DNA from: an uncultured Prevotellaceae bacterium
GTDB lineage: Bacteria; Bacteroidota; Bacteroidia; Bacteroidales; Bacteroidaceae
Direction: 5' to 3'
Assembly (NCBI GenBank): GCA_947176895.1
Contig: CAMWSK010000011.1
Span: 1 to 64,000 of the forward strand
Length of the DNA stretch: 64,000 bases
A program made the translations under genes and the position numbers. Every line of letters begins with the position of its first letter. Within the stretch, counting starts at the first letter, position 1. Positions 1 through 64,000 of this stretch are shown piece by piece. The notes under the pieces were generated by a model. That model had not been told where the DNA came from. It saw only the letters and a program-made list of their open reading frames with translations, and did no database searches.

Positions 1-378
1 ACACAGATTCCTGCATTCTTTCATATCACGGAAGCATCCGTACACGATTCTAAAGTTATGATTGAAATTCCTTATGAACCAAGCCCTTATTACATCTCTG
101 ACCGCGGTTATAACAACTTCAAAATGCTGTATAAAATTCATCAATATCATTTTGAACAATTTGAATCAATTCCATATTTACTCAATTCATGTCATTATAT
201 CCCAATCTCTTGCCAAGAGATTGGACGTTTTGCACAACATGTTGTTTTTTCCTCATCCGTGTGCTTGGATGTAAAGCCTATCTGCTCTGCCAATTTTTTA
301 CATAACGGCAAATCCACGGATTGTCCTTTTTCGGAACTAAAAAAGAAACATGGAAATGACACCGCATCGTTTCAATAA
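1..378 (+). pseudogene. IS4-family transposase remnant, truncated on both sides
   Basis: The frame is open from the first base of the window, so the 5' part lies outside. The first 48 codons read like the middle of a Bacteroidetes IS4-family (DDE) transposase: HITEASVHDSK, then EIPYEP, then YYISDRGYNNFKMLYKIH. The DRGY segment carries the second catalytic aspartate of the family. After about position 144 the resemblance stops abruptly and the reading frame drifts through unrelated sequence to a stop at 376-378, so the C-terminal region with the catalytic glutamate (YREK signature) is missing. It is a decayed, non-functional element end. The recognisable part is 1-144; the rest is only an open frame. 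Family assignment is from motif memory. Confidence 0.75.
202..224. repeat. 11-bp perfect inverted repeat
   Basis: CCAATCTCTTG at 202-212 and CAAGAGATTGG at 214-224 are exact reverse complements around a single central base. It lies in the non-coding tail of the transposase remnant. It has operator-like geometry or could be a small hairpin. No T-run follows, so it is not a standard terminator. Function unknown. Confidence 0.5.
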
Positions 379-461
379 AAACATGAGCATGTTTAGGGCA
401 AAACATGTTCATGTTTTTCAAAAACGTGTTGATGTTTTGCCTCAAATGCCGCGGTGTTTTT
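376..461. repeat. Phased palindrome array 1 (4 units)
   Basis: Four imperfect palindromes have centres at 386/387, 408/409, 429/430 and 451/452, giving spacings of 22, 21 and 22 bp. Cores are CATGA/GCATG, CATGT/TCATG, CGTGT/TGATG and a weaker TGCCG/CGGTG, each with A-rich bases on the left and T-rich bases on the right. The array lies between the IS remnant and the 3' end of the WYL-like gene. Same family as the arrays at 9041, 20581, 29197, 33680, 41783 and 56840. Confidence 0.8.
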
Positions 462-604
462 ACGGTAGACCCGCAATGTATGATCGGGTATCTTCAATGA
501 TTTGATTTCCAATATGAAGAGATGTCCCATACATTTTTGCCATGGGGGCATGAACTTCCCCGAGGACGAGCGATATGGATTGTCCGATTTTTCCTAAATA
601 AATG

Positions 605-642
605 TTAATGCGCTTCGAGCCTTTTTGCCGGAAGCGCATTAA
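605..642 (-). terminator. Stem-loop downstream of the WYL-like gene
   Basis: TTAATGCGCTTC at 605-616 pairs perfectly with GAAGCGCATTAA at 631-642 around a 14-base loop. It starts about 25 bases past the stop of the minus-strand gene ending at 668, the right place for a terminator, although the following T-run is poor. A small open frame across it (460-684) is best seen as chance. Confidence 0.5.
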
Positions 643-667
643 TAAAAGGGTAGGGGATTCTCTTTTT

Positions 668-1387
668 TCAGAACAGCTCGTCAAACAGACTTAGCTGTTC
701 CCCTTCATGATGCTTGGCAGCCGACGGCTGTTCCTCGCCATTTTCTTCATGTCCTTCAGCAACGGCGAGCGAGGCCATGCCCTCCTTAATCCATGAAGGG
801 TTGGCCTGTTTGGTGTAGATGCCGAACAGGGCCTGCATTTCCCGCGCCATTTCCTGGCGCAACTCGTCAGGGAAAAGCACCTCGACATCGGAGCGGTAGG
901 ACCAAAGCAACTGCTTCAACTCGTCGTCTATGGGGATGTTGACGGCAAACAACTCGCGCCCCGTTTCCTCCAGCGCGGCTCCACGGAGGTGAAGCACCAG
1001 TGCCTCGGCGCCCTCCACCGATTCCAGTGAGGATAACGTTTGTCGGGGAGAGGTGTCGGCATTGTAAAGCGTTTGCGCCTGACGTAGCAGGGGATTGGTC
1101 CATTTCACATTCACATACCGCAGGATTCGCTTGTGCCCGCGACGGAACCGGGGCTCCAGACGTCCTCCGCGACGCTCAAACAAATCCACATCGAGCTGCA
1201 GTTGGCGTTTGCTGCACTTGTAGGTCCGCTTGAATTGCTTCAGCTGACGGTTGACATGAGCCAAAAGGCTTCTCACGTTGCCCGTTTCTGTGTCACGCGG
1301 TCCACCCATATAAAATTCGAGTTCGGTATTGCGCAGGCACTCGTCCAGTATCTGCCAACGCAGTCTTTGCAGGTCGTTTACAATCAT
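668..1387 (-). CDS. WYL-family-like transcriptional regulator lacking a clear WYL core
   Basis: This 239-residue protein resembles Bacteroidetes WYL-domain regulators at both ends but not in the middle. The N-terminus (about residues 6-95) matches the winged-helix region: RWQILDECLRN, then SKRQLQLDVDLFE, then a basic GHKRILRYVNV segment. Residues about 150-195 (FAVNIPIDDELKQLLWSY to LFGIY) match the C-terminal WCX extension. Only about 55 residues lie between, too few for a normal WYL domain, and no W-Y-L signature is visible; the family is usually about 300-340 residues long. The C-terminus is charged and ends in LSLFDELF. A promoter (-33 TTG, -7 TATCTTTG at 1416-1423) precedes the ATG at 1387. 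It is monocistronic. DNA binding is inferred; the ligand is unknown. Confidence 0.5.
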   Translation of the reverse strand: MIVNDLQRLRWQILDECLRNTELEFYMGGPRDTETGNVRSLLAHVNRQLKQFKRTYKCSKRQLQLDVDLFERRGGRLEPRFRRGHKRILRYVNVKWTNPLLRQAQTLYNADTSPRQTLSSLESVEGAEALVLHLRGAALEETGRELFAVNIPIDDELKQLLWSYRSDVEVLFPDELRQEMAREMQALFGIYTKQANPSWIKEGMASLAVAEGHEENGEEQPSAAKHHEGEQLSLFDELF

Positions 1388-1415
1388 GGTATGCAGTTTG
1401 TTGCTTATTTGCGGG

Positions 1416-1446
1416 CAAAGATAGTGCTTCTTAGGCGTAAAAGCAA
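1416..1446 (-). promoter_or_regulatory. Bacteroidetes-type promoter of the WYL-like gene
   Basis: Read on the minus strand, TTG (1446-1444) is followed after 20 bases by TATCTTTG (1423-1416), matching the TTTG/TAnnTTTG promoter of the primary sigma factor of this phylum. The start codon at 1387 is 28 bases downstream. Confidence 0.7.
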
Positions 1447-1506
1447 GATAAATTTCATGCCGAATTGTTTTTTTGCCTCTTTGGGATGTTTTTTTTGCTT
1501 AATTAC

Positions 1507-1537
1507 TTGCGATTTAAGTAAAATGGAGTTACATTTG
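1507..1537 (+). promoter_or_regulatory. Promoter of the HU gene
   Basis: TTG at 1507-1509, a 20-base spacer and TACATTTG at 1530-1537 fit the Bacteroidetes -33/-7 pattern. The leader to the ATG at 1582 is about 40 bases and AT-rich with no Shine-Dalgarno motif. Confidence 0.7.
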
Positions 1538-1581
1538 CGTTGATGCAATTGCATTAATAAACCATTTTAAACAAACGTACT

Positions 1582-1854
1582 ATGAACAAGACAGAGTTGA
1601 TTGCAAAGGTTGCCGAGGTAGCAGGCTTGAGCAAAGTGGATTCAAAGAAGGCCATCGAGGCTGCTATCGAGGCAGTGAAGGCATCTCTGAAAGCGGGTGA
1701 GAAGGTGCAGATTCCCGGTATCATCACCTTGGATGTTACAGAGCGCGGCGAGCGCACGGGCAAGAATCCCCGCACGGGCGAGACGTTCACCATTCCTGCC
1801 AAGAAGGTCATCAAGATCAAGGCCGGTAGTGAGCTGAACGCCGTGGTGAAATAA
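1582..1854 (+). CDS. HU family DNA-binding protein
   Basis: A 90-residue nucleoid protein of the HU/IHF family, full length for the family. It begins MNKTELIAKVAEVAGLSK, the typical helical dimerisation half, and contains ERGERTGKNPRTGE, the basic DNA-wrapping arm with the conserved NP pair that intercalates into DNA, then the closing AKKVIKIKAGSEL strand. As a dimer it bends and compacts DNA without strict sequence choice. It is monocistronic with its own promoter at 1507-1537 and a strong terminator at 1902-1935. Bacteroidetes genomes usually carry several paralogues, so the specific role of this copy cannot be told. Confidence 0.95.
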   Translation: MNKTELIAKVAEVAGLSKVDSKKAIEAAIEAVKASLKAGEKVQIPGIITLDVTERGERTGKNPRTGETFTIPAKKVIKIKAGSELNAVVK

Positions 1855-1901
1855 AAGGTAAGCCGTTTGCTCAACTTAAGAAGAAATACCCTATACTGAA
1901 G

Positions 1902-1935
1902 GAGGACGAAGCCCCGGGCTTTGCCCTCTTTTTTT
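1902..1935 (+). terminator. Rho-independent terminator of the HU gene
   Basis: A GC-rich stem (GAGG outside, AAGCCC/GGGCTT inside, CCTC closing) is followed directly by an eight-T run. It sits 48 bases past the HU stop and just before the cysC promoter. Confidence 0.85.
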
Positions 1936-1966
1936 GCTTTTATACATCTGTCTCGCAGTTTTTTTG

Positions 1967-1974
1967 TACCTTTG
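1967..1974 (+). promoter_or_regulatory. -7 box of the cys/sulfotransferase operon
   Basis: TACCTTTG is a perfect TAnnTTTG element 26 bases before the cysC ATG. The matching -33 TTTG is not convincing at the usual distance, so the promoter may be weak or activator-dependent. Confidence 0.55.
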
Positions 1975-2000
1975 CAGGATAAAATCATCGGTACACGACA

Positions 2001-2591
2001 ATGGCAGAAAACATTTATCCCATCTATAAACAGATGCTCGGCCGTGAGGAGAAGGAACGCCTCTTGGGCCAGCACGGAGTGATGGTGTGGTTCACCGGGC
2101 TGAGCGGAAGCGGAAAGAGTACCGTGGCTCTGGGCGTAGAGCGCGAATTGCAAAAGCGCGGCCTGGTGTCGCAGATTCTGGACGGCGACAACATACGTCA
2201 CGGCATCAACAGCGATCTGGGCTTTTCCGTGGAGGACAGGAGAGAAAACATCCGCCGCATTGCCGAGATTGGCAAGCTGTTTGTGGGTAACGGCATCATC
2301 ACCTTGGCCTGTTTTGTCAGTCCCACCGAAGAAATCCGCCGTATGGCATGCGACATCATCGGTAAGGATGATTTTCTGGAGGTGTATGTAAGCACCTCGC
2401 TGGAGGAATGTGAGCGCCGTGACGTGAAGGGACTTTATGCCAAGGCCCGACGCGGAGAGGTGAAGGATTTCACGGGTATCAGCTCTGTTTTCGAAGCCCC
2501 GGAGAATCCGGCCTTGAGCATCAACACCGGGGAGCTGACGCTGGAGGAAAGTGTGATGGCCGTGGTGAACCTTATTCTAAACAAGCAATAA
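2001..2591 (+). CDS. cysC: Adenylyl-sulfate kinase (APS kinase)
   Basis: It phosphorylates adenosine 5'-phosphosulfate at the 3' position to give PAPS, the universal sulfate donor. At 196 residues it is of normal size. The Walker A loop GLSGSGKST is at residues 33-41 and the APS-binding DGDNIRHG segment at 61-68. A later [15 protein letters not shown] stretch ([15 protein letters not shown]) is also typical of CysC. It is the first gene of a four-gene run with cysD, cysN and a sulfotransferase, so its PAPS probably feeds sulfation. No PAPS reductase or sulfite reductase gene is nearby. Acts in the cytoplasm. Confidence 0.96.
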
Positions 2592-2619
2592 CACAACACA
2601 TACACATATTATTATATAT

Positions 2620-3528
2620 ATGGAGAATTACAATCTTTCGCATCTGAAAGAATTGGAGACCGAGAGCATCCACATCATCCGCGAGGTGGCTGCCGAGTTC
2701 GAGAATCCCGTGATGCTCTACAGTATCGGCAAGGACAGTTCTGTGATGGTTCGCCTGGCCGAGAAAGCCTTTGCCCCCGGCAAGGTGCCTTTCCCCCTGA
2801 TGCACATCGACAGCAAATGGAAGTTCAAGGAGATGATTGAGTTCCGCGACAACTATGCCAAGAAGTATGGCTGGGACCTGATCGTCGAGAGCAATATGGA
2901 GGCCTTTGAAGCCGGTGTAGGCCCCTTTACCCACGGCAGCAAGGTGCATACCGACCTGATGAAGACGAAGGCTTTGCTGGACGCGCTGGCCAAGTATAAG
3001 TTTGACGCTGCCTTTGGCGGTGCACGCCGCGATGAGGAGAAAAGCCGTGCCAAGGAGCGCATCTTCTCTTTCCGCGACAAGTTCAACCAATGGGACCCCA
3101 AGAACCAGCGTCCCGAGTTGTGGGACATCTACAACAGCCGCATACACAAAGGCGAAAGCATCCGTGTGTTCCCCCTGAGCAACTGGACCGAGCTGGACAT
3201 CTGGCAGTATATACGTCTGGAGAACATTCCCATCGTGCCCCTCTATTTTGCCAAGAAACGCCCGGTGGTGGAAATTGACGGCAATCTGATTATGCCCGAT
3301 GACGACCGTCTGCCGGCAGAATACCGCGACAGGATTCAGGAGAAGATGATCCGCTTCCGCACCTTGGGCTGCTGGCCTTTGACGGGTGCCGTGGAGAGCG
3401 AGGCTTCCACCATCGAGGAGATTGTGGAGGAGATGATGACCACTACCAAGAGCGAGCGCACCACCCGTGTGATAGACTTCGACCAGGAGGCGTCCATGGA
3501 GCAGAAGAAGCGCGAAGGTTATTTCTAA
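2620..3528 (+). CDS. cysD: Sulfate adenylyltransferase small subunit
   Basis: CysD is the catalytic ATP-sulfurylase subunit that, with the GTPase CysN, makes APS from ATP and sulfate. It has 302 residues, as usual for CysD. The PP-loop nucleotide motif appears as [10 protein letters not shown] (residues 34-43). [20 protein letters not shown] and the C-terminal [19 protein letters not shown] are hallmark CysD segments. It lies 28 bases after cysC and 12 bases before cysN, so the three are one transcript. A long antisense open frame across cysD and cysN is a coding shadow. Confidence 0.97.
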
Positions 3529-3540
3529 ACAACAGCACCT

Positions 3541-4974
3541 ATGGAACAAAGTAAAATGGATATAAAGGCATTCCTGGATGCCGATGAAAAGAAAGATTTG
3601 TTGCGTCTGCTCACGGCCGGTTCGGTGGACGACGGCAAAAGTACCCTGATCGGTCGTCTCCTGTTTGACAGCAAGAAACTGTATGAGGACCAGCTGACCG
3701 CCTTGGAGCGTGATTCGAAACGTGTGGGTAATGCCGGTGCGGGAAAAATCGATTATGCCCTGTTGCTGGATGGGCTGAAGGCTGAACGCGAGGAGGGTAT
3801 CACCATTGATGTGGCCTATCGCTATTTCTCTACCAACAAACGCAAGTTTATCATTGCCGACACTCCGGGACATGAGCAGTACACCCGCAACATGATTACG
3901 GGAGGCAGCACGGCTAACCTGGCCATCATCCTGGTGGATGCACGTACCGGAGTCATCACGCAGACCCGTCGCCACACGTTCCTGGTAAGCCTTTTGGGCA
4001 TCAAGCATGTGGTGCTTGCCGTGAACAAGATGGATTTGGTGGACTTTGACGAAAACGTATTCAACAACATCCGAAAAGAGTATCAGCAATTGGTTGACCG
4101 ACTGGATATCGAGGACGTGAGCTATTTCCCCCTCAGCGCCTTGGAGGGCGACAACGTGGTGGAGAAGAGCGACCGCACGCCTTGGTACGAGGGACCGGCC
4201 TTGCTCGACTTTCTGGAGACGGTGCCCATCCATCTGGACCGTAACATGAAAGATTTCCGTTACCCCGTGCAGTATGTACTTCGTCCCAATCTGGATTTCC
4301 GCGGCTTCTGCGGCAAAATCGCTTCGGGCGTGGTGAGGAAAGGTGACGAGGTGGTGGCCCTGCCCAGCATGAAGCACTCACGTGTGAAGGGTATCCATAC
4401 CTATGAGGGCGAACTGGATGAGGCCTTCTGCCCCATGTCGCCCGTTATTACCTTGGAGGACGAAATCGACATCTCGCGTGGTGAGATGATTGTCCACCCC
4501 GATAATATTCCTTACATCGGCCGTAATTTCGAGGCCATGCTGGTGTGGATGGACGAGGAACCGATGGACAGGAACAAGCAGTTCTTCATCAAGCACAATA
4601 CCAACACGTCACGCAGCGTTATCCAAAGCATCGAATACCGTGTGGATGTGAACACCATGGAGCATCTGGCACCCGAATCGTTCAAGCTGAACGAGATTGG
4701 TTGCGTACACATCACCACGGCAAAGAGTCTTTATTTCGATGCCTACAAGAAGAACAAGCAGACGGGTGCATTCATCCTTATCGACCCCATCACTAACTAC
4801 ACCAGTGCCGTTGGCATGATTGTCCGCCCTCTTGAGGAGGATTCAATGAACGTAATCGAGGTTCCCACCATCGACATGAAGAAACTGGGTATTGGCGGGG
4901 AGCACACCGAAGCACTGGAAAAGGCTGTGAAGGAACTTAATCGTCAGGGCATTGAAGTTAAACTCGTCAAGTAA
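3541..4974 (+). CDS. cysN: Sulfate adenylyltransferase large subunit (GTPase)
   Basis: CysN is the EF-Tu-like GTPase that drives APS formation by CysD. The 477-residue protein has G1 GSVDDGKST at 27-35, a switch-[14 protein letters not shown] near residue 107 and the G4 NKMDLVD near 162, followed by two beta-barrel domains. There is no fused C-terminal APS kinase domain, which fits the separate cysC upstream. It is 12 bases after cysD; the next gene begins 9 bases after its stop. ATP sulfurylase is assembled from this subunit and CysD in the cytoplasm. Confidence 0.97.
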
Positions 4975-4983
4975 GTATTGTCT

Positions 4984-6105
4984 ATGGGATTGATTGAATT
5001 CAGCAAACTTCCGGTCAACACTCTTGTGGGTGCCGATTGGAAGACCTTCAAAATATTGAACAAAGACCAACATGTCGCGAAGAATAAGCGTGGCAAGTAC
5101 TATCTTACCAAGATTATCTGCCGCATATTGAGTGTTCTTTCTCCATTGCAGGAACGTAAATACAGGAAAAAACTGAAGAACCAGCCTCTGCAACACGACC
5201 CTGTGTTTATCTTGGGTCATTGGCGCAGTGGCACCACCTTCGTCCACAACATCTTCGCGCAAGACCCTCGATTTGGCTTCACCACTACGTATCAGACGGT
5301 ATTTCCCCATTATGTGATGGCCATGCAGTGGCTGTTCAAGCCTGTCATGGGGTGGCTCATGCCCAACCATCGCCCCACGGACAACATGGAACTGGCGCCC
5401 GACCTGCCACAGGAAGAGGAGTTTGCCTTGCAGAACACCTGCCCCTACAGCTACTACAACTTCTGGTTCTATCCCGAAAGGATGCAGGAATATTGCGATC
5501 GTTTTCTGACGATGAAAGACGCCATTTCGGATGAGATTGCCGATTTCAAGGACAAGTTCGACAAGCTGGTGAAGATCAGTCTGTGGAACTCTCGCCGAGG
5601 CGTGAAGGATGCCCAGTATCTGAGCAAGAACCCTCCGCACACAGGTCGCGTGAAAACTCTTGTCGAGATGTATCCCAATGCGAAGTTCATCTTCTTGATG
5701 CGCAATCCCTATACGGTGTTCGAGAGCAGCCGCTCGTTCTTTACGAACACCATCGCGCCGCTTGAATTGCATTCCATCTCCTTGGAAGAGATGGAGAAGA
5801 ACATCCTGCGCAATTATGTCGAGCTGTATAACGCTTATCAGGAGCAGAAGAGGTACATCCCCGAAGGAAATCTCTATGAGATTCGTTTTGAAGATATCGA
5901 GAAGGACGCGCTGGGAATCACCGAGAAGATTTACCACGACCTGCAGATTCCCGGGTGGGAAGAGGCCAAACCTGCCATTGTAAAGTATATCAATGGCAAG
6001 AAGAGCTACAAGAAGAACAAGTATGAATACGACAAACGTACGGTTCAATTGGTGAACGAGGCTTGGGGACCCATCCTTGACGAGTGGGGGTACGAGCGTT
6101 TGTAA
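4984..6105 (+). CDS. PAPS-dependent sulfotransferase
   Basis: This 373-residue protein transfers sulfate from PAPS to an unknown acceptor. The 5'-phosphosulfate loop LGHWRSGTTFVHNIF lies at about residues 77-91, and the 3'-phosphate site FLMRNPYTVFESSRSF near 240. It has no signal peptide. The ATG at 4984 is preferred; a TTG six bases earlier is possible. It directly follows cysN and closes the sulfate-activation operon, so donor synthesis and use are coupled. Known family context: a Bacteroides thetaiotaomicron sulfotransferase in a similar cys cluster has been linked to steroid/cholesterol sulfation. Whether this protein shares the substrate is inference; a sulfolipid or glycan acceptor is equally possible. 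Confidence 0.9.
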   Translation: MGLIEFSKLPVNTLVGADWKTFKILNKDQHVAKNKRGKYYLTKIICRILSVLSPLQERKYRKKLKNQPLQHDPVFILGHWRSGTTFVHNIFAQDPRFGFTTTYQTVFPHYVMAMQWLFKPVMGWLMPNHRPTDNMELAPDLPQEEEFALQNTCPYSYYNFWFYPERMQEYCDRFLTMKDAISDEIADFKDKFDKLVKISLWNSRRGVKDAQYLSKNPPHTGRVKTLVEMYPNAKFIFLMRNPYTVFESSRSFFTNTIAPLELHSISLEEMEKNILRNYVELYNAYQEQKRYIPEGNLYEIRFEDIEKDALGITEKIYHDLQIPGWEEAKPAIVKYINGKKSYKKNKYEYDKRTVQLVNEAWGPILDEWGYERL

Positions 6106-6126
6106 GGCGATAAATAAATTCGAAGA

Positions 6127-6160
6127 GACTGTCTAACTTTGGTTGTTAGACAGTCCCTTT
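6127..6160 (+). terminator. Terminator of the sulfate-activation operon
   Basis: An 11-bp perfect stem, GACTGTCTAAC (6127-6137) with GTTAGACAGTC (6145-6155), a seven-base loop and a CCTTT tail, 21 bases after the sulfotransferase stop. Confidence 0.75.
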
Positions 6161-6208
6161 ATATTTGGCAGAAAAGCCTTCGGTATTAAGACAAAAAGCA
6201 TTAATCAT

Positions 6209-6251
6209 AAAAAGAAGAGCGTTGGGGAATCTCCTCAGCGCTCTTCTTTTT
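6209..6251. terminator. Bidirectional terminator between convergent genes
   Basis: AAAAAGAAGAGCG (6209-6221) is the exact complement of CGCTCTTCTTTTT (6239-6251), giving an A-run before and a T-run after the hairpin. It can stop transcripts from the sulfotransferase side and from the minus-strand amylase gene ending at 6318. Confidence 0.8.
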
Positions 6252-6317
6252 AATAGGTTATCCTTTACGTGTCTGATTCCAATGGCCTCACGATGAAATC
6301 TATGCTGTTCCTTTGGT

Positions 6318-8006
6318 TTAATCCAACTTGAACTTCAACATTCGTCCGTTGTTGGCCGGCACAAGAACACTGGTCGGGCGGTCGGATGCGAAAGAAATGT
6401 GATGGGGGTGGTCGGTGAGAAGTCCCTCAGCCTTCACATCATATTTCTCGGGCAAACCATATAACTCGAACACATGCCGAGGGATGTTTATCTGAACCTC
6501 CGTGTCAACATTGCCGAAGTTTGCCACCACCAATATCAGTTCCTTGTCCAACCGACGCAGAAAAGCATATTGTTTTCCGGGATTGAAACGAGGATTCCGC
6601 AGATTGGCGTACATCAAATCATAAAAATCGCCCTCACGAAGGGCATCTTCCTGGTTGCATAGGTTCAGGACTTTGCTATAGAACTGCTGAAGACTGACTT
6701 CGTCGGGAGTCAGTTTGCGGTTGTTGAACTTATTTCCGTTTCTCCATCTTCGTATCTTGTCAATACTCCAATAATCGAAGATGGTGGTTCGTCCGTCGCG
6801 ACCGCTAAAGCCCTCGGCATCCATACCACGTTCTCCCAATTCCTGACCGAAATAGATCATCATCGGATTGCGTCCCATACAAGAACTCACGATGAGGGGG
6901 GCACGTCCCTTATTAGGACTTCCTGCAAAGAACTCGCTGGCCAAACGCTGTTCATCGTGGTTTTCCAGGAAGTTAAGCATGTGGTCGCGAATGTCATCCA
7001 CATCCTGCCAACAGCGGGTGATGTCCGTCGCACCGGCATATCCGCAAGTCACGGCACGCAAGGTGTCATACAATCCGACCTTGTCATACAGGTAATCGAA
7101 ATGTCCTTGATGAATGAAATTGCGATATTCCCTGGGATTGTACACCTCTGCGATAAAAATGATGTTGGGATATTTGGCCTTTACCTGCGTAATGGCCCAC
7201 TTCCAAAACTCCACGGGCACCATCTCAGCCATATCACATCGGAAAGCATCAACCTCTTTGCCTGCCCAGAAGAGCAGGATGTCGAGCATCTTCTTCCAGG
7301 TGTTGGGCACCGGACTGAAATAAGTTTTATGTCCGTCGACATAATCGATACCGTAGTTCAGCTTCACCGTCTCATACCAATCGTTTTTACCCACCCAGGC
7401 ACTGAAATTGTCGTTACCTGTGGCACGTGCGGGATGCTCCGAATAGCCGCAAAGGTCGAAATCACCGGCCTGTAGCGGTTGGTTGGGGCTGTAATAGAAA
7501 TTGTTCTGAGGCGAGAAAGCCTGGTCCGTATTATCATCTTCGCCAAGATCCTTCACTCCATTGGGCTTGACATCACTATGATAACATCGGGCCACATGGT
7601 TCGGCACAAAATCCATTATCAGTTTGAGCCCTGCGTCGTGAGTTCTCTTAACCAGAGCCTCAAATTCCTTCATTCGGGCTGGGACACTGGTTGCAAGGTC
7701 GGGGTCGATGTCGTAATAATCCTTTATAGCATAGGGTGAACCTGCGCGGCCTTTGATTACTCCTGCATGGTCCCGGGGGATACCATACATGGAATGGTCT
7801 GTCTGAGTGGCATGCTCAATCAGACCCGTGTACCAAATATGCGTGGCTCCCAGGCCGGCAATCTGTTTAAGAGCTGTGGGGGTGAAGTCGTTCATCTTGC
7901 CACAGCCATTCTCTGATTGGCTGCCCCATGGGCGACATGTACGCAGGTCGTTACCGAACAAACGGGTAAAGACCTGGTAAATGATTATCTTTTGATGTGT
8001 GTGCAT
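6318..8006 (-). CDS. GH13 alpha-amylase family protein
   Basis: A 562-residue glycoside hydrolase of family 13 acting on alpha-1,4-glucans. The four conserved GH13 regions are all present: DFVPNH (residues 132-137), DAFRCD with the nucleophile Asp258, IAEVYNP with the acid/base Glu287, and ENHDEQR with the His350-Asp351 pair. No signal peptide is visible, so it is probably cytoplasmic and could act on glycogen or imported maltodextrins, in keeping with the glycogen genes at 15036-19287. The ATG at 8006 is chosen over a GTG at 8015; it lies just past the fabD stop, so the two minus-strand genes are probably co-transcribed. The exact specificity within GH13 is not determined. Confidence 0.92.
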   Translation of the reverse strand: MHTHQKIIIYQVFTRLFGNDLRTCRPWGSQSENGCGKMNDFTPTALKQIAGLGATHIWYTGLIEHATQTDHSMYGIPRDHAGVIKGRAGSPYAIKDYYDIDPDLATSVPARMKEFEALVKRTHDAGLKLIMDFVPNHVARCYHSDVKPNGVKDLGEDDNTDQAFSPQNNFYYSPNQPLQAGDFDLCGYSEHPARATGNDNFSAWVGKNDWYETVKLNYGIDYVDGHKTYFSPVPNTWKKMLDILLFWAGKEVDAFRCDMAEMVPVEFWKWAITQVKAKYPNIIFIAEVYNPREYRNFIHQGHFDYLYDKVGLYDTLRAVTCGYAGATDITRCWQDVDDIRDHMLNFLENHDEQRLASEFFAGSPNKGRAPLIVSSCMGRNPMMIYFGQELGERGMDAEGFSGRDGRTTIFDYWSIDKIRRWRNGNKFNNRKLTPDEVSLQQFYSKVLNLCNQEDALREGDFYDLMYANLRNPRFNPGKQYAFLRRLDKELILVVANFGNVDTEVQINIPRHVFELYGLPEKYDVKAEGLLTDHPHHISFASDRPTSVLVPANNGRMLKFKLD

Positions 8007-8007
8007 T

Positions 8008-8898
8008 TTAAACACCCTGGATGGTTACATCCAATCCCTTGGCAATCTTTGAAATCATGCCTTGCAAAGCTTTGCCGGGACCGCACTCGGTGAACTCGGT
8101 GGCACCTGCCGCCAACATATTCTGGACCTCCTGTGTCCAACGCACACTTGCAGTGAGCTGGGCAATCAGGTTCTGCTTGATCTCGTTGGCATCGGTGTGA
8201 GCCTTGCCGTCGACATTCTGGTATACGGGACACATAGGTGCCATGAATTCGGTTTCGGCAATGGCTTTCTCCAATTCTTCTTTGGCAGGTTGCATCAGAG
8301 GGGAATGGAAAGCACCGCCCACAGGCAAAGGCAGAGCACGTTTGGCACCGGCCTCCTTACATTTCTCACATGCAAGTTCCACGGCTTCCTTGTTACCGCT
8401 GATCACCAACTGGCCGGGATTGTTGTAGTTGGCACAGACAACGGGCTTCTCTTCGGTGCTGATTTCCGCACAAATCCGTTCAATCTGCTCATCGGGCAAT
8501 CCGATAATTGCCGCCATGCCACCGGGCACAACATCGCAGGCCTTTTGCATAGCCAAGGCACGTGCATGCACAAGTCGCAAAGCGTCCTCAAACTTCAAGG
8601 CGCCACTGGCAGCCAAAGCACTGAACTCACCCAAAGAATGGCCGCCGACCATATCGGGCTGGAACTCATCACCCAAGCAGATGGCTGTGATTACGCTATG
8701 AAGAAACACGGCAGGCTGGGTGACCTTTGTCTGTTTCAGGTCCTCTGCGGTGCCCTCAAACATAATGTCAGTAATGCGGAAACCTAAAATCTCGTTGGCC
8801 TTTTCAAACAACTCTTTTGCAGTTGCATTACTCTCATACAGGTCTTTACCCATACCTGTGAACTGTGCTCCCTGACCGGGGAAAACAAATGCTTTCAT
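8008..8898 (-). CDS. fabD: Malonyl-CoA:ACP transacylase
   Basis: FabD moves the malonyl group from CoA to acyl carrier protein for fatty acid elongation. The 296-residue protein starts MKAFVFPGQGAQ, has the nucleophile elbow GGHSLGEFSAL with Ser88, and later GGAFHSPLM with the catalytic histidine. The length is normal. A TACCTTTG -7 box lies on the minus strand at 8945-8952, 46 bases before the ATG. The downstream amylase gene starts within a few bases of its stop. The divergent region to carA holds palindrome array 2. Confidence 0.97.
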   Translation of the reverse strand: MKAFVFPGQGAQFTGMGKDLYESNATAKELFEKANEILGFRITDIMFEGTAEDLKQTKVTQPAVFLHSVITAICLGDEFQPDMVGGHSLGEFSALAASGALKFEDALRLVHARALAMQKACDVVPGGMAAIIGLPDEQIERICAEISTEEKPVVCANYNNPGQLVISGNKEAVELACEKCKEAGAKRALPLPVGGAFHSPLMQPAKEELEKAIAETEFMAPMCPVYQNVDGKAHTDANEIKQNLIAQLTASVRWTQEVQNMLAAGATEFTECGPGKALQGMISKIAKGLDVTIQGV

Positions 8899-9040
8899 AA
8901 TAAAATACTTTTTACCTTAAATATATATATAATAAATACGCGTGCAAAGGTAATCATTTTATATGAATAAAATATATAATGAGTAATGGAAAACTCGTTA
9001 TGTTGCTTCCCAACATGTTCTTTGGCTAAGAGGACTTCGG

Positions 9041-9125
9041 AAAAACATCAACATGTTCTCATCAAAACATGAACATGTTTTTAAAAAAGATGAACATGTT
9101 TTCCCCAAAACATCCACATGCTTTT
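9041..9125. repeat. Phased palindrome array 2 (4 units)
   Basis: Units are centred at 9050/9051, 9072/9073, 9093/9094 and 9115/9116, with spacings of 22, 21 and 22 bp. Cores are CATCA/ACATG, CATGA/ACATG, GATGA/ACATG and CATCC/ACATG, each between A- and T-runs. The array lies in the divergent region between fabD and carA, about 105 bases upstream of the carA -7 box. A lone related ACATGTT motif at 9013 is out of phase. Confidence 0.85.
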
Positions 9126-9228
9126 GAATTGTCTTGATCGTGTGTCGCCAAAAAAAATGTAGGCAAAAAAATAATAAGGCATAACAAAAAAAGTGAACAA
9201 AGAGAACGGATGTTTCAAAACATTTTGT

Positions 9229-9236
9229 TAACTTTG
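9229..9236 (+). promoter_or_regulatory. -7 box of carAB
   Basis: TAACTTTG fits TAnnTTTG. Transcription from here would start near 9240 and include the leader peptide and hairpin at 9271-9367 before carA. No clear -33 element was found. Confidence 0.55.
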
Positions 9237-9270
9237 CACCAAATAAAAACCTGAACTTCTTTCTTTCAAG

Positions 9271-9321
9271 ATGAAGCACAGACAACATGATACTTTTTCC
9301 TTAACGGGAATACCTATATGA
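9271..9321 (+). CDS. carAB leader peptide candidate (16 aa)
   Basis: ATG at 9271 opens a 16-codon frame encoding MKHRQHDTFSLTGIPI, ending with TGA at 9319-9321. The stop codon overlaps the 5' arm of the terminator-like hairpin at 9318-9367, so a ribosome finishing the peptide would cover that arm. The coding stretch includes a U-rich tract (ACTTTTTCCTT). This resembles the layout of UTP-sensing pyrBI-type attenuators, where RNA polymerase pausing on a U-tract sets coupling with the ribosome. Translation and mechanism are inference; the frame, its stop and the hairpin are seen directly. Confidence 0.5.
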   Translation: MKHRQHDTFSLTGIPI

Positions 9322-9367
9322 GCCACCTCCGGTAGTAGCGTCAACCGGTTTGAGTGGCTCATTTTTT
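9318..9367 (+). terminator. Attenuator hairpin upstream of carA
   Basis: ATGAGCCAC (9318-9326) pairs with GTGGCTCAT (9354-9362), and an inner stem CCGGT/ACCGG (9329-9333 with 9344-9348) stacks within. Six Ts follow at 9362-9367. It is a strong intrinsic terminator placed between the promoter and carA with no gene ending before it, so it most likely regulates read-through into carAB. Confidence 0.8.
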
Positions 9368-9432
9368 ATCCACATATCAACAAATTTCAATCGAAAAAAT
9401 CAGAAGTTTAACGTGTAACAAACTAATAAATA

Positions 9433-10518
9433 ATGAAAAGGGCAACATTAAGGCTACAAGATGGTACCGAGTTTCAAGGTTATGCCTTTGGAGCGGATTT
9501 GGCCACATCCGGTGAGGTGGTGTTCAACACGGCTATGGCCGGCTATCCGGAAACTCTGACCGATCCCTCCGGATCCGGTCTGATTATGGTTCTTACCTAT
9601 CCTTTGGTGGGAGGCTATGGCGTTCCTTCTGTAGAGGCAAAGGAAGCGAACGGTCTGTACAGTTTCATGGAGAGTGAAAAGATCTGCGTGAAAGCAATTG
9701 TCGTAGGCGACTATAGCCCCGAGTTCTCTCATTGGAATGCTAAGGAAAGCCTGGACGCGTGGATGAAACGTGAAGGCATCCCCGGTATCACCGGCGTTGA
9801 CACTCGCCAGTTGACCAAGATGTTGCGTGATAAAGGGACTATGATGGGTACCATCATTCCCGAGGGCGTTTCTGCCTCTGAACCTCAAGTTGAGGACGCT
9901 AATTTGGTGGAGTTGGCAAGTTGCAAGGATGTAATCACCTATCAACCCACGGGTACACCAGTCGGAAAGCGGGTGGTACTGGTGGATTGTGGTGTAAAAC
10001 ATTCGACAATCAAATACTTGCTGGATTGTGGCTTAGAGGTTGTTCGCGTGCCTTGGAACTATGATTTCAACGAATTGTCCTTTGACGCTTTATTCCTGGC
10101 CGATGGTCCGGGCAATCCGGATATGTGTGTGGCCACAATAGAAAATATTAAGAAATTCCTGGCCAATCCCACGGTTCGGCCCTGTATGGGAATCTGTCTT
10201 GGCAATCAGTTGCTCGCCAAGGCTGCCGGGGCAACAACCTCCAAACTTAAATATGGTCACCATGGCCACAGCATTCCCGTTCGTGAGGTAGGTTCTACCA
10301 AATGCTATGTCACTACCCAGAACCACAACTACGCGGTGGATGCTTCTACGCTGAACAGCGATTGGGAGGAATGGTTCCAAAATATGAATGACGGCTCGAA
10401 CGAAGGCGTTCGTCATAAGAAAAATCCCTGGTTTGCCGTTCAGTTCCATCCGGAAACCAATCCCGAAGCCGGCGATACGAAAAATCTCTTAAATAAATTC
10501 ATTGAAACATTGAAATAA
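9433..10518 (+). CDS. carA: Carbamoyl-phosphate synthase small subunit
   Basis: CarA hydrolyses glutamine and passes ammonia to CarB for carbamoyl phosphate, used for pyrimidines and arginine. It has 361 residues. The class I glutamine amidotransferase nucleophile Cys255 is in MGICLGNQLL (GNQ where many bacteria have GHQ), with His339 and Glu341 in QFHPET. The N-terminal half is the CarB-binding domain. The carB ATG is 36 bases after its stop. Expression is probably governed by the leader and attenuator just upstream. Confidence 0.97.
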   Translation: MKRATLRLQDGTEFQGYAFGADLATSGEVVFNTAMAGYPETLTDPSGSGLIMVLTYPLVGGYGVPSVEAKEANGLYSFMESEKICVKAIVVGDYSPEFSHWNAKESLDAWMKREGIPGITGVDTRQLTKMLRDKGTMMGTIIPEGVSASEPQVEDANLVELASCKDVITYQPTGTPVGKRVVLVDCGVKHSTIKYLLDCGLEVVRVPWNYDFNELSFDALFLADGPGNPDMCVATIENIKKFLANPTVRPCMGICLGNQLLAKAAGATTSKLKYGHHGHSIPVREVGSTKCYVTTQNHNYAVDASTLNSDWEEWFQNMNDGSNEGVRHKKNPWFAVQFHPETNPEAGDTKNLLNKFIETLK

Positions 10519-10554
10519 GGAAGCACAACTTATTTGTTTATAAAAGGTAAAGCT

Positions 10555-13500
10555 ATGACAGAAAACAAAATAAAGAAAGTTCTGCTTTTGGGCTCGGGAG
10601 CTCTGAAGATAGGCGAAGCCGGTGAGTTTGACTATAGCGGCTCTCAGGCACTGAAGGCATTGAAAGAGGAGGGTATAGAGACGGTACTTATCAACCCCAA
10701 CATCGCTACCGTGCAAACCTCTGAAGGCGTTGCTGACCAAATCTATTTCTTGCCCGTGACTCCTTATTTCGTGGAGCGTGTTATTCAAAAGGAGAAACCC
10801 CAAGGCATCCTTTTGGCCTTCGGCGGACAAACCGCCTTGAACTGCGGTGTGCAGTTGTTCAAGTCCGGCGTATTGGAGAAATATAACATACAGGTACTGG
10901 GCACACCCGTCCAGACCATCATTGACACCGAAGACCGTGAACTCTTTGTTCAGCGTTTGGACGAGATTGACGTAAAGACCATCAAGAGCCAGGCCTGTGA
11001 TGATGTGGAACAGGCTGCGGCGGCAGCCAAGGAACTGGGCTACCCCGTTATCATACGTGCGGCCTTTGCCTTGGGTGGCTTGGGCAGCGGTTTTTGCGAT
11101 AACGAAGAGGAGTTGCGCAAGCTGGCAGAGAAGTCTTTTGCATTCTCGCCCCAGGTGTTGGTAGAGAAAAGCCTGAAGGGTTGGAAGGAGATTGAATATG
11201 AAGTGGTGCGTGACCGTTACGACAATTGTATCACGGTCTGCAACATGGAGAACTTCGACCCTCTGGGTATCCATACGGGAGAGAGTATCGTGATAGCTCC
11301 CACCCAAACGCTTTCCAACAGCGAGTGCGAAAAGCTTCGTTCGCTGGCCATTCGCATCGTTCGTCACGTGGGCATTGTGGGAGAGTGTAATGTGCAGTTT
11401 GCTCTTGACCCCCAAAGTGAAGACTATCGCGTGATCGAGATTAATGCACGACTTTCACGAAGCTCTGCATTGGCTTCTAAGGCAACCGGTTACCCTCTTG
11501 CGTCTGTGGCAGCCAAGATTGGTCTTGGGTATGGTTTGTTTGAACTCAAGAACAGTGTTACCAAGACCACAAGTGCCTTTTTTGAGCCTACAATCGACTA
11601 CGTAGTATGCAAGATTCCTCGTTGGGATTTAGGCAAGTTCCGTGGAGTGGATCATGAGATTGGTTCAAGCATGAAGTCTGTGGGCGAGGTGATGGCCATC
11701 GGTCGCAATTTTGAGGAAGTTATTCAGAAGGGGTTGCGCATGATCGGACAAGGTATGCATGGCTTCGTGGGTAACAAGGAACTTCAGATTGATGATATCG
11801 ATTCTGCCCTGAAGGCTCCCACCGACAAGCGTATCTTTGTCATCGAAAAGGCATTCATCGCCGGCTACACGGTTGATCAGATTCACGAACTCACAAAAAT
11901 CGACAAGTGGTTCTTGGAGAAACTGCTTCACATATTCAACATCAATCAGGAATTGCACAAGCAGACCTTCGGCACACTTTCCCCAGAGCTTCTCCGTCAA
12001 GCCAAGGTTTATGGTTTCACCGACTTCCAGGTGGCACGTGCTTTGGGCATGGAGAAGGAGATGGATATTGATGAAGCTCTGCTGATGGTTAGAAAAAAAC
12101 GTAAGGACCTGGACATCGTTCCCTATGTGAAGCAGATTGACACCTTGGCAGGCGAATATCCCGCACAGACCAACTATCTCTACCTTACTTACAATGCCGT
12201 GGCTCACGACATCGAGTTCGCACAGGACCATCGCAGCATTGTGGTGTTGGGTTCGGGAGCATACCGCATCGGCTCCAGCGTAGAGTTCGACTGGTGTGGC
12301 GTGCAGGCATTGAACACCATCCGCAAAGAGGGCTTCCGCTCTGTGATGATTAACTATAACCCTGAGACGGTATCCACCGACTACGACATGTGCGACCGCC
12401 TCTATTTCGACGAGCTCACTTTCGAGCGTGTGCTCGATATTGTGGACCTTGAAATGCCCAAGGGATGCATCGTGTCCACCGGCGGACAGATTCCAAATAA
12501 CCTGGCCATGAAGCTTGACGCTCAGCAGGTGCCCATCCTGGGAACACAGGCCAAGTATATCGACAATGCCGAGGACCGCGACAAGTTCTCTGCCATGCTC
12601 GACCGCATTGGTGTGGACCAACCTGAGTGGAGTGCCCTGACCTCTATGGAGGACGTGAATAAGTTCATAGAGAAAGTAGGCTTCCCTGTGTTGGTTCGTC
12701 CCAGCTACGTGTTGAGTGGCGCAGCCATGAACGTGTGCAGCAACCAGGAGGAGCTGGAGCGTTTCCTCACCCTTGCTGCCAATGTGTCTAAGAAGCATCC
12801 GGTGGTAATATCCAAGTTCATGCAGAACACCAAGGAGGTGGAGATGGACGCTGTGGCCAAGGATGGCGAGATACTGGCTTATGCCATCAGTGAACATATC
12901 GAGTTTGCCGGTGTGCATTCAGGTGACGCTACCATCCAGTTCCCCGCACAGAAGCTTTATGTGGAGACCGTTCGTCGTATCAAAAAGATTAGTGCGCAGA
13001 TTGCCCGTGAACTTTGCATTTCCGGTCCCTTCAACATCCAATACTTGGCTCGCGACAATGAAATCAAGGTGATTGAGTGTAACCTGCGTGCCTCCCGTTC
13101 CTTCCCCTTCGTGAGCAAGGTGCTCAAGGTGAACCTCATCGAGATGGCCACCCGGGTGATGCTGGGTTTGCCTGTCAAGAAACTTGAGAAATCTTTCTTC
13201 GACTTTGACTATGTTGGCATCAAGGCCTCGCAGTTCAGCTTCAACCGCTTGCAGAAGGCCGACCCGGTTTTGGGCGTTGACATGAGTTCAACGGGTGAGG
13301 TAGGTTGTTTGGGTGCAGACACCAATAGCGCCCTGTTGAAGGCAATGCTCTCTGTGGGGCATCGCATTCCCAAGAAGAATATCCTGCTGTCCACCGGCGG
13401 AGCTAAGGAGAAGGCCTCTTTGCTCGATGCCGCCCGTCAGCTTAAGGAACATGGTTACAATATCTATGCCACGGGTGGCACCAGCGCCTATCTCACACAA

Positions 13501-13779
13501 AATGGTGTGGAGAACACCTTGGTGCATTGGCCCAGTGAGGATGGGCAGCATCCTCAGGCTCTTGATCTGATGCACCATCACGAGATTGACATGGTGGTGA
13601 ATATTCCCAAGGATTTGAGCACACACGAACTGACCAATGGCTACAAGATTCGTCGTACAGCCGTTGACCTGAACATTCCTCTCATCACCAATTCTCGTTT
13701 GGCTGCCGCCTACATCAACGCTTTTTGCACAATTCCCGTTGATGAGTTGGCCATCGAAAGCTGGAGCGAATATAAGTAA
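10555..13779 (+). CDS. carB: Carbamoyl-phosphate synthase large subunit
   Basis: CarB joins bicarbonate, ammonia and two ATP into carbamoyl phosphate. The product is 1,074 residues from the ATG at 10555; an upstream in-frame TTG at 10534 is unlikely. Two homologous ATP-grasp halves are visible: the first begins KVLLLGSGALKIGEAGEFDY, the second SIVVLGSGAYRIGSSVEFDW (near residue 560). The C-terminal part, from about residue 940 (ILLSTGG), is the allosteric MGS-like domain that binds UMP or ornithine in other bacteria. It forms an operon with carA and ends at a good terminator. Confidence 0.97.
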   Translation: MTENKIKKVLLLGSGALKIGEAGEFDYSGSQALKALKEEGIETVLINPNIATVQTSEGVADQIYFLPVTPYFVERVIQKEKPQGILLAFGGQTALNCGVQLFKSGVLEKYNIQVLGTPVQTIIDTEDRELFVQRLDEIDVKTIKSQACDDVEQAAAAAKELGYPVIIRAAFALGGLGSGFCDNEEELRKLAEKSFAFSPQVLVEKSLKGWKEIEYEVVRDRYDNCITVCNMENFDPLGIHTGESIVIAPTQTLSNSECEKLRSLAIRIVRHVGIVGECNVQFALDPQSEDYRVIEINARLSRSSALASKATGYPLASVAAKIGLGYGLFELKNSVTKTTSAFFEPTIDYVVCKIPRWDLGKFRGVDHEIGSSMKSVGEVMAIGRNFEEVIQKGLRMIGQGMHGFVGNKELQIDDIDSALKAPTDKRIFVIEKAFIAGYTVDQIHELTKIDKWFLEKLLHIFNINQELHKQTFGTLSPELLRQAKVYGFTDFQVARALGMEKEMDIDEALLMVRKKRKDLDIVPYVKQIDTLAGEYPAQTNYLYLTYNAVAHDIEFAQDHRSIVVLGSGAYRIGSSVEFDWCGVQALNTIRKEGFRSVMINYNPETVSTDYDMCDRLYFDELTFERVLDIVDLEMPKGCIVSTGGQIPNNLAMKLDAQQVPILGTQAKYIDNAEDRDKFSAMLDRIGVDQPEWSALTSMEDVNKFIEKVGFPVLVRPSYVLSGAAMNVCSNQEELERFLTLAANVSKKHPVVISKFMQNTKEVEMDAVAKDGEILAYAISEHIEFAGVHSGDATIQFPAQKLYVETVRRIKKISAQIARELCISGPFNIQYLARDNEIKVIECNLRASRSFPFVSKVLKVNLIEMATRVMLGLPVKKLEKSFFDFDYVGIKASQFSFNRLQKADPVLGVDMSSTGEVGCLGADTNSALLKAMLSVGHRIPKKNILLSTGGAKEKASLLDAARQLKEHGYNIYATGGTSAYLTQNGVENTLVHWPSEDGQHPQALDLMHHHEIDMVVNIPKDLSTHELTNGYKIRRTAVDLNIPLITNSRLAAAYINAFCTIPVDELAIESWSEYK

Positions 13780-13822
13780 AGCATTTTATTCACGATAAGA
13801 GGCTGTGCCTAATGTACAAGCG

Positions 13823-13860
13823 CCCCATAAGTCAGACAAAGACTTTTGGGGTGCTTCTTT
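13823..13860 (+). terminator. Terminator of carAB
   Basis: AAGCGCCCCA pairs with TGGGGTGCTT (one G-T pair) with an inner AGTC/GACT extension, followed by a T-rich CTTTT tail. It starts 43 bases after the carB stop. Confidence 0.75.
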
Positions 13861-13869
13861 TATTCCTGT

Positions 13870-13911
13870 CAAAAACATGGCGATGAACGAACCATAATAT
13901 CGCCTTGTTTC
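13870..13911. repeat. Partial palindrome array (2 units) at the 5' edge of the PepSY gene
   Basis: CATGG/CGATG is centred at 13880/13881 and a degenerate TATCG/CCTTG at 13902/13903, 22 bp apart with A- and T-rich flanks, matching the family spacing. It occupies exactly the place where the signal peptide of the PepSY-like gene should be. The second unit is weak. Confidence 0.5.
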
Positions 13912-13939
13912 TGACACGGACAACGAGAAACCTGTCCGG

Positions 13940-14296
13940 GTGAACCAATTGCCTGTAACGGCGCAGCAATTCATCAAACAACATTTCGCCGACCGCAAGG
14001 TGGCACTGCCCAAAGTGGAAACCGAATTCGTATCGAAGAGCTATGAAGTCGTCTTCGCCGATGGCGACCACATCGACTTCGACAGCAAAGGCAACTGGAA
14101 AGAAATCGAATGTAAGTCATCCTCTGTACCCACAGCTGTCATTCCCATAAAAAACATGGAGTATATTCACGAGAATTATCCCGATACGACCGTCAGGAAA
14201 ATTGAGAAGGACCTTCGGGAATATGAAGTTAAACTATCCAATTGCGTGGAACTCTCTTTTGATTTGAAATTCAATCTAAAAGACATCGACATGTGA
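13940..14296 (+). pseudogene. PepSY-like protein lacking its signal peptide
   Basis: The frame encodes two PepSY-like repeats as found in secreted Bacteroidetes proteins: LPVTAQQFIKQHF, then KSYEVVFADGDHIDFDSKG, then NWKEIEC, and a second half with EYIHENYPD and YEVKLSNCVELSFDLKF. Family members are normally exported and about 140-150 residues long. Here the homologous frame begins right after an in-frame TAA at 13895-13897 (next residues YRLVSDTDNEKPV), and no hydrophobic signal sequence exists in any frame upstream; the region is occupied by palindrome units. A GTG at 13940 could start a 118-residue cytoplasmic protein, but loss of function is more likely. It lies within an inverted-repeat-bounded segment. 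Confidence 0.65.
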
Positions 14297-14303
14297 TGGT
14301 GCA

Positions 14304-14413
14304 AAAAGGGGCTGTGACGTAATTAAGGTTTATCTGGCACCGCAGACCCTGAAAAAACATCTTGATGTTTTTCAGGGTACCGGGATGCTGTATATTACGG
14401 CACAGCCTCTTTT
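14304..14413. repeat. 110-bp inverted-repeat element with nested hairpin
   Basis: AAAAGGGGCTGTGACGTAAT (14304-14323) is nearly the complement of the sequence at 14394-14413, with two mismatches. Inside, ACCCTGAAAAA (14346-14356) pairs with TTTTTCAGGGT (14368-14378) around a single palindrome unit, CATCT/TGATG. The nested structure lies between two convergent genes and may also stop transcription in both directions. Confidence 0.7.
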
Positions 14414-14449
14414 ATGGGAGCATTGCAGGGGGCTGAATCAAATGATGTC

Positions 14450-14863
14450 CTATCTTTTGTTAAAGATGATTTTAGCGGGAAGTTTCACAAGCTTTTTGTT
14501 TTCCACACGCTTGAAGGTCGTGCCACCCTTTTGCTCAAGCAACAGAGTGGAATCGTTCTCCCATACCAACCTGACGGCTTGGGTCTCACTGCCCAAATCG
14601 TTGGAAAAATGCACCACGGCCTCGTTGTCGTTTACTTTTTTCACGCCGGTGATGGCCCACACTCCGTAAATACCGCGACCGCTCACATAGCCATTGAGCG
14701 GGCCGAACATTTCCAATCCGGGCACTTCAATGCTTTCTTCATAAAGGTCTGCCTCAATAGTCAGGTTCATCTCCCGGTTTTCGGCCTTAAATTTCCATGG
14801 CTCTGCCGCACCAATTGTGGTGGAAAGAAAGGAAATCACGGCAATAAGCGTTTTCTTCTTCAT
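14450..14863 (-). CDS. Secreted hypothetical protein
   Basis: A 137-residue protein with an N-terminal signal peptide: MKKKTLIAVISFLSTTIGAA has a basic start, a hydrophobic core and a small-residue cleavage region. The mature part (EPWKFKAENREMNLTIEADL, then GRGIYGVWAITG, then NDSTLLLEQKGG) looks like a small beta-rich domain. I believe similar proteins occur in other Bacteroidales, but I cannot assign a function. The start at 14863 is supported by a TATCTTTG -7 box at 14869-14876, which overlaps the region between this ATG and an upstream ATG at 14893 and would give a leaderless transcript. It is convergent with the PepSY remnant. Confidence 0.65.
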   Translation of the reverse strand: MKKKTLIAVISFLSTTIGAAEPWKFKAENREMNLTIEADLYEESIEVPGLEMFGPLNGYVSGRGIYGVWAITGVKKVNDNEAVVHFSNDLGSETQAVRLVWENDSTLLLEQKGGTTFKRVENKKLVKLPAKIIFNKR

Positions 14864-14868
14864 GATGG

Positions 14869-14876
14869 CAAAGATA
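14869..14876 (-). promoter_or_regulatory. -7 box giving a probable leaderless mRNA
   Basis: On the minus strand TATCTTTG ends five bases before the ATG at 14863. With the usual distance from -7 box to start site, the RNA would begin at or within a couple of bases of the start codon. Confidence 0.6.
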
Positions 14877-14939
14877 GAAAAATGAATTGACATACATCAA
14901 CTTCTTTAGTAATGTTTAGCGATTAAAGCAACACAAACG

Positions 14940-14969
14940 TTGTGTTATTAAATATTTTATCTATCTTTG
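14940..14969 (+). promoter_or_regulatory. Promoter of the glycogen genes
   Basis: TTG at 14940-14942, a 19-base spacer and TATCTTTG at 14962-14969 match the phylum consensus. The start codon at 15036 is 66 bases downstream. Confidence 0.7.
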
Positions 14970-15035
14970 TACATGATTTATAAATCTTGTTTAATTACTG
15001 ACAAAACAAACTGATTTTATCCTGTGAATCAACTG

Positions 15036-16688
15036 ATGAAACCTGATTTTATTTTTGAGGCCAGTTGGGAAGTCTGCAACAAGGTGGGTGGCATCTATAC
15101 CGTGCTTTCGACTCGTGCCAAGACTCTTGTTCAAGAATTTGGCGACAATCTTATATTTATCGGTCCGGATTTCGGCAATGATGACAACCCTTTGTTTTTG
15201 GAGGACAAGGAAATGTTGTCGGCTTGGGTAAAAAAAGCCAAGACGGAAGGTCTGAATGTCAGGGTAGGGCGGTGGAATATCCCCGGCCGCCCTGTCAGCG
15301 TCCTGGTGGATTTCCGTCCGTATTTTCCCATTAAGAATGACCTCTATGGGGCGGCTTGGGCTGATTATGGGGTTGATTCCCTACATGCCTATGGTGACTA
15401 CGACGAGGCCTCGATGTTCTCGTATGCCTCCGGCAGAGTAGTGGAGAGCTATTACAATTTCGCTCTAAGTAAGAAGGCGGAAAAGGTTATATTCCAAGCT
15501 CATGAGTGGATGACCGGATTGGGTGCCTTGTTTGTTCGCAAACATGTGCCTCAGGTGGCTACAATCTTCACCACGCATGCCACCAGCATCGGACGATCCA
15601 TCGCAGGAAACAACAAACCCCTCTATGACTATCTCTACGCCTACAACGGTCGTCAGATGGCCGGTGAGTTGAATATGGAAGCCAAGCACAGCATTGAGCG
15701 TCAGACGGCTCATAATGTGGACTGTTTCACTACGGTGAGTGATGTCACCGCACGTGAATGTCAGCAGTTGCTGGACTTGAAGTGTGACGAGGTGTTGATG
15801 AACGGTTTTGAACCCGATTTTGTGCCTGTTGCCGGCAAGTTTGCCTCAGCACGTAAGCAGGCACGCAAGCGGTTGTTGCAAGTGGCCGCTGCGCTCACCG
15901 GAAAAAAATACGACGACAAAGAGACCCTTTTGGTGGCAACCAGTGGCCGATATGAATGGAAAAACAAAGGCATCGATGTGTTTATCAACAGCCTCTATCG
16001 GCTCAGCCGGTCCGAGGACCTGAAACAAAAGGTGGTCGCCTTTATCGAAGTACCCGGATGGGTGGCCGGTCCACGCGAGGATTTGCAGGAACGTTTGACC
16101 CAAAACACGGAATCTGCCATGCCTTTAACCAGTCCTGTGGTCACCCATCATCTGCACAATGAGGACACCGATAGCGTGCTTGGCACCCTTCGTTTCTTGG
16201 GATTGGAGAACCGGGGCGACAGCATGATTGATGTGATTCTCGTTCCCTGCTATCTGGATGGTGAGGATGGTGTCTTCAACATGCACTACTACGATTTGCT
16301 TGTCGGTCTTGACCTCAGTGTCTACCCCTCTTATTATGAGCCTTGGGGATACACACCGTTGGAGAGTGTTGCCTTCAAGGTTCCCACGGTAACCACCGAT
16401 CTCAGCGGCTTTGGTGTGTGGGTAAATCTCCTTAAGGGCGGACAAAGCAGCATCCACGAGGGTGTGGAGGTTATCCATCGAACGGACTACAACCAAGACG
16501 AGGTGGCCGAACAAATCTCTCAAACCATCCGGGAATTTGCCGCTATGAATGCCACAGCACGTAACAAAGCCCGCAAGGCTGCTGCCCAAGTGGCTGAGAA
16601 GGCCGAATGGAAGCACTTCATCTCCTATTATTATAAGGCTTACGATATTGCTTTGCGTAAGGCAGAAGATCGGTTGACCTACAAATAG
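15036..16688 (+). CDS. Glycogen synthase, GT3 (eukaryotic-like) type
   Basis: About 550 residues of a GT-B glycosyltransferase that extends alpha-1,4-glucan chains from a nucleotide-glucose donor. The opening FEASWEVCNKVGGIYTVLST and the later SYYEPWGYTPLESVAF strongly resemble the GT3 family of animal and fungal glycogen synthases, not the bacterial GlgA (GT5) with its KTGGL motif. The catalytic Glu of the EPWGYTPLE motif is present. The ATG at 15036 is chosen; a GTG four codons earlier is possible. Its partner, glucan phosphorylase, follows 34 bases later. No glgC or branching enzyme lies in the window. GT3 enzymes use UDP-glucose; that donor is inferred here. Confidence 0.9.
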   Translation: MKPDFIFEASWEVCNKVGGIYTVLSTRAKTLVQEFGDNLIFIGPDFGNDDNPLFLEDKEMLSAWVKKAKTEGLNVRVGRWNIPGRPVSVLVDFRPYFPIKNDLYGAAWADYGVDSLHAYGDYDEASMFSYASGRVVESYYNFALSKKAEKVIFQAHEWMTGLGALFVRKHVPQVATIFTTHATSIGRSIAGNNKPLYDYLYAYNGRQMAGELNMEAKHSIERQTAHNVDCFTTVSDVTARECQQLLDLKCDEVLMNGFEPDFVPVAGKFASARKQARKRLLQVAAALTGKKYDDKETLLVATSGRYEWKNKGIDVFINSLYRLSRSEDLKQKVVAFIEVPGWVAGPREDLQERLTQNTESAMPLTSPVVTHHLHNEDTDSVLGTLRFLGLENRGDSMIDVILVPCYLDGEDGVFNMHYYDLLVGLDLSVYPSYYEPWGYTPLESVAFKVPTVTTDLSGFGVWVNLLKGGQSSIHEGVEVIHRTDYNQDEVAEQISQTIREFAAMNATARNKARKAAAQVAEKAEWKHFISYYYKAYDIALRKAEDRLTYK

Positions 16689-16722
16689 AAATTTACAATT
16701 TATATATTAACACATAATACTT

Positions 16723-19287
16723 ATGAAGATTAAAGCAAGCAATGCTAACCAGATTGCCTTCCGCCCCGTGGCAGTGAAGAGTTCAATCCCCGAGGAACTT
16801 AGCAAGCTGGAAGAGTTGTCGCGTAACATGTGGTGGGCGTGGAACCATAGTGCCCGCAGCCTGTTCACCATGTTGGACCCCGAACTTTTCAAACAAGTCG
16901 GTGGCAACCCTGTTATGTTGCTGGAGCGTTTGAGCTACGAGCGTCTGCAGGAACTGGCAAAGGACAAGAAGGTCCTGAAGAAGTTGGACGACGTGTACAA
17001 GGAGTTCCGCACCTACATGGATGTGGAGCCCGACAAAACGCGTGCCAGCGTGGCCTACCTCTGCATGGAGTTCGGTCTTAATCAGGTTCTTAAGATTTAC
17101 TCTGGCGGTTTGGGTATTCTGGCCGGTGACTATATCAAGGAGGCAAGCGATTCTAATGTCGATATGTGTGCCGTAGGTTTCCTGTATCGTTACGGCTATT
17201 TCACCCAGACATTGAACATGGAGGGTCAGCAGATTGCCAATTATGACGCTCAGAGTTTCAATTCCCTGCCTATCGAGCAGCAACTCAACGAGGACGGCAC
17301 TCCCTTTGTGGTAGATGTTCCTTATATGGATTATTATGTGCACGCATATGTGTGGCGTGTCAACGTTGGTCGTGTGAAGCTTTATTTGCTTGACACCGAC
17401 AACGATATGAACTCTGAGTTCGACCGTCCCATTACCCATGCCCTGTATGGCGGTGATTGGGAAAACCGCATGAAGCAGGAAATCCTGCTTGGTATCGGTG
17501 GCGTGTTGATGTTGAATAAATTGGGTATCAAGAAGGACGTCTATCACTGCAACGAAGGCCACGCAGCACTCTGCAACGTACAGCGTTTGGTAGACTATGT
17601 TCAGAGCGGTATGTCGTTCACCCAGGCATTGGAGCTTGTTCGTGCTTCCAGCCTCTATACGGTGCACACTCCCGTTCCCGCAGGTCATGACTATTTCGAC
17701 GAGCCTCTGTTTGGCAAATACCTCAGCGGATATGCCAACCTTTTAGGCATCAGCTACAAGGACTTCATCGGCATGGGGCGCATGAATCCCGAGGACAATT
17801 CCGAGCGCTTCTGTATGAGTACTTTCGCTTGCAACACTTCTCAGGAGGTCAACGGTGTAAGCTGGCTTCATGGCGAGGTGAGCAAGAAGATGTTTGCCGG
17901 CATATGGAACGGCTACTTCCCCGAGGAGAGCCACGTGGGTTACGTAACCAATGGCGTGCACTTCCCCACATGGTGCGCCAACGAGTGGCGTAAACTCTAT
18001 CAAAAGCACTTTGACGCCAATCATATTTATGACCAGAGCAACCAGAAAATCTGGGAGGCCATCTACAATGTGAGTGATGACGAGATTTGGGAAACCCGTA
18101 CGGCTCTTAAAAACAAATTGGTAGATTATATCCGTCAGCAATTCAAGGAAAGCTGGCTCAAGAACCAGGGTGATCCCGCCCGTGTGCTTGGCCTGATGGA
18201 GAAGATTAATCCCAATGCCTTGCTGATTGGTTTCGGTCGACGCTTCGCAACCTACAAGCGTGCCCATCTGTTGTTCACCGACCTTGAGCGTCTGGAGAAG
18301 ATTGTCAACAATCCCAATTATCCCGTGCAGTTCCTTTACACCGGTAAGGCTCACCCCGCAGACGGTGCCGGTCAGGGGCTGATCAAGCGTATCTACGAGA
18401 TCAGCCAGATGCCTCAGTTCCTGGGCAAGATTATCTTCCTGGAAAACTATGACATGCAATTGGCCCGTCGCCTGATCAGCGGTGTTGATATTTGGATGAA
18501 CACTCCCACCCGTCCCTTGGAGGCCAGTGGTACCAGCGGAGAGAAGGCTCTGATGAACGGAGTCGTTAATCTCAGTGTGCTTGATGGCTGGTGGTACGAG
18601 GGATATCGTGAGGGTGCAGGTTGGGCATTGACCGACAAACGTACTTATGAGAATCAGGGTTATCAGGATCAACTGGATGCCGCAACCATCTACAACATGC
18701 TTGAGAACGAGATTATGCCTCTCTATTACGCTCGTAACAGCAAGGGCTACAGCACCGGTTGGGTTAAGGTAATCAAGAACTCAATCGCCCAAATCGCTCC
18801 CCATTATACGATGAAGCGTCAGTTGGATGACTACTACAGCCGCTTCTACAATCCTATGCGCGACCGCTTTGCCAAAATTTCCAAAGACAACAACAAGTTG
18901 GCCAAGGAGATTGCCGCATGGAAGGAAGACGTTGTGAACAAGTGGGACGGCGTGCGTGTTGTGTCTGTAAGTAAGCCCGATGATGTGACGAGCGGCAGCA
19001 TTATGAGCGGAAAGAAGTACACCATCCAATATGTCATCGATGAAAACGGCTTGGATGATGCACTTGGCTTGGAGCTTATCACCTTGCAAACCGACAGCAA
19101 CGGTCAGGATCATATCCACAAGGTTGAGCCCTTCAAGATGGTGAAGCGTGAGGGTAACCTCTATACATTCGAACTGGAGCACATGCTTGGCTATGCCGGT
19201 TCGTTCAAGGTGGCTTACCGTCTCTATCCCAAGAACGAGAACCTGCCTCATCGTCAGGACTTCTGCTACGTGAAGTGGTTTAACTAA
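16723..19287 (+). CDS. glgP: Alpha-glucan phosphorylase
   Basis: This 854-residue GT35 enzyme releases glucose 1-phosphate from glycogen or maltodextrin. The N-terminus carries the DUF3417-type region of the bacterial/archaeal short phosphorylases ([20 protein letters not shown]). [18 protein letters not shown] and NEGHAAL are substrate-site motifs, and [13 protein letters not shown] contains the lysine that binds pyridoxal phosphate. It sits 34 bases after the glycogen synthase, so synthesis and breakdown genes share a transcript. A strong terminator follows. Acts in the cytoplasm. Confidence 0.95.
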
Positions 19288-19314
19288 TTATATCTCCGAC
19301 GATAATTTCATTGT

Positions 19315-19351
19315 GCCTGCTTCCTTAATAGTGAGGGAGCAGGCCTTTTTT
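19315..19351 (+). terminator. Terminator of the glycogen operon
   Basis: GCCTGCTTCC (19315-19324) pairs with GGGAGCAGGC (19335-19344), followed by seven Ts. Confidence 0.85.
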
Positions 19352-19353
19352 TA

Positions 19354-19384
19354 TTTGTCTTTTCATGGTTTTTCCTTATCTTTG
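19354..19384 (+). promoter_or_regulatory. Promoter for a leaderless GH109-like gene
   Basis: TTTG at 19354-19357, a 19-base spacer and TATCTTTG at 19377-19384 form a near-ideal promoter. Only five bases separate the -7 box from the ATG at 19390, which predicts a transcript beginning at or next to the start codon. Confidence 0.75.
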
Positions 19385-19389
19385 CGTGT

Positions 19390-20412
19390 ATGAAGACGCA
19401 TCTCAATATTGGTATTGTTGGACTGGGAAAACGTGGGACGGCCACGTTGCAACGCTATCGTCACCTGTCTTCCCAAGCCTGTTTTATGGCGTTGTGTGAT
19501 ACTTATGCGCATCAATGCCAGGAAGCTAATAAATTGCTTTTAGAGTCAGGACGTAAGGATGCACAAATTCTTACTTTGGATGAGATGTGTCAAAGCAAGG
19601 AAATTGACTTTGTGTATGTGTGTACCAACTGGGAATCGCATGCGGAAATCGCCATAAAGGTTCTGGAAGCAGGCAAGAGTGTGGCTTTGGAGATACCTGC
19701 CGCCACGAATTTGCCTGACTGCAAACGTCTAAGGGAAGCGGCAGAAAAGAGTAAGGGTAGGGTGTTGATGTTGGAAAACTGCTGTTTCGACCCCTTCCAT
19801 CTGGGCATGATGGGCATGGTGAAAGCCGGCGTGTTGGGGGAAATCTCGCATCTTGAGGGCGCGTATATTCACTATTTGGGAGACCAGGCTGCCACCGGTT
19901 TTTCTGGAAATCCATATCCCACGCATGGTATAGGCCCCGTCTGTCAGTTGCTTGGTGATGACAGATTGGAAAGCATTTGTTCAATAAACGGTGGAAATAG
20001 TTTAAACCACAGTCTATTAAAAACAAGAGACGGGAAGTCTGTTCTTCTTCAATTTGACGAAACCACTCCACGACCATATAGCCGCATGCAAACCTTATGC
20101 GGTACGAAAGGCTTTGTTCAGAAATATCCTTTACCAACGGTTCAAGTGGGTACTGCTGTTTATGCCGGTGACAAAGCGTTGGACTACGTATCACAATACA
20201 TTGATTCCAAATACCAATCGTTGATTGACGAAGGAAGTGCCAAGGGCGTTGAAAATATCATGAACTATATCATGGACAGGCGTGTTGTGGATTCTCTGCT
20301 TCAAGGCACACCTTTTGAGATTTCCCTTGATGATGCTTTGACGTGGAGTTCGATTATTGCTTTGTCTGCACAATCGGTACAAAACGAGGGCGAATGGATA
20401 AGTGTTGAATAA
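19390..20412 (+). CDS. Gfo/Idh/MocA oxidoreductase, GH109-like, without signal peptide
   Basis: A 340-residue NAD-dependent protein with an N-terminal Rossmann fold (IGIVGLGKRGTATLQRY) and a Gfo/Idh/MocA C-terminal domain. Several stretches match GH109 enzymes, which use NAD to cleave N-acetylgalactosaminides: CTNWESHAEIA, EIPAATNLPDC, MLENCCFDPF, EGAYIHYLGD and PYPTHGIGPV. Known GH109 proteins are around 430-460 residues and exported by a Tat-type signal. This one starts directly at the Rossmann fold and is about 100 residues shorter, so it is likely cytoplasmic and its substrate is uncertain. It is monocistronic, with a promoter that implies a leaderless mRNA. Confidence 0.8.
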   Translation: MKTHLNIGIVGLGKRGTATLQRYRHLSSQACFMALCDTYAHQCQEANKLLLESGRKDAQILTLDEMCQSKEIDFVYVCTNWESHAEIAIKVLEAGKSVALEIPAATNLPDCKRLREAAEKSKGRVLMLENCCFDPFHLGMMGMVKAGVLGEISHLEGAYIHYLGDQAATGFSGNPYPTHGIGPVCQLLGDDRLESICSINGGNSLNHSLLKTRDGKSVLLQFDETTPRPYSRMQTLCGTKGFVQKYPLPTVQVGTAVYAGDKALDYVSQYIDSKYQSLIDEGSAKGVENIMNYIMDRRVVDSLLQGTPFEISLDDALTWSSIIALSAQSVQNEGEWISVE

Positions 20413-20955
20413 CGAGCATATATTTATGCACGTTTTTATCCATACAGGGTTCCAAGGTAAAAAACTTTTCCAATAGGTTAACATCTTTTGTTTGCATTGA
20501 TGTCATCATAACAGACAAGAATCGTACAATATCATAATCACGTTATTATCAAGAGCTTGCATTTGTACACACATTTTACGGAAAACATCATGATATTTCG
20601 GCAAAAACATCACGATGTTTTTCAAAAACGTCTTGATGAATGAATCAAAACATCGCGGTGAATCACTTCGTTCACCGCGATGTTTGCACCAACAACACCG
20701 GACGTACATTTTTTCTCTTCAAATAATTTTATTTTTATCTGGAAGCATCTTGCTGAAATCCTCAGCAGATTGCATAATAATGAATGTATCATTATGACAA
20801 AAACAACCCAACAAAATAGAATAGAGATTATGTTTAATCCGTAAATGCAAAACAGATAATTATTTTACGAGAACCCATACGTAAAGCAACATAGGATGGA
20901 TGTTATTTGGTGAATCCCTTAAAATTGTGAAGACTCCCTATGTTGTCTTTGACGC
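20413..20955. other. 543-base intergenic region with an array and an inverted repeat
   Basis: Between the convergent oxidoreductase and GNAT genes the sequence is AT-rich. It holds palindrome array 3 (20581-20685) and a distant inverted repeat CAACATAGG/CCTATGTTG (20887-20895 with 20937-20945) that might help end the GNAT transcript. The rest shows no convincing gene; small open frames here run through the array. Confidence 0.6.
20581..20685. repeat. Phased palindrome array 3 (5 units)
   Basis: Centres are at 20590/20591, 20612/20613, 20633/20634, 20655/20656 and 20677/20678, with spacings of 22, 21, 22 and 22 bp. The last two units are mutual reverse complements: the 15 bases at 20648-20662 pair perfectly with 20671-20685 across an eight-base loop. 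Cores vary (CATCA/TGATA, CATCA/CGATG, CGTCT/TGATG, CATCG/CGGTG, CACCG/CGATG) while spacing is constant. Confidence 0.85.
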
Positions 20956-21387
20956 CTAACTATCCTTCATTATTTTTAAATAGTAGAAGTTTGTGTCTTT
21001 TTGGGTGAAACCCATTGACTGGTAAAGCCGGTTGGCGGCAACACGGGATGGACGTGAGGTCAGCTGGATGGTGACGGGTGAGAACTCTTTTGCCTTCTCT
21101 ATGGCAGCCACTACCAACTTCCTGCCGATACCACGACCCCGATATTCAGTGTTTACTACCACATCTTCTATGCTTGCCTTGCGCCCAGTGGGCGAAACAA
21201 AGGGGCACAATGTGGCGCAACCCGCTATTCTTTCGCCGTCTTTTGCAACAAACAAGAAAGCGTCCTTTATCACTTGACTTAATATCTCCGGCGTAGGATG
21301 ACTATTGGACGAGAGTTGCCTCATCAATGATTCCAGCTGATGATATGGTGAATCGTCTAAAGAGTTAAGTAAATGTATTTCTATCAT
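20956..21387 (-). CDS. GNAT family N-acetyltransferase
   Basis: A 143-residue acetyl-CoA-dependent acetyltransferase. The acetyl-CoA loop VNTEYRGRGIGRKLVVAA (residues about 78-95) is a clear motif A, and the C-terminal SRVAANRLYQSMGF is the usual closing segment. The substrate is not predictable. It starts 19 bases after the stop of the addB-like gene on the same strand and is probably the last gene of the cstA-addA-addB transcript. Confidence 0.9.
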   Translation of the reverse strand: MIEIHLLNSLDDSPYHQLESLMRQLSSNSHPTPEILSQVIKDAFLFVAKDGERIAGCATLCPFVSPTGRKASIEDVVVNTEYRGRGIGRKLVVAAIEKAKEFSPVTIQLTSRPSRVAANRLYQSMGFTQKDTNFYYLKIMKDS

Positions 21388-21406
21388 ATATCAGTTCTTT
21401 GTTAAA

Positions 21407-24394
21407 CTATCGGTTGCAAATCTGTTTAAAGTCGCAGCAGGCGCAGTCGACATCGGGCTGCGTGGTCTGACGGAACGGTGTCTGCGGATCAAAAATTTCG
21501 GCAAGCAGTTTTTTTAAGTAGTCTATAAACGTGTCTTGTGTGTCGTTATCGAAATCCACAGGTTGCCCGTTAAGCAGAAGATTGGGATTATAGAGTTCAT
21601 CGGTTGCCTCGCGCACATAATAAAGAGCTGGAGATACGGGTAATGGCTGTCGGTCACGCATCAAAGCACAATAGAGAAACGTCTGGAGATAGTAATGTGA
21701 GTTTCCAATCTGTGGCACAGCAAAAATATCCTCAACCGACTTGATTTTTGCCTTAGGTGATGCCCCTGTTTTGTAGTCAAGAATGCGAAGCTGTTGTGAT
21801 CCATCAGGCATACTGATAACATCCATTCGGTCTACTTTTCCTCCGATACGGAGATCAAGGCCGTTTATAGAGAGGGTATGATGAACACTTTCCTCCAATG
21901 CGTAGACCTCAAAGGGAGTATGCGCCATATCCCAACGCATGAGTGTCTTTATCATCCGACCAAGTATGCCACGGATGATGATGGAGAAGCCCGAAAAGAG
22001 GTTACCCCCTACTCCACTTGTTCCCGTTGGATAAAGATGGTTTATTTTGTATATAAACTCGTTATATGATGTTGAGTCAAGTATTGGTTGGAGAAGTGCA
22101 TCACGTTCTTCTCGCCGGGTATAGGCATCATACTTGTCACCATAGAAGCAGTCCACCCAAAAGGCCAAATCAATGTAAGCATAGTATATAGGCAATTTTT
22201 TGTCGGGATTGCATATATCAGTGTAATCAGCTTTCAAAAGATGTTGCAGGTCTTTTTCTTCAATCTGTTTGTTTCCGTTCTTTGTCTTTGGAAGATGACG
22301 ATACATGAATTCCGCACTGTCATGAAACAGCGTTCCCAAAAGACGGAAGTCAATCTCCTCGTCGGGCTTGTGAGGCACACTGAGGCAGGCCACATTCTGG
22401 TAGTAAAAGCGCACGGGACATGTAAGATATGAGGCCAATGCCGATGGGGAAAGGTCGTGGGTGGCTTTTAGCTTGTTATCAAATCGCTTGCGCATCAATT
22501 CAAGAACCTGAGGTGTCTTGGTGATTTCTATGGGTATGGTCCGATCTGTTCGCAGTTTGGGTTCCAAACGATGAAACTCGATGTTGAAGCCCGATTCCAC
22601 CTTTAGCTGACGCAGAAAACGGCTCTGTTCACGTTGCGACACGCCATTGCTGTTATCATTATATATCAATGTAATGTCTTCGGCTCTTTGTATGGTACGA
22701 TAGAAATAATAGGCAAATACAGCCGTCTTACGTTCGATGGTACTCAGATTAAAAGCTGTCTTCAGGCAGTAAGGTATCAGGGACGTGTCATCGACAGGTT
22801 TGGGCAAGAATCCCTCTTCCACCGATGTCATCACAATGTGTCTGAAGTCAAGATTACGTGCCTCCAACAATCCCATTACCTGCAGGCCATGGGTCATTTC
22901 TCCATGAAAGGGGACGCTTATGGTGGAGAAAGTACGACGCATGAGACGGTACAGTGTGGTTCGCAAGACTTGAAAATCCGGATTGTCCTGCAATTCGCGA
23001 AACTGGTTTAGGATACAGTAACACTGAAATATACTTTCAGCGTAGAGTTGCGACATCTTCTCATCCAGCGATGTATCTGAAGAAATTCGGAGTGACAGAT
23101 GTTTCATTTGATCCGACAACCATTCAATCATCGCATGGTCATCGGACTGATATGTAATCTCGCCATCTGACCAAAAGGGATTGGTGGTGACCCGATTCAA
23201 AAAAGAAGTACGGAAGCGTCCCAAGGAAGCGTCCCAGCCGTAGGTCTGCAAATCGAGCAACGTCATCAGGTAGCCATAGACGGGTGTGTCCGTCAGAGGG
23301 AATCCCATCGTCACGTTCAATTGCTGAGGCAGCCGCTTTATACCGGCATTTTCCGCTCTTTGGGCATCTGTTTTCCCTGGAATTGAACTTAGCAGGGGGC
23401 GCAACAGACCTTCATTGCAAAGGATAATGGCCGTTTCGTTTTCCGGATCCGTCAGTTTCTCGTCTATCCAATGGGGCAGGTAGCGTATCTGAGCATTGTC
23501 GGTGGTGGTGGCCAGGAACCTTATCTTTTTATCCTTTGCAGTCAAGACTTTGAAGAGGTCCTCTGGCAATGCGTTGGGAAACCTCTTCAGATTCTGACGC
23601 ATGAATACGCCCGCCTCATGAGGAGCGGAAAGATAGTAACGGTCATAATCCCAATAGAATGAGGCACGCCCCGCATCCTGAAGCGATTGGAAAAGCACCT
23701 CCTCGACATCATCAAGTACATTAAATCCCACAAAAACATAGTGCTTACCATCTGGGATGTCAAGTTGATGATTCTTGATTCTCTCTGCCACGCTGCGATA
23801 GATAGCCCCGGTGTAACCCAATCCTTGCCCTCTCAGTGTGGCATTCAATCGCTCATAAATCAGCGGCATGGCATTCCAGATGTCCGAAAAATGGCGTCTG
23901 AGTTCCGATTGATTGCCGATTTTTAGTGTAGAGAAGAAGTCTTCTAATGCTTGATGTTGCTCGTCCGAAAGGAAATCGGGGGCGCTCATCTCTTCCAAAT
24001 CACGTGCATTAAGGAAAAGCTTTTCTGCATCCACCAAGTGCTTGTCGATGTCATCGAAGTCGGAAAGCATGATTTCCGCCCAACCATAGAAGTTGTCAAG
24101 CGACATCAGTTTATCTTCATCAACTCCCGTTTCCAGCATCGTTTCCCTATATATCTTATAGAGGATGCAAACCAGTCGAACGGGCTGGCACTTTTCCAAA
24201 GGACTAAACTGCATGAACAATTGGTCGATTGTAAGGTAGCCGGGTGCCCATACCGGACCGTTGGCCGCCTTGTAAAGCTGGCGGTCAAAGAACAGGGTGG
24301 CCCGTTTGCCGGGAAGCACGACAACAATATGATTGAGCTTGTTGCCCCATCTCTTCACCATATCGCGAGAAACCAATTCAAGAAACGATGTCAT
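21407..24394 (-). CDS. addB: AddB-like helicase-nuclease subunit
   Basis: A 995-residue protein of the AddB/RexB type, partner of the AddA-like helicase upstream in double-strand break processing. The C-terminal third has a PD-(D/E)XK nuclease with RIGGKVDRMD and RILDYKTGASPKAK. Four cysteines, one in YLTCPVRFYY and three in DVDCACCDFKQIC at the very end, bracket the nuclease as in the iron-sulfur staple of AddB. The N-terminal half is a degenerate superfamily 1 helicase (LPGKRATLFFDRQL lacks an intact Walker A lysine context), so it probably does not hydrolyse ATP. Its ATG overlaps the addA stop by four bases. Confidence 0.88.
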   Translation of the reverse strand: MTSFLELVSRDMVKRWGNKLNHIVVVLPGKRATLFFDRQLYKAANGPVWAPGYLTIDQLFMQFSPLEKCQPVRLVCILYKIYRETMLETGVDEDKLMSLDNFYGWAEIMLSDFDDIDKHLVDAEKLFLNARDLEEMSAPDFLSDEQHQALEDFFSTLKIGNQSELRRHFSDIWNAMPLIYERLNATLRGQGLGYTGAIYRSVAERIKNHQLDIPDGKHYVFVGFNVLDDVEEVLFQSLQDAGRASFYWDYDRYYLSAPHEAGVFMRQNLKRFPNALPEDLFKVLTAKDKKIRFLATTTDNAQIRYLPHWIDEKLTDPENETAIILCNEGLLRPLLSSIPGKTDAQRAENAGIKRLPQQLNVTMGFPLTDTPVYGYLMTLLDLQTYGWDASLGRFRTSFLNRVTTNPFWSDGEITYQSDDHAMIEWLSDQMKHLSLRISSDTSLDEKMSQLYAESIFQCYCILNQFRELQDNPDFQVLRTTLYRLMRRTFSTISVPFHGEMTHGLQVMGLLEARNLDFRHIVMTSVEEGFLPKPVDDTSLIPYCLKTAFNLSTIERKTAVFAYYFYRTIQRAEDITLIYNDNSNGVSQREQSRFLRQLKVESGFNIEFHRLEPKLRTDRTIPIEITKTPQVLELMRKRFDNKLKATHDLSPSALASYLTCPVRFYYQNVACLSVPHKPDEEIDFRLLGTLFHDSAEFMYRHLPKTKNGNKQIEEKDLQHLLKADYTDICNPDKKLPIYYAYIDLAFWVDCFYGDKYDAYTRREERDALLQPILDSTSYNEFIYKINHLYPTGTSGVGGNLFSGFSIIIRGILGRMIKTLMRWDMAHTPFEVYALEESVHHTLSINGLDLRIGGKVDRMDVISMPDGSQQLRILDYKTGASPKAKIKSVEDIFAVPQIGNSHYYLQTFLYCALMRDRQPLPVSPALYYVREATDELYNPNLLLNGQPVDFDNDTQDTFIDYLKKLLAEIFDPQTPFRQTTQPDVDCACCDFKQICNR

Positions 24395-27300
24395 TTAACT
24401 TCCTCCACATGATTGTTATACACAAACCATAAATAGCCCTCTACCCTCTTTTCCGGGTACATCTGACTCATAAAACTCATATAATGCTGCACTTGGGTGA
24501 TGTAACCGGGATTCGGATTACCGAACTTAAAGTCAACCACAATAATGCGCCCGTCCGGCATCATCATCACCCGGTCAGGACGGCGTGTACGTATCTCGCC
24601 CGATTCCTCCACAATCATGCTACACTCATTGAAGAGCTGCAGGCCGGGCTGAAACCACGCTTTCACTTGAGGATGCCGGAGCCCTTTCGCAATAAGTGAC
24701 TCTGCTTGGCGGCGCTGCCGTACGGAATCAAAGACACCTTGGTCGGAAAGCCGCTGTATCACCCCGGGCAAATCATCGACCGTTGCAATCTGGCTGAGAA
24801 CATAATGGAAAAGTTTACCTAAATGAATATAATCACTTTGATTTGAACCTGTTGCCAATTCATGTTCATACTCATCATCTCCGACAGACTGAGCTGCTAC
24901 GAACTTGCGGGAAGGTTCGCTTTGGCGGAAGTCTGTGCTACCCTCAAAGGAACACATCTTTAAAGGAAGAGGACTATCTGCAGGGGAACCCGTGGGAATG
25001 AAATGCTCTAATGGTCCCTTCTTCCAAACTCCCTCGTCCTCGTCATATTGCAGGATGTCCTCCATCTCCAAAGCCTCAACAATAACATCGCCCAGGGTAC
25101 GTGAACTGGCAGAAGGCTCTTTGGCAACGCTTTGCGACCCCCAAACAAACAAATTCTGTTCGGCTCGTGTGAAAGCCACATACAGCACATTGAGCGCATC
25201 CACGCGTCGGGCATCATGCTCTGCCACATAATCACCCGCCATATCGCTTTTCCGCATTCGGGAAGTGGCCCGGACAGGTACCAGACCAAGCATGTTCTCC
25301 GGTTCATTCGGCGGAGTACACCACAACACATCATCGTTCCTGTCCTTTTCAAAAGAATCGTCCAAGAAAGGAACGAATACGCTGTGGAACTGCAAACCTT
25401 TACTGGAATGAATGGTAAGAACACTGATTCCGTCCACTGCACTGGAGGGAATATTTTGCTTGTATAACGTGGTATCCCAATAGTCAAGGAAGGAATTCAG
25501 GTCACAGGGTTTGTCTGTCATATATTTGCCAAGTTCATCAAAGAAACAGAGCCAATAGGCATCCTGGTCCTCTATCTTGTCCAAATCGAGCAAACGATAG
25601 ATATACTCACAGAGGTTATAAAGAGGCATTTGCGCCAACCGGGGTAACTGCTGCATGAAAGGGCCTAAGACGTCTTCGGCTTTTGCCGACAGATAATCCA
25701 CTCCATCTGATTGTTTCTTTATGTCAATCAAATAATGCTGGATCAAATACCGAAGAGGAATGGATGAGGGTTGAGCCAGGTCCTCATCAGAAATCACACG
25801 AAGGGCACTAACAAGCATGTTGATGGCTAACGAATAACTCAGACGAAAGGCCTCGCTGCTTACCAATTTCAGTTGAGGAAATTCTTGAGCAAAAAACTCT
25901 ACCAGCAAGGGAATGTGTCTGTTAAGACGGATTAGAATTGTCATCTCGTTATAAGGGATTCCGTATGTCTCATGCAGTTCAAGCATCTTCATCCCCATCT
26001 CGTACATGGTCACTCTTGTCCACTCGTCATCCGGTTCGTCCATGACATGAATCTGAACATGACCATGCCCAATCTTCACATCAGGAACCTGCTGTGCCAC
26101 ATCCGCATAGAGGTCTGTTAACTTAAATTCGGCATCGGGGTTCAACCTGTCCATACACTCGGCAGCACAACGGAAGAAGCGGTTGTTGAAATCCACCACA
26201 TTGCCCATACTTCTGAAGTTACGGCTTAGCTGACGGGTCCGGACGTTCCAACGTTTTCCCTCCCCATTCATCAGGCCGTTTAAGATACTCCAATCTCCGT
26301 TTCTCCAGCGGTATATGCTTTGCTTTATGTCGCCGACAATCATTGACATACCTCCATTGGACAGGTTGTTCATCAGGAGCACCTTAAAGTTCTCCCATTG
26401 CAGCCGGCTTGTGTCTTGAAACTCGTCTATCATGACGTTTCGGAACTGCGTTCCGCTTTTCTCGAACACAAAGGGTGCATCACTCTCCTCCACCATCTTC
26501 TTCAGCAGGATGGGGGTATGCGCCAATGAAAACCGGTTGGCTTGTGCGTTTTCCTCTTTAATCTGACGGTCTATGGCACCCAGCGCACCCAAGGGGTGCA
26601 GGTTTGCCAAAAGGAGTTGAAGCGTGGTCACTTCGGATAGCATTTGGTCGCGAAGTGTACAGAGACTCTTTAGCCGGTCGGAAACCTGTTGCAACATGCT
26701 CATCTTGTCCGCCGACACATTCTTGCGGTCAGCTTTGCGCAACATGTTTTCCGGACTATCCGCCATCTTTTGAAGGTAAGAGTTAAATTCTGCGGCAATC
26801 AAATCGCCGTCCCTCAACCTTCTGGCGTACGTCTCAATACTTGTTCCGCGACTTATATCGGCATATTTCAACAGGCCATTGTCAAACCAACTCGTCAGAC
26901 TATTTGCCTCTTTGTTAATATGCTCTTGTATCTGCCGCAGGCGATTCGTCAGCACACTCCTATACTTCCGGATGTTATTGGCGTTCAACGGGCTGTTTCC
27001 GGGAGACAGTTCACGCGAGAGATACACCTCTTTGAAGAGGTTACGGGCCATGTCCTTCATGTCCCTTACAATGTCCCAGCTCTTGCCCTCATCCATCCGG
27101 CTTTCCACGTAATCATTCAGCCAGGGAAGCAGCGCGTCATCATTGGGCTTGAGCGAGGCCAACAGATGCTCCACGGCCATCTCCGTCACGCTGTCATCGC
27201 TTAAGTCCACCTGCAAGTGAGCGTTAAGGCCCAGTTCGTGAGCCATATTCCGCAACACACTTTGAAAGAACGAGTCGATGGTACTCACCCGAAAACGGCT

Positions 27301-27627
27301 ATAATCGTGCATGATGCAAGTTAAAGCATCACCGCATTTCCTACGTATTTCTTCGTTGTTTATGTGAATGTTATAGGATTGCTGAAGTTCTGCCTGCACT
27401 GCATCCAGGCATCCATCGCTCGCAGGGGTCCCCTGCCAAATGCCATAGAGCTGGTCAAGGATGCGCTCTTTCATTTCAGCCGTGGCTTTGTTGGTGAAGG
27501 TAACAGCCAGCGTATTGGCAAACTCATGGGGGCCGTTCGCCACAAGCAACGTTATATATTGTACGGCCAGATTAAAGGTTTTTCCGCTTCCTGCCGAAGC
27601 GCTGAACACCAAAAAACGAGGCTCCAT
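24391..27627 (-). CDS. addA: AddA-like UvrD-type helicase-nuclease
   Basis: This 1,078-residue protein pairs with the AddB-like product in recombination repair. Walker A is SASAGSGKTFNLA near the N-terminus, and Walker B/Q-motif is VMIDEFQDTSRLQWENF. LTIHSSKGLQF and VAFTRAEQNLFVWG are further UvrD motifs. The C-terminus has a RecB-type nuclease (RRPDRVMMMPDGRIIVVDFK, with the following QVQHYMSF helix). The ATG at 27627 overlaps the cstA stop as TGATG, so translation is probably coupled; a GTG three bases earlier is possible. Confidence 0.9.
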   Translation of the reverse strand: MEPRFLVFSASAGSGKTFNLAVQYITLLVANGPHEFANTLAVTFTNKATAEMKERILDQLYGIWQGTPASDGCLDAVQAELQQSYNIHINNEEIRRKCGDALTCIMHDYSRFRVSTIDSFFQSVLRNMAHELGLNAHLQVDLSDDSVTEMAVEHLLASLKPNDDALLPWLNDYVESRMDEGKSWDIVRDMKDMARNLFKEVYLSRELSPGNSPLNANNIRKYRSVLTNRLRQIQEHINKEANSLTSWFDNGLLKYADISRGTSIETYARRLRDGDLIAAEFNSYLQKMADSPENMLRKADRKNVSADKMSMLQQVSDRLKSLCTLRDQMLSEVTTLQLLLANLHPLGALGAIDRQIKEENAQANRFSLAHTPILLKKMVEESDAPFVFEKSGTQFRNVMIDEFQDTSRLQWENFKVLLMNNLSNGGMSMIVGDIKQSIYRWRNGDWSILNGLMNGEGKRWNVRTRQLSRNFRSMGNVVDFNNRFFRCAAECMDRLNPDAEFKLTDLYADVAQQVPDVKIGHGHVQIHVMDEPDDEWTRVTMYEMGMKMLELHETYGIPYNEMTILIRLNRHIPLLVEFFAQEFPQLKLVSSEAFRLSYSLAINMLVSALRVISDEDLAQPSSIPLRYLIQHYLIDIKKQSDGVDYLSAKAEDVLGPFMQQLPRLAQMPLYNLCEYIYRLLDLDKIEDQDAYWLCFFDELGKYMTDKPCDLNSFLDYWDTTLYKQNIPSSAVDGISVLTIHSSKGLQFHSVFVPFLDDSFEKDRNDDVLWCTPPNEPENMLGLVPVRATSRMRKSDMAGDYVAEHDARRVDALNVLYVAFTRAEQNLFVWGSQSVAKEPSASSRTLGDVIVEALEMEDILQYDEDEGVWKKGPLEHFIPTGSPADSPLPLKMCSFEGSTDFRQSEPSRKFVAAQSVGDDEYEHELATGSNQSDYIHLGKLFHYVLSQIATVDDLPGVIQRLSDQGVFDSVRQRRQAESLIAKGLRHPQVKAWFQPGLQLFNECSMIVEESGEIRTRRPDRVMMMPDGRIIVVDFKFGNPNPGYITQVQHYMSFMSQMYPEKRVEGYLWFVYNNHVEEVK

Positions 27628-29066
27628 CACACACCTCCTTTAGGACGGATGAGCAAAAACAACACACCCAAGAGCATGCCGAACACGCCGCCACAGATTA
27701 CGATAGTCTGATATTTCAGTCCCAGGTCAAGGGATGTAAGCATAAAGTGGCTTGATGTTACTGCCGTAAGGAAGAGAGCGGGCAACAAGGTTATCCAGAA
27801 GAACTTCCCGCGGCGACTGAGCCAAACGGTGAAAGCCCACAGGCCGATGGCCGCCAGCACCTGGTTGGTCCAACCGAAATAGCTCCACAAGGTTTTGAAG
27901 TCTATCACCATCAGCAAACCGGCAATCAGAAAGAACGGCGCACTGGTAAACAGACGTTGCCATATGTTTCGCTGTGGAATCTTCAGAAAGTCGGCGGCAA
28001 TAAGGCGTGCGCTGCGAAAGGCCGTGTCACCTGTGGTGATGGGGGCTGCCACCACTCCCAGCACAGCCAGGACGGCACCTACTTTTCCCATCCATGTCGA
28101 ACAAATGGTATTCACCACCACAGCCGGCGTGCCCATATCGGCCAATGCCTGATAAGTCGTTTTCGTCCCTTCAGCCACGCCCGGCAACGTGCTTGCGAAC
28201 TTTATGCCGGCAGCAGCCCAGATAAGCGCCACAATGCCCTCGGCAATCATGGCACCATAGAATACCGTACGGCCAAGACTTTCATTTTTGATGCACCGTG
28301 CCATCATGGGTGTCTGTGAACTGTGGAAACCACTGATAGCCCCACAGGCAATGGTCACGCAGATGGCCGGAAACACAGGGATGCCGGCAGGATGGTTCCC
28401 TGCCAGCGGGTCTGTTATTTCGGGCATCGTACCCCCACGCGTGAAGATGCCGATACCCACCCCCATTGCCATAATCAGCAGGGCGGCACCAAACAGGGGA
28501 TAGATGTGTCCGATTAGCGCATTGATAGGCAGCAAGGTGGCCAATATATAATAAAGGAAGATGACAATCATCCACACCAGGGGGGTGGACCATTCCCATC
28601 CCTCGGTCAGATGGGCCAGCAAATCAGCCGGCGTCCGGGTAAACACGGCACCGACAAGGACAACCATAATCAGCGTGACAAAAAGCATCAGAACCCTCAT
28701 TCTGTTGCCCATCTCCTGCCCAACGATATCCGTGATGTTCGCACCATTCGAGCGGATGCTGATCATACCCGTAAGATAGTCGTGCACGGCCCCGGCAAAA
28801 ATACAGCCGAACACGATCCAAAGATAGGCGGCAGGACCAAAGAGAATGCCCATGATGGCCCCGAAGATAGGACCCGTGCCGGCAATGTTCAGGAACTGAA
28901 CAAGAAACACCCGCCAAGTGGCCATAGGAACATAATCCACGCCGTCGGATTTCGTGACAGCAGGGGTCGGTCTGTCGGGTTCAACGCCAAAAACGTGCTC
29001 CACCACCCTGCTATAAAACAAAAAGCCAAGGACCAGGAGGACCAGGCTCACACAAAACGTTGTCAT
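27627..29066 (-). CDS. cstA: Carbon starvation protein CstA family transporter
   Basis: A 479-residue inner-membrane protein of the CstA family, which import peptides or pyruvate in other bacteria. It has many hydrophobic segments and the family signatures PMATWRVFLVQFLNIAGTGP and GPAAYLWIVFGCIFAGAVHDY near the N-terminus, then GAISGFHSSQTPMMARCI. It is the short form lacking the long C-terminal extension of E. coli CstA. It is the first gene of a minus-strand run into addA and addB with overlapping stops and starts, an unusual partnership. Its promoter is at 29097-29128. Confidence 0.92.
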   Translation of the reverse strand: MTTFCVSLVLLVLGFLFYSRVVEHVFGVEPDRPTPAVTKSDGVDYVPMATWRVFLVQFLNIAGTGPIFGAIMGILFGPAAYLWIVFGCIFAGAVHDYLTGMISIRSNGANITDIVGQEMGNRMRVLMLFVTLIMVVLVGAVFTRTPADLLAHLTEGWEWSTPLVWMIVIFLYYILATLLPINALIGHIYPLFGAALLIMAMGVGIGIFTRGGTMPEITDPLAGNHPAGIPVFPAICVTIACGAISGFHSSQTPMMARCIKNESLGRTVFYGAMIAEGIVALIWAAAGIKFASTLPGVAEGTKTTYQALADMGTPAVVVNTICSTWMGKVGAVLAVLGVVAAPITTGDTAFRSARLIAADFLKIPQRNIWQRLFTSAPFFLIAGLLMVIDFKTLWSYFGWTNQVLAAIGLWAFTVWLSRRGKFFWITLLPALFLTAVTSSHFMLTSLDLGLKYQTIVICGGVFGMLLGVLFLLIRPKGGV

Positions 29067-29096
29067 ATTCTTTACTTACTTTTTGCAACAGTCTTG

Positions 29097-29128
29097 CAAA
29101 TTTAGGCTATCTTTTTGACAACGCCAAA
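29097..29128 (-). promoter_or_regulatory. Promoter of cstA-addAB
   Basis: On the minus strand TTTG (29128-29125), 20 bases, then TAAATTTG (29104-29097). The ATG at 29066 is 30 bases downstream. Confidence 0.65.
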
Positions 29129-29196
29129 TTTTTGCTTGTTAACGTGAATCCGATGAATTTTAATTGTCTGTAAAAAATCCCCCTCCACGAGTTCCC

Positions 29197-29283
29197 GAAA
29201 AAACATCAACACGTTTTTTAAAAACATGAACACGTTTTCAAAAAACATGAACATGTTTCCCGGCAAACATTAACATGCCTTCT
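29197..29283. repeat. Phased palindrome array 4 (4 units)
   Basis: Centres are at 29208/29209, 29229/29230, 29250/29251 and 29272/29273 (21, 21, 22 bp). Cores are CATCA/ACACG, CATGA/ACACG, CATGA/ACATG and CATTA/ACATG with A/T flanks. The array lies in the divergent region between cstA and the aromatic operon, about 160 bases upstream of the latter's promoter. The bases from 29284 to 29440 hold nothing recognisable. Confidence 0.85.
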
Positions 29284-29441
29284 GGTGCTCCGCGAAACGG
29301 CATTAAAAACACGCGGCCTGCCTTACTCCGGTTTCATCTGACCCGCGTCTTGCTGAATGATAACGTTCACTCTCATCACTCGGCATACAAGCATTTCAGA
29401 ATAGCAAAATGCAAGCATTAACGCAGAAAACTTACAAAATG

Positions 29442-29473
29442 TTTGGCAGTTCTCTCATTTCTTCTTATTTTTG
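29442..29473 (+). promoter_or_regulatory. Promoter of the aromatic amino acid operon
   Basis: TTTG at 29442-29445, a 20-base spacer and TATTTTTG at 29466-29473. A start near 29478 puts the leader peptide ATG at 29496 about 18 bases into the transcript. Confidence 0.75.
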
Positions 29474-29495
29474 CAACAAACAAAATAGAGACGAC

Positions 29496-29603
29496 ATGCT
29501 TTCGGTTTTCAACTATCGCTATAGCTTCTTTTATTACTTTTACTTTAGCAATGAAGTGAAGCGGGATATGGCGTGCGTTGCAGACGCGAAAAACAGTAAA
29601 TAG
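29496..29603 (+). CDS. Phe/Tyr-rich leader peptide of the pheA operon
   Basis: A 35-codon frame starts MLSVFNYRYSFFYYFYFSNE: within residues 5-17 there are ten Phe or Tyr codons. This is the signature of ribosome-mediated attenuation responding to charged tRNA-Phe and tRNA-Tyr. The codons just after the aromatic run (GAAGCGGGA, 29558-29566) can pair with TCCCGCTTC (29620-29628) in the terminator's 5' arm. A longer frame from 29409 contains the same residues but its start lies upstream of the promoter. Everything needed for classical attenuation is present; function is inferred. Confidence 0.85.
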   Translation: MLSVFNYRYSFFYYFYFSNEVKRDMACVADAKNSK

Positions 29604-29618
29604 GAAAACAACAATGAT

Positions 29619-29650
29619 GTCCCGCTTCCCAATCAGGAGCGGGACTTTTT
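29619..29650 (+). terminator. Attenuator terminator before pheA
   Basis: GTCCCGCT (29619-29626) pairs with AGCGGGAC (29638-29645), followed by five Ts. Its 5' arm is also the partner of 29558-29566 in an alternative antiterminator. The pheA start is 16 bases beyond the T-run. Confidence 0.85.
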
Positions 29651-29665
29651 GATTATAGGAGGAGA

Positions 29666-30511
29666 ATGAAACGTAAAGTCGCTATACAAGGGGTGCCGGG
29701 TAGCTTTCATGATATTGCCGCCCATCGCTATTTCCCCGGGGACGACATCGAACTGGTCTGCTGTGACACATTCGAGCAAGTGTTCCGGGCCATGGCTTCG
29801 GATGACGACCTGCTGGCGCTTGTCGCCATTGAAAACACCATCGCCGGTTCGCTGTTGCACAACTATGAACTGCTGAGAGAGAGCGGCTGTACCATTGTGG
29901 GTGAGCAGAAGCTGCGCATCAAACACAGCATCATGTGTCTTCCCGACGAGGATTGGAGCGACCTGAGCGAGGTCAACTCCCACCCCGTGGCCTTGATGCA
30001 ATGCCGGAATTTCCTGTCTCTGCACCGTGAGCTTAAGGTGGTTGAGGTGGAAGACACCGCAGGAGCCGCAGCCGACATCAGCAACAGGCAACTGCGTGGC
30101 CATGCCGCCATTTGTCACCGCGACGCTGCCGGCATCTATAACTTGAAGGTGCTGGAGGAGGGAATTGAGACGAACAAACACAATTTTACCCGGTTCCTGG
30201 TACTGGCAGCCCCCGGAAAAGCCGCCGACATGCGCGATGTCAACCGCACGAACAAGTCGAGCATCGTCTTCAGCCTTCCCCACGAAGAAGGTTCGCTCAG
30301 CGCCATTCTCAGCATCCTGAGTTTTTATAAATTGAATCTGACGAAAATACAGTCATTGCCCCAGATTGGCAGAGAATGGCAATATCTTTTTTATGTCGAC
30401 CTGACCTATACCGACCCCTCAAGATATTTCCTGGCCATCGATGCCATCAAACCCCTCACCCAAGAATTAAAACAATTAGGAGAATATGAAGATGGAAGAG
30501 AAAGCATATAA
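29666..30511 (+). CDS. pheA: Prephenate dehydratase
   Basis: It converts prephenate to phenylpyruvate for phenylalanine synthesis. The 281-residue protein starts KVAIQGVPGSFHDIAAHRYF, typical of the catalytic domain, and holds the VAIENTIAGSLLHNYELL and TRFLVL segments. A C-terminal ACT domain from about residue 205 (SLPHEEGSLSAILSIL, then KIQSLPQIGREWQYLFYVDL) probably binds phenylalanine for feedback control. There is no fused chorismate mutase; that activity sits two genes downstream. The next gene's ATG overlaps its end by 26 bases. Confidence 0.95.
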   Translation: MKRKVAIQGVPGSFHDIAAHRYFPGDDIELVCCDTFEQVFRAMASDDDLLALVAIENTIAGSLLHNYELLRESGCTIVGEQKLRIKHSIMCLPDEDWSDLSEVNSHPVALMQCRNFLSLHRELKVVEVEDTAGAAADISNRQLRGHAAICHRDAAGIYNLKVLEEGIETNKHNFTRFLVLAAPGKAADMRDVNRTNKSSIVFSLPHEEGSLSAILSILSFYKLNLTKIQSLPQIGREWQYLFYVDLTYTDPSRYFLAIDAIKPLTQELKQLGEYEDGRESI

Positions 30512-31667
30512 GCCGGCCCGGCGCCTTGACAGCGTGTCGGAATACTATTTCAGCAGAAAAGGCAAGGAAGTGGCAAAGATGAATGCCGAAGGACTTGATG
30601 TCATCTCCCTGGCCATCGGCAGTCCGGACATGCCCCCCTCACCCGAAACGATTGACACCCTTTGCGAGGAGGCCCGAAAGCCGGACACACACGGGTATCA
30701 ACCCACCGTCGGCACGCCCGAGCTGCGCCAGGCCATGGCACGTTTTTATCAACGCTGGTACGGGGTGGAGCTTGATCCGGCCACCGAGATTCAGCCGCTG
30801 ATCGGTTCTAAAGAGGGCATACTTCACACTACACTGGCTTTCGTCAACCCCGGCGAACAAGTGCTGGTGCCCAATCCCGGCTACCCCACCTACACCAGCC
30901 TCTCAACCCTGTTGGGGGCAGAGGTGGTGAACTACAACCTGAAAGAGGAGAACGGATGGCAGCCCGACTTCGACGAACTGGAGCGGATGGACCTCAGTGG
31001 GGTAAAGCTGATGTGGACCAATTATCCTCACATGCCCACCGGTGGCAGGGCACATCGCGAGACCTATGAGCGGCTGGTGGACTTTGCCCTCCGCCACCAT
31101 ATAATAATAGTGAACGACAATCCTTATAGCTTCATCCTTAACCGTGACGAGCGCCTGAGCATTCTACAGGTGCCCGGAGCGAAGGACTGTTGCATCGAGT
31201 TCAACTCCATGAGCAAGAGCCACAACATGCCGGGATGGCGCGTAGGTATTCTGGCCACCAACAGCCGGTTCATCCAATGGATTCTGAAAGTGAAATCGAA
31301 CATCGACAGCGGTACGTTCCGACCCATGCAACTGGCAGCCGCACGCGCCTTCGACAACTCCTGCGACTGGCACCTGCAGGCCAATGTTGAGCTTTATGCC
31401 CGCCGCCGCACAATTGCCGAGGAAATCATGCGTGTCATGGGATGCACTTTCGACCCCACCCAGCAGGGCATGTTTCTTTGGGGACGTATCCCCGACAGCT
31501 ATGCCGATGCCGAAGAGCTTACCGAAAAAGTGCTGCATGAGGCTCGTGTGTTCTTAACCCCCGGCTTCATTTTTGGCTCTAACGGACGTCGCTATGTGCG
31601 TATCTCGCTATGCGCCAATGAAGAAAAAATGAAGGAAGCACTCAGCCGAATCAAAGAGATTTTTTAA
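30486..31667 (+). CDS. Class I/II aminotransferase (aromatic amino acid operon)
   Basis: A 393-residue PLP-dependent fold-type I aminotransferase. It has the small-domain start YYFSRKGKEVAKMN, WTNYPHMPTGG for the cofactor pocket, NDNPYSFIL, and the Schiff-base lysine in FNSMSKSHNMPGWRVG. Note PHMPTG where most homologues have PHNPTG: the asparagine that contacts the cofactor is replaced by methionine. Sitting between pheA and DAHP synthase, it most likely carries out the final transamination to Phe and Tyr. An ATG two codons later (30492) is an alternative start. Confidence 0.88.
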   Translation: MKMEEKAYKPARRLDSVSEYYFSRKGKEVAKMNAEGLDVISLAIGSPDMPPSPETIDTLCEEARKPDTHGYQPTVGTPELRQAMARFYQRWYGVELDPATEIQPLIGSKEGILHTTLAFVNPGEQVLVPNPGYPTYTSLSTLLGAEVVNYNLKEENGWQPDFDELERMDLSGVKLMWTNYPHMPTGGRAHRETYERLVDFALRHHIIIVNDNPYSFILNRDERLSILQVPGAKDCCIEFNSMSKSHNMPGWRVGILATNSRFIQWILKVKSNIDSGTFRPMQLAAARAFDNSCDWHLQANVELYARRRTIAEEIMRVMGCTFDPTQQGMFLWGRIPDSYADAEELTEKVLHEARVFLTPGFIFGSNGRRYVRISLCANEEKMKEALSRIKEIF

Positions 31668-31707
31668 GAAAAACGTAACAAGCAATAAATTAAAAACACC
31701 TGAACAT

Positions 31708-32775
31708 ATGTCACTTGAAATTGAAAAACTCCGACTCGAAGGCGTTGCTGACGAGCGCCCCTTGGTGATTGCCGGCCCATGCAGCGCAGAAAGTGAGGAA
31801 CAAGTAATGGCAACAGCCAAACAGTTAAGTGCCAACGGTATAAAAATCTTCCGCGCAGGCATCTGGAAGCCTCGCACCAAACCCGGCGGCTTCGAAGGTC
31901 ATGGCGAACTGGCTTTGCCTTGGATGCAGCGCGTGAAAAAGGAATTGGGCATGCTCACCTCCACCGAAGTGGCAACGCCCAAGCACGTGGAGGCTTCGCT
32001 GAATGCGGGCATCGATATTCTATGGGTGGGCGCACGCACCACGGCAAATCCTTTCGCCGTGCAGGAACTGGCCGACTCGCTTAAGGGTGTGGACATCCCC
32101 GTGTTGGTAAAGAACCCCGTAAACCCCGACATCGAGTTGTGGATCGGTGCCCTTCTTCGCCTGAACGGTGCGGGAGTAAAGCGCATCGGAGCCATTCATC
32201 GCGGCTTCTCCAGCATCGACCAAAAGCTCTATCGCAATGCGCCCATGTGGCACATCCCCATTGAGTTGCATCGTCGCTACCCCGCCCTGCCCATCGTATG
32301 TGATCCCAGCCACATCAGCGGCCGGCGCGATTTGATTGCCCCTCTCTGCCAGCAGGCCATGGATCTCGGTTTCGAGGGACTGATTGTGGAGAGCCACTGC
32401 AACCCCGATGAGGCTTGGAGCGACGCATCACAACAGGTGATGCCTCAGGTACTTGATTTTATTCTCGACAGGCTTACCATACGTAATAATCAGGAACTCA
32501 CCGAGTCTCTCGAAAGTCTCCGCAAGCAGATTGACACGATGGACGAGCAGTTGCTCAACTTGCTCACCAAGCGCATGCGCATCAGCCGCGAGATAGCCCA
32601 ATACAAGAAGGTGCACGATATGGCTGTGGTGCAGAACAATCGTTATAGTGAGATTCTTGATACGCGTGCCGTACAAGGCAGTCTTTGTGGCATGGCACCC
32701 GAGTTCATCAAGAAGGTGTTCGAGGCCGTTCATGAGGAGAGCGTGCGCCAGCAGATTGAGACCATCAACAAGTAA
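31708..32775 (+). CDS. DAHP synthase / chorismate mutase fusion
   Basis: A bifunctional 355-residue enzyme. Residues 1-260 are a type I-beta-like 3-deoxy-7-phosphoheptulonate synthase (LVIAGPCSAESEEQVM, FRAGIWKPRTKPGGFEG, VCDPSHISGRRDLIAP), the first step of the shikimate pathway. Residues about 268-355 are an AroQ-class chorismate mutase (LRKQIDTMDEQLLNLLTKRM, then IAQYKK). The fusion links entry to the pathway with the branch point at chorismate, and prephenate is then used by the pheA and tyrA products on either side. Such fusions are often inhibited by prephenate; that is not visible here. Confidence 0.95.
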   Translation: MSLEIEKLRLEGVADERPLVIAGPCSAESEEQVMATAKQLSANGIKIFRAGIWKPRTKPGGFEGHGELALPWMQRVKKELGMLTSTEVATPKHVEASLNAGIDILWVGARTTANPFAVQELADSLKGVDIPVLVKNPVNPDIELWIGALLRLNGAGVKRIGAIHRGFSSIDQKLYRNAPMWHIPIELHRRYPALPIVCDPSHISGRRDLIAPLCQQAMDLGFEGLIVESHCNPDEAWSDASQQVMPQVLDFILDRLTIRNNQELTESLESLRKQIDTMDEQLLNLLTKRMRISREIAQYKKVHDMAVVQNNRYSEILDTRAVQGSLCGMAPEFIKKVFEAVHEESVRQQIETINK

Positions 32776-32799
32776 ACATACCCTTCACAGCGCACAGCA

Positions 32800-33573
32800 A
32801 TGAAAATATTGATTCTGGGTGCAGGCAAGATGGGGTCTTTCTTCACCGACCTGCTCTCTTTTGACCACGAATGTGCCGTCTACGAGATTGATCCCCTGCG
32901 AATGCGTTTTCTCTACAACACCCAACGTTTTACCACGTTGGATGAGATTAAGGAGTTTCAACCCGACATGGTCATCAATTGTGTTACGTTGAAATATACC
33001 ATCGACGTGTTCAAGCAGATTGTCCCGCTTCTGCCTCATTACTGTATCATCTCCGATATCTCAAGCGTGAAAACGGGCTTCAAGGAGTATTATCAGAGCA
33101 CGGGTCTGCCTTTTGTCAGTACCCACCCCATGTTCGGTCCCACTTTCGCCAATCTCGGAGCGCTGAATCATGAGAACGCCATCGTCATCAACGAAGGCGA
33201 CTATCTGGGACGGGTCTTCTTCCTCGACCTCTACCGCCGTCTGGGACTCAACGTCCACGAATACACCTTTGAGGAACATGATGAGGCGATGGCCTATTCT
33301 TTGTCCGTTCCTTTTGTCAGCACCTTCGTCTTCTCTGCCGTGATGAAGCACCAAGATGCCCCTGGAACAACCTTCAAACGCCACTTGGGTATTGCCAAAG
33401 GGGTTCTTTCCGAAGACGACACGCTGCTGCGGGAGATTCTTTTCAACCCGCGTACCAAGAATCATGTCGAAGGGATTCGCGCGGAATTGAAGGATCTGAT
33501 TGACATTATCGAGTGTCGCGATGAAGAAGCCCTCGGACGCTATCTCACACGTATTCGTGAGAATATAAAATAG
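32800..33573 (+). CDS. tyrA: Prephenate dehydrogenase
   Basis: It oxidises and decarboxylates prephenate to 4-hydroxyphenylpyruvate for tyrosine. The Rossmann motif LILGAGKMGSFF opens the 257-residue protein, followed by DISSVKTGFKEYY and the catalytic-site STHPMFGPTFANL. It is short for the family and has no ACT or other regulatory domain. It is the last gene of the aromatic operon, 24 bases after the DAHP synthase fusion. Confidence 0.93.
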   Translation: MKILILGAGKMGSFFTDLLSFDHECAVYEIDPLRMRFLYNTQRFTTLDEIKEFQPDMVINCVTLKYTIDVFKQIVPLLPHYCIISDISSVKTGFKEYYQSTGLPFVSTHPMFGPTFANLGALNHENAIVINEGDYLGRVFFLDLYRRLGLNVHEYTFEEHDEAMAYSLSVPFVSTFVFSAVMKHQDAPGTTFKRHLGIAKGVLSEDDTLLREILFNPRTKNHVEGIRAELKDLIDIIECRDEEALGRYLTRIRENIK

Positions 33574-33591
33574 GATTCAACGGAAGCAAAT

Positions 33592-33672
33592 AAACGGGGT
33601 TGTGTCAAAATTCAGCTCACCCACGAAGTAGGGATGTGTCTTTGATAAGATATTTTTGACGCAACTCCGTTT
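33592..33672. repeat. Inverted repeat with 19-bp arms after tyrA
   Basis: AAACGGGGTTGTGTCAAAA (33592-33610) faces TTTTGACGCAACTCCGTTT (33654-33672). Two mismatches would both be G-U pairs in RNA read from the plus strand, so the transcript can form an uninterrupted 19-bp stem with a 43-base loop. The GGGGTTGTGTCAAAA end looks like transposon termini of this phylum. No T-run follows. Palindrome array 5 starts eight bases later. Confidence 0.7.
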
Positions 33673-33679
33673 AACTTTG

Positions 33680-33737
33680 TTCACCGCGACGTTATTGAAA
33701 AACATCGCGGTGTTTTGTCTCATTCACTGCGGTGAAA
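33680..33737. repeat. Phased palindrome array 5 (3 units)
   Basis: Centres are at 33686/33687, 33707/33708 and 33729/33730 (21, 22 bp). Cores are CACCG/CGACG, CATCG/CGGTG and CACTG/CGGTG, the GC-rich flavour also seen at the end of array 3. The array lies between convergent tyrA and fmt, immediately after the inverted repeat at 33592-33672. Confidence 0.8.
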
Positions 33738-33751
33738 TTTTGACAAATAAA

Positions 33752-34678
33752 TTAACCTCTATATCCCTTGAGGAAGTCCCCCACCGGCATACGCTTCTTT
33801 CCGGCCAGTTGGAGTTGAAGAACCGAGAGCCAACCATCGGTGCAGGCAAAACGAAGGAAGGTCTTTCCATCCGTGTCCACCGTACCCGGTGCCTCGGAGA
33901 ACGAGGTTTCAGGATGTTTCTCCGCCTGAAAAAGCTTTAATTGTTTGCCGTCAAGTGTGGTCCAGGCCGCGGGATAAGGCGAAAGACCACGAACAAAGTT
34001 GTAGGCCGACTCCACGGTGTGTTGTTCCCAATGTATCTCACATGTCTCCTTGAAGATTTTGGGAGCAGGGCGCAATTCACCCTCAACGGTCAATGCGCTT
34101 TGAGGAATGGGAATCACGTTACCCGCCTCGATATCGTCCACCGTGCGCAGAACCAACTCGGCACCCAGATACATGAGGCGGTCGTGTATGTCCTCGGCAT
34201 TGTCTGTCTCGTGAATGGGCACGGCCTCGCGATGAATCACGACACCCGTGTCAATGTCATGGTCCAGAAAGAAGGTGGTGACACCTGTTTCCTTGTCACC
34301 GTTGATGATGGCCCAGTTGATGGGGGCCGCACCGCGATACTGCGGAAGAAGGGCTGCATGAAGGTTGAACGTTCCCTTGGGAGGCATAGACCATACGGCC
34401 TCTGGGAGCATGCGAAAAGCCACCACCACCTGCAGATCGGCCTTATAGGATGCCAGTTCCTCCAGGAAAGCAGGGTCTTTCAGTTTCTCCGGTTGCAGCA
34501 CGGGGATACCCTTCTCCATGGCATATTTCTTCACGGGCGATTGTGAGAGCACGTCCTGATGACGGCCCACAGGCTTATCGGGCATGGTGACCACAGCCAC
34601 CACGTCATATCCTTTTTCCACTAAACGACGGAGACTCTCGACAGCGAAATCGGGAGTTCCCATATAGATGATTCTCAT
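33752..34678 (-). CDS. fmt: Methionyl-tRNA formyltransferase
   Basis: Fmt formylates initiator Met-tRNA using 10-formyltetrahydrofolate. The 308-residue protein has IYMGTPDFAVESLRRL at the start, FNLHAALLPQYRGAAPINWA with the catalytic Asn and His, and DHDIDTGVVI with the catalytic Asp. The C-terminal OB-fold-like tRNA-binding domain begins near residue 205. It is the last gene of the minus-strand run sua5-clc-fmt, 12 bases after the ClC gene. Confidence 0.97.
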   Translation of the reverse strand: MRIIYMGTPDFAVESLRRLVEKGYDVVAVVTMPDKPVGRHQDVLSQSPVKKYAMEKGIPVLQPEKLKDPAFLEELASYKADLQVVVAFRMLPEAVWSMPPKGTFNLHAALLPQYRGAAPINWAIINGDKETGVTTFFLDHDIDTGVVIHREAVPIHETDNAEDIHDRLMYLGAELVLRTVDDIEAGNVIPIPQSALTVEGELRPAPKIFKETCEIHWEQHTVESAYNFVRGLSPYPAAWTTLDGKQLKLFQAEKHPETSFSEAPGTVDTDGKTFLRFACTDGWLSVLQLQLAGKKRMPVGDFLKGYRG

Positions 34679-34690
34679 GTTGTTAAAGAT

Positions 34691-36490
34691 TTATTCGTTG
34701 CTATTGTCCGCCATCATGCGACGGTAGAGGATAAACACACGGCTCTTGCGCACAAAACCTACAAACCTTCCGTCCTGCTCCACCACAGGTAATGTCCACG
34801 CACCTGTCCGTTCAAATACACGCACCACATCCTCCATACAATCGTTGATGGTGAGTCTGGACTTGGGCTGAGTCATCAGTTGGGCCACCATCAAGGTGTC
34901 GTATAGCTCTGTGCGGAACATCAGGTGACGGATGTCATCGATGTAGAGTACAGCCTGCAGGCGGTTCTCCGCATCCACCACGGGAAACACATTGTGATGG
35001 CTGACACTGATTTGAGCGATTACCTCGCGAAGCGCCATCTCGGGACGTAACACACGACTGTAACGGTCAAGCACACTTTCCAATGACATGAGCGTGAGGA
35101 TGGCATGGTCCTTGTGGTGCGTAAGCAGTTCGCCGCGGTGTGCCAGACGAGCCGAGTAGATGCCATGAGGTTCGAATATGGAAATGGTGAGATAACTGGC
35201 TATGCTTACGGCAATCAAAGGCATAAAAAGGCCATAGCCTCCGGTGAGTTCCGCGATAAGGAAGATGCCGGTTAGGGGGGCGTGCATCACTCCGGACATG
35301 ATGCCGCACATGCCCAGCATGGCAAAATTGTTTTCCGGGGCGACCACTCCCAACAAGTCGTTCTGATTCCAGATACGCGAGAAGACAAAGCCAGTGATGC
35401 AACCGACGAACAGCGAAGGAGCGAAGGTTCCGCCACATCCACCTCCACCATTGGTTGCCGTGGTGGCGAAAACCTTGAAAATAATCACGAACACAAGGTA
35501 AAGCAACAACAGATTGTCGTGACCATAAAAAAAGCTGTAGTTCATGGCCGTACTCCATTCCTCCGTGCCGCTTCCGTTGAGCAGAAGGTCAATCAGTTCA
35601 TAGCCTTCTCCGTAAAGCGAGGGAAAAAGAAAGATAAGAATGCTGAGCGAGACACTTCCGATGGCGAACCTCATAAAAGGATTCTTTACCTTCTGAAAGA
35701 AATTCTCCAGACTGTCCATCGTCCGCACGAAATAGAGCGATACCAGTCCGCACACGACTCCCAAAGCAATGTAGGCAGGAAAACGCTGGACAGTGAAGTT
35801 CTCCATCAATCGGAAAATAAACATCGTGCCGGTGCCGTTTACGGCAAAGGTGATTCCCGCGGCTGTGACACAACTGACCAAGAGGGGCAACAGGGAACCC
35901 ATCGTGAGGTCTATCATCAGCACCTCGAACACGAATACCAACCCGGCAATAGGCGCTTTGAAAACCGCGGCAACGGCTCCGGCGGCACCACATCCCACAA
36001 GGAGCATCATCTGACGCGAGTTAATCCGGAAAAGACGCCCGAGATTGGAACCGATGGCGCTGCCGGTAAGCACGATAGGAGCCTCTGCACCCACCGAACC
36101 GCCAAAACCGATGGTTATGGCCGAGGCAACGACGCTGGAATAACAATTGTGTGCCTTGATGGTACTTTGCTTACGTGCAATGGCAAACAATATCTTGGTA
36201 ATGCCATGTCCTATGTCGTCACGCACCACGTAACGGATGAAAAGCATGGTAAGCAGAATGCCCACTGCAGGATAGATAAGCAGAAGGTAATGACTTTGTT
36301 GGATGGGAAGATGATGAGTGAGCACATACCGAATCTGACTGATGAGCCACTTCAGCAGCAAACCAGCACCGGCTGTAAGCACGCCGATGACGAAGGCCAA
36401 AAACAACAGAAAGTTCTTCTCCTTGAAATGTCGGCGTCGCCATGCCAACAGACGAATAATAAAATAATCAGTAAGAGTGCGCTGTTTCAT
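34691..36490 (-). CDS. ClC-family chloride channel/transporter with CBS domains
   Basis: A 599-residue membrane protein of the ClC family. The selectivity-filter signatures are present: GFGGSVGAEAPIVLTGSAIG (equivalent to GREGP, keeping the gating glutamate), GGGCGGTFAPSLFVGCITG and the C-terminal half of the antiparallel repeat. From about residue 460 a pair of CBS domains follows (VISQISVSHHNVFPVVDAEN-like and GAWTLPVVEQDGRFVGFVRK), which bind adenine nucleotides in other members. It is flanked by sua5 upstream (20 bases) and fmt downstream, both translation genes, and probably co-transcribed. Channel or H+/Cl- exchanger cannot be told. Confidence 0.92.
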   Translation of the reverse strand: MKQRTLTDYFIIRLLAWRRRHFKEKNFLLFLAFVIGVLTAGAGLLLKWLISQIRYVLTHHLPIQQSHYLLLIYPAVGILLTMLFIRYVVRDDIGHGITKILFAIARKQSTIKAHNCYSSVVASAITIGFGGSVGAEAPIVLTGSAIGSNLGRLFRINSRQMMLLVGCGAAGAVAAVFKAPIAGLVFVFEVLMIDLTMGSLLPLLVSCVTAAGITFAVNGTGTMFIFRLMENFTVQRFPAYIALGVVCGLVSLYFVRTMDSLENFFQKVKNPFMRFAIGSVSLSILIFLFPSLYGEGYELIDLLLNGSGTEEWSTAMNYSFFYGHDNLLLLYLVFVIIFKVFATTATNGGGGCGGTFAPSLFVGCITGFVFSRIWNQNDLLGVVAPENNFAMLGMCGIMSGVMHAPLTGIFLIAELTGGYGLFMPLIAVSIASYLTISIFEPHGIYSARLAHRGELLTHHKDHAILTLMSLESVLDRYSRVLRPEMALREVIAQISVSHHNVFPVVDAENRLQAVLYIDDIRHLMFRTELYDTLMVAQLMTQPKSRLTINDCMEDVVRVFERTGAWTLPVVEQDGRFVGFVRKSRVFILYRRMMADNSNE

Positions 36491-36510
36491 TCTGCTTACA
36501 ATGGTCTTCG

Positions 36511-37080
36511 CTATTTTCTGATCACTGTAACCTCTCCCTTAAGGCCGAGTTTCACGATACTTGAAGGTTTGTGTGGCTTGGTGTCTCCACGGCGGAACTG
36601 CACCACATAGTCCATCCGGTCGATGATTTCCTGAGAAATCTCACGAAAATAGCGGGCTGTGGGCTCGCCACTGATGTTGGCGCTGGTACTCACCAAAGGT
36701 TTTTGCAGACGATAGCACAGCTGACGGGAAAACTCCTCCCGAGTGACACGTACGCCCAAACTGCCGTCCTCTGCCAACAGCGACGGAGCCACACCGTTCG
36801 CATCGGGCAGAATGACGGTGAGAGGTTCGGTGGCGCAATCCATCAAGTCCCATGCCACATCAGGCACCGTGCGGAAGTATCGCTGTATGCGATCGGGGGT
36901 GTCCACCAGGCAAAGCATACTCTTGGCATCGCATCTCTTCTTTATCTCGTATACGCGCCGCACGGCCTCTTCGTTGGTGGCATCACACCCTATACCCCAG
37001 ACCGTATCGGTGGGATACAGAATCACCCCACCCTTTTTCAGCACGTCCACAGCGTTTTTAATGTCTATCTCACAATTCAT
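36511..37080 (-). CDS. L-threonylcarbamoyladenylate synthase (Sua5/YrdC/YwlC)
   Basis: It makes threonylcarbamoyl-AMP, the first step of t6A modification at position 37 of ANN-reading tRNAs. From the ATG at 37080 the product has 189 residues. Hallmarks are LKKGGVILYPTDTVWGIGCD, the basic KKRCDAKSMLCLV pocket, and VSTSANISGEPT. A longer frame reaches back to 37242, but the -7 box at 37104-37111 would then lie inside the gene, so the short form is chosen. It is the first gene of the run with clc and fmt. Confidence 0.93.
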   Translation of the reverse strand: MNCEIDIKNAVDVLKKGGVILYPTDTVWGIGCDATNEEAVRRVYEIKKRCDAKSMLCLVDTPDRIQRYFRTVPDVAWDLMDCATEPLTVILPDANGVAPSLLAEDGSLGVRVTREEFSRQLCYRLQKPLVSTSANISGEPTARYFREISQEIIDRMDYVVQFRRGDTKPHKPSSIVKLGLKGEVTVIRK

Positions 37081-37103
37081 TGCTATATCGATATTGATAG
37101 ATA

Positions 37104-37135
37104 CAAAGATAAGTATTTCCCTTAAATCGTACAAA
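37104..37135 (-). promoter_or_regulatory. Promoter of sua5-clc-fmt
   Basis: On the minus strand TTTG (37135-37132), exactly 20 bases, then TATCTTTG (37111-37104). The ATG at 37080 follows after 23 bases. Confidence 0.8.
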
Positions 37136-37216
37136 TCATGTGTTAAAAAATAATGTGTCGGGGCTAATTCTCGAAAAAATGAAGTAAATTCGTGGAGCGA
37201 AACTTGTGTTCGCAGA

Positions 37217-37741
37217 ATGAAGACAATGAAAGAAAGAGACATTATTAAAATTAAACACTATGATTCTCCGTGTGGCGCGATGGTGCTTGGCTCGTTGGAT
37301 GACAGACTTTGTCTGTGTGACTGGATGAACGAGAAGCATCATAAAAAAGTAAAGAAGCGTTTGGAGAGACTGCTTCATGCCAATTTGGAAACAGGTATAT
37401 CTGACATTCTTGAGCAGGCCACCGAAGAACTTGATGAGTTTTTTGCGGGAATGCGCAGAGAGTTTGACATACCATTGCTTATGGTGGGTACGGACATGCA
37501 GCAGTGTGTGTGGCAGGAACTGCAAAGGACACCCTATGGGACAACCATATCATACAAAGAACTGGCAACACGGATGGGCAGACCTGAAGCCATTCGTGCG
37601 GTAGCGAATGCTGTGGGAAACAATGCACTCTCCCTCTTTGTGCCCTGCCATCGCATCATCGGAAGCGACAACACGCTGACAGGCTATGCAGGCGGGCTGG
37701 CAGCCAAGCGAATGCTTTTGAAATTAGAGGGCGCGTTATAA
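37217..37741 (+). CDS. ogt: Methylated-DNA--protein-cysteine methyltransferase
   Basis: A 174-residue suicide repair protein that takes O6-methyl from guanine onto its own cysteine. The active site FVPCHRIIGS has Cys144, preceded by TPYGTTISYKELA and the helix-turn-helix segment with RAVANAVGNN that holds the arginine finger. The YAGGLAAKRMLLKLEG tail closes the domain. It is monocistronic, divergent from sua5, with a bidirectional terminator shared with prfC. Confidence 0.95.
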   Translation: MKTMKERDIIKIKHYDSPCGAMVLGSLDDRLCLCDWMNEKHHKKVKKRLERLLHANLETGISDILEQATEELDEFFAGMRREFDIPLLMVGTDMQQCVWQELQRTPYGTTISYKELATRMGRPEAIRAVANAVGNNALSLFVPCHRIIGSDNTLTGYAGGLAAKRMLLKLEGAL

Positions 37742-37767
37742 TAATAAAGGTGTCCTAATACACAGAG

Positions 37768-37806
37768 CAGCGCGACAATCCTCAAAAGATTGTCGCGCTG
37801 TTGCGT
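37768..37806. terminator. Bidirectional terminator between ogt and prfC
   Basis: CAGCGCGACAATC (37768-37780) and GATTGTCGCGCTG (37788-37800) are perfect complements with a seven-base loop, between convergent genes. A T-rich TTGCGTTTTT tail lies on the plus side. Confidence 0.85.
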
Positions 37807-37827
37807 TTTTGTCTGTGTAGGTATTAC

Positions 37828-39396
37828 CTAAAATTCGCTTGTTTCGTGAAACTTGATGTGCTCGAAATCCTGCTGGGCCATAGAAAGAACATAGCCCGAA
37901 TCGGCAAGAAACACATCACGCCCGTCGCGATCCTTGGCCATGTACTGGTACTTGCGCTTCTTGAAATTCTCCAACTCCTGCTCATTGTCAGTCTCAATCC
38001 AGCAGGCCTTGTAGAGAGAAACCGGCTCCCAACGACACTTGGCTCCATATTCATTCTCCAGACGATACTGGATGACTTCAAACTGAAGTTGTCCCACCGT
38101 GCCGATAAGTTTGCGGCCGTTATATTGATTGACGAACAACTGGGCCACGCCCTCGTCCATCAATTGATTGATACCCTTTTCCAATTGCTTCGTTTTCATC
38201 GGGTCGGCATTCTCGATGTATTTGAACATCTCGGGCGAGAACGAGGGCATTCCGCGAAAATGGAGTTGCTCCCCTTCGGTAAGTGTGTCGCCGATTTTGA
38301 AAATACCGTTGTCGGGCAAACCTACGATATCGCCCGGCCAAGCCTCATCGATGGTTTCTTTCCGCTGAGCCATGAACTGTGTGGGACTGGAGAAGCGCAC
38401 CTGTTTGCCGTTCCTGACATGCAAATAGGGAGCATTACGCACGAATTTTCCCGAACACACCTTACAGAACGCGGTACAAGAACGGTGGTTGGGATCAATG
38501 TTTGCGGTAATCTTGAACACAAAGCCCGTAAATTTGGGTTCATCGGGACAAACCTCCCGCTCCACGGCCATCACCGGACGAGGTGAGGGTGCTATCTCCA
38601 CAAAGCAATCAAGCAGTTCCTGTACGCCGAAGTTGTTGAGAGCCGAACCGAAAAAGACAGGAGCGATTTTGGCATCAAGGTAATCATCCACGTTAAATTC
38701 GGGGTATACACCATCCACCAACTCAAGGTCTTCGCGCAGTTTGGCCGCATCCTGCTCACCCACCTGCTCGTCCAGTTCTTGGCCCGTGATGTCAACGTTC
38801 ACTTTCTCCGTCACATGTTGCTTGTCCGGCGTGAAGAGGTTTAGGTTCTGTTCATAGATATTGTACACTCCTTTGAAACGCACTCCCTGATTGATGGGCC
38901 AGCTCAAGGGGCGCACGCCTATCTGAAGTTCCTCCTCCAACTCGTCAAGAAGGTCGAAAGGGTCACGTCCCTCACGGTCCATCTTGTTCACAAACACTAT
39001 TACGGGAGTGTTGCGCATGCGGCAAACGGACATCAGCTTTCTGGTCTGTGCCTCCACACCCTTTGCGCTGTCCACCACGATAATCACGGAATCCACTGCA
39101 GTGAGTGTGCGGAACGTGTCCTCGGCAAAATCCTGGTGACCTGGCGTGTCAAGGATATTCACCTTATAGTCGTGATAGTCAAACTCCATCACAGAGGTGG
39201 TCACACTGATACCGCGCTGTTTTTCTATCTCCATCCAGTCGCTGGTCGCACTCTTCTTGATTTTGTTGCTCTTCACGGCACCGGCCACTTGTATCTGGCC
39301 GCCGAAGAGCAAAAGTTTCTCTGTAAGTGTGGTTTTTCCCGCATCGGGGTGCGAGATGATGGCAAAGGTCCTGCGTCTTTCTATTTCCTTATTCAT
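37828..39396 (-). CDS. prfC: Peptide chain release factor 3
   Basis: RF3 is the GTPase that recycles RF1/RF2 from the ribosome after termination. The 522-residue protein has G1 [16 protein letters not shown], the effector-loop region [16 protein letters not shown]3 DTPGHQDF and G4 [12 protein letters not shown]. Its length is the norm. It is last in a minus-strand run with a LysE-type exporter and a DUF4924 protein; its start overlaps the DUF4924 stop by four bases. Confidence 0.97.
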
Positions 39397-39926
39397 AATT
39401 CCAATGTTCCTTCTTTATCTTTTTTATAAGCATCGCTCAGCATGTGCAGCATTTGTTTCACGGGCAAGAGTGCGGCTTCGGTCTGGGTGCTGATTTCCTT
39501 TTTTTGCAGACGAAGCATCATCACGCCGTAAAGGGCATCGAGGCATGTCTCCAACTCACCCTTCTGTGCATCGCCGCGCCGGCGCAAGTCTACGATGGAG
39601 GGAAGGGCTTTCTGATAAGCCGACACATAAAAAGGATGTTTGGGTGAGTTTAAAAGCTCGTGATGAAGGTCGGTCAACAGAATCAGCGTCCCCTTGTTCA
39701 TCTGCAGATGTCCGTTTTCCCGGCATCCCTCCTCGCGCATCATACAGCAAAGATCCGCCAGCCATCGGGCCTCCTTTGCCCGTTCTTCCTCGGGAAAGCG
39801 TGATGCGTATTCCTGCGCCAGGCGTTCCTCATCCAGTTCATACGCACGCAGGATATCCTCCACTTGCCACATATAGAGCAGATATTCGCACACGCTTTCA
39901 TCCTTAAGTCGTTTTGCTATGAACAC
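39393..39926 (-). CDS. DUF4924 family protein
   Basis: A 177-residue, probably all-helical cytoplasmic protein. The opening [28 protein letters not shown] (read in parts) is characteristic of the Bacteroidetes-only DUF4924 family, whose function I do not know. The start is GTG at 39926; no in-frame ATG fits the family N-terminus. It is translationally coupled to prfC by a four-base overlap and lies 18 bases after the LysE-type gene, so a link with translation termination is possible but unproven. Confidence 0.8.
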
Positions 39927-39944
39927 AACCTTGTCATTTAAAAG

Positions 39945-40604
39945 TTAATACAGCGTCTTACCACGCAATGTAAAATAGAAGCCGAAGAGACTTACTCCCA
40001 TCACTACCAATCCGATGATGCGGCTCAGATAGAGCAATCCCCCATCACGGAACTTGTTTCCCACACGGTTAATGCCATAGGTAAGTGTATACCACCACAG
40101 CAGAGCTCCACACAATAAAGCCACATATCCCGCCATTTGCTCGAAAAGGCGACCGGGAGAAACAAAGCCAAAGCGGGCAAACAAGGCCAGATACAATAAT
40201 ACAATCAGCGGATTGCCAAGCGTCAGCAGGAACCCCGTCGCTGCATTCTGCACCAGATTGCCGCGTCTGTTCGACGGAGCGTGCACACGCCGTTCGGGAT
40301 GGCTGCGGAAGACATACACACCGAAACCGAACATCAAAGCGGCTCCCACCAATTGAAACCAGTAAGATGTATCGGGGCGGTTCAGGAAATCCATCACCAA
40401 CCGCAATCCGGCTCCGGCGATGACGGCATAAATCAGGTCGCAGAAAGCCACACCAACGCCCGTTGCCATACCATACGAACGCCCTTTGTTGAGCGTACGC
40501 TGCACGGTGAGCACGCCTGCCGGCCCCAACGGTACTGAGGAAGCGATGCCAATCACCAGCCCCTTGAATGCCATGTCCAGCGTATCGGGAGTTGAAACAT
40601 TCAT
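39945..40604 (-). CDS. LysE/RhtB family exporter
   Basis: A 219-residue inner-membrane protein with about six hydrophobic segments. The LysE signature SVPLGPAGVLTVQRTLNKGR sits near the N-terminus and FLLTLGNPLIVLLYLALFAR mid-protein, both typical of amino acid exporters. The ATG at 40604 is chosen over one at 40637, because a TATCTTTG -7 box at 40635-40642 overlaps the upstream one. The substrate is unknown. First gene of the run leading to DUF4924 and prfC. Confidence 0.88.
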   Translation of the reverse strand: MNVSTPDTLDMAFKGLVIGIASSVPLGPAGVLTVQRTLNKGRSYGMATGVGVAFCDLIYAVIAGAGLRLVMDFLNRPDTSYWFQLVGAALMFGFGVYVFRSHPERRVHAPSNRRGNLVQNAATGFLLTLGNPLIVLLYLALFARFGFVSPGRLFEQMAGYVALLCGALLWWYTLTYGINRVGNKFRDGGLLYLSRIIGLVVMGVSLFGFYFTLRGKTLY

Positions 40605-40634
40605 TCTTTTTTCTCTCTTTATGCAATGCGGGTG

Positions 40635-40642
40635 CAAAGATA
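40635..40642 (-). promoter_or_regulatory. -7 box of the lysE-DUF4924-prfC run
   Basis: TATCTTTG on the minus strand, 30 bases before the ATG at 40604. It decides the start codon because it covers the alternative ATG. Confidence 0.65.
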
Positions 40643-40732
40643 TAAAAAAAATCCCACATCCTATAGCTTATAACTTACAAGTATTTCCTATCTTTGCATA
40701 GCAACTTTTAACCTTAACGAAAGAACAATAAC

Positions 40733-41698
40733 ATGACAAGCGAGAAGAAACCTTATGTGATTGGATTGGATTTAGGCGGCACCAACTCTGTATTCGGCAT
40801 TGTGGACGCCAATGGATATGTAGTGGAGCAGGTGAGTGTAAAGACTGCCGGACACGGTCCCGAACCCCAACACTACGTAAGTGATTGTGTGGAGGCCCTG
40901 ATGCCTGCTATTGAGAAAGTGGGAGGATTAGGTAATATACAAGGTATGGGTATCGGAGCGCCCAACGCCAACTACTACACCGGATGCATTGAGTTTGCCC
41001 CCAACCTGCCTTGGAGCGGCACCAACATTCCTCTTGCCGACCTGTTCAGCAAGGCGTTGGGCGGTCTGCGCGTGACCATCACCAATGATGCCAATGCAGC
41101 CGCACAGGGCGAGATGATGTATGGTCTGGCCAAAGACATGAAGAATTTTATAATGATTACGTTGGGCACAGGCGTGGGAAGCGGTATCGTATGCGACGGA
41201 AAACTGGTATATGGCAGCGACGGGTTGGCCGGAGAGTTGGGCCACGTGGTGGTGGAACCCAACGGACGTCAGTGCGGCTGCGGACGAAAAGGTTGTCTGG
41301 AAACCTATTGCTCGGCTACGGGTGTGGCACGCACTGCGCGACAGATTCTCACCGAAACCGACGAGCCATCACTGCTCCGCAACATCCCTTTGACCGAGTT
41401 GGAAAGCAAAGATGTGAGCATCGCTGCCAACCAGGGTGATAAAGTGGCCAAGGAAATCATGGATTTCACCGGACATATGCTGGGCATCGCATGTTCCAAC
41501 TTCGCGTGCTTCAACAGCCCCGAGGCGTTTATCTTTTTCGGCGGACTTACAAAGGCTGGCGATTTGCTGATGAAGCCCATCAAGGAAGCCTATGACGAGA
41601 ACGTCCTGAAATGCTATGCCGGCAAGGCCCGCTTCTATGTGAGCGAACTGGACGATGCCAAAGCTGCCATCCTGGGTGCCAGTTCCCTGGGTTGGTAA
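40733..41698 (+). CDS. ROK family glucokinase
   Basis: A 321-residue sugar kinase that phosphorylates glucose (or a related sugar) with ATP. GLDLGGTNSVFGIVD is the phosphate-1 loop, ITNDANAAAQGE holds the catalytic Asp, and GHVVVEPNGRQCGCGRKGCLE (read in parts) is the ROK zinc site with its cysteines. ITLGTGVGSGIV is the phosphate-2 motif. A TATCTTTG box at 40689-40696 precedes it. It is monocistronic with a terminator at 41725-41764. Confidence 0.92.
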   Translation: MTSEKKPYVIGLDLGGTNSVFGIVDANGYVVEQVSVKTAGHGPEPQHYVSDCVEALMPAIEKVGGLGNIQGMGIGAPNANYYTGCIEFAPNLPWSGTNIPLADLFSKALGGLRVTITNDANAAAQGEMMYGLAKDMKNFIMITLGTGVGSGIVCDGKLVYGSDGLAGELGHVVVEPNGRQCGCGRKGCLETYCSATGVARTARQILTETDEPSLLRNIPLTELESKDVSIAANQGDKVAKEIMDFTGHMLGIACSNFACFNSPEAFIFFGGLTKAGDLLMKPIKEAYDENVLKCYAGKARFYVSELDDAKAAILGASSLGW

Positions 41699-41724
41699 CA
41701 AATTAACGGAATTCGTTTTAATAC

Positions 41725-41764
41725 ACGCCATGGCGATTCAAACAAATTGCCATGGCGTTTTTTT
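41725..41764 (+). terminator. Terminator of the glucokinase gene
   Basis: ACGCCATGGC (41725-41734) and GCCATGGCGT (41749-41758) are perfect complements followed by seven Ts. Confidence 0.88.
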
Positions 41765-41782
41765 CTCTTTTTGGTCTTCCTA

Positions 41783-41848
41783 CAAAAACATGTTCATGTT
41801 TTCAAAAAACGTGTTCATGTTTTTGAAATTCATGTTCATGTTTTTTTT
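41783..41848. repeat. Phased palindrome array 6 (3 units)
   Basis: Centres are at 41793/41794, 41814/41815 and 41835/41836, exactly 21 bp apart. Cores are CATGT/TCATG, CGTGT/TCATG and CATGT/TCATG with A- and T-runs. The array lies between the glucokinase terminator and the purL promoter, in a tandem intergenic space, so it is not tied to convergent or divergent gene order. Confidence 0.85.
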
Positions 41849-41917
41849 GAAACAACCAAACCATTCCGCCCCTTTTCTTTTTCCCGCAAGCCCACCTATT
41901 TTATTATAATGTATTTT

Positions 41918-41947
41918 TTGGCATAATGTGATTTATTTGTACCTTTG
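41918..41947 (+). promoter_or_regulatory. Promoter of purL-chrA
   Basis: TTG at 41918-41920, a 19-base spacer and TACCTTTG at 41940-41947. The ATG at 41972 is 24 bases further. Confidence 0.75.
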
Positions 41948-41971
41948 CGGGGTATATAAATCAAAAAAGAA

Positions 41972-44900
41972 ATGTCCCCGATTATGGCAATTACCTTTTT
42001 CAAAACCCCTGAGAGAAATATTATCGCCACACAAAGCGACCATCTGCTCACCCCGGAGGAAATCGAAAAATTGTGCTGGCTCTATGGAGGAGCCACCTCT
42101 TTGACAGACATGCGGCTTGACGGCTGGTTCATCGGTCCCCGCCGAGAGATGATCACCCCTTGGAGTACAAACGCCGTGGAGATTACCCAAAACATGAACA
42201 TTTCCGGCATCATGCGCATCGAGGAGTATTTCCCTGTAAGCTCGGCAGAGGCAGACCACGACCCCATGCTGCAACGCATGTACGAGGGTCTGAACCAGGA
42301 CATCTTCACCGTAAACCTGCAGCCGGCAGCCATTCAGATGATTGAGAATCTGGATGAATACAACGAGCAGGAGGGTCTGGCCCTAAGCCCCGAGGAGATT
42401 GCCTACCTCCATGATGTGGAGAAGCAACTGGGCCGCAAACTCACCGACAGCGAGGTGTTCGGCTTCGCACAAATCAACAGCGAGCACTGCCGTCACAAAA
42501 TCTTCGGCGGAACCTTCATTATCGACGGCGAGGAAAAGACTTCAAGCCTCTTCGCCATGATTAAAAAGACCACGCAGGAGAATCCCCACAAAATTATTTC
42601 CGCCTATAAAGATAATGTGGCCTTCGCCGAGGGACCCGTCATCGAGCAGTTCGCACCCGTGGACCACTCCACCAGCGACTATTTTATAATCAAAGATATA
42701 GAGAGCGTTATCAGCATTAAAGCTGAAACTCATAATTTCCCCACTACCGTGGAGCCTTTCAACGGCGCGTCCACGGGTACTGGCGGTGAGATACGCGACC
42801 GTATGGGTGGCGGTGTAGGCTCATGGCCCATTGCAGGCACAGCCGTATATATGACTTCCTATCCCCGCACAGATGCCGACCGCGAATGGGAACAGATACT
42901 GCCTGTGCGTAAATGGCTCTATCAGACTCCCGAGCAAATCCTCATCAAGGCCAGCAACGGTGCCAGCGACTTCGGCAACAAGTTCGGCCAGCCCTTGATT
43001 ACAGGTTCCGTGCTCACCTTTGAGCATCAGGAAAACGGCGAGAAATACGGGTACGACAAGGTAATCATGCTTGCCGGCGGTGTGGGTTACGGCACCAAGC
43101 GTGACTGTCTGAAAGGCGAGCCCAAGAAGGGAAACAAGATTGTGGTGGTCGGTGGTGAAAACTACCGCATCGGACTGGGCGGCGGCAGCGTGAGCAGTGT
43201 GGATACGGGCCGTTACAGCAGCGGTATCGAGTTGAACGCCGTGCAGCGTGCCAACCCCGAGATGCAAAAACGCGCCTGCAACCTGGTGCGTGCCCTCTGT
43301 GAAGAGGATGTGAACCCCGTGGTGAGCATCCACGACCACGGCAGTGCCGGCCACGTGAATTGTCTCAGCGAACTGGTGGAGGAATGCGGCGGTCTGATTG
43401 ACATGAAGAATCTGCCCGTGGGTGACAAGACCCTTTCGGCCAAAGAAATCATTGCCAACGAAAGCCAAGAGCGTATGGGTCTGCTGATTCAGGAGGAGCA
43501 TCTGGAACATGTGCGCAAGATTGCCGAACGCGAGCGTGCACCCATGTATGTGGTGGGCGAAACCACAGGCGATGCCCATTTTGCCTTTGAGCAAGCCGAT
43601 GGTGTTCGTCCCTTCGATTTGGATGTGGCACAGATGTTCGGTCACTCGCCCAAGACCGTCATGCGCGACAACACCAAGGTTCGCACCTATGAAAATGTGA
43701 CATATAGCGCCGCCGAGCTGCAGGAATACGTGAACCGTGTGCTGCAACTGGAGGCCGTGGCTTGTAAAGACTGGTTGACTAACAAGGTGGACCGTAGCGT
43801 GACAGGTAAGGTGGCACGCCAACAATGCCAGGGTGAAATCCAGTTGCCCCTGAGCGACTGCGGCGTGGTAGCCCTCGACTATCGTGGTCGCAAGGGCATC
43901 GCCACGGCACTGGGTCATGCTCCCCAGGCCGCTTTGGCCGACCCCGCAGCCGGCAGTGTGCTGAGCGTGGCCGAGAGCCTGACCAATATCGTGTGGGCGC
44001 CACTGAGCCAAGGGCTGGACAGCGTGAGCCTGAGCGCCAACTGGATGTGGCCCTGCCGCTCTCAGGAGGGCGAGGACGCACGTCTGTATCAGGGTGTTGA
44101 GGCGCTCAGTAATTTCTGCTGCGCACTGAAGATTAACGTGCCTACGGGTAAGGACAGCCTGTCTATGACCCAGAAATATCCCGACGGCGAGAAAGTTATC
44201 AGCCCGGGAACCGTGATTGTCACCAGCGGCGGCGAGGTGAGTGACATACGCAAGGTGGTGAGTCCCGTGATGCAAAACGACCCAACATCTGCCATATATC
44301 ACATTGACTTTTCATTCGACCGGCTTCGTCTGGGCGGCTCAGCCTTTGCACAGAGTCGCGGCAAGATAGGTAGCGATGTGCCTACCGTAAAAGACACGGA
44401 TTACTTCCGTTCGGCCTTCAACGCCGTGCAGCAGTGCATCGAGGAGGGTATCCTGCTGGCCGGTCACGATATTTCCGCCGGCGGTCTCATCACCACCCTA
44501 TTGGAGATGAACTTCGCCAACACAGACGGCGGCATGAAGATTAATCTCGACGGCTTCAAGAACGAAGACGTGGTGAAGGTGTTGTTTGCCGAGAATCCGG
44601 GTGTTGTGGTTCAGGTAGCCGACAAGAACAAGAAACGCTTCCTGGAGATTCTGTCCGAGGCCGGCGTAAGTTGTCTGTTGCTCGGTGCTCCTCAGGAAGA
44701 GCGTGTGATAGAGATTGAGCACGAAGGTGCCGAATATTTGTTTGAAATCGACTACCTGCGTGATGTGTGGTACAGCACCAGCTATCTGCTCGACCGCAAT
44801 CAAAGCCATAACGGAAAAGCCAAAGAACGCTTCGAGAACTATAAGAAGCAACCCTTGGAGATGGCCTTCAACAAGGACTTCTCCGGCACACTGGCCCAAT

Positions 44901-45676
44901 ATGGCATCAGTGCCGACCGCCGTGAAAAGAGCGGTGTGCGTGCCGCCATCATCCGCGAGAAGGGCACCAATGGCGAACGCGAGATGGCCTATAGCCTCTA
45001 TCTGGCCGGCTTTGATGTGAAGGATGTGATGATGACCGATCTTATCAGCGGTCGTGAGACACTGGAAGACGTGAATATGATTGTTTTCTGTGGAGGTTTC
45101 TCCAACAGCGATGTGCTGGGATCAGCCAAGGGATGGGCAGGCGCCTTCCTTTATAATCCCAAAGCCAAGGAAGCGCTGGACAAGTTCTACGCACGTCGAA
45201 ACACACTCTCATTGGGCATCTGCAACGGCTGTCAGCTGATGGTTGAATTAGGTCTGACAGGGCATCCTAAGGCCAAGATGCTGCACAACGACAGTCATAA
45301 ATTCGAAAGCGAATTTGTAACCGTTACCATTCCCACCAACCGCAGCGTGATGTTCGGCTCTCTGAGTGGCAACAAGCTGGGTATCTGGGTGGCGCATGGC
45401 GAAGGCAAGTTCTGTCTGCCCGGAAGTGAAGATGACTACAACGTGATTGCCAAATACTCTTACGACGGTTATCCCGCCAACCCCAATGGTTCAGACTTCA
45501 GCGTGGCAGGTATCTGCAGCGAAGACGGACGCCATCTGGCTATGATGCCTCATTTGGAACGTGCCATCTTCCCCTGGCAGAATGCCTGGTATCCCACCAA
45601 TCGCCGCATGGACGAAGTGACGCCTTGGATTGAGGCTTTTGTAAATGCCCGTAAGTGGATTGAGACGCATGAATAA
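41972..45676 (+). CDS. purL: Phosphoribosylformylglycinamidine synthase
   Basis: It makes FGAM from FGAR, glutamine and ATP, the fourth step of purine synthesis. At 1,234 residues it is the large single-chain form that fuses the PurS-like, synthase and glutaminase parts. Early [18 protein letters not shown] is the synthase signature, with [25 protein letters not shown] after it. The C-terminal glutaminase has its nucleophile in [16 protein letters not shown] and the HGEGKF motif. An ATG at 41987 is another possible start. The following chromate transporter gene starts inside its last codons. Confidence 0.97.
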   Translation: [1234 protein letters not shown]

Positions 45677-46229
45677 ATACTTGGAGCTGCTCACCACCTT
45701 CTCCAAAATAGGTCTGTTCACCATTGGTGGCGGCTATGCCATGATTCCCTTGATACAAGAGAAAGTGGTGGCAGAAAAGAAGTGGGCAAGCGAAGAAGAA
45801 CTGGTAGACCTGATGGCGGTGGCACAATCGTGCCCCGGCATCTTTGCCATCAACATCAGCATCTTTATCGGAAACAAGGTGGGCGGGACTCGCGGAGCGA
45901 CTTTCGCTGCCGTGGGCACAGCCCTACCCTCTTTCCTTATTATCCTGGCTATCGCATTGCTGTTTCAGCAGTTTCGCGACATTGCCATCGTGGAAAAGAT
46001 GTTCCGGGGCATACGCCCTGCGGTGGTGGCACTGATAGCCGCACCTGTTTTCAAGATGGCAAAGACCGCCAAGGTGAACCGCTACAACATTTGGATACCC
46101 CTTGTGGTAGCCCTGCTCATCTGGCAATTTGACATCAATCCCATATACATTATTGTATTGGTGGCCTTGGGAGGGATTATCTGGGGTAGGATACAAAACG
46201 ACAACGAAGAAGAGGAGGAAGAGGAATGA
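45669..46229 (+). CDS. Chromate transporter half (short-chain ChrA), first copy
   Basis: A 186-residue membrane protein of the CHR family, half the size of classical ChrA. FSKIGLFTIGGGYAMIPLI is the conserved N-terminal motif, and MAVAQSCPGIFAINISIFIG the second. A string of glutamates ends the protein. The ATG at 45669 overlaps the purL stop by eight bases; an upstream frame start at 45645 is inside purL. Paired short-chain CHR proteins act together, and the next gene is the partner. Chromate export is the name-giving role; the natural substrate is uncertain. Confidence 0.9.
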   Translation: MNKYLELLTTFSKIGLFTIGGGYAMIPLIQEKVVAEKKWASEEELVDLMAVAQSCPGIFAINISIFIGNKVGGTRGATFAAVGTALPSFLIILAIALLFQQFRDIAIVEKMFRGIRPAVVALIAAPVFKMAKTAKVNRYNIWIPLVVALLIWQFDINPIYIIVLVALGGIIWGRIQNDNEEEEEEE

Positions 46230-46804
46230 TTGTATTGGCTCTCCAATTGTTTTGGACGTTCTTTCAAATAGGTCTGTTCGGATTTGGCGGAGGATACGCC
46301 ATGATATCCATGATTCACGGTAGTATTGTGTCAGACTATCATTGGATGACTCCCGGCCAGTTCACGGATATTGTGGCCATCTCCCAGATGACCCCCGGCC
46401 CCATCGGCATCAATTCCGCTACCTACGTGGGTTACACCACCATGGTGAACGCCGGTTACGGACCGGTTATGGGTGTCGTGGGTTCTTTCTTGGCTACCTT
46501 TGCGGTAGTGTTGCCCAGTTTCATCCTTATGCTGCTCATCAGTAAGTTTCTGATGAAGCATCGCCAGAATGCTACGGTAGACAGTATGTTCGGCCTTCTT
46601 CGACCCACCGTAGTGGGTCTGCTGATGGCAGCCGCCCTCTGTCTGATGACGCGTGAGAACTTCTCTTCACCCGAAGAGAATCCTTGGCAGTTTTGGTTGA
46701 GTGTGGTAATCTTCTTGTTTGCTTTTACATCGGCAAAGGTCTACAAGATGAATCCCATCTTAATTATCTGCCTCTGTGCTTTGACCGGAATTATTGTCTT
46801 TTAG
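46226..46804 (+). CDS. Chromate transporter half (short-chain ChrA), second copy
   Basis: A 192-residue CHR protein, with QIGLFGFGGGYAMISMIHG and AISQMTPGPIGINSATYVGY as family motifs and about six hydrophobic segments. Its ATG overlaps the first copy's TGA by four bases (ATGA), so the two are translationally coupled and probably form one heteromeric transporter. The last 45 bases overlap the 3' end of the convergent glycosyltransferase gene, leaving no space for a terminator. Confidence 0.9.
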   Translation: MIVLALQLFWTFFQIGLFGFGGGYAMISMIHGSIVSDYHWMTPGQFTDIVAISQMTPGPIGINSATYVGYTTMVNAGYGPVMGVVGSFLATFAVVLPSFILMLLISKFLMKHRQNATVDSMFGLLRPTVVGLLMAAALCLMTRENFSSPEENPWQFWLSVVIFLFAFTSAKVYKMNPILIICLCALTGIIVF

Positions 46805-47854
46805 GACGCAATAAGGCAGCACCGTTATACCTTGTTGGGGATAGTGGATACCTATCATCTTCTTGTTGCCACTTCGAGACTTGCGAATGCGATCCTCAAG
46901 AATGTGGTCATAGTTGGCCTGCCCGTATTCATACACATGAAAATCTTCCAAATTAAAGTCGATATTCCTGAGGTCCTCCCGCAATATCCATGCCTTTGCA
47001 TGACGGAGGGTTCTGGTCAACATATCGACACCGGCACGCAGATGCACAGCCAAGCGTATGAAATAGACAAAGAAATGATAACGGTTGCGATAATGCTTGT
47101 TGATGAAAATAAGCATTGCATTGTAGAAGACATACACATAACGGAACGATGACTTCTGTGTGCTCTCACCCTTGTAATGCAAGATGGGAGTAGGCACGTA
47201 CCAATTTTGCCACCCGCCTTTCAGCAGACGATAGCTGAGGTCAACATCCTCGCCATACATAAAGAAGTCTTCATCCAACAACCCCACTTGTTTCAAGGCC
47301 TTATGTCTGATCATCATAAAGGCTCCGCTTATTACCTCTATCCTGTTGGCCTCTTTGGGGTCAAGAAAACGCATATAATAGCGACCGAAAAGACGGGTAT
47401 GAGGAAAGAGACTTGTCAAACCGGTCATCTTGCAGAACGAAGTCCAAGGCACAGGCAACGCCCTGCGGCTTTCAAGAGCAAATCTGCCATCCGCTCCATA
47501 CATCGCAACGCCTGTGGCACCTGCCTTCGGATTATTGTCAAGCAAGGTGATACAATCCTTTAGGGTACGGCTGGTGAGCAGCGTGTCAGGATTAAGAAGC
47601 AGCACATACTCTCCCGTAGCCTCGCGAATCGCCTGGTTATTTGCCTTCGAGAAGCCTTTGTTATCCTGATTCTCGATATATCGGACATGGGGGAATCTTT
47701 CTCGAAGATAAGCTATGGAGCCGTCCGAAGATTGGTTGTCCACCACAAACACCTCCATCTCCAGACCTTCAGCCGAAAGAAAAAGACTGCGAAGACATTG
47801 TTCGAGAAAGAACTTAACATTATAGTTTACAATAACAACACTAAGCTTCATCAT
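46760..47854 (-). CDS. Family 2 glycosyltransferase
   Basis: A 364-residue GT-A glycosyltransferase. LSVVIVNYNVKFFLEQCLRS opens it, VVDNQSSDGS is the nucleotide-binding strand, and LLLNPDT holds the metal-binding DxD-like acidic residue. The later FFMYGEDVDLSYRLLKGGW carries the ED(x)D catalytic region. It most resembles rhamnosyltransferase-type enzymes that build surface polysaccharide. It is last in the minus-strand run with a membrane protein and recR, overlapping the former by 14 bases. Its final 15 codons lie antisense to the second chromate transporter gene. Confidence 0.88.
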   Translation of the reverse strand: MMKLSVVIVNYNVKFFLEQCLRSLFLSAEGLEMEVFVVDNQSSDGSIAYLRERFPHVRYIENQDNKGFSKANNQAIREATGEYVLLLNPDTLLTSRTLKDCITLLDNNPKAGATGVAMYGADGRFALESRRALPVPWTSFCKMTGLTSLFPHTRLFGRYYMRFLDPKEANRIEVISGAFMMIRHKALKQVGLLDEDFFMYGEDVDLSYRLLKGGWQNWYVPTPILHYKGESTQKSSFRYVYVFYNAMLIFINKHYRNRYHFFVYFIRLAVHLRAGVDMLTRTLRHAKAWILREDLRNIDFNLEDFHVYEYGQANYDHILEDRIRKSRSGNKKMIGIHYPQQGITVLPYCVLKDNNSGQSTEADN

Positions 47855-48284
47855 CTATTTCTTTAGGTGTTAACTCGTCCAGCATTCGTTCCTCAGTGGG
47901 CCAAACAAAGACAATGGCTATAAGTGAAACCACAGCACAATAAAGCGCACTGCTGTCCGACATCAGAAAATATAAGGATGTGCCAAGTAACACGGGAATA
48001 TATAAGGCAAACAATCGCGCAATAGCCCAAAAACGATAGGTGTAAAGTTCTCGCTCTATCCGCTTTCTGATGGGTGTCCAGTTCAACAACTTCAGGGATG
48101 TGGGGATAAGGAATATGGTTAAAAGCACAACCAATAGCTGCAAACCATAAAACACTGGAAGTACACCGTTCTCAATGACATCCAATTCTCCTAAAACGAC
48201 AATCATAATCTCCGCGGCCATCAATGCCAAAGCAAGGATATTCAATTGACGGTTAACCCTCTTATGCTCGTTTGTTATTTCCAT
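47841..48284 (-). CDS. Four-helix membrane protein of unknown function
   Basis: A 147-residue protein with about four hydrophobic segments: near residues 14-32, 42-60, 86-104 and 110-127, separated by a basic loop (WTPIRKRIERELYTYRF). The C-terminus is acidic and cytoplasm-like. I do not recognise a family. It lies five bases after recR and overlaps the glycosyltransferase start by 14 bases, so the three are probably one transcript. It could help the glycosyltransferase at the membrane, but nothing shows this. Confidence 0.65.
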   Translation of the reverse strand: MEITNEHKRVNRQLNILALALMAAEIMIVVLGELDVIENGVLPVFYGLQLLVVLLTIFLIPTSLKLLNWTPIRKRIERELYTYRFWAIARLFALYIPVLLGTSLYFLMSDSSALYCAVVSLIAIVFVWPTEERMLDELTPKEIDDEA

Positions 48285-48288
48285 TTAC

Positions 48289-48909
48289 TTAAACATTAAC
48301 CATGAAAGTGGTCCGATTCACGATACTTCTTCCCAATGTGATTTCATCGGTATACTGCAACTCGTCGTTCTGTGCTACGCCCCGTGCAATCACACTGACC
48401 TTGACGTCTAATGGTGCAAGACGACGATAGAGATAGAAATTCGTGGTATCTCCCTCCATCGTTGGGTTGAGAGCCAAGATAATCTCCTTAACTTCCTCTT
48501 TCGCTGCACGCTCTATGAGACTGTCGATGTACAAATCACCAGGCCCCACCCCATCCATTGGCGAGATAACCCCGCCAAGCACATGGTAGACACCGCGATA
48601 TTGCTGGGTATTTTCAATCGCCATCACATCCTGAATATCCTCTACTACGCATATTGTGGATTCATCGCGGCGAGGATTGGAGCAGATGGGACATATCTCC
48701 GTGTCGCTGATATTATGACAGATTTTGCAGAACTGCACGTTCTGTCGCAATTGAATCACACTGTTTCCAAAGGTATCTACTGCCGTCTGCTCCTGACGAA
48801 GAAGATGAAGCACCAGGCGCATAGCTGTCTTCTCACCTATACCCGGCAACTTGGAAAACTCCTCGACAGCACGTTGCAGTAAAGAACTGGATATTTGTTG
48901 ACTACTCAC
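48289..48909 (-). CDS. recR: Recombination protein RecR
   Basis: RecR works with RecF and RecO to load RecA at gaps; recF lies at 58325 in this window. The 206-residue protein has the N-terminal helix-hairpin-helix [20 protein letters not shown], a four-cysteine zinc finger ([16 protein letters not shown]) and a Toprim domain from [12 protein letters not shown]. The full length matches the family. It starts 20 bases after the hisB stop and may be expressed from the his operon. Confidence 0.97.
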
Positions 48910-48929
48910 TATATTTCTTTTGACTTACG

Positions 48930-49982
48930 TTATAAGACACCTTTACTGGTGGGAAGAACAAAATGAGTGACATCGCGGCGTACAGCCATCTTCAGGGCCC
49001 GGGCAAATGCCTTGAAAATCCCCTCGATTTTATGATGTTCGTTCTGTCCTTCTGCCTTAATGTTCAAGTTCATGCGTGCACTGTCGCTCAGGCTCTTGAA
49101 GAAATGCAGGAACATTTCAGTGGGCATCTCTCCAACCTTCTCACGATGAAACTCGGCACTCCACACCAACCATGGCCGTCCTCCAAAGTCAAGAGCCACC
49201 TGACACAGACAATCGTCCATGGGCAGACAATAGCCATAACGTTCGATGCCTCGCTTGTCGCCCAAGGCCTTTTGTATGGCTTCGCCCAAGGCTAAGGCCG
49301 TGTCTTCTATCGTATGGTGCTCGTCCACATGCAAATCACCCTTACAGCTGATGGTCAAATCTATGTTTCCGTGGCGGGCAATCTGTTCAAGCATGTGGTC
49401 AAAGAATCCCAATCCCGTGGAGATATTGCCGTGCCCATCACCATCCAGATTCACAATCACTTCAATATCTGTTTCTGCAGTCCTACGCTTCACACAGGAT
49501 GTACGCTGACCGGCATATACGACTTCCTTCACCTTTTCCCAATCGGGAAGAAGAAACCTGCAACCCAAATTCCTTGCCAATTCGCGGTCGCTGTCACGAT
49601 CACCTATCACAAAGCTGTTGGCTATGTCATAGTCTCCGTTCAAGTATTCCGTAAGCATACCGATACCGGGCTTACGCGTAGGCAGGTTTTCTTCAGGAAA
49701 ACTTCGGTCGATATGAATGGCATCGAACTCCACGCCCTCACCTCTCAGAATGTCGAGCATCAGGTTTTGGGTCGGCCAAAAGTCGACTTCGGGATAAGAG
49801 TCCGTGCCCAAACCATCCTGATTACTCACCATCACAAACAGGCAGTCTGTATGATGGCGCAGAAAACTCAACGTTCCGATAACGCCGGGCACAAACTGAA
49901 ACTTTTCATAAGAATCTATCTGCTCGTCCTCGGGTTCACGAAGGATGGTTCCGTCGCGGTCGATAAATAATATCTTCTTCAT
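48930..49982 (-). CDS. hisB: Bifunctional histidinol-phosphatase / imidazoleglycerol-phosphate dehydratase
   Basis: Two steps of histidine synthesis in one 350-residue chain. Residues 1-165 are a HAD phosphatase ([20 protein letters not shown], with the nucleophile Asp pair, and later [17 protein letters not shown]). Residues about 168-350 are the dehydratase ([10 protein letters not shown], then [34 protein letters not shown]), rich in manganese-binding histidines. The ATG overlaps the hisC stop by four bases. Confidence 0.97.
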
Positions 49983-51019
49983 TTATATTGTCTCAGTGCC
50001 TTTAGCAATTCGTTATTCTCCTGGGGTGACCCAATGGTTATACGCAAACATCCTTCACACAGCTGCACGGAATTACGGTTTCTTACCACAATGCCACAAT
50101 CAATAAGATATTTGTAGATGCCGTTTGCATCCGTCACTTGTGCCAAAAAGAAGTTGGCATCCGTTGGATATATCTTCTTGCAAATGGGCAATTCCGCAAA
50201 GGCCGGCAACATCTTCTCGCGTTCGCATAGAATCATACGTAACCAATCGTTCACCTTCCCCAAGTCGGCCATCACCTCCAAAGCCTGACGTTGGGTAAGC
50301 AGATTCACATTATAGGGATACTTCACCCGGTTCATCAGTTCGATGATAGGTTCGTTTGCAAAGGCCATGCCCAATCGTATCGCAGCAGAACCCCATGCTT
50401 TGCTCATCGTGTTGAGCACAAGAATATTGGGATATTTGTCCAATTGGTTACGGAATGGGATGGTCTTGGCGAAATCGCCATAAGCCTCATCAATCACCAC
50501 AATGCCGGGGAAACCGTCTATCACTTTCTTGATTTCCTCGCCTTGCAAACAATTGCCAACAGGATTGTTCGGCGTGCAGAGCCAAACAGCCTTTGTATTT
50601 GAATCGCAGGCTGCCAACAATCGTTCGGCATCAAGCGAAAAGTCCTCATTCAGAGCCACAGGACGGTACTCCACATCATTGATGTCTGCACACACTTTGT
50701 ACATACCATACGTGGGAGCAATGGCCACAACATTATCTATTCCCGGACGACAGAACACACGGTAGACCAAATCTATGGCCTCGTCACTTCCGTTTCCCAA
50801 AAAGATTTGTTCGGGTTTTACTCCTTTAATCTGCGACAAACGCATCTTCACGTCCCTTTGCAACGGATCGGGGTACCGATTGAAGGGGCCATTAAATGGG
50901 TTCTCGTTAGCATCCAGGAAGACACGGGCCTCTTTGCCTTTATACTCATCCCGCGCACAGCTATAGGGCGTCAACCTCCAGATATTGGGGCGCGTGAGTT
51001 TCTCCAGATCTATCTTCAT
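49979..51019 (-). CDS. hisC: Histidinol-phosphate aminotransferase
   Basis: A 346-residue PLP enzyme. [18 protein letters not shown] is the typical opening, [11 protein letters not shown] and [10 protein letters not shown] line the cofactor, and [14 protein letters not shown] contains the Schiff-base lysine. It transaminates imidazole acetol phosphate. It lies between hisD (37 bases upstream) and hisB (overlapping). Confidence 0.96.
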
Positions 51020-51056
51020 GTCTGTAATTTTCCTTGTACTAATTCATATATAGGGG

Positions 51057-52340
51057 CTACTGAAGACTTTCGCGTCGGAGTAGCATGGCCATGCGGTGAG
51101 CATCAAGTCCTTCAGCCTCGGCCATTCTCTCCACGGCGGGTCCTATGGCTCGCACACCCTGCGGGGTGATATGTTGGAAGGTGACCTTTCTCATGTAACT
51201 ATCCAGGTTGACACCACTATAAGCCGTGGCATAGCCATTGGTTGGCAGTGTATGGTTAGTGCCGCTGGCATAGTCACCTGCGCTTTCAGGTGTCAGACTA
51301 CCCAAGAAAACACTGCCGGCATTTATCACTTGTTCAGCCAACTGCATATAGTTTTTTGTTTCAATGATAAGATGTTCGGGCGCATACATGTTGGCCATCC
51401 GCATCATTTCCTCATCATCCTTAAGCACGATGAGTTTGCTGCTTTCCAGACTTTTTCTGGCAATCTCCTGCCGGGGAAGCAGACTCACCTGACGTTCCAC
51501 TTCTTCCGCCACACGTTTTGCCATCGCCTCATCGGTGGTAAGCATCACTACCTGCGAATCAGGGCCATGCTCTGCCTGACTTAGAAGATCGGCAGCCACA
51601 AAAGAGGGGTTACTGCTTTCATCGGCCAGCACCATCACCTCGCTGGGACCGGCCGGCATGTCAATGGCCACATCATGCAGGCTTACTTGTTGTTTGGCAC
51701 ACATCACAAACTGATTGCCCGGACCGAATATCTTATAAACACGGGGAATGCTTTCCGTTCCATAGGCCATGGCGCCGATAGCCTGAACACCTCCGGCCTT
51801 AAACACCCGGGTAACACCGGCCATGCGTGCAGCCACCAAAACCGCAGGATTCACACGTCCGTCACGCTGCGGAGGTGTGCACAATACTATCTCCCGGCAT
51901 CCGGCGATGCAGGCGGGAATACCCAGCATCAGCACCGTACTGAACAAGGGAGCTGTTCCCCCCGGAATGTATAAACCGACTTTCTCTATCGCGATGCTCT
52001 TCTGCCAGCACTCCACCCCGTCTGTCACTTGACAATGTTCGCCATGAAAACGTTGGTTGGCATGAAACTTCTCTATATTTCCATGGGCTGTGGCAATGGC
52101 TTTCTTCAGCTCATCATCCACCAACCTCTCAGCCTCTTGAAATTCCTCCTCGCCTACCCGAAGATTTGCTAACTCCACATGGTCGAACTTCTGCTCGTAA
52201 CTCATTACGGCACGGTCACCATTGGCCTTCACATCTGCCAACACATCGGCAACCAAGCGGTTCAAGTCCACAGCATCCTTCGTGGGACGTTTCAACAGAG
52301 CTCCCCAATCATCGGTGTGGGGATAAAGAATTGTGTTCAC
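51057..52340 (-). CDS. hisD: Histidinol dehydrogenase
   Basis: It oxidises histidinol to histidine in two NAD-dependent steps. The 427-residue protein has VGLYIPGGTAPLFSTVLML, KIFGPGNQFVMCAKQQVS, DMPAGPSEVMVLAD, and the zinc-site SQAEHGPDSQ and TNHTLPTNGYA. It is 16 bases after hisG. Confidence 0.97.
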   Translation of the reverse strand: MNTILYPHTDDWGALLKRPTKDAVDLNRLVADVLADVKANGDRAVMSYEQKFDHVELANLRVGEEEFQEAERLVDDELKKAIATAHGNIEKFHANQRFHGEHCQVTDGVECWQKSIAIEKVGLYIPGGTAPLFSTVLMLGIPACIAGCREIVLCTPPQRDGRVNPAVLVAARMAGVTRVFKAGGVQAIGAMAYGTESIPRVYKIFGPGNQFVMCAKQQVSLHDVAIDMPAGPSEVMVLADESSNPSFVAADLLSQAEHGPDSQVVMLTTDEAMAKRVAEEVERQVSLLPRQEIARKSLESSKLIVLKDDEEMMRMANMYAPEHLIIETKNYMQLAEQVINAGSVFLGSLTPESAGDYASGTNHTLPTNGYATAYSGVNLDSYMRKVTFQHITPQGVRAIGPAVERMAEAEGLDAHRMAMLLRRESLQ

Positions 52341-52356
52341 GTTTGTTAGAGGTTGT

Positions 52357-53208
52357 TTAATAAATCATTTTCTCAATGGGCAATACAAGGATTCCCTCTG
52401 CTCCCAGTTCCTTCAACTTCCCGATAATCGTCCAGAAGCTCTTTTCGTCAATCACGGTATGCACGCTGTTCCACCCCTCCGTGGCAAGAGGCATCACCGT
52501 GGGACTCTTTGCACCGGGCAAAGCAGACACCACATCATTCACCTTCTCCGAGGGGACATTCATCATCACATACTTCTTGTCTTCGGCATTCTTCACAGCC
52601 TCTATGCGGAAAAGGAACTCTTGAAGTATCTCTTTCTTCTCCTCACTCATCTGCTTGTTGCCGATAAGCAAGGCCTCACTCTTCATTACAACTTCCACCT
52701 CGTTGAGGTTGTTGCTCACCAAAGTCGAACCACTGCTCACGATGTCGAAGATGGCATCTGCCAGTCCGATACCCGGACTTATCTCCACCGATCCGGTAAT
52801 CACATGGATATCACTTTGGATACCCTTGCTTTGCATGAAGTTCTTTAAAATATTGGGATATGAAGTGGCTATCTTCTTGCCGTTGAACCATTCCAGGCCC
52901 TTATAGTCTACGGCCTTGGGCAAAGCCAGCGAGAGACGGCACTTGCTGAATCCCAAAGGACGGATTACCTCGGCATCCTCCTGCCGTTCCTCATACTCAT
53001 TGGCCCCCACGATGCCCAAATCGGCCACACCGCTGGCCACCGAAGCGGGAATGTCATCGTCACGCAGATAAAGCACCTCCAAGGGGAAATTGGTGCTCTG
53101 CACCAGCAAGGTACGTTTGCTACCGCTGATTTTAATGCCTGCCTCAGACAGCAAGGTCATTGTATCCTCAAAAAGTCGTCCTTTTGACTGAACTGCAATT
53201 CTTAGCAT
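52357..53208 (-). CDS. hisG: ATP phosphoribosyltransferase (long form)
   Basis: First enzyme of histidine synthesis, joining ATP and PRPP. The 283-residue protein is the long HisG with its own C-terminal regulatory domain (from about residue 210, MMNVPSEKVNDVVSALPG, TVMPLATEGWNSVHTVI) which binds histidine for feedback inhibition; no HisZ is needed. RIAVQSKGRLFEDTM and the PRPP loop ITGSVEISPGIGLADAIFD are clear. It leads hisGDCB. The remaining his genes (hisH, A, F, IE) are not in the window. Confidence 0.96.
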   Translation of the reverse strand: MLRIAVQSKGRLFEDTMTLLSEAGIKISGSKRTLLVQSTNFPLEVLYLRDDDIPASVASGVADLGIVGANEYEERQEDAEVIRPLGFSKCRLSLALPKAVDYKGLEWFNGKKIATSYPNILKNFMQSKGIQSDIHVITGSVEISPGIGLADAIFDIVSSGSTLVSNNLNEVEVVMKSEALLIGNKQMSEEKKEILQEFLFRIEAVKNAEDKKYVMMNVPSEKVNDVVSALPGAKSPTVMPLATEGWNSVHTVIDEKSFWTIIGKLKELGAEGILVLPIEKMIY

Positions 53209-53238
53209 TGTTTTATTCTATTTTATCGTCGCAACGTA

Positions 53239-53269
53239 CAAAAGTACGAATAAATCGCGTATTTAGCAA
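53239..53269 (-). promoter_or_regulatory. Promoter of hisGDCB
   Basis: On the minus strand TTG (53269-53267), 20 bases, then TACTTTTG (53246-53239). The ATG at 53208 is 30 bases away; there is no room for a His-rich leader peptide, unlike the aromatic operon. Confidence 0.7.
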
Positions 53270-53289
53270 CAAAAATACTCAAAAGCGCA

Positions 53290-56250
53290 TCATTCTGTCA
53301 CGCATACGACACCCATTCTATGCAATCCGTCAACTTTTATCACCAAAGGCTTGGCAAAGCGCACATGGCGGACGTGTTCTGTTTCCTCCACGGCAGGCAT
53401 ACTGTTTAACACATCCTCCCGATAGATGCCATCATTGCAAAACGCGTTAATGGTGAAATAGCTTACACCCAATGACGTTAAGTTCTGAAAGAAGTGCGTG
53501 CCTTGACTGGGGTCTACTTGGAAATCGCGCAGGCCGGCCTCCACTATCACCTTGGCACCACTGATATGCGGCCACTTTACGGGAACCCCAAGCCACGAAT
53601 CGCTGGAGCCCCACCTGCCCGGTCCAATCAACACATAACCGGCCGGATTCCCGTCATCCAGGAAGCGGCGGTTTATCCTTTCCATCTCTTCGGCAATGGC
53701 AGGATTGAGTGCGGGGCGATAGCCTTCGGTCTTGACATATACCACGTCCACCACATCCTCCACGATGCCGTGGCCTATAGCCTGCTGACTCTTAAGCAAG
53801 CAATCGGAATCTGGAACCAGCGTCAGGTCCTCGTCTAACGTCATGCGCTGGTCCACCATCGGACGAATCTGCAGCAGGCAGAACCGGGCCGTCTTATCGG
53901 GCTGAAGGTTACAGGCAAATTCTATTTCCACAGGGCGGCGCATCTCCTCCTGTCCGTTCTTGAGCACCATCTGAAGCACACGGGGCAAAGGTATCACATC
54001 ATGCTGCAGCACACCCGAGAAACTGATAAGTTTTCGGTTCTTCCCTTCATAGAAACCATCATAGATACATTGGTCCACAGGGTCGTAAGTACTACATATC
54101 CACTGCAGCTCGCCATCCTTTTCCGCCTCCCTCACAGGATAGGAACGCAGGTTAAAGCCATCGTCTGTCTGAAAATCAAGCTTCACATTCTCCAGGTCCA
54201 GCGCCAGGAACTTCGTCTGCGTGTCTTTCAAGGCGATATCCATTTCACTCATCTGCAAGATTTTGTTGGGATGGTAAGGGCTCAGGCGCAAGCTTTGTCC
54301 GCCATCCACGATATATTTTCCCAAACCCAGAGCCAGCGACACCGTACCCTCCTCGGGCAGTTCGTCGCCCAAGGGATAATAGTTCAGACTTCTGGCCACA
54401 CCGCTCATCGTGGGATAGAAGCGGTTGCCATGCCGATGTCCCACTACCTCTTGCAGGATGATGGCCATTTTCTCCTGATCGATAAGGTTGGATGTAGCCG
54501 TCATATAATCCTTCGATGCGCGGAAGAATACGGATGCATACACCGCCTTGATGGCGTTGGACAGCATTTCCAGACGTTCATAATTATCCTCCACATAGGG
54601 TATCATGTAGGTTGAATAGACACCTGCAAAGGGTTGATAATGGCTGTCTTCCAGCAAAGACGAGGAGCGAATGGCGATGGGTGACTTCACCACCTCCATA
54701 AAGGCCATCAGGTCACTGAGCAGACGTTGGGGTAAACGGGCATGAAGAAAGTATTGAAGCATCTCCTCATCGGGGATGTCGGTCAATGCCACCTGGTAAA
54801 GCTCGTTTGTCTCCATGTATTCGCTGAACACATCCGTGCACAGGACCACCGTCTTGGGAATGGTCAGCAGCACACCCGGAATCTGTGTCATCTCACGATG
54901 CTTCTTGATGATATGGTCCAGGAATGCCAGGCCACGCCCCTTTCCGCCCAGCGATCCGTCGCCAATGCGGGCGAAATTGCTATACTGGTCAAAGCGCTCG
55001 CGTTGGAACACAGCCACCACACCCTGATTTTTCATTTTACGATAGGCTACGATGGCATCGAAAATTATCTGGCGGTGGGCGTCGATGTCCTGCAAGGATT
55101 CCCACGTGATGCGCTTAAGGAACTCGCTGATGGGAAACAGTGCACGCGAACAGAGCCAGCGCGACACATTGTTGTGCGTCACATGATAGAGCAGCGATTC
55201 GGCCGGCACCGTAAAGATGTTTTCCTGCAAATCCTTCAGATTGCGGCAACGGCACACCTCTTCCATGGTGGCGGGATTGCGGAAAATGAAATCGCCAAAG
55301 CCAAAATATTTGTCCAAAAGGCAACGCAAATCCACGTCCAACTTTTTGCTGCCCTTATCGATAAACGAAGCATTGCACTGCGTTGCCAGCTCGCTTCCCG
55401 TACTTTCCGAACTTTCCATCACCAAAGGCACAAAGGGGTCGGCCTGACGTATCCGGCTGAGCAACTTAAAGCCTGCCAGTTCATCAATCTTCCCGTCCTT
55501 CATGAACCGGCAATCGGAAATCACTCCCAGCGTATTGTCTTTAAACCGGTCATACAGACTCCAGGCCTCCTCATAGTTTCGTGCCAACACAATCTTCGGA
55601 CGGCCGCGCATCCGCAATGTTTCAAGGTGGGCGTTCAACGCTTCGCCGGCAAAAGCCAGGCTCTGCTGCAGCACATATTTATAAAGGTAAGGAAGGATGC
55701 TGCTGTAAAAACGAATATTATCTTCCACCAACATCAACATCTGCACACCCGCCACCTCAATATCGTGGTCCAGGTTCATCTTGTCCTCGATAAGCTTGAT
55801 GATGGAAAGCAACAGATCGGTGTTGCCCAGCCAACAGAACACATATTCGAAGATGGACAGGTCCTCGTCCTGCATGCGGCGTGCGATGCCATGACTGAAA
55901 GGCGTGAGCACCACAATAGGTATGCCGGGGTGAGCCTGCTTGATGCTGCGTGCAATCGTGAACACGTCATTGTTGTCCGTGCCTGGCATGCAGATAATCA
56001 GGTCGGGAGTAAGAATCCTCATCTGTTCCTCCGCTTCTGTTTCCGTGGCAGCCTGGATGAAACGCGGCGGATAGCGCAAGCCCAGCCGGGCATATTCCTG
56101 GAAAATCTTCTCCTCCACACGACCGTCATCCTCAAGCATGAACATGTCGTAGGGGTTGGCCACAATCAGCACATTAAAGATTCTGCGCACCATCAGTTCC
56201 ACGAACGGTATGTCGTGCAACTGCATCTTCTCATCTATATCCTTCGTCAT
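53290..56250 (-). CDS. Receiver-like/PEP-synthase-like hybrid protein
   Basis: A 986-residue protein with an unusual order of parts. Residues about 25-155 and 165-330 look like two response-regulator receiver folds (FNVLIVANPYDMFMLEDDGR, then PDLIICMPGTDNNDVF; and VQMLMLVEDNIRFYSSIL, then GVISDCRFMKDGKIDELAG). From about residue 430 comes a PEP-synthase/PPDK N-terminal ATP-grasp (GDGSLGGKGRGLAFLD, PIAIRSSSLLEDSHYQPFAG, QIRPMV). The phosphohistidine swivel domain and the PEP-binding barrel are absent, so it is not a true PEP synthase. The C-terminus has GYVLIGPGRWGSSDSWLGVP. It is monocistronic with a TACTTTTG box at 56273-56280. Nucleotide-dependent phosphotransfer or signalling is inferred. 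Confidence 0.8.
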   Translation of the reverse strand: MTKDIDEKMQLHDIPFVELMVRRIFNVLIVANPYDMFMLEDDGRVEEKIFQEYARLGLRYPPRFIQAATETEAEEQMRILTPDLIICMPGTDNNDVFTIARSIKQAHPGIPIVVLTPFSHGIARRMQDEDLSIFEYVFCWLGNTDLLLSIIKLIEDKMNLDHDIEVAGVQMLMLVEDNIRFYSSILPYLYKYVLQQSLAFAGEALNAHLETLRMRGRPKIVLARNYEEAWSLYDRFKDNTLGVISDCRFMKDGKIDELAGFKLLSRIRQADPFVPLVMESSESTGSELATQCNASFIDKGSKKLDVDLRCLLDKYFGFGDFIFRNPATMEEVCRCRNLKDLQENIFTVPAESLLYHVTHNNVSRWLCSRALFPISEFLKRITWESLQDIDAHRQIIFDAIVAYRKMKNQGVVAVFQRERFDQYSNFARIGDGSLGGKGRGLAFLDHIIKKHREMTQIPGVLLTIPKTVVLCTDVFSEYMETNELYQVALTDIPDEEMLQYFLHARLPQRLLSDLMAFMEVVKSPIAIRSSSLLEDSHYQPFAGVYSTYMIPYVEDNYERLEMLSNAIKAVYASVFFRASKDYMTATSNLIDQEKMAIILQEVVGHRHGNRFYPTMSGVARSLNYYPLGDELPEEGTVSLALGLGKYIVDGGQSLRLSPYHPNKILQMSEMDIALKDTQTKFLALDLENVKLDFQTDDGFNLRSYPVREAEKDGELQWICSTYDPVDQCIYDGFYEGKNRKLISFSGVLQHDVIPLPRVLQMVLKNGQEEMRRPVEIEFACNLQPDKTARFCLLQIRPMVDQRMTLDEDLTLVPDSDCLLKSQQAIGHGIVEDVVDVVYVKTEGYRPALNPAIAEEMERINRRFLDDGNPAGYVLIGPGRWGSSDSWLGVPVKWPHISGAKVIVEAGLRDFQVDPSQGTHFFQNLTSLGVSYFTINAFCNDGIYREDVLNSMPAVEETEHVRHVRFAKPLVIKVDGLHRMGVVCVTE

Positions 56251-56483
56251 TTCTGTACATTTCCTAAACGCACAAAAGTACGAAATTTTTCGTACCGTTG
56301 TCGCATATAATCAGAAAAACACCTGGTTGACTGTCAGGAAAAAAACATTTCTAACTGCATCCCCCTAACAGCTTTTGGCCGTAAAAAATCATATTGCCTG
56401 CAAGATTGTCTCACAAGGAACTTTTACGATTCTTTCCTCTTTCTCGTTTTTTTGCAGTACTTTTGTATCATATAAAACGAAAG

Positions 56484-56711
56484 ATGATGGACGAGATGTT
56501 ACTTAGGGTGGCGGTGGATACCATCACTGCCGAGATTGAAAAAGACGGCAATAACGCAAACCTTTTCCGCGAACGGGGCAGACTGCGCTTTCAGTTGGGT
56601 ATGGAAAAAGAGGCAATGGAGGACCTGAGACAGGCTGTTGCCCTCAATCCCGAGCTGGTGAACGAAATTGCCAACGGGCAGTTTGAGGGAAAAATTGGAA
56701 GTTGCCACTAA
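56484..56711 (+). CDS. Small TPR protein
   Basis: About 75 residues, mostly helical, with one clear tetratricopeptide repeat (FRERGRLRFQLGMEKEAMEDLRQAVALNPE) and a preceding helix. A TACTTTTG -7 box at 56458-56465 lies 18 bases before the ATG pair at 56484/56487. No signal peptide. TPRs bind other proteins; the partner is unknown. It is convergent with ribH, with palindrome array 7 between them. Confidence 0.7.
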   Translation: MMDEMLLRVAVDTITAEIEKDGNNANLFRERGRLRFQLGMEKEAMEDLRQAVALNPELVNEIANGQFEGKIGSCH

Positions 56712-56839
56712 ACAGAACGCTAAAACATGTAAAATCACCCGCTTGTCCTGCCGGGAACCGCGAGACACCTGCGGATGGTTTCGCCGGAAGGAAACAGAAA
56801 ATTGTTTGACGTTGATTGTCAAGCGTTTGGATATTCATA

Positions 56840-56967
56840 AAAAAACGTCTTGATGTTTGAGGAAAACCATGTGGACATTTCGCCTGAAACATGAGGATGT
56901 TTTCAAAAAACATGAACACGTTTTCATTGAAACATGAGGACGTTTGTCTCAAATCACCGTGATGTAC
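56840..56967. repeat. Phased palindrome array 7 (6 units, the longest)
   Basis: Centres are at 56850/56851, 56872/56873, 56894/56895, 56915/56916, 56937/56938 and 56959/56960, with spacings of 22, 22, 21, 22 and 22 bp. Cores are CGTCT/TGATG, CATGT/GGACA, CATGA/GGATG, CATGA/ACACG, CATGA/GGACG and CACCG/TGATG. It lies just beyond the ribH terminator. From 56712 to 56839 nothing else is recognisable. Confidence 0.85.
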
Positions 56968-56970
56968 AGA

Positions 56971-57010
56971 AAAGAGGTGCAACGTGTGGAAAAACACATT
57001 GCACCTCTTT
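56971..57010. terminator. Terminator hairpin after ribH
   Basis: AAAGAGGTGCAACGTGT (56971-56987) pairs with ACACATTGCACCTCTTT (56994-57010) with one G-T or A-C position. It lies 22 bases past the ribH stop on the minus strand and can act both ways. Confidence 0.8.
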
Positions 57011-57032
57011 AACTTTTCTTTACTAAACGTTT

Positions 57033-57524
57033 CTATAAACGTTGGCCGTAAGCCACCATCTTTATGGCAGTGATGGCACACTCGTCACCTTTGTTTCCCA
57101 GTTTTCCTCCGCATCGGTCAAGAGCCTGCTGCTGGGTGTTACATGTCAACAGACCATAGATGACAGGCATAATACCCTTGCGGTTGAGCTCGGCCAAGCC
57201 CTGTGTGGTCCCCTGGCAAATATAGTCGAAATGGGGGGTGTCGCCACGAATGACGCAGCCGATGGCGATGACAGCATCAAATTTCTCGGGATGCCGGGTC
57301 ATCAGTGCCGAACCATAGACCAACTCGAAACTGCCGGGAACGGTCTGCACCGTGATGTCGCGGTCGTCAGCACCGAACTTCCTGAGCGTGGCAACGGCTC
57401 CTTCGAGCAGTGCACCCGTAATCTCCTCGTTCCATTCGCTCACCACGATACCAAACTTCATGCCTTTGGCCGATGGCACCGTGGCGGGATCGTAGCTCGA
57501 CAGATTGTGCAAAGCGCTGGCCAT
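57033..57524 (-). CDS. ribH: 6,7-dimethyl-8-ribityllumazine synthase
   Basis: Penultimate enzyme of riboflavin synthesis, usually assembling into a hollow shell. The 163-residue protein has [34 protein letters not shown] and [18 protein letters not shown], with the catalytic histidine in the last. It starts six bases after the stop of the YfgM-like gene, and the two share a transcript. Other rib genes are not nearby. Confidence 0.97.
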
Positions 57525-57530
57525 AACCGC

Positions 57531-58199
57531 TTATTTGCTTGCGTTGACGCGCTCGATGTACTTGTCTATTTCACTGCTTTGGGGGCTGTTGGCATACTTG
57601 GTCTTCACCAGAGTGTACACCTCCAGAGCCTTTTCCTTGTTACCCAAAGCCTCATACACCTCGCCGGCCTGAATCAGAGCCAGGGGAGACACCACCACGT
57701 TGTCGGCATCCTTGGCGGCCTTCTCCAGGGTCTTGGCACCCTTCTCCTTGTCACCCAAAGAGACGTACACATTGCCCAGGGCAGCCTTGGCCATGTTGCT
57801 CACCATCTCGTCATCCTGAGCATCGAACTTCTCCAGATATTTCTTGGCCTCCTCCAGCTTGCCTTGCTGGGCATAAGCCAGACCCACATAAAGCTTGGCC
57901 AGGTTGCCGGCCTCGGTGCTGCCGTACTTGTCTGCCACAGCAACCATGCTCATGCTCTTGCCGGTGCTGTCGCCCTTGACAACAACATCGAAGCGGTCGT
58001 TTTCAAACTGCTCCTCTGCGGCGAACATGGCCTTGGATGCCTTGCCCCCTTGAGCGTCACGATAGCCGAAGAAGCCACCGATGCACATACCCAGCACCAG
58101 CACTACGGCAATGTAGGTAATAATGTTCTTCTGAGTTTTCTTGCGCTTTGCCTCTTCCTCAGGACTAACCTGAACGGGCTTTTGTGTTGATTTAGACAT
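57531..58199 (-). CDS. YfgM-like membrane-anchored TPR protein
   Basis: A 222-residue protein with a short basic N-terminus, one transmembrane helix (about residues 26-45, IITYIAVVLVLGMCIGGFFG) and a periplasmic-facing TPR region: LAKLYVGLAYAQQGKLEEAK, KAALGNVYVSLGDKEKGAK and LIQAGEVYEALGNKEKALEV are three successive repeats. This matches the YfgM/tetratricopeptide type that works with envelope chaperones and the Sec translocon. A TACATTTG box at 58241-58248 precedes it. It is followed directly by ribH. Confidence 0.85.
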   Translation of the reverse strand: MSKSTQKPVQVSPEEEAKRKKTQKNIITYIAVVLVLGMCIGGFFGYRDAQGGKASKAMFAAEEQFENDRFDVVVKGDSTGKSMSMVAVADKYGSTEAGNLAKLYVGLAYAQQGKLEEAKKYLEKFDAQDDEMVSNMAKAALGNVYVSLGDKEKGAKTLEKAAKDADNVVVSPLALIQAGEVYEALGNKEKALEVYTLVKTKYANSPQSSEIDKYIERVNASK

Positions 58200-58311
58200 T
58201 TTACTATATGTTTTTGTTTTTATATTCCACTAATGGCTTGCAAATGTAGCAAAAAACAACTGCATAGAAAAATTTGCACACAAATATTTTCCCTCCGCAC
58301 CGCTTTTTCCG

Positions 58312-58319
58312 TACCTTTG
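58312..58319 (+). promoter_or_regulatory. -7 box of recF, probable leaderless mRNA
   Basis: TACCTTTG ends five bases before the recF ATG at 58325, the same distance seen for the genes at 14863 and 19390. It also argues against an upstream start at 58274. The -33 element is unclear. Confidence 0.55.
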
Positions 58320-58324
58320 TACGT

Positions 58325-59446
58325 ATGATTTTAAGACAGCTCTCCATACTGAACTATAAAAACATCCGCGAGGCACAACTGACGCTTTCTCCGGGCATCA
58401 ACTGCTTCATCGGCCACAACGGCGAGGGAAAGACGAACCTGCTGGATGCCGTTTATTTCCTCTCGATGTGCAAGAGCCAGACCACCACGCAAGACTCGAT
58501 GGTGGTGACCCACGGTCAGGAGGTGATGGCCGTGCAGGGCAGCTATGAGCGGGAGGACGGTTCGCAGGAGGACATCCACTGCGGAATGAAGGCGGGGCAA
58601 AAGAAGGTGTTCCGCCGTGCCAAGAAGGCCTACAAGCGTCTGGCCGAACACATCGGACTGATTCCCGTGGTGGTCATCTCCCCTGCCGACCAGCCCCTGA
58701 TAAGCGGCGGCAGCGAGGAACGCCGGCGATTCATGGATATCGTCATCTCGCAAAGCGACGCCAATTACCTGGAAGCCCTCACGCGCTATAACAAAGCCCT
58801 TCAGCAGCGCAACGCCCTGCTGAAGATGGAGCCGGTGCCCGATGCCGAGCTGTTTGCCATCTGGGAGGAACAGATGGCCCTCTACGGTGAGGCGATTCAC
58901 CGCCGGCGCCAAGCTTTCGTGGAGGAATTGGTGCCGGAATTTCAGAAGTTCTACAGCCATATCTCGCAGGAGCATGAACAGGTGGGACTGAAATATACCT
59001 CGCATTGCCAACGTGGGCCGCTGCTGGAAGTGATTCGGCGCGACAGGCAGAAGGACATCATCATGGGGTATTCGCTGCACGGTGTCCACAAAGATGAACT
59101 GGAGATGACGCTCGATGGTTTTCCCATCAAGCGCGAGGGAAGCCAGGGACAGAACAAGACATTCCTCACGGCTTTGAAGCTGGCGCAATTCAACTACCTC
59201 CATCTCCACGGACGCGGCACCACCCCCCTACTCCTTCTGGACGATATTTTCGACAAACTCGATGCACGGCGTGTGGAGAAAATCGTGGATCTGGTAAACG
59301 GTGAACAATTCGGTCAGATATTTATCACGGACACCAACCGCGACCATCTGAACTGCATTCTGGAAAACCTGCATTCCGACCACCGCATCTTTTACGTAGA
59401 AGCAGGAAACATCACGCCATGGAACGAAGAAAAACAGAAAATCTGA
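58325..59446 (+). CDS. recF: DNA replication/repair protein RecF
   Basis: RecF binds gapped DNA and, with RecO and RecR, helps RecA replace SSB. From the ATG at 58325 it has 373 residues. The Walker A loop is FIGHNGEGKTNLLDAVYFLS, the ABC signature region is REGSQGQNKTFLTALKLAQF, and Walker B is LLLLDDIFDKLDARR. It overlaps the following DciA-like gene by 28 bases; recF next to dciA/DUF721 is common in Bacteroidetes. Confidence 0.96.
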   Translation: MILRQLSILNYKNIREAQLTLSPGINCFIGHNGEGKTNLLDAVYFLSMCKSQTTTQDSMVVTHGQEVMAVQGSYEREDGSQEDIHCGMKAGQKKVFRRAKKAYKRLAEHIGLIPVVVISPADQPLISGGSEERRRFMDIVISQSDANYLEALTRYNKALQQRNALLKMEPVPDAELFAIWEEQMALYGEAIHRRRQAFVEELVPEFQKFYSHISQEHEQVGLKYTSHCQRGPLLEVIRRDRQKDIIMGYSLHGVHKDELEMTLDGFPIKREGSQGQNKTFLTALKLAQFNYLHLHGRGTTPLLLLDDIFDKLDARRVEKIVDLVNGEQFGQIFITDTNRDHLNCILENLHSDHRIFYVEAGNITPWNEEKQKI

Positions 59447-59709
59447 GGGACGTCATCAACCGCTTTCTGCGACTCAACGGACTGGAAACCCCACTCAACG
59501 AGCAACGAGCCATTGAGGCATGGCCCGCCGTGGTGGGACCGACCATCGCACGGCAGAGCAGCAACCTGCAGATTCGCGCGGGGATTCTTTATGTGAAAAT
59601 CACACGTCCGGCCCTGCGTCAGGACTTGATGATGATGAGAACAGAGTTAAAACATCGAATAAACCAACACGTTGGGGCACAAGTCATTGAAAGCATCTCG
59701 TTTCACTAA
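59419..59709 (+). CDS. DUF721 / DciA-like protein
   Basis: A 96-residue protein of the DUF721 family. In bacteria without DnaC or DnaI, the related DciA loads or assists the replicative helicase DnaB. ETPLNEQRAIEAWPAVVGPTI and the KIGR-like ITRPALRQDLMMMRTELKHR segments are typical. The gene starts inside recF in another frame, so it is translationally coupled. Role in helicase operation is inferred from the family. Confidence 0.88.
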   Translation: MERRKTENLRDVINRFLRLNGLETPLNEQRAIEAWPAVVGPTIARQSSNLQIRAGILYVKITRPALRQDLMMMRTELKHRINQHVGAQVIESISFH

Positions 59710-60273
59710 TCATTGAAACAAAACGGAATCCACTTGGCAATCGAAGGAATCCGTTGGCACGGTTTCCAAGAACTGATAGGAAAAGCATACGCCCAACTTG
59801 AAAGCATGAGGGAGACGGGACAGGAAACGGTCGTAGTATCCTTTGCCGCGCCCCAGCCGATGGCCCCGCCTGTCAAAGGCCATTCCGGGCACAAGCACCA
59901 AATCTATCGACAAGAAATCATGAAAGGTTGAGCCATGTGGCTCGTCGATGCCATAGGCACCCGTTGTGAATGGGGTATCGGGATTGACCGTCCGCACCTC
60001 CATTTCGGCCTCATTCATCACTTTCGGAAGCAACACCCGCTTCTTTTCCTTCCAAGCATGCTTCATCAGGATGGTCAAATCCACCTCATCGGGCAAAGCG
60101 TTGTAAAGCATCACGACGCGGGCTTCCTGCCACTGAGGCAGGCGAAGCACATGGCCACATAGCCTCGCCGAAAGTTCTGCCCGTTGTGCTGCGGGCATCT
60201 TCGCCTTCAACCGGCGCATCCGGACACGCAACTCTTCTTTTGTGATATCCGAAGGCACAACCGTGGCAATCAA
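59710..60273 (-). CDS. 5-formyltetrahydrofolate cyclo-ligase
   Basis: It converts 5-formyl-THF to 5,10-methenyl-THF. The 187-residue protein has [13 protein letters not shown] near the middle and the nucleotide loop [20 protein letters not shown] followed by GYYDRFL. The start is probably TTG at 60273, overlapping the smpB stop; no ATG fits until 60219, which would cut into the first helix. Its stop abuts the convergent DUF721 gene with no gap. Confidence 0.93.
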
Positions 60274-60746
60274 TAACTTTTCTTGAAACTGCGGGCCATC
60301 TCGCGGCGGTCTTCCTTCTCTTTCAGCGTCTCGCGCTTGTCAAACTCCTTCTTGCCCCGGGCGGTGTAGATGTCCAACTTGGCCAATCCGCTGCCATTGA
60401 TAAACAGGCTGGTGGGAATGAGTGAGAAGCCCGGAGCCTTCAACACCGATTGAATCTTACGTATCTCCTTGCGGTTGAGAAGAAGTTTGCGGTCGCGTCG
60501 CTCCACATGGTTGTTGTAGCTGCCATTCTCGTATTGGGCAATATACATGTTCTTCACCCAAACTTCTCCTTTATTTATATAGCAGAAGGTATCCACCAGC
60601 GAAGCCTTGCCCGCACGTATGCTCTTAATCTCGGTACCCGTCAGCACGATGCCGGCCGTGAACTGGTCAATCAGCGCATAGTCGAACCGGGCACGCTTGT
60701 TCTTTATGTTTACCTTATTGTTGGTAACCAACCGTTTATTCTTCAT
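60270..60746 (-). CDS. smpB: SsrA-binding protein
   Basis: SmpB brings tmRNA to stalled ribosomes. The 158-residue beta-barrel protein shows [40 protein letters not shown], and the basic C-terminal tail [20 protein letters not shown] that follows the mRNA channel. It overlaps the DMP19 gene upstream by 11 bases and the cyclo-ligase downstream by four. The tmRNA gene itself was not found in the window. Confidence 0.97.
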
Positions 60747-61248
60747 CTTTTTCCACTGCTACGAAGTTTCCGATGTGCTCATCAATATAGTGAGCCACCA
60801 GCTCGGTCACATCTGTCTCCATCATAATAAACTCGTCATCCAAATCATCAAACTCGGGATATTGCTCAAACAAAGCCATAAACTCCTCATCACTCTTCTC
60901 TCCCGTCAGCTCATCGGCATATTTTTCATACAACTCTCTGCCTTTGTATATCAGTTTCTGGAAGTCCTTGGCTCCCCACAAGCGCATTGCCTTGGCAAAA
61001 GGGTTGAGGAAGATAAATGGGCCATAACCATTGTAAATGAGTTGAACAAAACCACCATCCATTACTTCCCGACGAACTGTCTGATAGGCCAATAACGTTA
61101 TTTGGTCAGCCTCCAGCAGGGGCATTGTCTCACTGTTGAGCTCGCCCCCGATGGCCTCAAGGATGGCATTGGCGAACACATCCACGAAAGCGTCCATGCC
61201 TTGGGTGGCCGCCTCCACGATACTGCTTTCTTTAATCTTAATCTCCAT
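60736..61248 (-). CDS. DMP19 (DUF4375) family protein
   Basis: A 170-residue acidic protein. The segment [28 protein letters not shown] (read in parts) with the following GAKDFQKLI and FDDLDDEFI is typical of the DMP19-like family, named after a Neisseria DNA-mimic protein; most members have no proven role. The ATG at 61248 is preferred: TACTTTTG at 61256-61263 ends seven bases before it, so a longer frame to 61377 would run through the promoter. It leads the smpB run. Confidence 0.78.
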
Positions 61249-61304
61249 ATAGGTGCAAAAGTACTGTTTTTTCGTGGAAATGCTGAAAAAAGCATCATTT
61301 TTTG

Positions 61305-61335
61305 TTGGCCATCTGACTATAATTAGGTATTTTTG
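61305..61335 (+). promoter_or_regulatory. Promoter of the NifU-like/GGGtGRT pair
   Basis: TTG at 61305-61307, a 20-base spacer and TATTTTTG at 61328-61335, 43 bases before the ATG at 61379. Confidence 0.75.
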
Positions 61336-61378
61336 CAAAGATAAAACACACATATTTTTATTAAAACATAAAATCATT

Positions 61379-62080
61379 ATGGTTTATTCACACGAAGTTC
61401 AAAACATGTGTTGTGTGGCCAAAGGCCCCAACCACGGTCCCGCTCCTATTCCCGAGGAGGGCAAGTGGGTTCAAGCAAAAGAAATTAAGGATATCAGCGG
61501 CCTGACTCACGGTATCGGCTGGTGCGCTCCCCAGCAGGGTGCATGCAAGCTGACCTTGAACGTGAAGGAAGGCGTTATCGAGGAGTGTCTGGTGGAAACC
61601 ATTGGCTGCTCAGGTATGACCCACTCCGCCGCCATGGCCAGTGAGATTCTTCCCGGCAAGACCATTCTGGAGGCGCTGAACACCGACCTTGTGTGCGATG
61701 CTATCAACACCGCCATGCGCGAGCTCTTCTTGCAAATCGTGTACGGACGCACCCAGAGCGCCTTCTCCGAGGGCGGTCTGATGATTGGTGCCGGCTTGGA
61801 GGACTTGGGCAAGGGTCTTATCTCCCAGACCGGCACACTCTATGGCACCAAAGTCAAGGGCACCCGCTACCTGCAGCTGACCGAAGGCTACATCACCAAG
61901 ATGTTCCTGGACAAGGACGATCAGGTGTGCGGCTACGAGTTCGTTCACATGGGCAAGTTCATGGACGCCATCAAGAAGGGTGTTCCTGCCGACGAGGCTT
62001 TGAAGAGTGTTACCGGCACCTATGGCCGCACCAAGGCCGAGGACGGCGCAGTGAAGTCAATTGACCCCCGTAAGGAATAA
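61379..62080 (+). CDS. NifU-like iron-sulfur cluster assembly scaffold protein
   Basis: A 233-residue protein of the NifU N-terminal/IscU type, longer than usual. Cysteines in NMCCVAKGP, GWCAPQQGACKL and ETIGCSGMTHSAAMASE are placed like cluster ligands. The region after residue 140 (YGTKVKGTRYLQLTEGYITK) is an added domain not found in plain IscU. The start at 61379 is used because the -7 box would fall inside a longer frame. It is 23 bases before the GGGtGRT gene and the two genes occur as a pair in this phylum. Cluster assembly is inferred. Confidence 0.85.
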   Translation: MVYSHEVQNMCCVAKGPNHGPAPIPEEGKWVQAKEIKDISGLTHGIGWCAPQQGACKLTLNVKEGVIEECLVETIGCSGMTHSAAMASEILPGKTILEALNTDLVCDAINTAMRELFLQIVYGRTQSAFSEGGLMIGAGLEDLGKGLISQTGTLYGTKVKGTRYLQLTEGYITKMFLDKDDQVCGYEFVHMGKFMDAIKKGVPADEALKSVTGTYGRTKAEDGAVKSIDPRKE

Positions 62081-62103
62081 TAAAGAATAAGGAGAAACAA
62101 GAT

Positions 62104-63120
62104 ATGATTAGAGAAGTAAAATTCGAGTCACAAGACCGCCGTATCAAACAGATCCTGGCTTGCCTGAACAAGCACGGCATCGCATCAATCGAGGAAGCTA
62201 ACCAGATTTGTGACGCAGCAGGTCTCGATCCTTATATGACCTGTGAGGAAACTCAGATGATCTGCTTCGAGAATGCCAAGTGGGCTTACGTTGTAGGTAC
62301 CGCCATCGCTCTGAAGGAGAAGGCCAAGAGCGCCGTAGAGGCTGCCCAGTATATTGGTGAGGGCCTGCAGAGCTTCTGCATTCCCGGTTCTGTTGCCGAT
62401 GACCGCAAGGTAGGTATCGGCCACGGTGAGCTGGCTGCCCGCCTGCTCCACGAGGACACCAAGTGCTTCGCTTTCCTGGCCGGCCACGAGAGTTTCGCCG
62501 CTGCCGAGGGTGCCATCAAGATTGCCCAGATGGCCAACAAGTCAAGACCAGCTGACAAGCCCCTGCGTTGCATCCTGAACGGTTTGGGCAAGGATGCCGC
62601 CATGATTATCAGCCGTATCAATGGTTTCACCTATGTGCAGACCAAGTTTGACTACTTCACCGGCGAGTTGAAGGTCGTGAACAAGACCGCCTACAGCAAT
62701 GGACCCCGCGCAGCCGTTAACTGCTACGGTGCCGATGACGTTCGCGAGGGCGTGGCCGTTCTGTGGCATGAGGATGTGGACGTTTCCATCACCGGTAACT
62801 CTACCAATCCCACCCGCTTCCAGCATCCCGTGGCAGGTACCTATAAGAAGGAGCGCGTGTTGGCAGGTAAGCCTTACTTCAGTGTAGCCAGCGGTGGTGG
62901 TACCGGTCGTACCCTTCACCCCGACAACATGGCAGCCGGTCCCGCTTCTTACGGCATGACCGATACCATGGGCCGCATGCACAGCGACGCTCAGTTTGCC
63001 GGTTCCAGCTCAGTGCCCGCTCACGTAGAGATGATGGGCTTCCTGGGTATCGGTAACAACCCCATGGTAGGTTGCTCTGTAGCCTGTGCCGTGAATGTTG
63101 ACCTGGCTCTGAACAAGTAA
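62104..63120 (+). CDS. GGGtGRT protein
   Basis: A 338-residue protein of the GGGtGRT family, named for the loop seen here as SGGGTGRTLHPDN near residue 265. Other conserved parts are GLDPYMTCEETQMICFENA, PGSVADDRKVGIGHGELAAR and NNPMVGCSVACAVNVDLALN. It has several conserved cysteines, including C at about 35, 42, 46 and two near the end. The biochemical role is not established; pairing with the NifU-like gene suggests iron-sulfur work. A terminator follows. Confidence 0.9.
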   Translation: MIREVKFESQDRRIKQILACLNKHGIASIEEANQICDAAGLDPYMTCEETQMICFENAKWAYVVGTAIALKEKAKSAVEAAQYIGEGLQSFCIPGSVADDRKVGIGHGELAARLLHEDTKCFAFLAGHESFAAAEGAIKIAQMANKSRPADKPLRCILNGLGKDAAMIISRINGFTYVQTKFDYFTGELKVVNKTAYSNGPRAAVNCYGADDVREGVAVLWHEDVDVSITGNSTNPTRFQHPVAGTYKKERVLAGKPYFSVASGGGTGRTLHPDNMAAGPASYGMTDTMGRMHSDAQFAGSSSVPAHVEMMGFLGIGNNPMVGCSVACAVNVDLALNK

Positions 63121-63141
63121 TCAGACTATAATAGTAAGAGG

Positions 63142-63176
63142 TCCCTGCAATTCAGTTGATTTGCAGGGATTTTTTT
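63142..63176 (+). terminator. Terminator after the GGGtGRT gene
   Basis: TCCCTGCAA (63142-63150) pairs with TTGCAGGGA (63161-63169), followed by seven Ts. Confidence 0.88.
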
Positions 63177-63263
63177 GTATCCTTTCCTCAGGTCTTCCCA
63201 TCACTTTCCTTACCTTTTGGGCAAAACGATGGCACACTTTGCGATTTTTTGCGCAAAAATTAG

Positions 63264-63271
63264 TACCTTTG
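63264..63271 (+). promoter_or_regulatory. -7 box of the SDR gene
   Basis: TACCTTTG, with a possible TTTG at 63238-63241 (22-base spacer). The leader to the ATG at 63356 is about 80 bases with no obvious structure. Confidence 0.5.
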
Positions 63272-63355
63272 CAGCGAATTTTGACGAAAGACATCACCAT
63301 CCGCCACAATTCACGACTTATTATTTCTAAATAAAAACGGCACACTTGTAAGAGA

Positions 63356-64000
63356 ATGAAACTGCAAGAAGCAAACGTACTGATTACCGGAGGAGCTTCC
63401 GGCATAGGAAAACTGATGGGACAGATTGCGCTGGAGAAAGGTGCCAACGCACTCATCATCTGGGACATCAACGAAGAAAACATCCAAACCACCGTAAAAA
63501 CCCTCTCCGCCAAGGGCCGCGTTTTTGCCCATTGTGTGGATGTGGGCAACATCGAGAACGTGCAATCGGCCTACCAAACCGTACGCGAGGAGTGCGGTGA
63601 CGTGGACGTAGTTATCAACTGCGCCGGTATTGTCACCAGCAATCGCACCTTCGACCAAGTGGACATCACGGAAATCGACCGAACCATCCGCATCAACACC
63701 ATCGCCCCCATGTACGTGGCCCGCACCATTCTTCCTGACATGCTGAAGCGTAATCGCGGTCACATCTGCAACATCGCCTCGGCAGCTGGTATGCTGGGCA
63801 ACCCGCGTATGGCCGTGTATGCCGCCAGCAAGTGGGCAGCCATCGGATGGTCGGAATCCATCCGTATCGAGATGCAGGAGCAAAAAAGCGGCGTTCACAT
63901 CACCACCGTTGCACCTTATTATATCAATACAGGCATGTTCGACGGCGTTCGCAGCCTCATCCCCATCCTCGACCCTGCCAAGACGGCGCGAAAGATTATT
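63356..64000 (+). CDS. Short-chain dehydrogenase/reductase (3' end outside the window)
   Basis: The first 215 codons of a classical SDR are open to the window edge. NVLITGGASGIGKLMGQIAL is the cofactor glycine motif, INCAGIV the NAG-type strand, and the catalytic Ser-Tyr-Lys set is in ICNIASAAGML and YAASKWAAIGW. WDIN after the second strand suggests NAD rather than NADP. The overall pattern resembles retinol/17-beta-hydroxysteroid dehydrogenase-like SDRs, but the substrate cannot be stated. ATG at 63356 follows an AT-rich leader. Confidence 0.92.
   Translation, partial: MKLQEANVLITGGASGIGKLMGQIALEKGANALIIWDINEENIQTTVKTLSAKGRVFAHCVDVGNIENVQSAYQTVREECGDVDVVINCAGIVTSNRTFDQVDITEIDRTIRINTIAPMYVARTILPDMLKRNRGHICNIASAAGMLGNPRMAVYAASKWAAIGWSESIRIEMQEQKSGVHITTVAPYYINTGMFDGVRSLIPILDPAKTARKII

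Follow-up and report, generated by a model that had tools for sequence, protein, structure and literature searches.

Intergenic arrays of an 18-bp quasi-palindrome, phased at 21 or 22 bp and regularly spaced along a Bacteroidales genome

Introduction

Chromosome layout and separation are little known in the Bacteroidales, which are dominant gut bacteria, and to our knowledge no sequence-specific chromosome organiser has been described in this order. The stretch of DNA analysed here (the window; 64,000 nucleotides from an uncultured Prevotellaceae bacterium) raises the question of what is served by short palindromes that recur in its intergenic gaps at a nearly constant pitch. A sequence-only reading of the window had taken them for an undescribed family, either a cooperative binding platform for a nucleoid, segregation or regulatory protein or a repeat spread by mobile elements.

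Results and discussion

Arrays in the window

The window belongs to a Bacteroidales MAG (G000; 2.42 Mb, 53 contigs, 88% complete). Its placement in the Bacteroidales rests on window genes that include a fused purL, cysDN and ribH, and on the nearest named relatives of its carA, among them that of a Prevotellaceae MAG, at 63%. The repeated unit is an 18-bp quasi-palindrome, with the G000 form AAAACATSNNSATGTTTT, mostly present in three to five tandem copies at a pitch of 21 or 22 bp. The following features are seen.

378..438, unstranded, three-unit array (units at 378, 400 and 421; pitch 22, 21)
9042..9124, unstranded, four-unit array (units at 9042, 9064, 9085 and 9107; pitch 22, 21, 22)
14354..14371, unstranded, lone unit AAAACATCTTGATGTTTT
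20582..20642, unstranded, three-unit array (units at 20582, 20604 and 20625)
29141..29157, + strand, terminal inverted repeat of a MITE-like element, two mismatches from AACGTGAGTTCGATGAA and with a degenerate counterpart at the other end
29200..29281, unstranded, four-unit array within the MITE-like element (pitch 21, 21, 22)
33699..33716, unstranded, one CATCGCGGTG-type unit (a weak second unit lies 22 bp downstream)
41785..41844, unstranded, three-unit array (pitch 21, 21)
56842..56946, unstranded, five-unit array (pitch 22, 22, 21, 22)

The array at 9042..9124 occupies the divergent gap between fabD (8008-8898, -) and carA (9433-10518, +), that at 41785..41844 a tandem gap between a glucokinase-like gene (40733-41698, +) and the fused purL (41972-45676, +), and that at 56842..56946 a convergent gap adjoining ribH (57033-57524, -). 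Six of the seven array sites proposed earlier (at 376, 9041, 20581, 29197, 41783 and 56840) were recovered, together with the single unit reported near 14351, at 14354-14371. The seventh site, 33680-33737, amounts to one strong and one weak unit, no supported unit is present at 13870, where a two-unit partial array had been placed, and the 32 units originally counted become 24 at those sites when a learned matrix is applied.

By eye, the array at 20582..20642 is followed by a longer hairpin with a CATCGCGGTG arm. This second motif, CATCGCGGTG/CACCGCGATG (window positions 20640-20685 and 33680-33737), forms a hairpin beside one array and occurs as single copies elsewhere; it may represent a separate terminator-like repeat.

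Abundance and pitch across the genome

A genome-wide scan, which the sequence-only reading had proposed as a check, places the cores far above chance, with 568 matches to AAAACATSNNSATGTTTT at up to two mismatches against 2 for the reversed control pattern. A tighter two-unit pattern allowing zero mismatches gave 101 forward and 114 reverse matches in G000 and none in the control. The 21-22 bp pitch extends well beyond the sites first noted: in 464 kb searched at up to three mismatches, neighbouring units less than 100 bp apart give 97 distances, of which 90 measure exactly 21 or 22 bp, six 42-44 bp and one 74 bp. In 860,872 bases of G000 we located 69 arrays with at least two units, 62 of them with at least three, and the spacings inside the 69 arrays are 20 bp (1), 21 bp (93), 22 bp (77), 43 bp (1) and 44 bp (5). 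A test contig, C7 (80 kb), contributes four more arrays with at least three units. The palindrome-array family is thus real and larger than first noted, with about 170 arrays per genome when the 62 arrays in 860,872 of 2,421,262 bases are extrapolated. Nearly the same array opens two contigs (C1:17 and C7:15), and so the arrays seem to break the assembly.

Symmetry, orientation and gene context

Analysis of 246 units showed that positions 8 and 11 covary, G..C being exchanged for C..G (128/31/37/38, Fisher p=2.6e-6). At positions 6 and 13 a transition affects the left half in 33 units, the right half in 35 and both halves in none, against 4.7 expected by hand from those counts, as would be predicted if a dimer can cope with weakness in one of its half-sites. 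At the central step, 154 of the 246 units read AA or TT, and only 27 are self-complementary, where 80 are expected. Orientation is clear in 41 of the 62 arrays with at least three units, and it shows no preference relative to GC skew (19 vs 22) or, in tandem gaps, relative to neighbouring transcription (11 same, 12 opposite).

Placement is intergenic for nearly all arrays, as first proposed: 7 of 69 overlap a predicted ORF, and a further four lie at contig or sample edges. Nor are the arrays tied to one gene orientation, again in agreement with the earlier reading, since those with at least two units occupy 29 tandem, 18 convergent and 11 divergent gaps, where all gaps of at least 120 bp comprise 117, 49 and 59, respectively; measured against these gaps, the preference for a gap type is not significant (chi-square by hand 3.5, 2 df). 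Within the gap the arrays tend to the middle, with a mean offset of 0.16 of the gap against 0.25 (KS p=0.016; 46 arrays of G000).

These properties bear on two explanations. The first is that the units act in RNA, as hairpins or intrinsic terminators. The A-runs to the left and T-runs to the right of the units, as well as the hairpin observed by eye beside the 20581 array, would be in keeping with such a role, which is nevertheless disfavoured to the point of being highly improbable: orientation is random with respect to transcription, arrays are also present in divergent gaps, AA or TT prevails at the centre, and no Rfam family matches the window. The covarying halves, the random orientation and the lack of a significant gap-type preference make RNA and polar functions in general unlikely.

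The second explanation, which we consider improbable, is a boundary or roadblock that insulates adjacent transcription units, or alternatively a large regulon. It would account for the intergenic placement, the mid-gap tendency and the slight, statistically non-significant excess of convergent gaps (18 vs about 13 expected). It does not predict the even spacing over 5-30 kb described below, the gap-type preference on which it might draw is not significant, and positions beside orthologous genes are not significantly shared between related genomes. The 18-bp unit, its pitch, its intergenic placement, the indifference to orientation and the covariation of half-sites are visible in the sequence itself, as are the regular spacing in G000, the better conservation of units than of flanks and the species-specific cores described below.

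Regular spacing along the chromosome

The surprising part of the finding, and one that lay beyond the view of a first reading confined to 64 kb, is the even spacing of the arrays along the chromosome. For arrays with at least three units on the same contig, the 53 distances have a mean of 14.0 kb, a coefficient of variation (CV) of 0.41 and a minimum of 5.2 kb. Random placement in intergenic gaps of at least 100 bp yields a CV of 0.87 +- 0.10, and none of 3000 simulations gave a value as low as 0.41; distances below 4 kb, 24% of the total under random placement, are not observed among the 53. Once C7 and ten more positions among the matches listed are added, there are 66 distances with a CV of 0.46, and one of them falls under 5 kb, where an exponential distribution of equal mean predicts 28%. 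Taken alone, C7 (distances of 10.5, 40.5 and 19.8 kb) speaks neither for nor against regularity. Inclusion of the two-unit arrays gives 60 distances, C7 not among them, with a CV of 0.50 and smallest values of 0.13, 2.4 and 3.6 kb.

A MITE-like element carrying some of the arrays

A 17-bp terminal inverted repeat, AACGTGAGTTCGATGAA, is present in 32 copies at up to three mismatches (reversed control 0) and lies 30-80 bp from 14 of the 62 arrays. The suggestion that the family was spread by mobile elements finds partial support in these 14; at the same threshold no such repeat was detected beside the other 48. Repeats lacking an array occur at C8:49020-49523, C6:31327-31413, C2:50413 and C3:89446, and they constitute a separate MITE-like family. 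A search for an autonomous partner between terminal repeats on contig C8, with translations examined by eye, revealed no transposase-like genes.

The arrays could be a mobile repeat family with no host function, copied as MITE cargo or by a transposase, in which case the even spacing would be the product of target immunity, a bound protein or transposase excluding nearby copies. We regard this as the main rival of the reading proposed below and as the less likely of the two, although terminal repeats (32 vs 0 in the control) lie beside 14 of the arrays and the order of units looks alike, by eye, in many arrays. The Y1 (RAYT) transposase is absent from the G000 assembly, and the units are conserved as the flanks decay. 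The latter was seen in 11 four-unit MITE-borne copies, chosen from 16 aligned and compared with gaps scored as differences: mean pairwise identity at contact positions is 94% for units 2-4 and 83% for unit 1, and mean flank identity is 52% on the left, a value lowered by the poorly aligning left flanks of C4_99345 and C9_2077, and 65% on the right. Judged by this contrast between unit and flank, selection, or conversion, acts on the units.

The exclusion of neighbours also seems to be tied to the array. Each of the 14 copies that carry an array keeps at least 5.7 kb from the nearest other array, so that none falls within 5 kb, whereas 55% of 186 gaps devoid of arrays do (P about 1e-5). Among 13 terminal repeats that have no array at the usual distance, six are found less than 5 kb from an array, two of them closer than 0.4 kb and perhaps belonging to the same element. 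Small as the numbers are, this suggests that exclusion follows the array rather than the MITE-like element.

Different cores and the same layout in relatives

The nearest sampled relative by carA (67%), G023, has 33 arrays with at least three units in 832 kb, a density biased upward because its contigs were partly chosen for units already known. The pitch is 22 bp, sometimes 21 bp, the core is AAAACATATATATGTTTT, and the mid-gap offset is 0.17 (p=0.11; 17 arrays). Spacing again tends to be even, with a CV of 0.34 over 13 distances, against 0.75 expected (P=0.0013). The flanks of the 33 arrays match one another only over short lengths (16 matches at E<=0.01), which also weighs against a mobile repeat.

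A generic exact two-unit pattern is positive in 15 of 139 same-genus genomes, G000 included (2 genomes with the reversed control), and cores among the 15 include ACTTAAGT and ACTGCAGT. The system is therefore not universal, unless further cores went undetected, as happened with that of G029 (AACATCCGGATGTT), which other pattern searches picked up. G110 has about 24 sparse arrays in 2.6 Mb by pattern, with same-contig distances of 4.0, 7.5, 10.9 and 83 kb that are not regular; by eye, its best conserved palindrome seems to be GTGTTG-N6-CAACAC. Palindromes sought de novo in other relatives produced weak signals. Across the order, 11 of 392 other genomes had one hit each to the exact pattern, which is not above the reversed control, with 10. 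When the pattern was loosened at a pitch of 22, G427 had 19 matches, G441 12, and G343 and G410 4 each, all with controls of 0; G070 and G215 gave 4 each with controls of 2 and 3, and lower counts elsewhere look like background. A scan of IMG/VR for the unit pair with the G000 core returned no match. On the strength of these comparisons, the core words are species-specific and the architecture constant.

G000 and G023 have few array positions in common, which indicates that the sites turn over: among 87 reciprocal-best genes, 2 array-bearing gene sides are shared and 14 and 7, respectively, are private (p=0.19). In one divergent gap, the G000 version contains an array and measures about 290 bp, against about 100 bp for the array-free G023 version; one gene pair that is adjacent in G023 is separated in G000, where each gene lies beside an array, which suggests a rearrangement through arrays. 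Both observations, each a single case, would be compatible with a mobile repeat.

Arrays in Parabacteroides distasonis and other database records

A BLAST search with a window array gave one weak match in a plasmid collection, to Parabacteroides distasonis (81% over 48 bases, E=0.006), which on direct inspection is a four-unit array. With this array as the query, 13 P. distasonis records were matched, along with 4 Lactiplantibacillus plasmids over about 35 bases. The P. distasonis records are labelled plasmids, yet the two examined, NZ_OY725801.1 and NZ_OY725758.1, carry polA, leuS, mutS and ruvB; given these housekeeping genes, they look like mislabelled chromosome contigs. In a sample of 250,000 bases of one record and the whole of the second (338 kb), we found 11 arrays with a pitch of 22 bp (one of 21) and the core AAAACACGTACGTGTTTT. 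By hand comparison with the annotation, ten lie between genes, and the remaining one shares about 29 bp with an annotated gene start. The 9 distances are more even than expected from uniform positions (P=0.024 for the CV, 0.016 for the minimum).

A human faecal scaffold, MT835984.1, an unverified phage deposit, carries a three-unit array whose sequence is close to the core found in the window (E=1e-6). Its long ORFs (495, 600 and over 1,000 aa) look chromosomal, and it may be a Bacteroidales chromosome fragment.

Candidate binding proteins

No binding protein was identified; of the candidates examined, neither ParB/Noc nor ArgR is supported. A single ParB match is present in 17 of 18 genomes, G127 has a second, weaker one, and no extra ParB-like protein appears elsewhere. 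The ParB loci were read for the helix at C8:60006-60287 in G000 and on contig C68 in G023, from translations that in both cases lack the N terminus, and the wrong-strand frames of G032 and G125 were left out; the reading helix, GKSRSAVTN, is common to the two despite their different cores. The helices read in other species of the genus, GKKRATITN and GKNR[AT]TVTN, differ from it in a manner that the cores do not explain, and the test is therefore not absolute. Sites resembling parS number 2 against 1 in the control, in the G000 and G023 samples alike. ArgR is single-copy in 11 of 12 genomes, and its recognition helix, Q-[AT]-[TM]-L-S-R-D-L, is conserved in the 8 of 11 loci in which it is legible (not G023, G110 or G134).

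Three tandem ORF6N-domain genes (NZ_OY725801.1, 59598-61331) begin 178 bp from a P. distasonis array, and G000 contig C7 (18544-19347) encodes a relative, 64% identical, of a KilA-N protein from that record. The ORF6N and KilA-N proteins are possible candidates for DNA-binding proteins.

Proposed role

After the genome-wide scan, the earlier proposal of a platform bound cooperatively by a nucleoid, segregation or regulatory protein remains the best reading. We are about half persuaded that the arrays are double-stranded docking platforms for a dimeric protein with a chromosome-wide role; protein binding, cooperativity and that role are inferred. With three to five copies of the 18-bp operator two helical turns apart, dimers of a single sequence-specific protein would be aligned along the same face of the helix and bind the array cooperatively. 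The genome would keep one such platform about every 14 kb in intergenic gaps, irrespective of gene orientation. Its most likely use would be to mark or anchor the chromosome (nucleoid organisation, domain marking or a nucleoid-occlusion-like signal), not to control neighbouring genes. Copies may have been seeded partly as MITE-like cargo and retained where coverage was needed.

A more specific version, which we put forward tentatively, is a chromosome-marking system in which a fast-changing dimeric protein reads species-specific palindromes whose arrays, kept at even intervals of some 10-30 kb, organise the nucleoid or mark DNA as self. The 18-bp operator, the 21-22 bp pitch and the number of units (three to five) would be conserved, and the word would be swapped as a set. 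If true, this would be a naturally occurring example in which some 170 arrays per genome and the DNA-binding protein that reads them change together. Phased, regularly spaced operator arrays would offer direct handles on chromosome organisation in the Bacteroidales; as they occur in the culturable Parabacteroides distasonis, the binding protein should be retrievable and the arrays removable.

Comparison with known systems

ARG boxes (18 bp, 3 bp apart) and plasmid iterons (repeats of about 22 bp) are read from one face of the helix. The arrays resemble both in geometry but are chromosomal and dispersed. A search of the chiefly open-access literature, with subscription papers mostly outside it, located no description of them, in line with the initial view that the family is undescribed.

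The nearest described repeat, going by the portions of the paper available, is the BrickBuilt MITE of Porphyromonas gingivalis (PMC4596501), which is likewise found in Bacteroidales, intergenic and of limited host range. It comprises 23-nt tandem units in a MITE with terminal inverted repeats, and the unit number varies between copies (19 in strain ATCC 33277, with 1 to 22.8 units), as it does here. In its main text no palindromic unit is reported, the string "palindrom" being absent, and the portions available contain no report of a regular spacing; the G000 arrays are regular, most are without a detected terminal repeat, and they consist of 18-bp quasi-palindromes with covarying halves.

The REP/BIME/REPIN sequences associated with RAYT, as described in the accessible part of PMC3116915, are also species-specific, short, imperfect intergenic palindromes numbering in the hundreds, and REPIN doublets are randomly distributed in extragenic space. 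The G000 arrays differ in their regular spacing (CV 0.41 vs 0.87 +- 0.10) and fixed pitch. A REPIN/RAYT system was set aside, as PF01797 (Y1) has 0 matches in the 88% complete G000 assembly and is found in 5 of 14 control genomes.

The SlmA sites of E. coli and the Noc sites of B. subtilis, to the extent covered by the excerpts of PMC12203958, are dispersed short operators with a sequence-specific protein. Unlike these, the arrays described here present 3-5 units per place at a fixed 21/22-bp pitch, with regular spacing and species-specific cores. As far as the consulted portions of these sources go, the combination of phased arrays, species-specific cores and regular spacing distinguishes the G000 arrays from every system compared.
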